Assembly: GCA_012960155.1 (NCBI GenBank) | Contig: DUBU01000001.1 | Coordinates: 103,646-136,363, forward strand | Source of the DNA: Micavibrio sp. | Lineage (GTDB): Bacteria; Pseudomonadota; Alphaproteobacteria; Micavibrionales; Micavibrionaceae | Direction of reading: 5' to 3' | Length of the DNA: 32,718 bases | Made by a program: the position numbers and the translations under genes | Shown: piece by piece, positions 1 through 32,718 of the stretch | How the letters are laid out: each line of letters starts with the position of its first letter | Numbering within the stretch: the first letter of the stretch is position 1 | Notes under the pieces: generated by a model | Told to the model about the DNA's origin: nothing | The model's database searches: none | Seen by the model: only the letters and a program-made list of their open reading frames with translations

Positions 1-1272
1 ACCTTGGCCTGACGCCTTGGCTACGACCTGCGCCACAGCCTGCGAAGCTGGGTGGGGATGACCAGCTTGCTGTACGCTGGTGATAATGCTTGTGATCTGT
101 GCCAGTGCATTATTAAGCGGGTTTACAGCCGGTGTGCCTGTGGCTTGCTTAATATCAAAGCCTTCAGGGAAGATGTCGCTGATCTCGAACTCGGCAAAAA
201 TTTCACTCATCAAGGCAGCTTGGCCCGGCACAGTGCTATTTCCTGCACTTAACTGCTGAATACGCTCGATCGCTTTTTCTAGACCGGGAGCTTCTTTGCC
301 TGTCGCGGCAACTTTTGACTGCGCGCGCTCCAGCACTTTCAGGACGCTATCGAAATCTGCACCATCTGTCAGTTTGCCTTCTTTTGTGAAGATGCCAGTG
401 CCGTCTTCATCGGCTTCGCCGACAGTCATGCTGTTAAGCTTAGCTGCCACTGTCTCCAGTGTTTCATTGGCTGGCGTTGCGGGTTGCTGCGGGATAATCA
501 CGCCGCGTGGTGTGAAAACCGCGTCTTTCTTGCCTTGTGCGTTGGTAGGCAAAATTTGCACCATGCCGATGACAACGCCTTCACCTTGCTCGTCACCATT
601 GGCAATATCTTGGATTAACTTCGTAAGGTCGGAAATGCTTAGGCCTGTTGCAATCAGGTTCTCGCCTGAATCTTCTGCTGTCGGGTCAAATTGTAAATCC
701 TGACCGTTGATCTTTGTAATGACAGGCTGTGCGTTCTCTGGCAGGCCGGCGAGCAGGTTTTTCAAAAACTCGTTCAGATCTTTGAGGCTTTTAATGGCCT
801 TCAAATCTTTAAGATTCTGCGCAGCTGCGCCATTAAGCTCTGCCTTGGCGGTTTCAAGGTTCAATTCGGTAAACGCATCAGGGTCGTTGCGCAGAACGGA
901 TTGCAGGATTTGCTGGCTGGATAGGGGATCTGTCTGGTCGCCCAAATCGGCAAGCGCACCTTCAATTAAAACGCCGCTGTTTTTTAGTTGGGCGAGTGTC
1001 TCGTCCAGTAGGGCAGATTCTTCTGCTGTTAGTTCGCTCTTATTAATGAGAGAGATCAGTGATGGTGCCTGCGCATTACCGTCTGCTCCTGTTTCGCCAT
1101 TTGCCTTACCGGCTTCTGCATTGGCAATCGAGCGGGCAAAGATCAAATCCATGAAGCTGGCACCGGCAAGTCCGGATGCGAACAGGCCTTTACCACTAAG
1201 GGCCTGTGTCGCCGCAGCACCTTTAGTGGTGTTGTTACCGGCTTGTGTTGTGTAGAAGGCGTTAATGTCCAT
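1..1272 (-). CDS. fliK: FliK-like flagellar hook-length control protein, N-terminal part (runs off the window)
   Basis: An uninterrupted minus-strand frame of 424 codons starts at the ATG at 1272-1270 and is still open at base 1, so the C-terminus is missing. An AAGGA ribosome site lies about 8 bases before the ATG. The visible protein is rich in Ala, Gln, Leu and Asp, has no signal peptide or membrane segment, and begins MDINAFYTTQAG. It looks like the flexible, poorly conserved ruler region of hook-length control proteins, which measure the growing hook and then switch export from hook to filament substrates. The diagnostic C-terminal FliK domain would lie outside the window, so the name rests on composition and on its place after flgI, flgJ and the FlgN-like gene. 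All plus-strand frames across 52-1255 are shadows of this gene. Confidence 0.65.
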   Translation of the reverse strand, partial: MDINAFYTTQAGNNTTKGAAATQALSGKGLFASGLAGASFMDLIFARSIANAEAGKANGETGADGNAQAPSLISLINKSELTAEESALLDETLAQLKNSGVLIEGALADLGDQTDPLSSQQILQSVLRNDPDAFTELNLETAKAELNGAAAQNLKDLKAIKSLKDLNEFLKNLLAGLPENAQPVITKINGQDLQFDPTAEDSGENLIATGLSISDLTKLIQDIANGDEQGEGVVIGMVQILPTNAQGKKDAVFTPRGVIIPQQPATPANETLETVAAKLNSMTVGEADEDGTGIFTKEGKLTDGADFDSVLKVLERAQSKVAATGKEAPGLEKAIERIQQLSAGNSTVPGQAALMSEIFAEFEISDIFPEGFDIKQATGTPAVNPLNNALAQITSIITSVQQAGHPHPASQAVAQVVAKASGQG

Positions 1273-1323
1273 GGTTTTGATCCTTTGCCTTTGCTCTTTT
1301 TCTCTCTCTACAGAAAACTCGTA

Positions 1324-1812
1324 TTAAACTTGCTCGCTCAGTCCGATAGAAACGGCACGTTCATTAATATTCAGGCTGCCTGCCTGGCTGTAATTCACGT
1401 TTCTCTTGCGGGCTGCCTCGCGGGCCGATGACATGATCTTGTCGTTCAGGCGGTTTACACCGCGACGCATACGATCAAGCTCTTTCATGTTCTCGGTCAT
1501 CAGGCCGCTGAAATCTTTTTGCATGTCGTTCAGCTGCTCTTTGAGAGCGACATCGATATGCTGTAGGTCTGATTTGCGCTCCAGCAATTGCTGTGCACCG
1601 CTTTGGTAGTCGCGGGCAATCGCGATCTTGCGGTCTTGCAGACCCAGGAAGTATTTTGTGTCAGAGCGGTGCAGGGCATCGTTCTCTTCGCGGTAAACTT
1701 CGCGCAAGGAGTCGATTGTATCCATCATCTGCTGCATAGCTTTGTTAGGATCGCCTGACAGGATGAATGCTTTTGCTGCCTGATCGTTCTGAATTGTTTT
1801 ATCTGTTGCCAT
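1324..1812 (-). CDS. flgN: FlgN-like flagellar export chaperone
   Basis: The 162-residue protein is almost entirely helical and charged, with heptad-like runs across residues 25-125 and no signal peptide or membrane segment. A central stretch reads DALHRSDTKYFLGLQDRK, resembling the Leu/Lys-rich core of FlgN-type chaperones. FlgN proteins bind the hook-filament junction proteins FlgK and FlgL in the cytoplasm and hand them to the export gate. The start ATG at 1812 overlaps the end of the rod-binding gene by 14 bases, which implies translational coupling, and the fliK-like gene follows after 51 bases. The family assignment is by fold-like composition and gene order, since FlgN sequences are weakly conserved. 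Another coiled-coil chaperone such as FliJ is the main alternative. Confidence 0.62.
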   Translation of the reverse strand: MATDKTIQNDQAAKAFILSGDPNKAMQQMMDTIDSLREVYREENDALHRSDTKYFLGLQDRKIAIARDYQSGAQQLLERKSDLQHIDVALKEQLNDMQKDFSGLMTENMKELDRMRRGVNRLNDKIMSSAREAARKRNVNYSQAGSLNINERAVSIGLSEQV

Positions 1813-2155
1813 TGTCTAAAGCCTCCTGAAGCTTGATAAGTTCTGTTTTAACGTGTTCTGCAAGTCCAACACCGCCCTGTTCAGCCATTGTTTTCCCGTA
1901 TTCCTGTATCATCATGCCTTGGAAGACCTTCTCGCCATGGCCACCACCAAACATCGGGTCTGGTTCAAGGCCTTCGAACATGGGCTTCAGCATTTCTGAA
2001 AGGAACACGGCTTCAAATTCTTTGGCTGCCTGTTCAATTTCTCCGTAGTTCCTGATTTTGCCGGCGTTCTGCATCATCTCTGCCTGCGTGCGTGACTGCT
2101 GTTGTGCGGCCTGCATCATGGCGATAGTGCTGTCTCCGGTGATCAAGTTATTCAT
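1799..2155 (-). CDS. flgJ: Rod-binding protein, FlgJ N-terminal domain only
   Basis: The 118-residue protein matches the rod-binding half of FlgJ: AAKEFEAVFLSEMLKPMFE at about residues 43-61, then a Gly-rich loop (MFGGGHGEK) and a segment ending in the motif MIQEYGKTMAEQGG. This domain acts as a cap for rod assembly in the periplasm. The C-terminal peptidoglycan hydrolase domain found in enterobacterial FlgJ is absent, as is usual in alphaproteobacteria, where a separate lytic enzyme opens the wall. There is no signal peptide, which fits export through the flagellar type III system. It lies 32 bases after flgI and overlaps the FlgN-like gene by 14 bases. The ATG at 2155 is the natural start. 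Confidence 0.85.
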   Translation of the reverse strand: MNNLITGDSTIAMMQAAQQQSRTQAEMMQNAGKIRNYGEIEQAAKEFEAVFLSEMLKPMFEGLEPDPMFGGGHGEKVFQGMMIQEYGKTMAEQGGVGLAEHVKTELIKLQEALDNGNR

Positions 2156-2187
2156 TGTTCTTCTCGTCTCGTTCTATTCTGTTTGCC

Positions 2188-3327
2188 TTACAGGGTCTGG
2201 ATATCAGCCTGCAGGGCGCCTGCTGCTTTAATGGCTTGCAGGATGGTAATTGTGTCTCTTGGCTCTACGCCCAGCTTGTTCAGGCCTGTAACCAAGTCTT
2301 GAAGTGTTACGCCTGTTTCTAAGATGCCGAGGCGCACATCATCACCTGTGTTCACGTCAATTTCTGTGCGGGGCACGACAACTGTCTGGCCTTGGGCAGA
2401 GAAGGGGTTTGCCTGTGAAACTTGCGGTGTTTCTGTGATGCGGATTGTCAGGCTGCCTTGGGCAATCGCTACAGTGCTGATCTTCACGTCAGAACCCATA
2501 ACAATCACACCGGAACGCTCGTCAATCACAACGCGTGCCACTTGATCAGGCTGGATCGGCAGTTGCTCGATATCTGTAATCAGGTCAACAATGCTGCCTT
2601 TAAAGCCGCTAGGTTTCTTCAGTTTCACGCTGCCGGAATTTTCTGCCGAGGCGATATCAGCGGACATAAAGCCGTTGATTGCACGGGAAATACGGCGCGC
2701 TGTTGTAAAGTCCGGGTTGCGCAGTGCCAAGCGCACTTCGTTGTAGCTGTCCATGTTAAAGTCGATCTCGCGCTCAACAATCGCACCTTCGGCAATGCGG
2801 CCGGATGTCGGGATGTTGCGTACGAATGTGGCTGACTCGCCCTGTGCGGAGTAACCTGATACAGCAATGGAACCTTGGGCAACGGCGTAAACTTCACCGT
2901 CAGCACCCATCAAAGGTGTAACCAGCAATGTACCGCCTTGCAGGCTCTCGGCATCTCCCAAAGTAGAGGCTGTAATATCAATGCGTGAACCCTGATTGGC
3001 AAAAGGTGGCAGTGTGGCTGTAACCATCACTGCGGCAACGTTACCTGTGTTCAGGTTCTGACCTTTAACATTAACGCCCAAACGCTCAAGCATGGCTGTA
3101 AGGCTCTGCTGTGTGAAAGGGGAGTTGTTAAGGCTGTCGCCCGTGCCATTAAGACCAACAACCAGACCATAACCAACCAACATGTTATCGCGCACACCTT
3201 CGATATCGACGATGTCCTTGATACGTGTGGTCTTGGCTTCACCGTCATTGGCAGTAAATACCATTGACGCTGTGATCAGGCCGATAAGCACATATTTGGT
3301 CAGTGTTTTAAATTCTGTCTTAAACAT
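2188..3327 (-). CDS. flgI: Flagellar P-ring protein FlgI
   Basis: The 379-residue protein has a Sec signal peptide (basic start, hydrophobic core YVLIGLITASMVFTA, likely cleavage after NDGEA). The FlgI hallmark RIKDIVDIEGVRDNMLVGYG follows directly. Other family blocks visible are GLNGTGDS, NVAAVMVTATLPPFANQGS, GGTLLVTPL and the C-terminal GVTLQDLVTGLNKLGVEPRD. FlgI polymerises in the periplasm into the P ring, the peptidoglycan-layer bushing of the rod, with help from FlgA. The length is normal for the family. An AGGA ribosome site lies 10 bases before the ATG. It is the first gene of the flgI-flgJ-flgN-fliK operon and is preceded by a sigma-54 type promoter at 3386-3405. Confidence 0.97.
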   Translation of the reverse strand: MFKTEFKTLTKYVLIGLITASMVFTANDGEAKTTRIKDIVDIEGVRDNMLVGYGLVVGLNGTGDSLNNSPFTQQSLTAMLERLGVNVKGQNLNTGNVAAVMVTATLPPFANQGSRIDITASTLGDAESLQGGTLLVTPLMGADGEVYAVAQGSIAVSGYSAQGESATFVRNIPTSGRIAEGAIVEREIDFNMDSYNEVRLALRNPDFTTARRISRAINGFMSADIASAENSGSVKLKKPSGFKGSIVDLITDIEQLPIQPDQVARVVIDERSGVIVMGSDVKISTVAIAQGSLTIRITETPQVSQANPFSAQGQTVVVPRTEIDVNTGDDVRLGILETGVTLQDLVTGLNKLGVEPRDTITILQAIKAAGALQADIQTL

Positions 3328-3385
3328 AGTCTTTTTTCCTAAGGGCGTTGCTATAACGTTGTTTATGCTTTGCTCCGCTTAGATA

Positions 3386-3405
3386 GATGCGAATGCTGTG
3401 CCAAA
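3386..3405 (-). promoter_or_regulatory. Sigma-54 (-24/-12) promoter for flgI operon
   Basis: On the minus strand the sequence reads TTGGCACAGCATTCGCA, with the invariant GG (3402-3401) and GC (3390-3389) separated by exactly 10 bases. The -24 box is a perfect TTGGCAC and the -12 box is one base from TTTGC. The predicted start is near 3378, about 50 bases before the flgI ATG. Confidence 0.75.
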
Positions 3406-3497
3406 ATTAAAATCGTTTAAAATCAATAGTTTAATATTGTGACGGCGCGTGAGTATTGTTCTGCGCAGGGCATTTTTTGCTGCTGCCCGATCAGGGC

Positions 3498-3510
3498 GGC
3501 AAATTTTTCC
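3498..3510. promoter_or_regulatory. Candidate activator dyad upstream of the flgI sigma-54 promoter
   Basis: An imperfect dyad GGCAA-ATT-TTTCC, followed by CG, is centred about 126 bases upstream of the predicted flgI start and 40 bases before the fliX ATG. Related GGCAA-N3-TT(G/T)CC elements lie at similar distances from the flgF and flgB promoters. By analogy with enhancer sites of sigma-54 activators it could bind a FlbD-type protein; this is inference. Confidence 0.4.
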
Positions 3511-3550
3511 CGTTCTTGACGTGGCGCGGTTTAAGAGAGAAGATGGAGTC

Positions 3551-3985
3551 ATGAAAATAGAAGGTCCAAATAAGTCTCAGAAGTCATCCGATACCAAGAA
3601 AAAAGGTAGTGTCTCTAAAGGGGACTCGACCTTTGGCGACATGGTCACGGGCGGCGCGAAGGAAGCATCAGGCGCATCACCGACGCAATCCGTGGCGCGC
3701 GTAGATGCGCTGCTGGCTGTGCAAGCGGCTGAAAGCCCGACGGAACGCAGCGCACGAAGAAAAATGACACAGCGTGCGGGCGTCATTTTGGACGAACTTG
3801 AAAATATCCGTACGGGGATTCTAACGGGCTCGCTTACTGTAGGACATCTGGTTGATGTGGCCGATGTTGTTGCCAGTCACCGCGAAAAAATTACAGACCC
3901 GAATTTAACATCGTTGTTGGACGAGATTGATCTGCGCGCTCAGGTCGAGCTGGCAAAACTCAAGAAGGCCATGGATAAACGCTAG
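3551..3985 (+). CDS. fliX: Flagellar assembly regulator FliX
   Basis: The protein starts MKIEGPNK, the typical FliX beginning, and is 144 residues long, close to the usual length of about 140. A disordered Lys/Ser-rich N-terminal third is followed by helices carrying QRAGVILDELENIRTGILTG and a C-terminal DEIDLRAQVELAKL. In Caulobacter, FliX couples completion of early flagellar structures to the activity of the sigma-54 activator FlbD, and its gene is also divergent from flgI. The ATG at 3551 is chosen because GGAG stands just before it and because the first residues match the family; a longer reading from 3449 is not supported. No flbD is in the window, so its partner must be encoded elsewhere. 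Confidence 0.9.
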   Translation: MKIEGPNKSQKSSDTKKKGSVSKGDSTFGDMVTGGAKEASGASPTQSVARVDALLAVQAAESPTERSARRKMTQRAGVILDELENIRTGILTGSLTVGHLVDVADVVASHREKITDPNLTSLLDEIDLRAQVELAKLKKAMDKR

Positions 3986-4060
3986 GACTATGTATTTTCC
4001 TGCTTGTCAGGGCAGGGGAGTCCGACTATATTTTTCAACGCTTTTCATTAGAAGGTTTGA

Positions 4061-4513
4061 ATGGGAAAGGAATTAAAGATGGCTTCACCTGCGAGTGTTA
4101 TGGTGCCACCCGATTATGATCCAAAGGCAGATAAGGGCGATTTTATGAACCCTGTCATGCTTGAGTATTTTCGTCTGAAATTGATTCAATGGCGTGCAGA
4201 ATTGCTGCGTGAATCTTCGGAAACAATCCAGCAAACGTTGCAGAGCACAGAATTGCAACAACCTGACTTGGCTGACCGTGCGTCTGCTGAAACAGATCAC
4301 GCGTTGGAATTACGTACACGTGACCGTGAGCGTAAGCTGATATCCAAAATCAACGAAGCGCTTCTGCGTATCGAAGATGGCGAGTATGGCTACTGTGAAG
4401 AAACAGGCGAGCCAATCTCTGTTGCCCGTCTGGATGCACGTCCTGTTGCGACGCTAAGCATCGAAGCGCAAGAGCGTCACGAGCGTATGGAAAAAACGCA
4501 CCGCGACGACTGA
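4061..4513 (+). CDS. dksA: RNA polymerase-binding transcription factor DksA, reduced zinc-site type
   Basis: The 150-residue protein has the DksA layout: a coiled-coil hairpin (about residues 38-105) with the tip motif D69-L-A-D72-R-A74, then the finger region starting YGYCEETGEPIS. DksA enters the secondary channel of RNA polymerase and, with ppGpp, redirects transcription during starvation. Of the four zinc cysteines only C112 remains; the others are T115, S133 and A136. This matches the zinc-independent form common in alphaproteobacteria. The ATG at 4061 has AAGG six bases upstream; the ATG at 4079 is also possible. A strong terminator follows immediately, so the gene is probably monocistronic. 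Confidence 0.93.
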   Translation: MGKELKMASPASVMVPPDYDPKADKGDFMNPVMLEYFRLKLIQWRAELLRESSETIQQTLQSTELQQPDLADRASAETDHALELRTRDRERKLISKINEALLRIEDGEYGYCEETGEPISVARLDARPVATLSIEAQERHERMEKTHRDD

Positions 4514-4535
4514 TTGTGAGCCTGATTGCATAAAC

Positions 4536-4580
4536 AAAACAGCCGCTACTACTTAATAGTAGCGGCTGTTTTGCTTCTAT
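4536..4580. terminator. Bidirectional intrinsic terminator between dksA and the stress-protein operon
   Basis: A perfect 16-base-pair stem (4536-4551 with 4557-4572) has a 5-base loop and T-rich sequence on both sides. It serves dksA on the plus strand and the usp-membrane protein pair on the minus strand. Confidence 0.92.
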
Positions 4581-4605
4581 ATGTGCAATAAGTGCGCGTT
4601 ATATT

Positions 4606-4866
4606 TTATTTGTCTTGGGCGTTGAGTTGCCCGTCATTCATTTGGATCTCTATTCTGTAAGCGTGCCTCGTAAATAGCGCGAGGAATGCAGTTGCAGCAA
4701 GACTGCAGCCGCACAGTAATATTTTCTGGGTGGCACCACTGGTCATGAAGATACAAAGACTAAAGGGAGCAACCCAGAGAATAGACGTTAAGAGTGCAGA
4801 TATCACCACCGCAACTATTGACGCTTTTATAGGTGACGATTTAAGAGGGAAGTGTTCCATTATCAT
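4606..4866 (-). CDS. Small two-helix membrane protein of unknown function
   Basis: The 86-residue protein has two clear hydrophobic segments (about residues 15-39 and 46-65) and a short charged tail ending NDGQLNAQDK. I do not recognise a family. Its ATG overlaps the stop of the upstream universal stress protein gene in an ATGA arrangement, so the two are almost certainly co-translated. A second ATG two codons in (4860) is equally possible. The terminator at 4536-4572 closes this operon. Function is unknown; the coupling suggests a membrane partner of the stress protein, which is only an inference. Confidence 0.6.
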   Translation of the reverse strand: MIMEHFPLKSSPIKASIVAVVISALLTSILWVAPFSLCIFMTSGATQKILLCGCSLAATAFLALFTRHAYRIEIQMNDGQLNAQDK

Positions 4867-5675
4867 GTCCTCGCTATAAGAATGTCATAAGGCGGCGCTG
4901 CTTTTACGTGACTTTCTGCCTTTATCAGGTTGTCGTAAAGCTCTTTGCTCCTGATGTGCGAGGCGGTCAGAATGGTCAGGTTAGGTGGAGGTAAGTGTGA
5001 TCGCGTGCCCGTTGGAGATATATGGATGTTATGCTTATTGTAATTGCGACGGCTAAATATTTTTGCAAAAATTTCGGTTTCAATGCCCCCCTTAAGGAAG
5101 CGAGGAGGCCAGATGTTTTTGATGCTTTGAGCTGTGCTGACAAGGTATCCGTTTATTTGGATGCCGCTATCTTGCAGTAAGGGTGTAACTATTTTTGCGG
5201 CCTTTTTTATGTGCCTGTTTTTCACACCATAGATCGCGATGTCGCTATAGGGGGCTTCCGTTCTCTCTGATGCAATCAAAACTGGAAAGTCTGATTCCAG
5301 TAGCACTTTGTCTAAAGTGCCCAAGGCCTCGGCAGGGATATCCTCTGAGGGGGATGGGTATCCTAACACAATAAGGTCCGCAGAGATGTGCTCGGCATAG
5401 CTTCTTATGCGTTTGTTTACACGGCCACCTTCAACGATGTGTATTGTAAAGTCGAGCTCATTGCCGCGCATTTGTTGCTTTATGGCAGTGTTTATAGTGT
5501 CGTGAAGGACTTTTCGTTCCTGTTGCACATTGCTTTTGCCTCCTGGTAATCGAATTGTATTGTATACGTGCAGAATATGCAGCTCTGCTCCCGAAGTCGC
5601 TGAAAGCTCAACTGCTCTTTCTAGTAAATGGGCGTGTTGGTCGGAAAGCGCTGTAGCTAATAATATCTTGTTCAT
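4863..5675 (-). CDS. Universal stress protein (UspA family), tandem-domain type with diverged second half
   Basis: The 270-residue protein begins MNKILLATALSDQHAHLLERA, the usual beta strand and helix of UspA domains. LHILHVYN and the loop HISADLIVLGYPS follow, ending in DKVLLESDFPVLIA at about residue 144. The second half (146-270) has the length of another Usp domain but only weak similarity. The typical nucleotide-binding Gly-rich loop (G-2x-G-9x-G-S) is not clearly present, so ATP binding is uncertain. Usp proteins accumulate under starvation and oxidative or respiratory stress. The ATG at 5675 is preferred over 5690 because a GGGGAG ribosome site lies immediately upstream of it. The gene is coupled to the membrane protein gene downstream. 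Confidence 0.8.
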   Translation of the reverse strand: MNKILLATALSDQHAHLLERAVELSATSGAELHILHVYNTIRLPGGKSNVQQERKVLHDTINTAIKQQMRGNELDFTIHIVEGGRVNKRIRSYAEHISADLIVLGYPSPSEDIPAEALGTLDKVLLESDFPVLIASERTEAPYSDIAIYGVKNRHIKKAAKIVTPLLQDSGIQINGYLVSTAQSIKNIWPPRFLKGGIETEIFAKIFSRRNYNKHNIHISPTGTRSHLPPPNLTILTASHIRSKELYDNLIKAESHVKAAPPYDILIART

Positions 5676-5713
5676 GACAGCTCTCCCCATTGAATAGAGT
5701 TTGAGGTATTCAT
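5672..5713 (-). CDS. Possible 13-residue leader peptide before the universal stress protein gene
   Basis: An AAGGA site 7 bases before an ATG at 5713 opens a 13-codon frame (MNTSNSIQWGELS). Its TGA overlaps the usp start codon in an ATGA arrangement, and the GGGGAG site of usp lies inside it. It could couple translation of usp to an upstream start. It is very short, so chance is a real alternative. Confidence 0.25.
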   Translation of the reverse strand: MNTSNSIQWGELS

Positions 5714-5806
5714 ATTGATTTCCTTACATAAAGTATAATTACAGCAAGCTTTGCCGCAGCTGCGAAAGTTGCAGTTCGGTGTAAGTCATGCTCTGGCGTA
5801 TTTTTT

Positions 5807-6232
5807 TTATGTAAGGGAGAACGGCGGCGCGCGTGGCTTTATTACAGTGCGGTAGGCTTTTGCTATAAAGATAGTGTTGCGTGCAGTTATGATCTGCTGA
5901 AATGTTGATGATTTTAGTAAGGATTCCGTCGAAATGACGTCGCCTTGTGGTGCGTCAGTATCTTTGTCCTCATTGCCGTTGGTCAATTTGTAGATTGATT
6001 GCGCGCGCGTAATAAACTTTACATCGTTATTAGCTTCAATCGTAGGTGCTTTAAGAGGTGTAGGCTCGTTGACTACAGCAGGGTTGATCGCTTCAGAAAA
6101 CTGGGCTTGTGGTGTGTAGAAAGAAATGAATAAGACAAGCAGGACTAAAAGGCTGCCAAGTAATTTTTGCGGCCTTTTAAGAACTATACTGGCTTGTTCG
6201 CACCTTGATATGATGTTTACACATTCTTCCAT
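5807..6232 (-). CDS. Hypothetical single-pass membrane protein
   Basis: The 141-residue protein has a basic cytoplasmic start (about residues 1-24), one hydrophobic helix LLGSLLVLLVLFISFYT (about 25-41), and a hydrophilic, probably periplasmic tail of about 100 residues without cysteine pairs or repeats. I recognise no family. The ribosome site is weak and composition is more AT-rich than in the flagellar genes, which leaves some doubt. It lies 51 bases downstream of the methyltransferase gene in the same direction and could be co-transcribed with it. No longer frame competes on the other strand. Confidence 0.5.
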   Translation of the reverse strand: MEECVNIISRCEQASIVLKRPQKLLGSLLVLLVLFISFYTPQAQFSEAINPAVVNEPTPLKAPTIEANNDVKFITRAQSIYKLTNGNEDKDTDAPQGDVISTESLLKSSTFQQIITARNTIFIAKAYRTVIKPRAPPFSLT

Positions 6233-6283
6233 ATCTAAGAAATAGCACGGAAGAAATTGATAACAAGCGTTTTGTGTCTAAAC

Positions 6284-6943
6284 TTATCTGTAACGCGGAT
6301 AAGGCTTTTTTAATATGACCTGGTGCCACACATGATCGCGGCCCGCAGGGTCGGCAAGCGGCTCTGTACGGTTGACTTCAAATCCTGCTGTGCGGCTCTG
6401 ATCGTCAAAGGTCGCATGATCAATATCAACCATACCCTCTTTAAGATTTTCTGTGCGGTAACGCACGACACAATGTCCTGCCGTCGCGGTCACCTTAAAC
6501 AGGTTTGAAAGGCTGTCTTGATGTTTCTCCAGCGGTATGAACATGAACACGGCATTACAGAGGACGAAATTACCTTCGACACCTTTGGCAACGCGGTTAA
6601 ATTCAGACAGCGTATCGATACCGCAGACGATATGGGGGATTTTGCCGCGGCGGGCAATATCGTCAAACTTTGCAGCCGTATCGGCAATCTCGATCATATC
6701 GCCGTAAAGCGCAGTCGCATCGGCAGCGCGCGCAGGATCGGGGTCTGTGTTGATTACGTAAGGTAGTCCCTTCATGACGCGTTTGGCGCGCACGGCATCA
6801 CGGCCGGCGCCGCCGCCAATATCCAATACAACTCCGTTTTTCGGCATCATATGGTCGATATCTGCATAATATTCGTCAACGTCAATCTCAGCGTGTTGAT
6901 TAGAATTGAGACTGCCTTTGCTGTGCTCGTATTCTTTGGTCAT
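6284..6943 (-). CDS. Class I SAM-dependent methyltransferase
   Basis: The 219-residue cytoplasmic protein contains methyltransferase motif I as VVLDIGGGAGRDAVRA at about residues 38-53, an acidic loop INTDPDPAR (motif II) and VLCNAVFMFIP (motif IV/V region) near residue 131. This is a Rossmann-type fold that moves a methyl group from S-adenosylmethionine to an unknown acceptor. Small-molecule methyltransferases of the Methyltransf_11/25 type are closest in appearance. The ATG at 6943 is chosen because GGAG lies 9 bases upstream and a first in-frame codon at 6967 has no such site. It sits outside the flagellar operons, behind the terminator of flgFGAH. Confidence 0.8.
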   Translation of the reverse strand: MTKEYEHSKGSLNSNQHAEIDVDEYYADIDHMMPKNGVVLDIGGGAGRDAVRAKRVMKGLPYVINTDPDPARAADATALYGDMIEIADTAAKFDDIARRGKIPHIVCGIDTLSEFNRVAKGVEGNFVLCNAVFMFIPLEKHQDSLSNLFKVTATAGHCVVRYRTENLKEGMVDIDHATFDDQSRTAGFEVNRTEPLADPAGRDHVWHQVILKKPYPRYR

Positions 6944-6994
6944 AAAACCTCTCCTTGTATGGCGCATTTATACTAAATCTGCGATGCGCTAAGC

Positions 6995-7024
6995 AAGAAA
7001 AACCCTCTGCACAAGGCAGAGGGT
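6995..7024 (-). terminator. Intrinsic terminator of the flgF-flgG-flgA-flgH operon
   Basis: On the minus strand a perfect 9-base-pair stem ACCCTCTGC/GCAGAGGGT with a 5-base loop is followed by a run of T. It lies 56 bases after the flgH stop and separates the ring operon from the methyltransferase gene. Confidence 0.9.
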
Positions 7025-7079
7025 AAAGTTTGAAGGGTGGGTTTGGGTATTTCCCTAAAGTTAACCGGGATGGATCACT

Positions 7080-7841
7080 TTAGAATGGGAACAGGATGTC
7101 ATAGACCTGCTGGCCATAGCGCGCTTGTTGAACGTCTGTGATGTGGCCTTCGCCGCCGTATGCGATACGGGCTTCAGCGATCTGGTCATGATTAATTGTG
7201 TTGTTAATGGAGATGTCCTCAGGACGGATCACGCCGTCTACATTCAGGATGCGCTTTTCAAAGTTCACGCGAACCTCTTGAGAGCCATGGATCACAAAGT
7301 TACCGTTTGGTAGAACCTGGGTGATGACAGCGGCCATCTTCATTGTGATTTCTTCTTCGCGCTCAATGGAGCCTTGGCCATTAGTCGTAGAGTTAGAGCC
7401 AAAGGACGCTAGGTTGCCCGGGTCAATGGCTTCTGGAAGAATGCGTCCCAATGCGGCTTCGTAACCGGCGAGAGCAGGGAGCTCTGCGCCTTCGCTACTG
7501 CCGCGTGTGCGTTCTGTTTCGTTATCCAGCTGAGCTTCATCTTGAATGTCGATCATGACCGTGAGGATGTCACCGACCTCATCTGCGCGCTGATCATCAA
7601 AAAAGTTTTTGCGATTTGATGACCATAGCGAGTTCGGCTGTGTCACTTCTTCCTGCGGGGCAGGCATTGGCATGCTCACTGGCTTGTAATCTGATTTAAG
7701 CTGCGGGTTCTCGATGCGTGTTAGTTCCGGCGCGGAGCCCACATTGGCTAGGCGGTCTACAGTGTTGCCGCAAGCAGAGAGCGAGAGCCCCATGGTCACA
7801 GCCAGCGCTGTAATTTTTATATGTCTTGTAAATGTTGTCAT
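7080..7841 (-). CDS. flgH: Flagellar L-ring lipoprotein FlgH
   Basis: The 253-residue protein starts with a lipoprotein signal ending LSAC (Cys24), so the mature protein is lipid-anchored to the outer membrane. Family blocks are SLWSSNRKNFFDDQRADEVG, the VMIDIQDEAQLDNETER stretch, MKMAAVITQVLPNGNFVIHG, and the C-terminal GEGHITDVQQARYGQQVYD. FlgH forms the L ring in the outer membrane and completes the LP bushing with FlgI. The ATG at 7841 is preferred to a TTG two codons upstream, because a full AAGGAG site precedes it and the signal peptide then starts cleanly. It is the last gene of its operon, 36 bases after flgA. Confidence 0.97.
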   Translation of the reverse strand: MTTFTRHIKITALAVTMGLSLSACGNTVDRLANVGSAPELTRIENPQLKSDYKPVSMPMPAPQEEVTQPNSLWSSNRKNFFDDQRADEVGDILTVMIDIQDEAQLDNETERTRGSSEGAELPALAGYEAALGRILPEAIDPGNLASFGSNSTTNGQGSIEREEEITMKMAAVITQVLPNGNFVIHGSQEVRVNFEKRILNVDGVIRPEDISINNTINHDQIAEARIAYGGEGHITDVQQARYGQQVYDILFPF

Positions 7842-7877
7842 ACCCAACTCCTTTTTTAAGGTTGTTTTTTTTATGTG

Positions 7878-8855
7878 TTATGGAGTGACCGTTACAGCGC
7901 CATCGCCTGTAACCATCGCCTCGATAGTTCTGTTACTGGAAAGGTTCACGACGCGGACAATGTCACCTTTGGCACCGTTCTGCATGGACTTGCCTTTGGC
8001 AGACAGGTTCAGGAAACCGTCCTCGTATTTAATTGTGATCGTCTGACCGCGTGAAATCAGCTGCGGATATTCAAGGTCGATGCGGCGCACAGGCTTGCCT
8101 GAGACGACCAGACGACGTGGGGCCATGCCTACAAGGTCATCAGCATCAAGTACGATATCATCCTGCAGCTCGCTGCTCTTCATATCAATCCAGTGAATAT
8201 CGTAAGAGTCGATGATGTCGCCGCTGGACATTGTGCTTTTTACGACAGGCACAGGGATCAGACGCTCGATTTTGCCACTGATCAAAAGCTCGGCCACGGG
8301 CTCTTCTTTTGAGGGCGCAACAAGACGGGCTTCAAAACGGTCGTTCTGACGGTCATAGTTCAGGTCGGTAACCTGCATGTCTTTGCTGTGGCCTGACGGT
8401 AGAACCAGCGCTGGGTCAGAGTTGCCGTAGAAGCTTAGCTCGAAACGATCTTCTAGACCTTCATCTTGCAGAGCTGTTGAAATGGCGCTCTGAATATCTA
8501 TGGCGCTGATCTTCACAGCATCACGGCGGATCACAACTTGATCCATCGTGCTGGATGGGCGCCAAGGCAGATCCATGGCAATCGCAATGCGCATTAATGT
8601 GCGCGCATTCAGCACCATGTCATTGCCGGGCATAGGAGCTGCGCCTAGCACGCGGCTAGCTTTCTCTTCGGATAGACCGCTGAACACGTCACCGACCGTA
8701 AAGACATTCTCGGAAATAACGGCTGTTGGCTTGATACTTGCCGCCATCGCATCACGTCCACCGACAAGAATGACAAGGGCGCCAAGGGTGATCGCTACGA
8801 TCAGCACGAAAATGCGGAATGTCAGATCTACTGTTCTTAATACGTCACTTGTCAT
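7878..8855 (-). CDS. flgA: Flagellar P-ring assembly chaperone FlgA
   Basis: The 325-residue protein has a hydrophobic N-terminal segment (FRIFVLIVAITLGALVILVG) followed by a possible cleavage site at RDAMA. A C-terminal SAF-type domain contains LVVSGKPVRRIDLEYPQLISRGQTITI and ends in TIEAMVTGDGAVTVTP. FlgA is a periplasmic chaperone needed for FlgI polymerisation. At 325 residues it is longer than enterobacterial FlgA (about 220) but normal for alphaproteobacteria, which carry an extra N-terminal region. AAGGAG precedes the ATG. It stands between flgG and flgH with short gaps of about 35 bases each. Confidence 0.93.
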   Translation of the reverse strand: MTSDVLRTVDLTFRIFVLIVAITLGALVILVGGRDAMAASIKPTAVISENVFTVGDVFSGLSEEKASRVLGAAPMPGNDMVLNARTLMRIAIAMDLPWRPSSTMDQVVIRRDAVKISAIDIQSAISTALQDEGLEDRFELSFYGNSDPALVLPSGHSKDMQVTDLNYDRQNDRFEARLVAPSKEEPVAELLISGKIERLIPVPVVKSTMSSGDIIDSYDIHWIDMKSSELQDDIVLDADDLVGMAPRRLVVSGKPVRRIDLEYPQLISRGQTITIKYEDGFLNLSAKGKSMQNGAKGDIVRVVNLSSNRTIEAMVTGDGAVTVTP

Positions 8856-8889
8856 TTTGTCTTACTCCTTACGGTTTATTCGTTACGGC

Positions 8890-9675
8890 TTATCGAAGCT
8901 GAGTAGTTGTCTGCAGCATTTCATCACTTGTTCTGATGACGCTGGAGTTCATTTCGTAAGCACGCTGGGCAGTAATCAGGTCGGTAATTTCTTCCACCAC
9001 GTTCACGTTTGAATTCTCAAGCGCGCCTTGACGGACAAAGCCTGCATTTTCCTGACCGGGGTTGCTGAGCTGCGCTGTGCCGGATGCTTCTGTCTCTAAG
9101 AACAGATTGTCACCGACAGCTTCCAGACCGGCTGGGTTAATGAATGTGGCAAGTTCGATCTGGCCGAGATTGACCAGATCAACCTGACCTTGGATATCGG
9201 CATAAACTTCGCCGTTCTCGTTGATTTCAATTGAGATCGCGTCATCAGGGATAACAATATTCGGCTCCATCAAGTGACCGTTTGTTGTGACTAATTCACC
9301 ATTCTCGTTCACCTGAAAAATGCCGGATCGTGTATAGGCGATTTCGCCGTTAGGCAGTTCGATCTGGAAGAAGCCATCGCCAGTGATCGCAAGATCAAGC
9401 GGGTTTTCAGTCAGCTGCAAAGCGCCTTGTTCGTGGATTTTATAAACAGAACCCACATGAACACCAAGACCGAGCTGCAAGCCTGTCGGCAGCAATGTGT
9501 TCACGTCCGAAGACGGCGCACCCGGCTTATTGATGTTTTGATAGATGAGGTCTTTAAAGTCTACGCGCTGGCGTTTGAAACCTGTTGTGGTCATGTTGGC
9601 GATGTTGTTGGATATAACATCCACATTCATCTGTTGTGCCAGCATGCCGGTGGCTCCGATATCTAATGAACGCAT
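8890..9675 (-). CDS. flgG: Flagellar distal rod protein FlgG
   Basis: The 261-residue protein shows the rod and hook family N-terminus (ATGMLAQQMNVDVISNNIAN, then TTGFKRQRVDFKDLIYQ) and the C-terminal helix ending TAQRAYEMNSSVIRTSDEML. The middle motif TEN-PLDLAITGDGFFQI and YTRSG-F are those of FlgG. FlgG forms the distal rod crossing the periplasm and needs no Sec signal because it is exported through the flagellar channel. Length is standard (about 260). AAAGGAG lies a few bases before the ATG. It is the second gene of the operon. Confidence 0.97.
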   Translation of the reverse strand: MRSLDIGATGMLAQQMNVDVISNNIANMTTTGFKRQRVDFKDLIYQNINKPGAPSSDVNTLLPTGLQLGLGVHVGSVYKIHEQGALQLTENPLDLAITGDGFFQIELPNGEIAYTRSGIFQVNENGELVTTNGHLMEPNIVIPDDAISIEINENGEVYADIQGQVDLVNLGQIELATFINPAGLEAVGDNLFLETEASGTAQLSNPGQENAGFVRQGALENSNVNVVEEITDLITAQRAYEMNSSVIRTSDEMLQTTTQLR

Positions 9676-9709
9676 TTTAGTTCTCCTTTTAATCCTTAAT
9701 CAGGTCTTG

Positions 9710-10456
9710 TTAGTTGTTGCTGGTTAGGCGCTGTAACATCGAGCGCTGTCTATCATGTTCAGACTTCAGCATATTCTGTGTTGATTGATAGGCGCGCGAG
9801 ACCTCGATCATGCGCGTCATTTCTAATACGGGCTTAACATTTGATCCTTCGATCATGCCTTGCTTCACGCGGGTATTGATGGCTTCCTGCGGGGCGGCGT
9901 CGGTTTTATAAAGATTGTCACCGAAGGCTTCTAGCTCCTGCAGGTTCTCGAACTCACTAACCATCAGCTTGCCCAGAACACCGTCTTCATTGGCTATAGA
10001 GCCGTCTTCGCCGATTGTGATCGGGCCGCCTTCATCAGGAATGGTGATGATACCGCCACCCTCGTCCAGAACGTGCAGGCCTTGGCCTGTCACAAGTTCG
10101 CCATTGGCGTTGATCTGGAAAATGCCATTACGGCTGTATGCTGTTTCACCGTCAGGGGCTTGAACGCCGAAATATCCCGGACCGGCAAGGCCAGCGTTCA
10201 GCGGGTTGCCTGTGAACTCCATAGGGCCGGGGGCTGTGTCTTGATAATGACCGTAATCCAGTACCTGTGAAATTGTGCGCTCAACCTCGGAAATTTCATT
10301 CTGTTTACCGTCAGGCAGTGCAAGGTATTCGGTGAACACCATGTTCTGCGCACGATAACCGGGCGTGGACATATTCGCGATGTTGTTGGCAATCAAGTCC
10401 ATTTGTGATCGCAGGGCCACTTGTCTTGATAGACCGATGAAAATTGGATTTTCCAT
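9710..10456 (-). CDS. flgF: Flagellar proximal rod protein FlgF
   Basis: The 248-residue protein shares the rod-family N-terminus (GLSRQVALRSQMDLIANNIA, then MSTPGYRAQNMVF) and a C-terminal EMTRMIEVSRAYQSTQNML. The length and the first-gene position before flgG identify it as FlgF. It forms part of the proximal rod in the periplasm and is a type III export substrate. An AAGGACG sequence precedes the ATG. It is first in flgF-flgG-flgA-flgH, transcribed from the sigma-54 type promoter at 10508-10527. Confidence 0.95.
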   Translation of the reverse strand: MENPIFIGLSRQVALRSQMDLIANNIANMSTPGYRAQNMVFTEYLALPDGKQNEISEVERTISQVLDYGHYQDTAPGPMEFTGNPLNAGLAGPGYFGVQAPDGETAYSRNGIFQINANGELVTGQGLHVLDEGGGIITIPDEGGPITIGEDGSIANEDGVLGKLMVSEFENLQELEAFGDNLYKTDAAPQEAINTRVKQGMIEGSNVKPVLEMTRMIEVSRAYQSTQNMLKSEHDRQRSMLQRLTSNN

Positions 10457-10507
10457 TTTATTACGTCCTTAATTCAACTTCGTAATTGCTATTACTCCGT
10501 CCAGATC

Positions 10508-10527
10508 GTTGCATTCGCTGTGCCAAA
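10508..10527 (-). promoter_or_regulatory. Sigma-54 (-24/-12) promoter for flgFGAH
   Basis: The minus strand reads TTGGCACAGCGAATGCA, with GG (10524-10523) and GC (10512-10511) 10 bases apart. The -24 box is a perfect TTGGCAC with the same AG after it as in the flgI and flgB promoters. The predicted start is near 10499, about 43 bases before the flgF ATG. Confidence 0.75.
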
Positions 10528-10621
10528 TGGTTAATTGCAATAAAATCAATGCCTTATGAGTTTTGTGGGTGGGGAGGTTTTGGCATAACAGGCAAAAACA
10601 ACAGGGCAAATTGGGCGATAC

Positions 10622-10634
10622 GGCAAAAATTGCC
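10622..10634. promoter_or_regulatory. Candidate activator dyad upstream of the flgF promoter
   Basis: A perfect GGCAA-AAA-TTGCC inverted repeat is centred about 129 bases upstream of the predicted flgF start, nearly the same distance as the related element at flgI. It is a plausible binding site for a dimeric enhancer-binding protein. It also lies about 75 bases upstream of the -35 box of fliL. Confidence 0.45.
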
Positions 10635-10702
10635 ACATCAGGATTTGGTGTGCGGTCTGTGTATTTCCTTGTGTATGAAACGGGGGGTAAGCAAGTGCGG
10701 GA

Positions 10703-10731
10703 TTCACGAATGTGCGGTATTTTGCTAATAT
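10703..10731 (+). promoter_or_regulatory. Sigma-70 type promoter for fliL
   Basis: TTCACG (10703-10708), a 17-base spacer and TAATAT (10726-10731) preceded by an extended TGC. The start would fall near 10738, about 60 bases before the fliL ATG. No GG-N10-GC element was found for fliL, so this operon may be expressed earlier than the sigma-54 operons. Confidence 0.45.
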
Positions 10732-10799
10732 TGTTCATAAAATTAACGGCTTACCCGTGTCTGATGTGGTAAGATTTAAGGAATTTCAGGAGAAATGTA

Positions 10800-11396
10800 A
10801 TGTCTGATGCAGACGACAGAGAACAGGATGTTCCAACACCGAGCCTGGATGTAGGCGATGATTCACCAGCAGGTCTGGATGAAGGCGGTGGGCTTGATGC
10901 CAAAAAAATCATTCTCTTCTTTGTATTACCTCTTCTGATTCTTGTTGGTGTTGGCGGCGGTCTGTATTTTACGGGCACGCTGGATAAAATGCTGGGCGGC
11001 GGCGGTGAGCAGCACGCTGACGACGGGCACAGTGCCAAAAAGAAAGATGACGGACACGGTGGTGGTGATGGCCATGGAGGATATGATGCAGGGGCATACT
11101 TCTTGCAAATACCGAATATGGTCGTAAACCTTAGTGGTGAAGACGGTCAGCCACGTTATCTGCGCCTTAGTGTGCAGCTTGAACTGTCCAGTACGAGCGA
11201 CCAGCAGGCTGTTGAGGCTGTAATGCCGCGCGTTGTGGATCAGTTCCAGACATATTTGCGAGAACTGCGCATTCGTGATTTGCGCGGTTCACAAGGCATA
11301 TACAGGCTGCAAATGGAGCTGCTGTCACGTGTGAATGCAGCGGCTTACCCTGTGGAAGTCAAGGATGTCCTGTTTCAGGAAATCCTGATACAATAG
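10800..11396 (+). CDS. fliL: Flagellar basal body-associated protein FliL
   Basis: The 198-residue protein has an acidic cytoplasmic start, one transmembrane helix (KKIILFFVLPLLILVGVGGG, about residues 35-54), a His/Asp/Gly-rich linker (about 65-95), and the periplasmic FliL domain beginning YFLQIPNMVVNLSG and ending VEVKDVLFQEILIQ. FliL surrounds or supports the MotA/MotB stator at the basal body. The periplasmic linker is unusually rich in His, Asp and Gly (for example GHGGGDGHGGYD), which might bind metal; this is inference. AGGAG precedes the ATG. It heads the fliL-fliM-DUF6468-motE operon. Confidence 0.93.
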   Translation: MSDADDREQDVPTPSLDVGDDSPAGLDEGGGLDAKKIILFFVLPLLILVGVGGGLYFTGTLDKMLGGGGEQHADDGHSAKKKDDGHGGGDGHGGYDAGAYFLQIPNMVVNLSGEDGQPRYLRLSVQLELSSTSDQQAVEAVMPRVVDQFQTYLRELRIRDLRGSQGIYRLQMELLSRVNAAAYPVEVKDVLFQEILIQ

Positions 11397-11428
11397 TATG
11401 TGAACTGTAAGATCGGTTTAAAAAGAGT

Positions 11429-12547
11429 ATGAGCGATACAGACACAGATGAACTGGAGAAGATGAGCGACGAAGAGCGCGCCATGATGTCCGATTGGGAG
11501 GACATGGCCGACGAAGATAGCTCTGGTTCTTCAGCAGATGCGACGCCTGCCTTTGATGGTGGTGGCGACGATGGTGGCGCGCGTATTCTGAACCAGGAAG
11601 AGATCGACAGCCTTTTGGGCTTCGATGAAGATTCTGCGGGCGCAGATGAAACATCCGGTGTCATGGCGCTGATCAATTCTGCGATGGTCAATTACGAGCG
11701 TCTGCCGATGCTCGATATTGTGTTTGACCGTCTGGTGCGTTTGATGTCGACATCCTTGCGTAACTTGACGTCCGATAACGTGGAAGTATCACTTGATCAG
11801 GTTTCGACGGTTCGTTTCGGCGATTACATGAACTCCATCCCGCTGCCGGCCATGCTGTCAGTCTTTAAGGCCGAAGAATGGGATAACCACGGTCTGCTCG
11901 TAACAGATTCTGCACTTATATATTCCATTGTTGATGTGTTGCTCGGTGGCCGTAAAGGTACTCCGGCTATTCGCGTGGAAGGCCGCCCTTATACAACAAT
12001 TGAGACAAAGCTGGTGGAGCGCATGGTTGGCGTAGCGCTGGGTGATTTATCATCCGCTTTTGACCCGCTATCGCCTGTCAGCTTCTCGCTTGATCGCATG
12101 GAAACAAACCCGCGCTTTGCGACAATTACACAAAGCGGTAACGCCTGTGTGCTGGCGCGCTTGCGCGTTGATATGGGTGATCGTGGGGGCCGTGCCGAAA
12201 TTCTTATTCCTTATGCGACGTTAGAACCAATTCGTGAACTGCTGCTGCAGATGTTCATGGGTGAAAAATTCGGTCGTGACTCGATCTGGGAAAATCACTT
12301 AACGCATGAATTGTATAAAACAGACGTACAACTTCAAGCGGTGCTCGGTGAAAAGACCATTTCACTGCACGATATCCTGAACTGGAAAGTCGGCACAAAG
12401 GTCATGTTCACCACAAGCGTAGATGACGAACTCGAACTGCGCTGCGGCCACTTCCCTATGTTTAAAGGACCCGTGGGCCAGAAGCAGGGTAATATTGCGG
12501 TCCGTATCGAGAGATATATACCGCCAGAACAAGACGAGGAGTCTTGA
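11429..12547 (+). CDS. fliM: Flagellar motor switch protein FliM
   Basis: The 372-residue protein has an acidic extension of about 50 residues. The CheY-binding motif ILNQEEIDSLLGF follows at about residues 53-65, then the FliM middle domain (LPMLDIVFDRLVRLMSTSLRN, later PLSPVSF) and the C-terminal SpoA domain (VQLQAVLGEKTISLHDILNW). FliM sits in the C ring, binds phospho-CheY and changes rotation. In enterobacteria the CheY motif is at the very N-terminus; here it is moved inward, as in several alphaproteobacteria. The ribosome site is weak. The stop codon overlaps the next gene's ATG by one base. Confidence 0.96.
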   Translation: MSDTDTDELEKMSDEERAMMSDWEDMADEDSSGSSADATPAFDGGGDDGGARILNQEEIDSLLGFDEDSAGADETSGVMALINSAMVNYERLPMLDIVFDRLVRLMSTSLRNLTSDNVEVSLDQVSTVRFGDYMNSIPLPAMLSVFKAEEWDNHGLLVTDSALIYSIVDVLLGGRKGTPAIRVEGRPYTTIETKLVERMVGVALGDLSSAFDPLSPVSFSLDRMETNPRFATITQSGNACVLARLRVDMGDRGGRAEILIPYATLEPIRELLLQMFMGEKFGRDSIWENHLTHELYKTDVQLQAVLGEKTISLHDILNWKVGTKVMFTTSVDDELELRCGHFPMFKGPVGQKQGNIAVRIERYIPPEQDEES

Positions 12548-13122
12548 TGGAAAACGTACTGCCAATGATTATGGATGTCATGGTGATGGCGCTTTTAGGG
12601 GCGACCATCTTTTACGCCATGCGCCTGTCGCGGCAGCTTAAACTATTCCGCGAAAGCCGTCAGGGCATCGAAGCTCTGATGAAGGACCTGTCTGGCCAGA
12701 TTGATCGGGCCGAAGCTGCTGTAGAAGGCTTGCGCGCAGGGGCTGAAAAAACAGGCCGCAATCTGCAAGACAAGATCAACGAAGCGCGCGCCTTAAAAGA
12801 TGAGCTGGATGTTATGACCGAGTCAGGCGATAGCCTGGCAAAAAGACTTGAAAAAGTATCCGAGCGCTCATCATCGCCTTCACAATCTTCTGTCGCGCCT
12901 AAGCGTGAAACCCGCAAGGCTGCGTCCAAACCATCACCATTTTCATTTGCCATCCGTGATCCTGAGTTTGAAGCAGGGGATGATGCTGACAGCGTTGATG
13001 AAAGTGGCCTGCTGGCGGACGACTATGAAGAAGAGCAGCAAGAGACTGCTGGCTTGAGCCGCGCAGAACAAGAGCTTTATGCCGCCCTCAAAAAGCGTAA
13101 GGAAAGCGCCGGAGGGTACTAA
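12547..13122 (+). CDS. DUF6468-like membrane-anchored protein in the fliM operon
   Basis: The 191-residue protein has an N-terminal membrane helix (PMIMDVMVMALLGATIFYAM), a conserved block RLSRQLKLFRESRQGIEALMKDL in two parts, a coiled coil to about residue 105 and an acidic C-terminus with LSRAEQELYAALKKRK. This layout matches the DUF6468 family, found after fliM in alphaproteobacteria and of unknown molecular role. The ATG at 12547 overlaps the fliM stop (TGATG) and the gene's TAA overlaps motE (TAATG), so all three are translationally coupled. An anchoring or spacing role near the switch or stator is possible but unproven. Confidence 0.8.
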   Translation: MENVLPMIMDVMVMALLGATIFYAMRLSRQLKLFRESRQGIEALMKDLSGQIDRAEAAVEGLRAGAEKTGRNLQDKINEARALKDELDVMTESGDSLAKRLEKVSERSSSPSQSSVAPKRETRKAASKPSPFSFAIRDPEFEAGDDADSVDESGLLADDYEEEQQETAGLSRAEQELYAALKKRKESAGGY

Positions 13123-13844
13123 TGAGATTTCGTATTCTTCCCGTATTGGTTTTAGTTGCCTTTCTCGCCCTTGCCATTCGTATCGGTGAATTCTCTATGG
13201 GGGTCAGCAGTGGCGGCTTTGCTTCCGCACAAAGCGAAGTAAACGAAGAGATGCCGCCCATGCCATCCGAAACAGCAGGTGATGCAGAGGGCGAAGAGCT
13301 CGCCATGTCTGACGCCGCAACAGAAGTTGAGGCTGAAGGCGAAGAGACAACAGGCCCTGCCATGCCGGATATGGAAGATGCGGAGCAAGTCGAGTGGAAA
13401 GACGCGACTGAATCCGAATACGAATATTCCCCTGTGCGTGAAGAATTATATGAAGATCTGGCAGAGCGCCGTGAAGGCCTGCAGCAGCGTGAGCGCCAAC
13501 TCGCAACGCGTGAAGCTATTTTAGAGGCTGCCGAGCGTGAGCTGGATCAAAAGCTGCGTGAGCTAACAGCTGTGCGCGACGAAATTTCTGCCTTGCTGGA
13601 ACGTCAATCCGAAGAAGAACTTGCCCGTATCAATAGCCTTGTAAAGATATACGAGGGTATGAAAGCCAAAGATGCCGCAAATATTTTTAACACACTGGAC
13701 ATCGATGTTTTGATGGCTGTGATGTCTCGTATGTCAGAGCGTAAATCTGCCCCGATCATGGCCGAGATGAACCCTGAAAGAGCGCGCACAGTAACGATCT
13801 TGCTGGCACAGCAAAAACAGATCCCGTCCATTCCGCCACAATAA
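13122..13844 (+). CDS. motE: MotE-like flagellar protein with MgtE-N type C-terminal domain
   Basis: The 240-residue protein has an N-terminal signal or anchor segment (FRILPVLVLVAFLALAIRIG), a long acidic region (about 40-105), a coiled coil (about 110-165, rich in REGLQQRERQL-type heptads) and a C-terminal domain with YEGMKAKDAANIFNTLD and MAEMNPERARTVTILL. The last resembles the helical MgtE-N/FliG-like fold. This layout is called MotE in alphaproteobacteria; in Sinorhizobium MotE is a periplasmic chaperone for the stator-control protein MotC. Here no motC is nearby, so its client is unknown. It is the last gene of the fliL operon. Confidence 0.82.
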   Translation: MRFRILPVLVLVAFLALAIRIGEFSMGVSSGGFASAQSEVNEEMPPMPSETAGDAEGEELAMSDAATEVEAEGEETTGPAMPDMEDAEQVEWKDATESEYEYSPVREELYEDLAERREGLQQRERQLATREAILEAAERELDQKLRELTAVRDEISALLERQSEEELARINSLVKIYEGMKAKDAANIFNTLDIDVLMAVMSRMSERKSAPIMAEMNPERARTVTILLAQQKQIPSIPPQ

Positions 13845-13887
13845 AATCCTTTTAGAACAACACATTATCGTATGCGATTTCTCATAT

Positions 13888-13912
13888 CGCTTTGGGCTTT
13901 GTGTCCAAAGCG
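13888..13912. other. Hairpin between motE and cheY
   Basis: An 8-base-pair perfect inverted repeat CGCTTTGG/CCAAAGCG has a 9-base loop, 44 bases after the motE stop. There is no T-run after it, so it is a weak terminator candidate at best; it could instead be a protein-binding dyad or an mRNA-stabilising hairpin. Confidence 0.4.
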
Positions 13913-14003
13913 CTACGATTCTGATCAGAGTTCGTTAACCCTTGCACTGGCAAATTTAAAGGGTAGGCGAAACCTCACATAGGAGTTGTAAAGGGGAACT
14001 GCG

Positions 14004-14369
14004 ATGAATGTTTTGATTGTTGATGATTACAATACGATGCTGCGCATCATGAAAAACCTACTCAAACAGATCGGTTATGAGCAGGTTGATGAAGCTACGG
14101 ACGGCCAAATGGCGCTGGGACTGATGAAAGATAAACAATATGGTCTTGTGATTTCGGACTGGAATATGGAGCCTATGACAGGGCTTGATCTGGTCAAGGC
14201 TGTGCGTTCCGGGGGGGATCATAATGCCAATGTGCCTTTCATTATGGTCACAGCGGAAAGTAAGACTGAAAATGTGATCGCCGCGCGTCAGGCGGGCGTT
14301 AATAATTACATCGTAAAGCCCTTTGATGCGGCAACATTGAAAGAAAAAATCGATGCCGTTATGGCTTAG
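14004..14369 (+). CDS. cheY: Chemotaxis response regulator CheY
   Basis: The 121-residue single receiver domain carries the acidic pair D7/D8, the phospho-acceptor D52 (in VISDWNM), T83 (MVTAES) and K105 (IVKPF). All are in the expected places for CheY. Phosphorylated by CheA, it binds FliM to change the direction or pausing of rotation. No output domain is present. A purine-rich AAAGGGGA precedes the ATG. It is directly followed by cheZ, and no cheA, cheW or receptor is nearby, so the rest of the pathway is encoded elsewhere. Confidence 0.93.
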   Translation: MNVLIVDDYNTMLRIMKNLLKQIGYEQVDEATDGQMALGLMKDKQYGLVISDWNMEPMTGLDLVKAVRSGGDHNANVPFIMVTAESKTENVIAARQAGVNNYIVKPFDAATLKEKIDAVMA

Positions 14370-14384
14370 ATGAAAGAGGGTATA

Positions 14385-15002
14385 ATGTCTGAAGCATTAA
14401 ACGTTAAGCGCTCGGGTGAGGAAGTCCTGTACGGCCGCGAGCAGGTTGTACAGATCATAAATTCTGTCATAGCCAAAGTCGAAGAGCATCATCAGCCGCC
14501 GCAGCGAGATGTCCTGTCAGAGCAATTAATCTCGCTAAAGGAAATCATCGAAGAGGCAAGGGCACAGCTGGTAGCCGCAAGGCCTGGTGATATTCGCGGC
14601 GTTCATATTCCGAACGCAACGGATGAGCTTGACGCTATTGTTGGGGCGACCGAAGAGGCAACAGGCGTGATTATGGATTCTTGCGAACATATTCAAGCGC
14701 AGCTCGCGGGGGTGCCGCAACCTGTTTCCCAAGAAATCGATAGCCAGATAATCAAGATTTTCGAGGCGTGTTCCTTTCAGGATATTACAGGCCAGCGCAT
14801 TACGAAGGTTATTAAGGCACTGCAGGAAATTGACATTAAAATCAGTGCGTTACTTGGCGAAACGACATTAACGGCTGAAATGTCACAGCCACAGCAGGCC
14901 GATATAGATAAGCCCGAAACGCTTTTAAATGGGCCGCAAATGTCTGATCAGGCTATTACGCAAGACGATATCGACGCGCTATTGGCGAGTTTCAATGATT
15001 AG
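14385..15002 (+). CDS. cheZ: CheY-P phosphatase CheZ
   Basis: The 205-residue helical protein contains the catalytic block FEACSFQDITGQRITKV with D133 and Q137, the residues equivalent to the CheZ Asp/Gln that drive CheY dephosphorylation. A preceding helix with TDELDAIVGATEEAT is the second family mark. The C-terminus reads ITQDDIDALLASF, very like the CheY-binding peptide of FliM in this same window. The ATG at 14385 is chosen because GAGGG lies just upstream; an ATG directly after cheY (14370) has none. The gene follows cheY with 15 bases between them and is closed by a terminator. CheZ is not universal in alphaproteobacteria. Confidence 0.9.
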   Translation: MSEALNVKRSGEEVLYGREQVVQIINSVIAKVEEHHQPPQRDVLSEQLISLKEIIEEARAQLVAARPGDIRGVHIPNATDELDAIVGATEEATGVIMDSCEHIQAQLAGVPQPVSQEIDSQIIKIFEACSFQDITGQRITKVIKALQEIDIKISALLGETTLTAEMSQPQQADIDKPETLLNGPQMSDQAITQDDIDALLASFND

Positions 15003-15038
15003 CGCGTGATTTTTTAATCATTTTAAGGCACACTGTAA

Positions 15039-15085
15039 GGGAAGGGTGATAAAGTCACTTTCCCTTTATTTTTATTTATTTTCAA
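15039..15085 (+). terminator. Intrinsic terminator after cheYZ
   Basis: A GGGAA...GGTGA stem pairs with TCACTTTCCC (about 15039-15065, one bulge and one G-T pair) and is followed by a T-rich tract to 15085. It lies about 36 bases after the cheZ stop. Confidence 0.75.
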
Positions 15086-15115
15086 TACCTTCGTTTATTT
15101 TATTCATTTAAGTAT

Positions 15116-15922
15116 ATGGGACATTTTACCAGCTCAGCAGAACACAAGGTAAGGCGCGTCAAAGTGGTTGATACGAATGAACAGTCAGCTCCCGTAAGGT
15201 CTCGTCGTCGTCGCGGCAGCGCGGGGACGGCACGGTCTATGTCCAGCCAGTTGTTGGGTTTGTCGCTGTTTATTATGCTGCTGGCGTTTTTTATTGTTTT
15301 GAACGCAATCTCTAATTTCGAAGAAACGAAGATCAAGCCGATCATGGCTAATTTGGCGTATACCTTCGCCGCCAATATGGAGCAGGAAGTCGATGATCGC
15401 CCCAACGTTCGCCAAAGTGAGAATACCTCCACACAGGAAGGCGATACGCTGGATCGAATGCGTGCTTTGTTTACCTCTCAAATTCCCGCACATGAGGCTG
15501 CTGTGAATAAAACACGTGGCGAAATGCATGTGCGTCTCCCTTATCAGGATTTTAAAGACGCTGTCATGGCGGTGGGGCAGCAAGATGTTCTGCCGACTAA
15601 GCAGCCGAACGGCCTGTTAAAAGGGTTTTTCCTGCCGACCTTGGTGGCACTGATGCGCAATGATGATCTGGGGCGCCCTTATCGTTTGGATATGCTACTG
15701 AACATTAAAGAAAACCCTGCTGAGGTGTTTAATGATGATCCGCAGCAAATGAACAAGATTACAAAGGATATGAGCGCCATCGCTGACAGAATTCAAAGCG
15801 CAGGTTTGCCCGTGCGCCTGATAAGCACAGGTGTGCAAGAGGGCGAAGCCGGAACTGTGGACTTGCTGTTTAGGCCGCATTTTCCTTATGTGCCGACAGA
15901 TGAGCTGGAGGCGAGCGAGTAA
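15116..15922 (+). CDS. MotB-like membrane protein lacking the channel aspartate and the OmpA domain
   Basis: The 268-residue protein has a very basic N-terminus (VRSRRRRG), one transmembrane helix at about residues 45-66 (LLGLSLFIMLLAFFIVLNAI) and a periplasmic part of about 200 residues. Aligned with the next gene's helix through the shared FF pair, Ser50 occupies the place of the proton-binding Asp. No OmpA-type peptidoglycan motif is seen, although LLFRPHFPYV near the end recalls its last strand. Its stop overlaps the next ATG, so the two proteins are made together and may form a heteromer. The start is uncertain: the ATG at 15116 has no ribosome site, and a GTG at 15161 with AAGGCG upstream is an alternative. 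Confidence 0.72.
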   Translation: MGHFTSSAEHKVRRVKVVDTNEQSAPVRSRRRRGSAGTARSMSSQLLGLSLFIMLLAFFIVLNAISNFEETKIKPIMANLAYTFAANMEQEVDDRPNVRQSENTSTQEGDTLDRMRALFTSQIPAHEAAVNKTRGEMHVRLPYQDFKDAVMAVGQQDVLPTKQPNGLLKGFFLPTLVALMRNDDLGRPYRLDMLLNIKENPAEVFNDDPQQMNKITKDMSAIADRIQSAGLPVRLISTGVQEGEAGTVDLLFRPHFPYVPTDELEASE

Positions 15923-16740
15923 TGAATACGCGTAATAAAAAATCAGAAACTGAAAAAGATGAAGAAGCGCAGCGTCCGATCACAGGCCGTCGCCGTTCCC
16001 GCCGCATGGGTGATATTCATGAGCAAGAGGAAAGTTCTCAGGTCTGGCTAATTTCGTTCACAGATGTCATGGCGCTTATGCTGACTTTTTTTGTTCTGTT
16101 GTTCTCCATGACAGAGCCAGCAAAACAAGACTGGTCAGAGGTGACATCGGCGCTACATTCCGAATTTAATAAATTCTATGGTTCTTTCCAGACATTGGGG
16201 CCACAAGACACAATTAATATCTCCCGTATGAATTTTAATCAGGCACTGAATATCGACTATTTGGAAAGCTTGCTTGCCAGCGCCAATGCACAGAGCCGTT
16301 TTCTTGATAACGTAACGCTCAACAAAATGGGTGACCGCTTGGTAATTTCGCTACCGCGAGAATTGCTGTTCGAACCGGGGCAGGCGAGCGTAAAAGAAGA
16401 CGGGACGCGCGCGCTTTATGCGCTTGGCGGCACATTATCCCGCGTGCGCAATCAAATTGAAATCGTTGGTCACGCTGATCCGCGACCCGTTAGCGAAGGA
16501 AACCGCTACGATTCGAATTGGGAACTATCTCTGGCCAGGGCCGCCAGTGTGGCAGGTATTTTGGAAACAGTCGGTTACGATAAGGATTTGATTATTCGTG
16601 GGTCCTCCAGTGGCCGTTATGAGGATTTGGCAGATATAGGCGATGAGGAACGCAGACTGGATTTATCGCGTCGTGTCGATATTGTGGTGTTAAGCCACGA
16701 TGGCAGACGGCAAAAAATCTTTGATGAAACAACGCCATAG
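15922..16740 (+). CDS. MotB-family stator protein with OmpA-like peptidoglycan-binding domain
   Basis: The 272-residue protein has a basic N-terminus, a MotB-type helix VWLISFTDVMALMLTFFVLL (about residues 41-60) with D48 where MotB has its proton-carrying Asp, and a C-terminal OmpA/MotB domain. In that domain IEIVGHADPRP (179-189), NWELSLARAASV (199-210) and SRRVDIVVL (249-257) are the standard binding blocks. MotB anchors the stator to peptidoglycan and forms the ion channel with MotA. No motA is adjacent; instead a MotB-like partner lacking the Asp is encoded directly upstream with a TAATG overlap. It is either the true MotB or a stator-accessory paralogue. Confidence 0.85.
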   Translation: MNTRNKKSETEKDEEAQRPITGRRRSRRMGDIHEQEESSQVWLISFTDVMALMLTFFVLLFSMTEPAKQDWSEVTSALHSEFNKFYGSFQTLGPQDTINISRMNFNQALNIDYLESLLASANAQSRFLDNVTLNKMGDRLVISLPRELLFEPGQASVKEDGTRALYALGGTLSRVRNQIEIVGHADPRPVSEGNRYDSNWELSLARAASVAGILETVGYDKDLIIRGSSSGRYEDLADIGDEERRLDLSRRVDIVVLSHDGRRQKIFDETTP

Positions 16741-16766
16741 GGCTCTCAGCCGTGGCTTTTATTTAA

Positions 16767-16780
16767 TTCTGTGCTAGAAT
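16767..16780 (+). promoter_or_regulatory. Extended -10 promoter for the TPR protein gene
   Basis: TTCTGTGCTAGAAT contains an extended -10 (TGC-TAGAAT, hexamer 16775-16780) 37 bases before the ATG of the TPR gene. The same 14 bases occur at 28178-28191 before another gene. No good -35 is visible. Confidence 0.4.
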
Positions 16781-16817
16781 CAAAACTCGTATTAAGCCCT
16801 CTGCCTAATATAAATTT

Positions 16818-19800
16818 ATGCGTCGTATAACGATTTACAGCCTGATGATCTGGATTGGCTTCTGCTCTGTAGCAGCGGCACAGGATGCTGTTACCCTGCG
16901 CACAGGCTCGCACGCGGACTATACACGCGCTGTTTTTGACTGGCCGTCTTCTGTGCCTTACACGCTGCAAAAGACCAATGACAGCACGCTGACCGTATCG
17001 TTCCAGAATAACGCTAGCCTTCGTATGGGCGAAACAGAACATGGTGCAAGTGAGGCGATTACCAATGTGCGCACTCTGTCTGCTGCAGGCCAGCCGCTCA
17101 GCGTGGCTTTTGATATCGTTGCCGGTAGCCGCTACAGACATTTCCTTGTCGGGTCACGCGTCGTTATTGATGTTTACAAAAACGGCACAGCACAGCCACA
17201 AACGCCCGCTAAACCTGCGACAACAGCAGTAGCACCATCTCAGCAAGACGCGCCGCAGCCACCGCCACAAAAGCCGAATGTAACGGCACCTGTAAAAGAG
17301 GCTGCTCCTGAAGCTGTGCAGACAACACAGGCTGAACCTCCGCCTATGCCGGCGAAGAGAACAGCGCCACAAAAGTCCGTTGAGATCACGACGACGAGTG
17401 ATGGCCCTAAAGTTGAATCAAACCCTGTGCTATCTGTCTTGGCGCAAGCCATCCCCGAAGTTGACCCGCACGTCATCACAATTTCGTCAACCGAGTCTGT
17501 CGGTATGGCAGCCTTCATTCGCAATGACACGCTATGGATGGTGCTCGATAAAGCGTCTATCAATGTCGATCCGCAGGTTGCAGGCCCGCAAGTCAGCTTG
17601 TTTGGTCTGCCGCAACGTCACGAAGTTAAAGGCGGCGTTGCTTTCAGCATTGAACTGCCACACAGCAGAAACTACGAACTGAACTATTACGGTGAAGGCG
17701 GTGGCCTTGTCTGGCGTATCGTGGCAACACCAAGCGAGCGCGCTATTGAGCCTGCCGAACTGGAACGTACATTCGAAGTCAATAAATTCGTCCGCGGTGG
17801 CACGCTGGTCTGGGATATCAGCCGCGCAGGTCAAGTCTTGGAATTCACAGATCCTGAAGTCGGCGATACAATCATGGCCGTTACTGTGAGCCAGTCAGAT
17901 CAGTTCGCGGGGCCCGCACGTCATATGGTTGATCTAACCCAGCTGCGCAGTGTTGTCGGATTAGCTATCACGCCTAAGGCAGATGATATCAAGTTGTCGA
18001 TTACACCGGGTGGTGTGGCCGCAACGCGCGGTAGTGGCCTTGCTGTATCGCGCCAGAAAGACGTCAGCCGCAAATTAATTCGCCGCGATGTACAGGAGGC
18101 AAGCCTTCTCAACATTACGCCTGATAACGCAGAACAGATGCGCCGTATCTATGATTTTGATCGCTGGTTACTGGGCGGCGTGCAAAACCTTGCTGATAAT
18201 CAGCGTATTCTGCTGTCCAATATGGCCAATAAGGATAAGAACGGCAAAGCACAAGATCTGCTGACGCTAGCCAAAATGTATATGGCCAATGATCGCGGCC
18301 CTGAAGCGCTGGGCTTTTTGGAGTTTGCCTTAAGCGAGCTACCCGATTTGAAAGACAGTCCGGAGTTCTTGGCACTGCGCGGTGGTGCGGCGGCTATTGC
18401 CGGTAAATATGAGATGGCATTCCGTGACTTGTTCCATCCGCTGCTGGAAAACTATGACGAGCTTGATTACTGGCGCAGCTATAATTTGGCATGGCTCGAA
18501 GACTGGCGTCAGGCTGTCGAGATGATGCCTGAGGATTTCACGGTTCTTGTCTCATACCCCAAGCCGCTGCTGGCTAAATTGGGTTTAAAGCTTGCTGAAG
18601 TGGCTCTGCGAGATGGTGATGTACAAACTGCCGAAGGCATTCTGGCTGTTCTACAAAAATCACGAGATACGTTACCTACATGGACTACGGCAGGTATGGA
18701 TTACCTGAAAGGTGAAGCGCATAGACAGAGTAATGAGCTGAACCTAACCAAAGAGCTTTGGGGCAAGCTAGCCAAAGGCGAAGATGATTGGCACCGCGCC
18801 AAAGCGGGGCTGGCACTGACGTTGCTGGAGCTTGATAATGGCGATATCTCGACAGAAACCGCGATCGACCGTCTGGAAGGCCTGCGTTATGCGTGGCGTG
18901 GCGATGAACTGGAGGCGCAGATCAACTATCTGCTTGGACGCCTATATCTCGAAAGTGATCGTTACTTGAAAGGCTTTGGCATCTTGCGCGAGTCCACTAG
19001 CATGAGTCCTGACTCTGATATTGGTAAAGAAATCACAGCCTTCATGCGTCAGGAATTTAAAGACCTGCTGATCAAGGACAAAGACCTTGATCCTTTGCAG
19101 GCAGTGGAAGTTTACGAAGAGTTTCGCGAATTGACACCGTCCGATGACGAAGGAAACCTGCTTGGGCAGCGTCTGGCTGAACGTCTGGTTGAGGCAGATT
19201 TGCTTGATCGAGCCGCAAACATCCTGCAGCATCAGGTTGATCACCGCATTACAGGGGAAGAGCGCGCCCGTATCGCGACACGCCTGGGCACGCTGTATCT
19301 GTTGAACGGTAATGCCCGTCCTGCGATGGCCGCGCTGCAAACGGCACGTGACACATATGCCCAGATTTTGGAAGGTGGGGAGCGCGCTGATAAATTGCGT
19401 GAAATTGATTTGCTCCGTGCGCGCGGCTACTCGCAACTGAATCGCACGGAAGAGGCGATTGATCTTTTAAATGGCTTCCCGCCGGATCCGACAATTAATC
19501 GTCTGCGCGCGGATATCGCTTGGCAGGCAGGTCTATGGGAAGACGCTGCTGAAGCGCTACAAGACCTGATCATCGACGCCTCACTGGATTTGAATAGACC
19601 TCTGAAATCCGAAGAGGCTGATTTGATCTTGAACCGTGCCGTTGCCTTGAACCTGTCAGGTAATCGCGTTGCGCTGACCAATATGCGCCGCCGTTACGGT
19701 GATGCGATGAAGAAAACAGCCCGTGCGCGTCTGTTCGATGTCGTCACAAGACAGCGCCAGAACTCGATCCTTGCGGATAAGGAAACAATTGAATCGATCG

Positions 19801-19871
19801 TAAAAGAAGTTGATATGTTCTCTGATTTCTTGGAGAGCTATAAGACAACTACAGACGGTGTCTCGAACTAA
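16818..19871 (+). CDS. Large secreted tetratricopeptide-repeat protein in the flagellar cluster
   Basis: The 1017-residue protein has a Sec signal peptide (cleavage near VAAA-QDA, residue 21) and a beta-rich AMIN-like segment (about 25-120). A Pro/Ala/Gln linker (about 122-185) is followed by a second beta-rich region (about 190-420) and an array of TPR-like helix pairs from about 440 to 980 (for example LLTLAKMYMANDRGPEALGF and RLGTLYLLNGNARPAMAAL). It is therefore probably periplasmic or outer-membrane associated. It lies 77 bases after the MotB-like pair on the same strand and ends against fliP. I cannot give it a function; a peptidoglycan-linked scaffold near the stator or rings is one possibility. 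No ribosome site is evident. Confidence 0.8.
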   Translation: MRRITIYSLMIWIGFCSVAAAQDAVTLRTGSHADYTRAVFDWPSSVPYTLQKTNDSTLTVSFQNNASLRMGETEHGASEAITNVRTLSAAGQPLSVAFDIVAGSRYRHFLVGSRVVIDVYKNGTAQPQTPAKPATTAVAPSQQDAPQPPPQKPNVTAPVKEAAPEAVQTTQAEPPPMPAKRTAPQKSVEITTTSDGPKVESNPVLSVLAQAIPEVDPHVITISSTESVGMAAFIRNDTLWMVLDKASINVDPQVAGPQVSLFGLPQRHEVKGGVAFSIELPHSRNYELNYYGEGGGLVWRIVATPSERAIEPAELERTFEVNKFVRGGTLVWDISRAGQVLEFTDPEVGDTIMAVTVSQSDQFAGPARHMVDLTQLRSVVGLAITPKADDIKLSITPGGVAATRGSGLAVSRQKDVSRKLIRRDVQEASLLNITPDNAEQMRRIYDFDRWLLGGVQNLADNQRILLSNMANKDKNGKAQDLLTLAKMYMANDRGPEALGFLEFALSELPDLKDSPEFLALRGGAAAIAGKYEMAFRDLFHPLLENYDELDYWRSYNLAWLEDWRQAVEMMPEDFTVLVSYPKPLLAKLGLKLAEVALRDGDVQTAEGILAVLQKSRDTLPTWTTAGMDYLKGEAHRQSNELNLTKELWGKLAKGEDDWHRAKAGLALTLLELDNGDISTETAIDRLEGLRYAWRGDELEAQINYLLGRLYLESDRYLKGFGILRESTSMSPDSDIGKEITAFMRQEFKDLLIKDKDLDPLQAVEVYEEFRELTPSDDEGNLLGQRLAERLVEADLLDRAANILQHQVDHRITGEERARIATRLGTLYLLNGNARPAMAALQTARDTYAQILEGGERADKLREIDLLRARGYSQLNRTEEAIDLLNGFPPDPTINRLRADIAWQAGLWEDAAEALQDLIIDASLDLNRPLKSEEADLILNRAVALNLSGNRVALTNMRRRYGDAMKKTARARLFDVVTRQRQNSILADKETIESIVKEVDMFSDFLESYKTTTDGVSN

Positions 19872-19883
19872 ACCCTTATTGGT

Positions 19884-20681
19884 CTAACCGCCCGGTACGG
19901 GGCCTATATCAAAGCTTTGAACAAGTGATCCGCAGATCAAATACCAGCCATCAACCAGTACAAAGAAGATAATCTTAAAGGGCAGGGATATCAGAATTGG
20001 TGGCAACATCATCATACCCATAGACATCAGAATAGACGCGGTCACCATATCGATGATCAGAAACGGCAGGAATAGCATAAAGCCGATTTCAAATGCGCGG
20101 CGCAGTTCTGAAATCATGAAAGATGGTATCAAAACCTGCAACGGTGTTTGCATCGGTTCTTCAACTTCCGTTCCGCTCATTTCCATGAACAGGTTTAAAT
20201 CATTTTCACGCACATGGCGCAGCATAAATTCCTTGAATGGATCAACCGCACGCTGGAACGCTGTCATCTCGTCAATCTCTTCATTGATCAGCGGCTGGAT
20301 GCCTGCTGTATAGGCGCTCTGTAATGTTGGCGTCATGATAAAGAATGTCAGGAATAGCGCGAGCGAGATCATCACAGTATTCGGCGGCGTTTGCTGGATA
20401 CCGATGGCTGTGCGCAGGAATGACAACACCACCACAATTCGGGTGAACGATGTCATCATAATCAGAATGGACGGCGCCAGAGATATAACCGTCAAAATGG
20501 CCAGAAGCTGGATAATACGGCCTGTTAAAGTACCGTTTTCACCAACGCCGTCACCTAAATCAAGCGTCAAGGCCTGTGCCATAACAGTTTCAGGCGTCAA
20601 GGACATAGCAGCAAAGGCCAAGACCCCGAATAGGGGAGGCCATAAAGATTTCAGCGATTTGCGATTTCTTTTATGCAGCAT
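19884..20681 (-). CDS. fliP: Flagellar type III export gate protein FliP
   Basis: The 265-residue protein has a cleavable N-terminal signal (ending about VMAQA) and then the FliP blocks ILTVISLAPSILIMMTSFTR and VVVLSFLRTAIGIQQTPPN, and ends with LPFKIIFFVLVDGWYLI. FliP makes the five-subunit core of the export gate with FliR and FliQ in the inner membrane. The length is standard. The ATG at 20681 overlaps the end of fliO by 11 bases. It is last in the flhX-orf93-fliO-fliP operon and convergent with the TPR gene, 12 bases apart, with no clear terminator between them. Confidence 0.97.
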   Translation of the reverse strand: MLHKRNRKSLKSLWPPLFGVLAFAAMSLTPETVMAQALTLDLGDGVGENGTLTGRIIQLLAILTVISLAPSILIMMTSFTRIVVVLSFLRTAIGIQQTPPNTVMISLALFLTFFIMTPTLQSAYTAGIQPLINEEIDEMTAFQRAVDPFKEFMLRHVRENDLNLFMEMSGTEVEEPMQTPLQVLIPSFMISELRRAFEIGFMLFLPFLIIDMVTASILMSMGMMMLPPILISLPFKIIFFVLVDGWYLICGSLVQSFDIGPVPGG

Positions 20682-20982
20682 CTTTAAGCGTTTCTACGTT
20701 GTCTTTATCCTGCTTTGATTCTATGTCGCTTTCAACCAGTGTCTCCCCATTTGCCCCCAGAATGACCAGATGTTCGCGATCATCGCGGCGTAAAAGGATC
20801 GCTTTGCGGCGGCCGTCCAGTGGCAGAATTTCCATGATCTGCAGACGCTTCTTACGCCCCCCAGCCGCAGGCATACGGGCATTTATGCGCTTCATAATCA
20901 GGGCAAGGCCGCCCATAAGGGACATCACCAATATAAAGGCTGCAATGAAACGTAGTAATTGTGCTCCGGCTATGACTTCCAT
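20671..20982 (-). CDS. fliO: Flagellar biosynthesis protein FliO
   Basis: The 103-residue protein has one N-terminal transmembrane helix (FIAAFILVMSLMGGLALIM) followed by the FliO cytoplasmic block RLQIMEILPLDGRRKAILLR and HLVILGANGETLVE. FliO is a scaffold that helps assemble the FliP ring. It overlaps fliP by 11 bases and the upstream coiled-coil gene by 13 bases. Short FliO forms of this kind are usual in alphaproteobacteria. Confidence 0.92.
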   Translation of the reverse strand: MEVIAGAQLLRFIAAFILVMSLMGGLALIMKRINARMPAAGGRKKRLQIMEILPLDGRRKAILLRRDDREHLVILGANGETLVESDIESKQDKDNVETLKDAA

Positions 20983-21251
20983 CGTGCGTCCCTTTCTGCC
21001 ATTTTGCGCTCGTGGAACAGTTTAAGCTCGGCTTCCAATTCGTCAAGGCGCGAGATCATTGTTGTCATTTCTGTTTCCAGTTGCGGCCGGCTCTCGGGGG
21101 CTGTTTTGACAATGCGCTGACACAATGTCTCTACATCGCGCTGCATATCGCGCATATCGGCGATCTTGTTCTGCCGTAAATCCGCAATACGCTGCTCGAT
21201 TTTCGCTGTATTGATACGAAGCTGTTCCAGCAGATTATCTGCATCATTCAT
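20970..21251 (-). CDS. Small coiled-coil protein encoded between the FlhB-like gene and fliO
   Basis: The 93-residue protein is soluble, strongly charged and predicted fully helical, with heptad patterns across residues 5-85 (LLEQLRINTAKIEQRIADLR and ISRLDELEAELKLFHERK). It has no signal peptide or membrane helix. I do not recognise a family; the size and form suggest a small export chaperone or a FliJ/FliT-like accessory. It overlaps both neighbours (8 bases with the FlhB-like gene, 13 with fliO), so it belongs to the export-gate operon and is probably made in step with it. Confidence 0.7.
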   Translation of the reverse strand: MNDADNLLEQLRINTAKIEQRIADLRQNKIADMRDMQRDVETLCQRIVKTAPESRPQLETEMTTMISRLDELEAELKLFHERKMAERDARWKS

Positions 21252-21633
21252 GATCGGTGTCTTCCTCTTCGTATTCTGACTCTAAAACGGCATCAAACGG
21301 GTTGGGCTCGCCATTGGCACGGTAAACATAGGATAGAATTTCAGCAACAGCCATAAAGGCTTCTGTGGGAATAGGGCTCTCCAGCTCGACAGAGGCCAGC
21401 ATTTCCGCCAACGCACCGTCTTCACGCACTTTAATGTCATTTTCAAAGGCCATCTGCAAGATTTGCTCGGCAATTCTTCCCCGTCCGGCGGCCGTTATAC
21501 GCGGCAATTCTTTCCCGGTCTTGGAATCTTCTAGCGCAACCGCGACCTGTCTTTTCGGTTTTATCCTTGAATTTAAAGGGGTTAGCGGGTCTTGCGCCGG
21601 ATTATCTTTATTCAAATCATCTTTGTCACTCAT
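21244..21633 (-). CDS. FlhB C-terminal domain homologue (FlhX/EscU-type export switch protein)
   Basis: The 129-residue soluble protein has a disordered start and then matches the cytoplasmic domain of FlhB: QVAVALEDSKTGKELPRITA, GRGRIAEQILQMAFENDI and VREDGALAEMLASVELESPI followed by PTEAFMAVAEILSYVYR. It corresponds to the part of FlhB after the NPTH cleavage site, without the membrane domain. Such proteins (FlhX) can substitute for or modulate the FlhB C-terminal fragment that sets substrate specificity. A full flhB is at 24533. The ATG at 21633 is preferred to a GTG at 21639 and lies exactly at the edge of the flgB sigma-54 promoter. Confidence 0.85.
   Translation of the reverse strand: MSDKDDLNKDNPAQDPLTPLNSRIKPKRQVAVALEDSKTGKELPRITAAGRGRIAEQILQMAFENDIKVREDGALAEMLASVELESPIPTEAFMAVAEILSYVYRANGEPNPFDAVLESEYEEEDTDHE
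21503..21515. promoter_or_regulatory. Candidate activator dyad upstream of the flgB promoter, inside the FlhB-like gene
   Basis: GGCAA-TTC-TTTCC followed by CGG is centred about 151 bases upstream of the predicted flgB start. The 24-base stretch 21501-21524 matches 3496-3519 near flgI at 20 positions. It lies within coding sequence, so part of the match could be chance. Confidence 0.35.
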
Positions 21634-21650
21634 TGGCACAGTTCCTGCAA
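21633..21650 (+). promoter_or_regulatory. Sigma-54 (-24/-12) promoter for flgB operon
   Basis: TTGGCACAGTTCCTGCA has GG (21635-21636) and GC (21647-21648) separated by 10 bases, with a perfect -24 box and a CTGCA -12 box. The predicted start is near 21660, 37 bases before the flgB ATG. Confidence 0.8.
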
Positions 21651-21696
21651 CGATCCTGAGGGAAACGATTTAACAACGTTAACAAGGTACACGACG

Positions 21697-22107
21697 ATGA
21701 CAACACAAAATATCGGATTGTTAAAGGCTATGACCGCAAAAATGGGCTACCTGGACCAGCGCCAGCGCGTTATTGCCCAGAACGTAGCAAACAGCGATAC
21801 ACCGGGATATATTCCACGCGACCTGACAAAGGTCGATTTCGGTCGTGTTATGGCAGAATCATACAACTCGAAAATTCTGCGTCAGGAAACAACGGATAAC
21901 CTGCATATGCCAAGCCACCGCGAAGTAGCGGATCCGAAAAACCGTGACCAGAAGACTGTATACGAAACAGCCCCTGCCGGTAACGCCGTGATCATGGAAG
22001 AGCAAATGCTCAAATCCACAGAAACAACAACAGACTACAACCTGATGACCACACTGTATCAGAAGAACATCAGCATGATGCGCACCGCATTAGGCACAGG
22101 ACGTTAA
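21697..22107 (+). CDS. flgB: Flagellar proximal rod protein FlgB
   Basis: The 136-residue protein shows the rod-family N-terminus MGYLDQRQRVIAQNVANSDT, then PGYIPRDLTKVDF, and a C-terminal helix with YNLMTTLYQKNISMMRTALG. FlgB is a proximal rod subunit exported through the type III gate and acts in the periplasm. The ATG at 21697 fits the family and has AAGG upstream; a longer reading from 21592 has no support. It begins flgB-flgC-fliE-fliQ-fliR, transcribed from the promoter at 21633. Confidence 0.95.
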   Translation: MTTQNIGLLKAMTAKMGYLDQRQRVIAQNVANSDTPGYIPRDLTKVDFGRVMAESYNSKILRQETTDNLHMPSHREVADPKNRDQKTVYETAPAGNAVIMEEQMLKSTETTTDYNLMTTLYQKNISMMRTALGTGR

Positions 22108-22132
22108 TAGGGAACTGGTTAGGAGATAGAAG

Positions 22133-22546
22133 ATGAGCGAACTTTACGGAGCAATGACAATTTCAGCACACGGTATGAAAGCGCAAAGCACGCGTATCCG
22201 TGTCATTTCTGAAAATATCGCCAACGCCAACACAGGCGCGCCGACACCTGGCGAAGACCCTTATTCTCGTAAGTTTACAGTGTTTAAAAATGTAATGGAT
22301 CGAGACTTTGGTGACCGTCTGGTTGAAGTCGACCGCATTCGTGATGACACCCAAAAGCCGTTCAAGCTGAAATTTATGCCTGATCACCCGGGCGCCGATG
22401 AAAACGGCTATGTGAAAATGCCGAACGTGAATTCCTTGATCGAAACCATGGATATGCAGGAAGCACAGCGTTCATACGAAGCCAATCTGGGGATGATCGA
22501 ACAAAGCCGTAATATGATCCTGCAAACAATCAGCATTCTAAGATAA
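22133..22546 (+). CDS. flgC: Flagellar proximal rod protein FlgC
   Basis: The 137-residue protein has the FlgC N-terminus ISAHGMKAQSTRIRVISENI with ANANT following. The middle DPYSRKFTVF and the C-terminal NSLIETMDMQEAQRSYEANL are also present. It is a proximal rod subunit next to FlgB and is exported by the flagellar apparatus without a Sec signal. AGGAG stands 8 bases before the ATG. The gap to flgB is 25 bases. Confidence 0.96.
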   Translation: MSELYGAMTISAHGMKAQSTRIRVISENIANANTGAPTPGEDPYSRKFTVFKNVMDRDFGDRLVEVDRIRDDTQKPFKLKFMPDHPGADENGYVKMPNVNSLIETMDMQEAQRSYEANLGMIEQSRNMILQTISILR

Positions 22547-22564
22547 AACGGAATCTGGTATACT
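22536..22564 (+). promoter_or_regulatory. Possible internal promoter before fliE
   Basis: TTCTAA (22536-22541), a 17-base spacer and TATACT (22559-22564) preceded by TGG form an extended -10 promoter overlapping the end of flgC. It would allow fliE-fliQ-fliR expression independent of sigma-54. The -35 is weak. Confidence 0.35.
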
Positions 22565-22584
22565 AGTAGGTAAGGAGTAATCAA

Positions 22585-22902
22585 ATGGTAGATAGAATAG
22601 ACCCTTCAGTTGCTGCAGGATTATACAAAACCGCACAGGGCGTTGGCTCTGGCGCTAGTGCGACTAAAGTATCTGATAATCAGGGCTCATCATTTGGTGA
22701 CCTGATTGAAAAGGCTGCGGTTGAGTCTATCAAAACCTTAAAAGGTGGCGAAAAAGCGTCCGCCGAAGCCGTAATGGGCACGGCAAATCTGACGGATGTT
22801 GTGGAAGCTGTTACAGCAGCCGAGATGACGTTGGAAACAGTTGTCGCCATGCGTGACCGTATGATGAGCGCCTACCAAGAGATTATGCGTATGCCAATCT
22901 AA
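22585..22902 (+). CDS. fliE: Flagellar hook-basal body adaptor FliE
   Basis: The 105-residue protein has a Gly/Ser-rich start, the block SSFGDLIEKAAVESIKTLKG, and the FliE C-terminus TDVVEAVTAAEMTLETVVAM, then RDRMMSAYQEIMRMPI. FliE joins the MS ring and export gate to the rod and is the first exported rod-side component. AAGGAG precedes the ATG. It lies 38 bases after flgC and 58 bases before fliQ. Confidence 0.96.
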   Translation: MVDRIDPSVAAGLYKTAQGVGSGASATKVSDNQGSSFGDLIEKAAVESIKTLKGGEKASAEAVMGTANLTDVVEAVTAAEMTLETVVAMRDRMMSAYQEIMRMPI

Positions 22903-22960
22903 TCTGGGTATAGCCAGACTCCATCTCTACAAATCTTAAAAAACCTGTTAGGCTGATCAT

Positions 22961-23227
22961 ATGAATCAGACCGAAATCATAGAAGTAGTCCGCGAAGCGA
23001 TTTTGCTATCATTGCAAATCGGTGCGCCGCCTATGATGATTGGACTGGTCGTCGGTGTTATCATTGCCTTGTTTCAGGCACTTACACAAATTCAGGAAAT
23101 TACGCTGGTTTTCGTTCCGAAGATTATTGCGATTTTCCTGTCTATTTTCGTGTTTTTTCCGGGCTTCGCTGCCATGATGATCACCTTCATGCAAACAATT
23201 GCCGACCGCATCATCGCCATTAACTGA
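22961..23227 (+). CDS. fliQ: Flagellar export gate protein FliQ
   Basis: The 88-residue protein has two transmembrane helices (about residues 17-38 and 52-75) and the family blocks GLVVGVIIALFQALTQIQE and LVFVPKIIAIFLSIF. FliQ subunits wrap the FliP/FliR core in the inner membrane. Size and sequence are standard. It is followed by fliR after 11 bases, with GAGGAG in the gap. Confidence 0.97.
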   Translation: MNQTEIIEVVREAILLSLQIGAPPMMIGLVVGVIIALFQALTQIQEITLVFVPKIIAIFLSIFVFFPGFAAMMITFMQTIADRIIAIN

Positions 23228-23238
23228 CCGAGGAGCCT

Positions 23239-24009
23239 ATGACCAGCCTTCTCGAAGAATACTTGGTCGGCGGCGTCTTTGCCTTCATGCTGACATTCGC
23301 GCGTATTGGCGCGGCAGTTACGATTATGCCGGGGGTGGGTGATAGCTTCACGCCTGCCAATATCCGTCTATATATCGCGCTGGGGCTTTCTTTGACACTA
23401 GCGCCTTTAGTGGCACAGCATATTCCGAACCCTGTGCCGCCGACGTCTGTTTTGTTTACCTTGATTGTTATGGAGTTCATTGTCGGTCTGTTCTTTGGCA
23501 CGATTGCCCGTATCTTTATGGCCGCGCTGGACACGGCGGGTATGATTATTTCCACGATGTCAGGCCTTGGTAACGCACAGGTCTTTAACCCGGGCTCTGC
23601 CACGCAAGGCTCGCTGATCGGTGCGCTGCTGTCTGTGACAGGCATGGTGATAGTCTTCGCCACTGAAATGCATCACTTGCTGTTCCTTGGTATTATAGGC
23701 AGCTACGACCTGTTTCCTGTGGGTTCTATTCCGGATGCAGGCTCCATGGCCGAGCTGGTGACTAAAGCCGTAAGCTCGAGCTTCGTGATCGGGCTGCAGC
23801 TCTCGCTGCCGTTTATTCTGATGTCATTGATGATGTATATCGGTATGGGCGTGTTGGCGCGTCTGATGCCGCAAATTCAGGTCTTTATGCTGGCGTTGCC
23901 TTTGCAAATCATGATCGCCTTTGCCACATTGATGTTTGTATTTTCGGCGATCATGCTGTTCTGGGTAACCAAGTTCGAAGAAGCAATGATCTTCTTCTTC
24001 GGCGGTTAG
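23239..24009 (+). CDS. fliR: Flagellar export gate protein FliR
   Basis: The 256-residue inner-membrane protein carries the FliR blocks FMLTFARIGAAVTIMPGVGD, the GLFFGTIARIFMAALDTAGM segment and PQIQVFMLALPLQIMIAFAT, in about six hydrophobic stretches. One FliR with five FliP forms the export pore core. GAGGAG precedes the ATG. In most genomes flhB follows directly; here an unrelated gene on the opposite strand lies between them, with only 2 bases separating the two convergent stops. Confidence 0.96.
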   Translation: MTSLLEEYLVGGVFAFMLTFARIGAAVTIMPGVGDSFTPANIRLYIALGLSLTLAPLVAQHIPNPVPPTSVLFTLIVMEFIVGLFFGTIARIFMAALDTAGMIISTMSGLGNAQVFNPGSATQGSLIGALLSVTGMVIVFATEMHHLLFLGIIGSYDLFPVGSIPDAGSMAELVTKAVSSSFVIGLQLSLPFILMSLMMYIGMGVLARLMPQIQVFMLALPLQIMIAFATLMFVFSAIMLFWVTKFEEAMIFFFGG

Positions 24010-24011
24010 TC

Positions 24012-24371
24012 TTAAGGCGCGATGGTAAAGTCTAAAGCCCTGCCATAGCCGGTTTGATCCATTTCACAGGCAAAATTATCTGCTGTGCTATGAAGTAAGA
24101 AAAACGTTTCGTCCTTATCATCAATTTCGACTTTAAAGGCTGTATGCGGTACGCCGTGAATATCAATAGAACTACGCTCAATTGAAACGGTGCTGTTAAA
24201 TAATGTCGCAAGCTCTGTAATCCAATCCGCAGTCTCATCGGCGTTCATCTCGATGTCATATGGTGCTTCTATACAGAAGTAATCATAATCCGTAGTCGTT
24301 GTCATACCGTGGGCAGTGCTTGCCGCAAATGCAATTGCCGCAGCAGCCGTAAGTGTTTTTGTAAAATTCAT
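24012..24371 (-). CDS. Small secreted protein of unknown function, opposite strand between fliR and flhB
   Basis: The 119-residue protein has a clear Sec signal peptide (MNFTKTLTAAAAIAFAASTA, cleavage near AHG or after it) and an acidic mature part of about 97 residues with two cysteines (in YDYFCIEA and NFACEMD) that could form a disulphide. I do not recognise a family. Upstream on its strand, GGGAGAGCATAATG supplies a ribosome site. It is monocistronic and convergent with fliR, so it is an insertion into an otherwise conserved gene order. Confidence 0.68.
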   Translation of the reverse strand: MNFTKTLTAAAAIAFAASTAHGMTTTTDYDYFCIEAPYDIEMNADETADWITELATLFNSTVSIERSSIDIHGVPHTAFKVEIDDKDETFFLLHSTADNFACEMDQTGYGRALDFTIAP

Positions 24372-24492
24372 TATGCTCTCCCTATATATATTGTGAAGAT
24401 ACGCTAGGGGCAGGGGGCGCGTTTGTCAATTCGCACTGCACACATCACTCGGCAAACGGGACTGGGGACATTTTAACTAATCTTTCTGCAAG

Positions 24493-24525
24493 ATTGACGC
24501 GGCTTTAAAAACAATATGCTAGGCT
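24493..24525 (+). promoter_or_regulatory. Possible promoter giving a leaderless flhB message
   Basis: TTGACG lies at 24493-24498. TGC-TAGGCT (hexamer 24520-24525) stands just 7 bases before the flhB ATG, and no ribosome site is visible. The spacer from TTGACG to TAGGCT is about 21 bases, which is long, so the -35 assignment is weak. Confidence 0.3.
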
Positions 24526-24532
24526 TTGTCTT

Positions 24533-25603
24533 ATGAGTGACGAACAGGATGATGCCCAGAAAACCGAGGACCCGACCCCGAAACGGATCGAAGAGTCGCG
24601 CCGTAAAGGGCAGGTAGCACTATCCCGCGAGATCAATAACTGGATCATGCTGCTCGCGGCAACCATTCTAATTGGCACGGCAGCGCCCCCAATGTTCTCC
24701 AAACTCAGCGCACATATGCGGATGTATCTTGAGTATCCGCACGCCTTTGCGGGGCCGCCGGGTGGTATTGCCAATACGCTGGGGGAATCATTTTGGGTGG
24801 TGCTGGCGATCATGACCATGCCACTACTGATCTTGCTATTCGCAGCTTTTATTGGCCCCTTCATTCAGGTCGGCCCGCTCTTTGCTCCCGAAGTCATCAA
24901 GCCTGACATCAGTAAGATTTCACCTGTAAAAGGCTTTAAGCGTCTGTTCTCACTGCGCGCTCTCATGGAATTTGCCAAGGGTTTGATGAAAATTGCCATT
25001 ATCGGCGTGGTCGGGTACACACTGATTTCTCCCTATTATGATGCACTTGAACATACTATAGGTCTGCCGATACCACTCTTCCTGGACGAACTGATGGCTT
25101 TGGTTATGCGTCTGATGGCAGGCGTGCTGGTCGCACTGATCGTCATCGCCGTAATCGATATCGTCTTTCAGCGAAATGAGCATATGAAAAAGATGCGCAT
25201 GACCAAGCAGGAAATCAAAGACGAATATAAACAAACGGAAGGTGACCCGCACGTCCGCGCCAAGCTCCGCCAGCTCCGTGCGGAACGTGCCCAGCAACGC
25301 ATGATGCAGGCTGTGCCAGAGGCTGACGTAGTCATCACAAACCCGACCCACTTCTCGATTGCTCTGAAATATGACCCCGAAAGCATGGACGCGCCGATCT
25401 GTCTTGCCAAAGGGATTGACGAGGTCGCGCTGCGCATTCGTGAGGTCGCCAAGGAAAATGACATTACGCTCTACGAAAACCCGCCACTTGCGCGGGCGCT
25501 ATATGATGTCATGGAAATTGATGAAGCCATCCCGCCCGAACACTTTAAAGCCGTGGCCGAGGTCATCTCTTATGTGTTTAGATTGAAAGGTAAAATTAAG
25601 TAA
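24533..25603 (+). CDS. flhB: Flagellar export switch protein FlhB
   Basis: The 356-residue protein has the usual charged start DPTPKRIEESRRKGQVALSR, four membrane helices (about 36-55, 88-112, 145-168, 186-213), the connecting helix with RMTKQEIKDEYKQTEGDPH, and the autocleavage motif N270-P-T-H273 in VVITNPTHFSIAL. FlhB cleaves itself at NPTH and switches export from rod/hook to filament substrates on a signal from FliK. Length is typical. There is no clear ribosome site before the ATG. cckA follows after 52 bases. Confidence 0.97.
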   Translation: MSDEQDDAQKTEDPTPKRIEESRRKGQVALSREINNWIMLLAATILIGTAAPPMFSKLSAHMRMYLEYPHAFAGPPGGIANTLGESFWVVLAIMTMPLLILLFAAFIGPFIQVGPLFAPEVIKPDISKISPVKGFKRLFSLRALMEFAKGLMKIAIIGVVGYTLISPYYDALEHTIGLPIPLFLDELMALVMRLMAGVLVALIVIAVIDIVFQRNEHMKKMRMTKQEIKDEYKQTEGDPHVRAKLRQLRAERAQQRMMQAVPEADVVITNPTHFSIALKYDPESMDAPICLAKGIDEVALRIREVAKENDITLYENPPLARALYDVMEIDEAIPPEHFKAVAEVISYVFRLKGKIK

Positions 25604-25620
25604 TTTCTTCCAATCAGCGA

Positions 25621-25648
25621 TTCCGAAATTCTGAAATTCTGGTATTCT
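25621..25648 (+). promoter_or_regulatory. Possible promoter giving a near-leaderless cckA message
   Basis: An extended -10, TGG-TATTCT (hexamer 25643-25648), lies 7 bases before the cckA ATG with a weak TTCCGA at 25621-25626, 16 bases upstream. No ribosome site precedes the ATG. Confidence 0.35.
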
Positions 25649-25655
25649 TACCGCT

Positions 25656-28151
25656 ATGAAACTCGATAATCAGGCGTTCATTGCCAAGCATCATCGTAAT
25701 ACCGAACCGGTAGATAAGAACAAGATATCTCGCAGGAGTGTCGTTGTCTCTTTGCTGCTGGTCTTTCTGTATCTGGTGGTTTGCACCGTAGCGGCGATGA
25801 CCCTGACAATTGATAAGGAAGCGGTGATTGCTGCAGGTCTGGCCTTCCTGTTTGCTTCGGGAATTTCTTATTACGTGCAGAAATCATTCCATATCCGCAG
25901 CGCTAAGGACAAAGAACGTGAATTGGTTCTCGAAGTGCTCGAAGGCAGCCGCGGCGCACGCCTGATTACAGACGCCACTGACCATACTGTTTACGCAAAT
26001 GATAAGTTCAAGGATCTATGCGAACCCTTTGGTAAACCTACGCTTTCTAATGTCTCGAAACTCTTTCAGGAAGACGAGCAAACACTGGCGCATTTCCGTA
26101 TGTTGGCCGACCAAGCGCATCGTGGTCTTACGGATTCTATTGAATTGCACTGTATGTATGATGGCCGGGATAACTGGTATCAGGTAACAGCACAGCCTGT
26201 AGCTGGCTGGGCAGGCTATATTCATTGGCGTATCGACGACATTACGCAACGACTCGAATCGGACCGTGCCATCCGCGATGAACGCGAAAAGCTAATCGAC
26301 TTTACCGATAACGCACCTGTTGGCTTCTTCTCGGTTGATGAACATGGCCGCTTTATGTTTGTAAACGCGACATTGGCGCGCTGGCTCGGCGAAGACATAT
26401 ACACGATCCTGACCGAAGGCTCGCTGCATACATACTTTGAAACCGTGCCTGAAGATGCGCGCCCTTACGACATCACTCCGCATGGCGGCGCCAAGCAAAT
26501 GGCTGAAGTTGTGATGAAAGGTCCTGCAGGTCGCACCTTTACCGCGTCTATCAGTCAAGCCGTTGTGCATGAGGGCGAAGGCATCGTTCGTACAAGAGGC
26601 GTTGTCCACGATCTGACCGCAGAGCGTGCCATGCGTCAGGCGCTTCAAGCCTCAGAAGATAAATTCCAGCGCTTCTTCGCCGAAGCGCCGCTGGGTGTTG
26701 GTATGCTGAATGCCGAAGGCGTCTTTGATGATTGTAATAAGGCACTGGCAGATATGCTCGGCTATGACGTTTCCGAAATGGAAGGTCGTCACCTCGAAGC
26801 CACGATAAAAGATACCGACCGTGACCAGTCAATGAAAGCGCTTAATGCTATCGAAGACAGTAATCACACCTCCGCACCGATGGAAATTATCTTGCTCGGC
26901 AAAACGCGTGAAGTGGCGGTGCAGATGTATGCGCGCCGCATGGAAAACAGCGAAAATCTCGTGCTGCACTTTATCGACCTGACACAACAAAAAGAGCTGG
27001 AAGCCCAGTTCGTGCAATCCCAGAAAATGCAGGCCGTGGGTCAGCTCGCAGGCGGTATCGCGCACGACTTTAACAACTTGCTGACTGCTATTATCGGCTT
27101 CTGTGATCTGCTGCTACTGCGTCACAAAGCAGGCGATCCGTCCTTCTCTGACATTATGCAGATCAAGCAGAACTCCAACCGTGCCGCCAATCTTGTGCGC
27201 CAATTGTTGGCCTTCTCGCGTCAGCAAACCTTGCGCCCGCGCGTGCAGGATATGGGCGATATCCTGACAGAGCTATCACATCTGATGCGCCGCCTGATCG
27301 GTGCCAATATCGAATTGGATGTGGTGCATGGTAATAACCTCGGCCTTGTTAAAGTCGATGTGGGCCAGATGGAACAGGTGCTTATTAACCTTGCCGTAAA
27401 CGCGCGTGATGCTATGGAAGAGGGCGGGCAGCTGACCATCGAAACAGCGAACTTCGAGAACAAGAAGCCCGTCGAGCGCGGCGGAGATATGATGCCCGCA
27501 GGCCATTGGGTAGCAGTGTCTGTGACTGATACAGGCTGCGGCATTCCTGATGAAATTCGCAACCGCATTTTTGAGCCGTTCTTTACCACTAAAGAAGTCG
27601 GTGCGGGTACAGGTCTCGGCCTTGCAACCGTATACGGTATTATCCGTCAGACAGGCGGTTTCCTGGATGTGAAGAGTAAGGTTGGCGAGGGCACAACTTT
27701 CACCATTTATCTGCCCGCCCTGGAAGAGGGCGAAGCCGCCGAAGAAGAAAAAGAAGTCAACATCGAGGATGATACCCGCGATCTGACAGGCACAGCCCGT
27801 ATCCTTCTGGTCGAAGACGAAGACGCTGTGCGCACATTCTCTGCGCGCGCGCTGTCCAATAAAGGCTACGAAGTTCTGGATGCCGATAGCGGCGAATCAG
27901 CGCTTGCGGTTGCCGAAAAAGAATCGGGTACGCTCGACCTGCTGATCACAGATGTGATCATGCCTAACATGGACGGCCCGACGCTGGCAGGGAAAATGCG
28001 TGAGCAGAACGACAAGCTCAAGATCATCTACATTTCAGGCTACACCGAAGAAAAGCTGAAAGATCACATGGGCGAAAACATCTGGTTCCTGCCCAAACCT
28101 TTCACCCTGAAACAGCTCGCCGCCAAGGTAAAAGAAGCGCTGGATGAATAG
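25656..28151 (+). CDS. cckA: CckA-type hybrid histidine kinase
   Basis: The 831-residue protein has two membrane helices (about 29-50 and 56-75), three PAS-like domains (about 90-200, 210-325, 335-445), a HisKA domain with H470 in GGIAHDFNN, and a HATPase domain ([10 protein letters not shown] 578-587, DTGCGI 625-630, GTGLGLATV 651-659). A receiver domain with D766 and K814 is at the C-terminus. This is the architecture of CckA, which through ChpT controls CtrA phosphorylation in alphaproteobacteria, acting as kinase or phosphatase in the inner membrane. In non-Caulobacterales CtrA often governs motility, which fits the location after flhB. ChpT and CtrA are not in the window. Confidence 0.9.
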
Positions 28152-28177
28152 TCGATTATGAGTCCGCAGCGCCGTTT

Positions 28178-28191
28178 TTCTGTGCTAGAAT
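28178..28191 (+). promoter_or_regulatory. Extended -10 promoter before the hypothetical gene at 28248
   Basis: TTCTGTGCTAGAAT, identical over 14 bases to 16767-16780, has its TAGAAT hexamer at 28186-28191, 57 bases before the ATG. No clear -35 is seen. Confidence 0.4.
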
Positions 28192-28247
28192 TTCCTCAAT
28201 AATAAAAGGCATAAGCCTTATAATAATATATTGAACAGGGACGTTTT

Positions 28248-28709
28248 ATGAAATGCGACTGCAAGTCTGTTTTTAACAGACTCTCTCGTTACGGACGTTA
28301 TGCATTAAAAGGCGCGGCAACGGCCGAGGCTATTACTGACTTCATTGAAAAAGACACGAAGGAGCACCCATGGCGCTTCCCGTTCTACGCGGCTTATCTT
28401 GTCGTGCTGACCACGCCGTTGCCATTTCTGGGGGCGGCAACTATATTGGCGGCTGCGACCGTAGCCTGGGCAAAGTTTGAAGTTGGCCCATTAGCCAAGC
28501 GCCTAAATACCCATATCAAGGAATCATTTAACGAGGCCGCCCTTGGTTGTCGCTATAAAGATCATATTATTGAAGACCCGAATAATAAGGAACGACTGGT
28601 CGTTAAGCCGCTTTCACTGGCATGGCATACAACCAAGCAGGGAGCAAAGAGCAGCTATACTGCGAGCAAGCACGCATTCTCCGCGCTTAAGAATTTAATC
28701 CTCAAATAA
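28248..28709 (+). CDS. Hypothetical membrane protein between cckA and recA
   Basis: The 153-residue protein has a Cys-containing start (MKCDCKS), a hydrophobic region of about 30 residues (about 43-75, FPFYAAYLVVLTTPLPFLGA and onward) that could form one or two helices, and a basic C-terminal tail (SKHAFSALKNLILK). I do not recognise a family. AGGGACG lies before the ATG, and the extended -10 element at 28178 supplies a promoter. It is separated from recA by the LexA box and is probably monocistronic. Confidence 0.6.
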   Translation: MKCDCKSVFNRLSRYGRYALKGAATAEAITDFIEKDTKEHPWRFPFYAAYLVVLTTPLPFLGAATILAAATVAWAKFEVGPLAKRLNTHIKESFNEAALGCRYKDHIIEDPNNKERLVVKPLSLAWHTTKQGAKSSYTASKHAFSALKNLILK

Positions 28710-28710
28710 T

Positions 28711-28725
28711 GTTCTATTTTTGTTC
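28711..28725 (+). promoter_or_regulatory. LexA (SOS) box of recA, alphaproteobacterial GTTC-N7-GTTC type
   Basis: GTTC-TATTTTT-GTTC is an exact match to the direct-repeat SOS box of alphaproteobacteria, 114 bases before the recA ATG. LexA bound here should repress recA until DNA damage. Confidence 0.85.
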
Positions 28726-28838
28726 TTTATGCTTTACAGTGAGAACAAATCATGTACATTTGTATGTAGATAACAGGCAGAGATTCAAAGCGCTGCCATT
28801 GCATTTGACGAAAAACTATACCATAAAGGGGATTAATA

Positions 28839-29987
28839 ATGGCTGTAACCGCAAAGAAATCGGGGGAAACGATGGATAAAATTTCTGCAGGCGATAAGGC
28901 GAAAGCACTCGACGCCGCACTCTCACAAATTGAACGTGCCTTTGGTAAAGGCTCTGTAATGAAACTGAATGGCGAACATAACCCGATGGAGGTTGAGGCC
29001 ATTTCGACAGGCTCACTCGGCCTTGATATCGGTCTGGGTATCGGCGGCGTGCCACGTGGCCGTATCGTCGAAATCTACGGTCCTGAAAGCTCAGGTAAAA
29101 CAACATTGGCACTACATATTATTGCCGAAGCACAAAAGACAGGCGGCACATGTGCCATCGTTGACGCAGAACACGCACTTGACCCGTCTTACGCTAAAAA
29201 GCTTGGCGTAAATGTTGACGAGTTGCTGATTTCACAGCCTGACGCTGGTGAACAGGCATTGGAAATTACAGACACATTGGTACGCTCCGGTGCGCTGGAT
29301 GTTCTGGTGGTCGACTCTGTGGCCGCTCTTGTGCCACGTGCCGAACTTGAAGGTGACATGGGCGATAGCCACGTCGGTCTGCAAGCCCGCCTGATGTCTC
29401 AGGCGCTGCGTAAGCTGACAGGCTCTATTTCACGCTCACGCACTGTTGTGATCTTCATCAACCAGATCCGTATGAAAATCGGTGTGATGTTCGGGTCTCC
29501 TGAAACAACAACAGGCGGTAACGCGCTGAAATTCTATTCATCTGTGCGTATGGATATTCGCCGCATCGGCGCGATTAAGGACAAGGACGAAGTGGTCGGT
29601 AACCAGACACGTGTGAAAGTCGTGAAGAACAAAATGGCACCGCCATTCCGTCAGATCGAATTTGATATCATGTACGGTGAAGGCATCTCCAAAATGGGTG
29701 AACTGCTGGATCTTGGTGTACAAGGTAACATCGTTGAAAAGTCAGGCGCCTGGTTCTCTTATGACGGACAGCGCATCGGGCAGGGGCGTGAAAACTCCAA
29801 GAACTTCCTGCGCGAAAACCCTGATGTAGCGAAAAAGCTGGAAGCGCAAATTCGTAAGAATGCCGGCATTCTGGCTGACTCAATGCTGACAGGTCCTGAT
29901 AGTGCGGAAAACGCAGCTGAAACAGCAGCAGAAGATGTCGCCAATGACGGCGAGACAGGAACAAAAGGTAAGAAAGCAGCAAGCTAA
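28839..29987 (+). CDS. recA: Recombinase RecA
   Basis: The 382-residue protein has the Walker A motif GPESSGKTT, the RecA signature [20 protein letters not shown], loop L2 around IKIGVMFG-like [16 protein letters not shown], and an acidic, Ala-rich C-terminal tail somewhat longer than in E. coli. RecA forms filaments on single-stranded DNA for homologous recombination and triggers LexA self-cleavage. AAGGGG lies before the ATG. It has its own SOS box and terminator, so it is transcribed alone. Confidence 0.98.
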
Positions 29988-30014
29988 GCCTGCTTTCCAC
30001 ATACCCTTCAAAAC

Positions 30015-30044
30015 AACAAAAGGCCGTCTAGACGGCCTTTTTTT
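30015..30044. terminator. Bidirectional terminator between recA and the dapA-smpB operon
   Basis: AAAGGCCGTC-TA-GACGGCCTTT is a perfect 22-base palindromic stem (30019-30040) followed by T-runs on the plus strand and by TTTTGTTGTTTT-like sequence on the minus strand. Confidence 0.92.
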
Positions 30045-30064
30045 ATCGCAGTATGAAAGTAAGA

Positions 30065-30244
30065 TTAGCGCGGCTTTGGAAACGGAACGTCGTTCTGTAT
30101 GTTGTTGCGTGCCATCCGTTCTTTCAATGTCGGTAGAGGATAATGTTCCTCGAGATCGTCCTTGGCTTTTCTTTCTGCGTCGGCCATCTGGGATGGTGTC
30201 ATCCCGGCCCAGGCAGCGCCCAGTCGTTCCCAACTTCCAGCCAT
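30065..30244 (-). CDS. Conserved-looking 59-residue small protein downstream of smpB
   Basis: The protein starts MAGSWERLGAAWAGMTPSQM, continues with a charged helix (ADAERKAKDDLEEHY) and ends NDVPFPKPR. It is soluble, has no cysteines, and has a natural amino-acid balance with tryptophans at 5 and 12. AAGGA lies about 8 bases before the ATG at 30244. It lies 83 bases after smpB on the same strand and is followed directly by the terminator, so it is probably the last gene of dapA-smpB. I do not recognise a family. Its shortness is the main reason for doubt. Confidence 0.6.
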   Translation of the reverse strand: MAGSWERLGAAWAGMTPSQMADAERKAKDDLEEHYPLPTLKERMARNNIQNDVPFPKPR

Positions 30245-30327
30245 ATGTTTTTCCTTCTCAGCTAGTTGAAAGTTACGCGGGCTTTATAACGAATAGGGCT
30301 AGGAAATACCAAATAAAAATGCGGGCA

Positions 30328-30822
30328 TCAGGCATTCTTATTCTTCATAACGCGCTGCTTGTCACGGTTCCAGTCGCGTTCCTTGATGCTATCGCGCTTA
30401 TCGTGCTGCTTCTTACCTTTGGCAAGGGCTATCTCCAGCTTGGCCAGCCCCTTGTCATTAAAGTAAAGGCGCGTGGCCATAATGGTATAGCCCTCACGCG
30501 TGACAGAGCCGAGGAGCTTGTTAATTTCGCGGCGCTTAAGTAATAGACGGCGCGGTCTTGTCGGTGTGTGCTGCAAGTGACCGCCCGCCTGTGTGTACTC
30601 GGCGATATTGGCATTATATAGGTAAATCTCGTCACCCTTAGGGCCGACATAGGATTCATTGATACTGCACTGACCCAGGCGTAAGGATTTTACCTCTGTG
30701 CCAGTCAGTTCAATACCTGCTTCGAATTTGTCCTCAAGGGCATAATCGAAACGAGCGCGACGGTTTTCAGCAACCGTCGCGTTCGTAGAATGCATACCCT
30801 TTTTGTCTTTTTTCTTAACCAT
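30328..30822 (-). CDS. smpB: SsrA-binding protein SmpB
   Basis: The 164-residue protein has the SmpB core [20 protein letters not shown] with [30 protein letters not shown] and the basic C-terminal tail [20 protein letters not shown]. SmpB delivers tmRNA to stalled ribosomes for trans-translation; its C-terminal tail probes the empty mRNA channel. The ATG at 30822 overlaps the end of dapA by 8 bases. No ssrA gene was seen in the window. Confidence 0.97.
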
Positions 30823-31720
30823 GTGCCTTAAGTGGTGCGTTTGTATCGGCCTCTAAATGGAGGCTTTCAAGTGCATTGTCAACCTGCACACGCGCTTCGG
30901 CAGATGCCGGCAGCAGTGGAAGGCGCAGTTCTTCGGTACAGAGACCGAATTTAGACAGCGCATATTTTGCTGACTGTGGTGATGTTTCGCAGAACAGAGC
31001 GTTATGCAGCGGCATCAGGCGTTCTTGCATGGCACGCGCACCGTCTACGTCGCCCGCTTGCCACAGGTCATGCAGCTCGGCACATAAATGAGGTACAACG
31101 TTTGATGTTACAGAGATGATGCCTTGTCCACCTTCGCTGAGGTAATCAAAGATCTGACCGTCTTCACCTGACAATTGAACAAAGTCAGGGCCGCAAGTTT
31201 CAAGCTGCTTCTTCACACGGCTTAGGTCACCCGTCGCATCCTTAACACCGATGATGTTGCTTTCTTTGGCTAGACGACCCATTGTCTCGGGCTTCATGTC
31301 AATGACGCTACGGCCGGGAATATTGTAGATAATGATCGGAATATTTACCGTGCTGGCAATTGTGTAGTAATGCGCAAACAGGCCTTCTTGTGTCGGTTTG
31401 TTATAGTATGGCGTTACAATCAGTGCAGCATCTACGCCCGCTTCCAGTGAGTGTTTCGTGAAATCGATCGCTTCTCTTGTGGAATTCGAACCCGTTCCTG
31501 CAATAACCGGAATTCTCCCCTTGACCACGTCAACACAACGCTCGACAATGCGCATATGTTCATCATGAGTCAGAGTAGGGGATTCACCCGTTGTACCACA
31601 GGGGACGACACCGTCGGTGCCGTTCTCGATTTGACGTTCTACCAGCGTATCAAAAGCCTGCCAGTCAACCTCCTGATTTTTAAACGGCGTAACCAGAGCC
31701 GTAATCGAACCTTTAAACAT
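30815..31720 (-). CDS. dapA: 4-hydroxy-tetrahydrodipicolinate synthase DapA
   Basis: The 301-residue protein starts [15 protein letters not shown] and carries the family blocks [15 protein letters not shown], the catalytic Tyr in [12 protein letters not shown], the Schiff-base Lys in [14 protein letters not shown], and VTSNVVPHL. It condenses pyruvate and aspartate semialdehyde in the lysine and meso-diaminopimelate pathway, which supplies peptidoglycan. The ATG at 31720 is chosen by family alignment; a TTG at 31735 only adds five residues. It is slightly longer than usual (about 292). smpB is coupled downstream. Divergent to it is a lytic transglycosylase gene. Confidence 0.96.
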
Positions 31721-31735
31721 GTTCTGTTCTTTCAA

Positions 31736-32718
31736 ATGTTATCGTTGATATTGAAGCGTAATGTAGCCCTAATAAGGGCGGTATGCAAGAAAACGCAGCC
31801 CCGCAGCGTGTTTTTTGCCGCGATGCTGGCTGTTTTGTTTCTGGTGGCTTTACTGCCATCCACAGCGCAGGCTGCGAGCATTATGTCCGCTGAAGATCGG
31901 GCCACGACGATTGCCGCGCTTAAAAAAATACAATCAGGCAAATGGACAGAGGCAGAAAAGGATATTGCTGCTACGCGTGACCCGCTAGCCGCGAAACTTT
32001 ATTACTGGTTTCAATACACAAAGAAAGATGATGCGGCGTCATTTGCACGCGTATCTTCGTTTATCAGACAGAATAAAGACTGGCCATGGCAGAATGATCT
32101 GCGCATGACAGCCGAAAAACGTCTGCTGGAAGAAGCTAAAAAGCCTGATACAAAGCCAAGTAATGCCGATATTTTGGAATGGTTTAACGAGTTTGCCCCT
32201 AAAACCACAGATGGTATGGCATTATATCTGAAGACTTTAAGCGCTCTAGGTAGAGACGCTGAGATGCGTGAAAAGTTGAATAGCTGGTGGGAGCGCGCGT
32301 TAATTACGCCATCGGAGCAATCATCGTTTCTGAACAAATATAAACCCTTGTTGGAAGAAAAAAGCCAGATACGCCGCATGAGCTACTTGCTATCTAAAGG
32401 CCATTACACAAATGGCCGTGCTATTGCTGCGTTATTGGGCAAAGGCTACCCGCAATTAGCGGAGGCCCGTATTGCTGTTGCTGAAGGGCAGAGTGGCGTT
32501 GATGCTGCGATCGCACGCGTGCCACCACATCTGGAACACGATGCAGGGCTGCTGTATGAGCGTTTAAAATGGCGCCGCGTGAATAAACACAATATCGGGG
32601 CAATGGATATTCTGTTTAACCCGCCAGCCGCCGCAAACATTCCTAATCTGGATGAGTGGTGGAAAGAACGTCACATTATCGCACGTCGTTGGATCGAAGA
32701 AAAACAATACGAAAATGC
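31736..32718 (+). CDS. Soluble lytic murein transglycosylase, N-terminal part (runs off the window)
   Basis: The frame is open to the end of the window (about 327 codons). A signal peptide is present (hydrophobic core MLAVLFLVALLPSTAQA, cleavage before ASI, after a basic stretch KKTQPRS). Helical-repeat sequence follows, typical of the Slt70 superhelical domain: FSxKY-like YYWFQYTKKDD, WPWQNDLRMTAEKRL, and HNIGAMDILFNPPA with WWKERHIIARRWI. The catalytic lysozyme-like domain with its Glu would be beyond the window. Such enzymes cleave glycan strands in the periplasm. The start is uncertain: the ATG at 31736 is the farthest upstream, with a GTG at 31808 and an ATG at 31823 as alternatives, and none has a good ribosome site. 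Confidence 0.78.
   Translation, partial: MLSLILKRNVALIRAVCKKTQPRSVFFAAMLAVLFLVALLPSTAQAASIMSAEDRATTIAALKKIQSGKWTEAEKDIAATRDPLAAKLYYWFQYTKKDDAASFARVSSFIRQNKDWPWQNDLRMTAEKRLLEEAKKPDTKPSNADILEWFNEFAPKTTDGMALYLKTLSALGRDAEMREKLNSWWERALITPSEQSSFLNKYKPLLEEKSQIRRMSYLLSKGHYTNGRAIAALLGKGYPQLAEARIAVAEGQSGVDAAIARVPPHLEHDAGLLYERLKWRRVNKHNIGAMDILFNPPAAANIPNLDEWWKERHIIARRWIEEKQYEN
31766..31779. other. Inverted repeat in the dapA/transglycosylase divergent region
   Basis: GCCCT-AATA-AGGGC is a perfect 5-base-pair dyad with a 4-base loop, 46 bases upstream of the dapA ATG. It may be an operator or a hairpin; if the transglycosylase starts at 31736 it lies inside that gene. Confidence 0.35.

Follow-up and report, generated by a model that had tools for sequence, protein, structure and literature searches.

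Results

The window, by which we mean the whole stretch of 32,718 nucleotides analysed from a Micavibrio sp. contig, carries several flagellar genes. The P-ring protein gene flgI (2188–3327, minus strand; PF02119, E 3.4e-139) is divergent from fliX (3551–3985, plus strand; PF10768, E 1e-36), which encodes the partner of FlbD. Rod proteins are encoded by flgF (9710–10456, minus strand; PF22692, PF06429, PF00460), which was so named because of its place and length, and by flgB (21697–22107, plus strand; PF00460, E 1.4e-5), which is found in 60 of the 61 family genomes. On the minus strand before flgB, positions 21244–21639 encode a small FlhB C-terminal-domain protein (PF01312 profile positions 261–335, E 4.6e-15).

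Sigma-54-like promoters were predicted for flgI (TGGCACAGCATTCGCA, 3388–3403, minus strand), flgF (TGGCACAGCGAATGCA, 10510–10525, minus strand) and flgB (TGGCACAGTTCCTGCA, 21634–21649, plus strand). These three sites and that of flgK each differ from TGGCAC-N5-TTGCW at one position and keep GG at -24 and GC at -12. A similar element is found in relatives at flgI, the flgF site is present in relatives as well, and a sigma-54-like site with at most one mismatch precedes flgB in all 30 loci. As a class, such sites showed no enrichment in the window, where 26 occurred at up to two mismatches against 23.9 expected, and upstream of the flagellin gene of this genome there was no clear sigma-54 site within one mismatch. 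The four predicted sites belong to rod, ring and hook-associated genes, and a dyad is tied to each.

The first-pass annotation had reported three dyads, the sequences and coordinates of which proved exact: GGCAAATTTTTCC (3498–3510, plus strand), common to flgI and fliX and proposed as an FlbD site; GGCAAAAATTGCC (10622–10634, no strand assigned), upstream of flgF with fliL on its other side; and GGCAATTCTTTCC (21503–21515, plus strand) at flgB. Their spacings of about 126, 129 and 151 bases upstream of the sigma-54 starts also agree with the recomputed ones. A near-copy of the last, GGCAATTCTTCCC, lies 34 bp further upstream (21469–21481, plus strand), and a fourth dyad site, missed in the first pass, is located inside flgK, downstream of the predicted sigma-54 promoter. 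The core of the dyad is GGMAA-N3-TTKCC, which CGG and CCG frequently flank.

When both strands of the window were searched at up to one mismatch, the dyad gave 20 matches against 6.5 expected, a count reached in none of 100 shuffles. Genome-wide enrichment of the dyad by itself was rejected, since exact matches amounted to 17 strand-hits in this genome versus 19 for the reversed control, and to 210 versus 199 when summed over 10 relatives. There are 13 distinct exact dyads in the genome, and five of them are at flagellar genes with a sigma-54-like site (at most one mismatch) within 260 bp. A sixth exact match (L006) resembles a ribosome-binding site. With regard to whether the dyad is commoner near sigma-54 sites than elsewhere, the answer was affirmative: in the seven of the 10 relatives taken in, nine of the 107 exact dyads among the matches listed fell in 28 promoter windows, 0.044 being expected. 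What sets the dyad apart is thus its placement and not its genome-wide frequency.

Upstream of fliX, the exact dyad was present in 44 of 78 loci of Micavibrionaceae relatives (0.2 expected; two of the 80 named loci were left out as too short), and 71 of the 78 had it with at most one mismatch, the other seven showing at least two. The corresponding counts upstream of flgF were 18 of 30 loci for the exact dyad (0.1 expected) and 27 of 30 at up to one mismatch. Thus, the flgI/fliX and flgF dyads are kept in relatives, but the third dyad of the first-pass annotation is not: the place of the 21503 copy was exact in none of 29 relatives, had one mismatch in two and two mismatches in three (about 0.5 expected at up to one mismatch and about 1.4 at up to two, from neighbouring windows). 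At the place of the 21469–21481 copy, GGCAA-N3-TTYCC was exact in 15 of the 29 relatives and had one mismatch in three more. Moreover, GGCAA-N3-TTCCC was found in 21 of the 30 flgB loci, our own included, and in 16 of those it lay 165–167 bp from the sigma-54 element. The 21503–21515 dyad was probably the wrong copy, and the conserved flgB element is that at 21469–21481. At fliF the dyad was rejected, as none of the 29 valid loci had an exact match and three had one mismatch (about 1.3 expected at up to one; L356, one of the 30 loci, was left out as wrongly cut at the contig edge). In our view the missing fliF dyad is a difference of wiring, and a copy at fliF is not among the features that define the site itself.

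The nearly constant position of the dyads that had been claimed holds loosely, but the accompanying argument that the extra 22 bases at flgB are two helical turns found no support and was built on the poorly conserved 21503 copy. Strict helical phasing was rejected as a strong claim, the concentration R at 10.5 bp being 0.18 for flgI, 0.59 for flgF, 0.77 for flgB and 0.24 for flgK, with tie-breaks in the script that favour certain spacings. A regular second dyad at a fixed spacing was likewise rejected; the only excess was weak, with 6 of 70 flgI loci showing a dyad at +31 and 2 of 28 flgF loci at +32. By the criteria of the distance analysis, the dyad was missing from 3 of 30 flgF, 4 of 30 flgB and 7 of 30 flgK loci, and the distances from the flgI dyad to the sigma-54 site scattered from 49 to 211.

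Both the flgB site and the flgK site, the latter at codons 37–41, persist within protein-coding sequence whose synonymous codons are frozen there. At flgB these are the seven codons GGA-CGG-GGA-AGA-ATT-GCC-GAG of the antisense FlhB-like gene (21466–21486, minus strand), for which P was 0.0002–0.006 in the 28 of 30 loci usable (two had no codon-motif match), values that ignore shared ancestry. In this gene CGG was kept in 20 of 28 loci versus 4.3 expected and GGA in 21 of 28 versus 7.1; in flgK, CGG was kept in 22 of 30 versus 4.6, again in a test that ignores shared ancestry. Codons outside the sites scored too (-6, -1 and 12 at flgB, 47 at flgK), and the flgK signal was moderate, codon 47 scoring higher.

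On the other side of the flgI dyad, the fliX leader (3511–3550, plus strand) contains TTGACG (3516–3521) and a weak -10-like GAAGAT (3539–3544), a poor box with three mismatches. A TATAMT box starts 22–32 bp past the dyad in 40 of 70 fliX loci (5.9 in shuffles), at exactly 25 bp in 18 of them; the test covered loci having both a complete gene start and a dyad no more than 180 bp away. A possible effect of the dyad on fliX, as put forward in the first pass, is supported by this adjoining sigma-70-like box.

The genome encodes RpoN, FliX and FlbD. FlbD has Sigma54_activat (PF00158) and HTH_8 (PF02954) domains with an intact GAFTGA loop, a loop of this type being present in 29 of 29 relatives, and its gene lies beside fliN, fliH, fliG and fliF. 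Almost every genome of the family encodes FliX (59 of 61) and FlbD. Outside the family, 24 fliX loci could be analysed (five of 29 loci were left out because they were too short or the gene start was not located), and 16 of them had the dyad with at most one mismatch upstream of the gene, about 0.9 being expected. The other eight were without it, four of them keeping a sigma-54-like site. The helix-turn-helix of FlbD showed 71–86% identity in 19 of 24 genomes outside the family.

Discussion

The sites, their conservation, the synonymous-codon constraint, the conserved sigma-54-like sites and the RpoN, FlbD and FliX genes were all observed, and we consider it highly probable that the dyads at flgI, flgF, flgB (21469–21481) and flgK are enhancers to which FlbD would bind. 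The first-pass proposal of FlbD/NtrC-type enhancers is retained for flgI and flgF, where the dyads and the sigma-54-like sites are both conserved and keep a preferred distance, in a genome encoding FlbD, FliX and RpoN, but not for the flgB dyad then chosen. FlbD, a flagellar NtrC-type activator, would recognise the dyad through its Fis-type helix-turn-helix about 100–115 bp upstream at flgI and flgF, 160 bp upstream at flgB and about 170–215 bp downstream, within the gene, at flgK. The bound protein would loop to the sigma-54 RNA polymerase and open the promoter by means of its GAFTGA/AAA+ domain. By analogy with Caulobacter, FliX would signal that the basal structure is finished, upon which FlbD would activate.

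The system is of a kind already known, though some of its features are new. On the best reading, the dyads would be equivalent to the ftr elements of Caulobacter, to which we liken them by gene content and promoter setting and not by consensus letters. In the title of their 1993 paper, which concerns flaN (flaN being flgK) and flbG, Mullin and Newton refer to downstream ftr elements; as with flgK here, Caulobacter would thus have such elements downstream at a flagellar gene. The flgB enhancer differs from Caulobacter in sitting in an antisense FlhB-like gene, and the fliX dyad in adjoining a TATAAT-like box. Caulobacter crescentus likewise has an NtrC-type activator with FliX as its partner, and its rod, ring and hook genes have sigma-54 promoters (PMC3930126, PMC7064773, PMC6180460); its FlbD binds ftr sites and stimulates middle genes, and it represses fliF through ftr4 (PMC3930126), whereas fliF here is without the dyad. 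FlgR, FlrC and FleR of Campylobacter, Vibrio and Pseudomonas resemble FlbD in that they are sigma-54 activators which act on rod and hook genes and are linked to assembly; however, they have cognate kinases, whereas FlbD is without one and is coupled to assembly by FliX (PMC7064773). The receiver of FlbD here also seems, from its sequence, to be without the usual acidic pocket. Among the papers listed in the literature searches, none dealt by title or abstract with FlbD sites in Micavibrio or with constraint on the codons that such sites overlap. These findings extend the FlbD/FliX circuit, established in Caulobacter, to the Micavibrio lineage. They also provide a site core that can be searched for and is met again in other families of Alphaproteobacteria, and they show regulatory sites limiting the choice of codons in two genes.

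GC-edged palindromes are a common kind of binding site among NtrC-family proteins, and a sigma-54 activator other than FlbD could be the one that uses the dyads as enhancers. One such protein is the response regulator encoded on C33, in which a receiver, a GAFTGA-bearing AAA+ domain and a helix-turn-helix are likewise present. We regard this as very improbable, given that all four promoters with the site belong to flagellar genes, that FlbD is encoded beside fliN, fliH, fliG and fliF and accompanies FliX in nearly all family genomes, and that other families, too, have the site at fliX. It is also unlikely, though less remote, that the intergenic dyads alone are regulatory and those of flgB and flgK are chance or by-products of protein coding. 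The motifs GKIA and RKILP are strongly conserved, and therefore part of the DNA conservation is forced; the moderate flgK signal, exceeded at codon 47, points the same way. However, rare or non-preferred synonyms are retained in both genes, and both sites hold their place relative to the sigma-54-like site.

For the shared dyad, there is nearly an even chance that it serves flgI alone and is close to the fliX promoter by accident of a short intergenic region. The divergent region is indeed short, the -10 box of the window itself matches poorly, exact TTGAC lies within 10 bp of the dyad in 6 of 70 fliX loci, and an exact TATAMT box at the fliX spacing was found in just 2 of 15 inspected loci of other families. 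Nevertheless, since the dyad adjoins a TATAAT-like box at fliX and fliF is without a dyad, FlbD may activate flgI and at the same time have an effect on fliX. We tentatively propose, at a probability somewhat below one half, that a single FlbD site of the Micavibrionaceae works on two promoters in opposite ways, as an enhancer for flgI and as a promoter-proximal (blocking or class-II-like) site for fliX. Activation by FlbD would then turn off or readjust FliX, the partner of FlbD itself, and the feedback that Caulobacter has at fliF (ftr4) would have passed to fliX; in addition, two of the four enhancers, one of them antisense, would lie in protein-coding DNA under synonymous-codon selection. 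Such feedback on fliX is a testable proposal. A -10 box adjoining the flgF dyad on its fliL side was rejected, as no comparable clustering was seen there by eye, and at fliX the excess of boxes over shuffles is accompanied by a spacing that clusters although the dyad-to-sigma-54 distance in the same region varies widely.

Dyads and sigma-54-like elements at flagellar genes

The first-pass annotation had reported GGCAA-N3-TT(G/T)CC dyads at 3498-3510, 10622-10634 and 21503-21515 of the window (C1:103646-136363 of G000, a 2.58 Mb assembly of 39 contigs), and all three positions and sequences were correct when re-read from the window sequence. Motif matches to TGGCAC-N5-TTGCW, hereafter sigma-54-like elements, were located at flgI (3388-3403, minus strand), flgF (10510-10525, minus strand) and flgB (21634-21649, plus strand). 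Measured from the dyad centre, the -24 GG begins 102 (flgI), 104 (flgF) and 126 bases (flgB, 21503 copy) away, in agreement with the 126, 129 and 151 bases to the expected starts given in that annotation. A perfect match at 18811-18826 (plus strand), inside a 1017-residue ORF and without a neighbouring dyad, is probably due to chance.

The dyad between flgI and fliX was conserved. Eighty named fliX loci came from Micavibrio species, one Micavibrionaceae-labelled contig and MAGs of unclassified Alphaproteobacteria, and on this basis we take the family to be Micavibrionaceae. Two loci were left out because of their short length. Among the other 78, the 300-bp region ahead of fliX held an exact copy of the dyad in 44 (0.2 in dinucleotide shuffles), and in 71 a copy with no more than one mismatch (about 4 in shuffles). 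A sigma-54-like site with up to two mismatches was found on the flgI strand in 73 of the 78, some of them doubtful, and its -24 GG lay most often 112-116 bases from the dyad centre (26/72 loci; full range 49-211). At flgF the dyad was exact in 18 and had at most one mismatch in 27 of 30 loci (shuffles, 0.1 and about 1.6), at a distance of 102-108 from the -24 GG in 22 of these 27 and 115-117 in three.

The proposed flgB copy is probably the wrong one: none of 29 relatives carried an exact dyad at the place of 21503-21515, against 15 of 29 with an exact element at the place of 21469-21481, 34 bp further upstream. This conserved element reads GGCAA-N3-TTCCC and was present in 21 of 30 flgB loci (own included), 16 of them with a distance of 165-167 bp to the sigma-54 element. 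At the place of 21503-21515, L062 and L071 have one mismatch and three further relatives two, compared with a background from neighbouring windows of about 0.5 for up to one and 1.4 for up to two mismatches, so a weak second site may exist in a few relatives. The argument that the longer flgB spacing represents two helical turns relies on this poorly conserved copy and was dropped.

Another dyad with at most one mismatch was found inside flgK, at +109 from the start codon in 23 of 30 loci, while a sigma-54-like site with no or one mismatch preceded flgK by 50-103 bp in all 30. As an enhancer, this dyad would have to work from a downstream position, about 170-215 bp past the -24 element. We take flgK to be the flaN of Caulobacter. 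By the title of a 1993 paper of Mullin and Newton, cited in PMC3096577, flaN reportedly needs the downstream elements ftr2 and ftr3. The site set of the first-pass annotation is retained at flgI and flgF, has to be corrected at flgB and must be extended by flgK. In G000 the flgK dyads form a pair (L023:9807-9835); its second copy (L023:9823, 16 bp apart), like that at 21503, is rare or absent at the same place in relatives.

The flgB and flgK sites are embedded in coding sequence. The element at 21469-21481 falls within an antisense gene that encodes a small FlhB C-terminal-domain protein (PF01312) and in which the codons GGA-CGG-GGA-AAA-ATT-GCC-GAG were nearly fixed in 28 usable loci (P 0.0002-0.006), the window having AGA in place of AAA. 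In flgK, codons 37-41 (CGG-AAA-ATT-TTG-CCG) favoured these synonyms (P 0.0007-0.03). The P values are based on the codon usage of each locus and ignore shared ancestry, with neighbouring codons as internal control; control codons -6, -1 and 12 around the flgB site likewise gave P < 0.01, and outside the flgK site codon 47 (P 0.0002) and four others (P < 0.05) also scored.

Placement rather than abundance of the dyad

The exact dyad by itself was not enriched genome-wide, either in G000 (17 strand-hits versus 19 for the reversed control) or in the sum of 10 relatives (210 versus 199). Five of the 13 distinct exact dyads of G000, however, are at flagellar genes with a sigma-54-like site within 260 bp, two of them outside the window, in flgK on contig C3. 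In the seven of 10 relatives with complete dyad listings, 28 small windows at fliX, flgF, flgB and flgK held 9 of 107 exact dyads versus 0.044 expected. None of the nine was at flgB, where the conserved form ends in TTCCC and does not match the searched pattern exactly. The signal is the position of the dyad rather than its overall frequency.

One further exact dyad of G000 (L006:1501-1513; C11:6958-6970), about 140 bp ahead of a gene whose product, a DUF4402 protein (PF14352), looks secreted, has a hit that reads like a ribosome-binding site; no convincing sigma-54 site was found near this dyad.

FlbD as the probable activator

The most likely role of the dyads is that of enhancers for FlbD, corresponding to the ftr elements of Caulobacter; the earlier FlbD/NtrC proposal was right in kind, apart from its flgB copy and helical argument. 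G000 encodes RpoN and, at C1:86014-87447 (minus strand), FlbD with Sigma54_activat and HTH_8 domains, in one stretch with fliN, fliH, fliG and fliF (four names read from sequences). FlbD of all 29 relatives kept a GAFTGA-type loop, and the C-termini inspected shared a near-identical helix-turn-helix. Among 61 family genomes, FliX was found in 59. FlbD gave strong matches in 58 (E 1e-137 or better) and nothing but weaker ones in G020, G037 and G053. The FlbD receiver seems to be without the usual acidic pocket, in line with the control by FliX, not phosphorylation, reported for Caulobacter FlbD in excerpts of PMC3930126 and PMC7064773; an excerpt of PMC6180460 has it phosphorylated by an unknown kinase.

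In other alphaproteobacterial families, 16 of 24 analysable fliX loci carried a dyad with at most one mismatch (8 exact; about 0.9 expected), and in 19 of 24 the flgI strand held a sigma-54-like element; L285, one of the 16, is without such an element and doubtful. Of 24 genomes from other families, 19 gave a match to the FlbD helix-turn-helix (71-86% identity). Three of the five without a match (G119, G120 and G104) nevertheless have the dyad at fliX, which argues against a strict FlbD-dyad link unless FlbD was missed there. Contig C33 of G000 encodes a second GAFTGA-bearing activator, and its use of the dyads instead of FlbD remains a rival explanation. The FlbD/ftr system as such is already known; what is added here is its description in this family, the synonymously constrained sites within coding sequence and the arrangement of the fliX promoter.

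Two dyads 18-21 bp apart upstream of fliX in L282, L283, L298 and L299, all from other families, look like a tandem activator site. Within the window, one-mismatch dyads occur at 193-205 and 548-560 in a fliK-like ORF and lie upstream of a sigma-54-like site with one mismatch that precedes flgD (C1:103461-103476, minus strand; gene names read from sequence); together they may form a further FlbD-controlled hook promoter. A hybrid histidine kinase gene follows flhB (25656-28151, plus strand), and its product presumably resembles CckA.

Putative promoter geometry at fliX

In the 70 fliX loci having a dyad (window included), a TATAMT box with at most one mismatch started 22-32 bp past it in 40, whereas shuffles gave 5.9; in 18 loci the spacing was precisely 25 bp. 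A sigma-70 promoter of this kind would have the dyad at about -50 to -38. The fliX leader of the window reads TTGACG at 3516-3521 and a weak -10-like GAAGAT at 3539-3544; in 6 of 70 loci an exact TTGAC lay no more than 10 bp from the dyad. By eye, no similar TATAMT clustering was seen between the flgF dyad and fliL.

According to an excerpt of PMC3930126, Caulobacter FlbD represses fliF via ftr4. In the family studied here, by contrast, fliF had no exact dyad in 29 valid loci and a one-mismatch dyad in three (about 1.3 expected). Taking these observations together with the TATAMT geometry, we propose that FlbD feedback in this family may act at fliX. The geometry is not class-wide, as a box matching TATAMT exactly was seen in only 2 of 15 inspected loci of other families, 24-25 bp past the dyad. 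Where Micavibrio relatives carry the TATAAT-like box, L304 and L298 show, by eye, TTAA-N7-TTAA between dyad and fliX, which we take to be a CtrA box.
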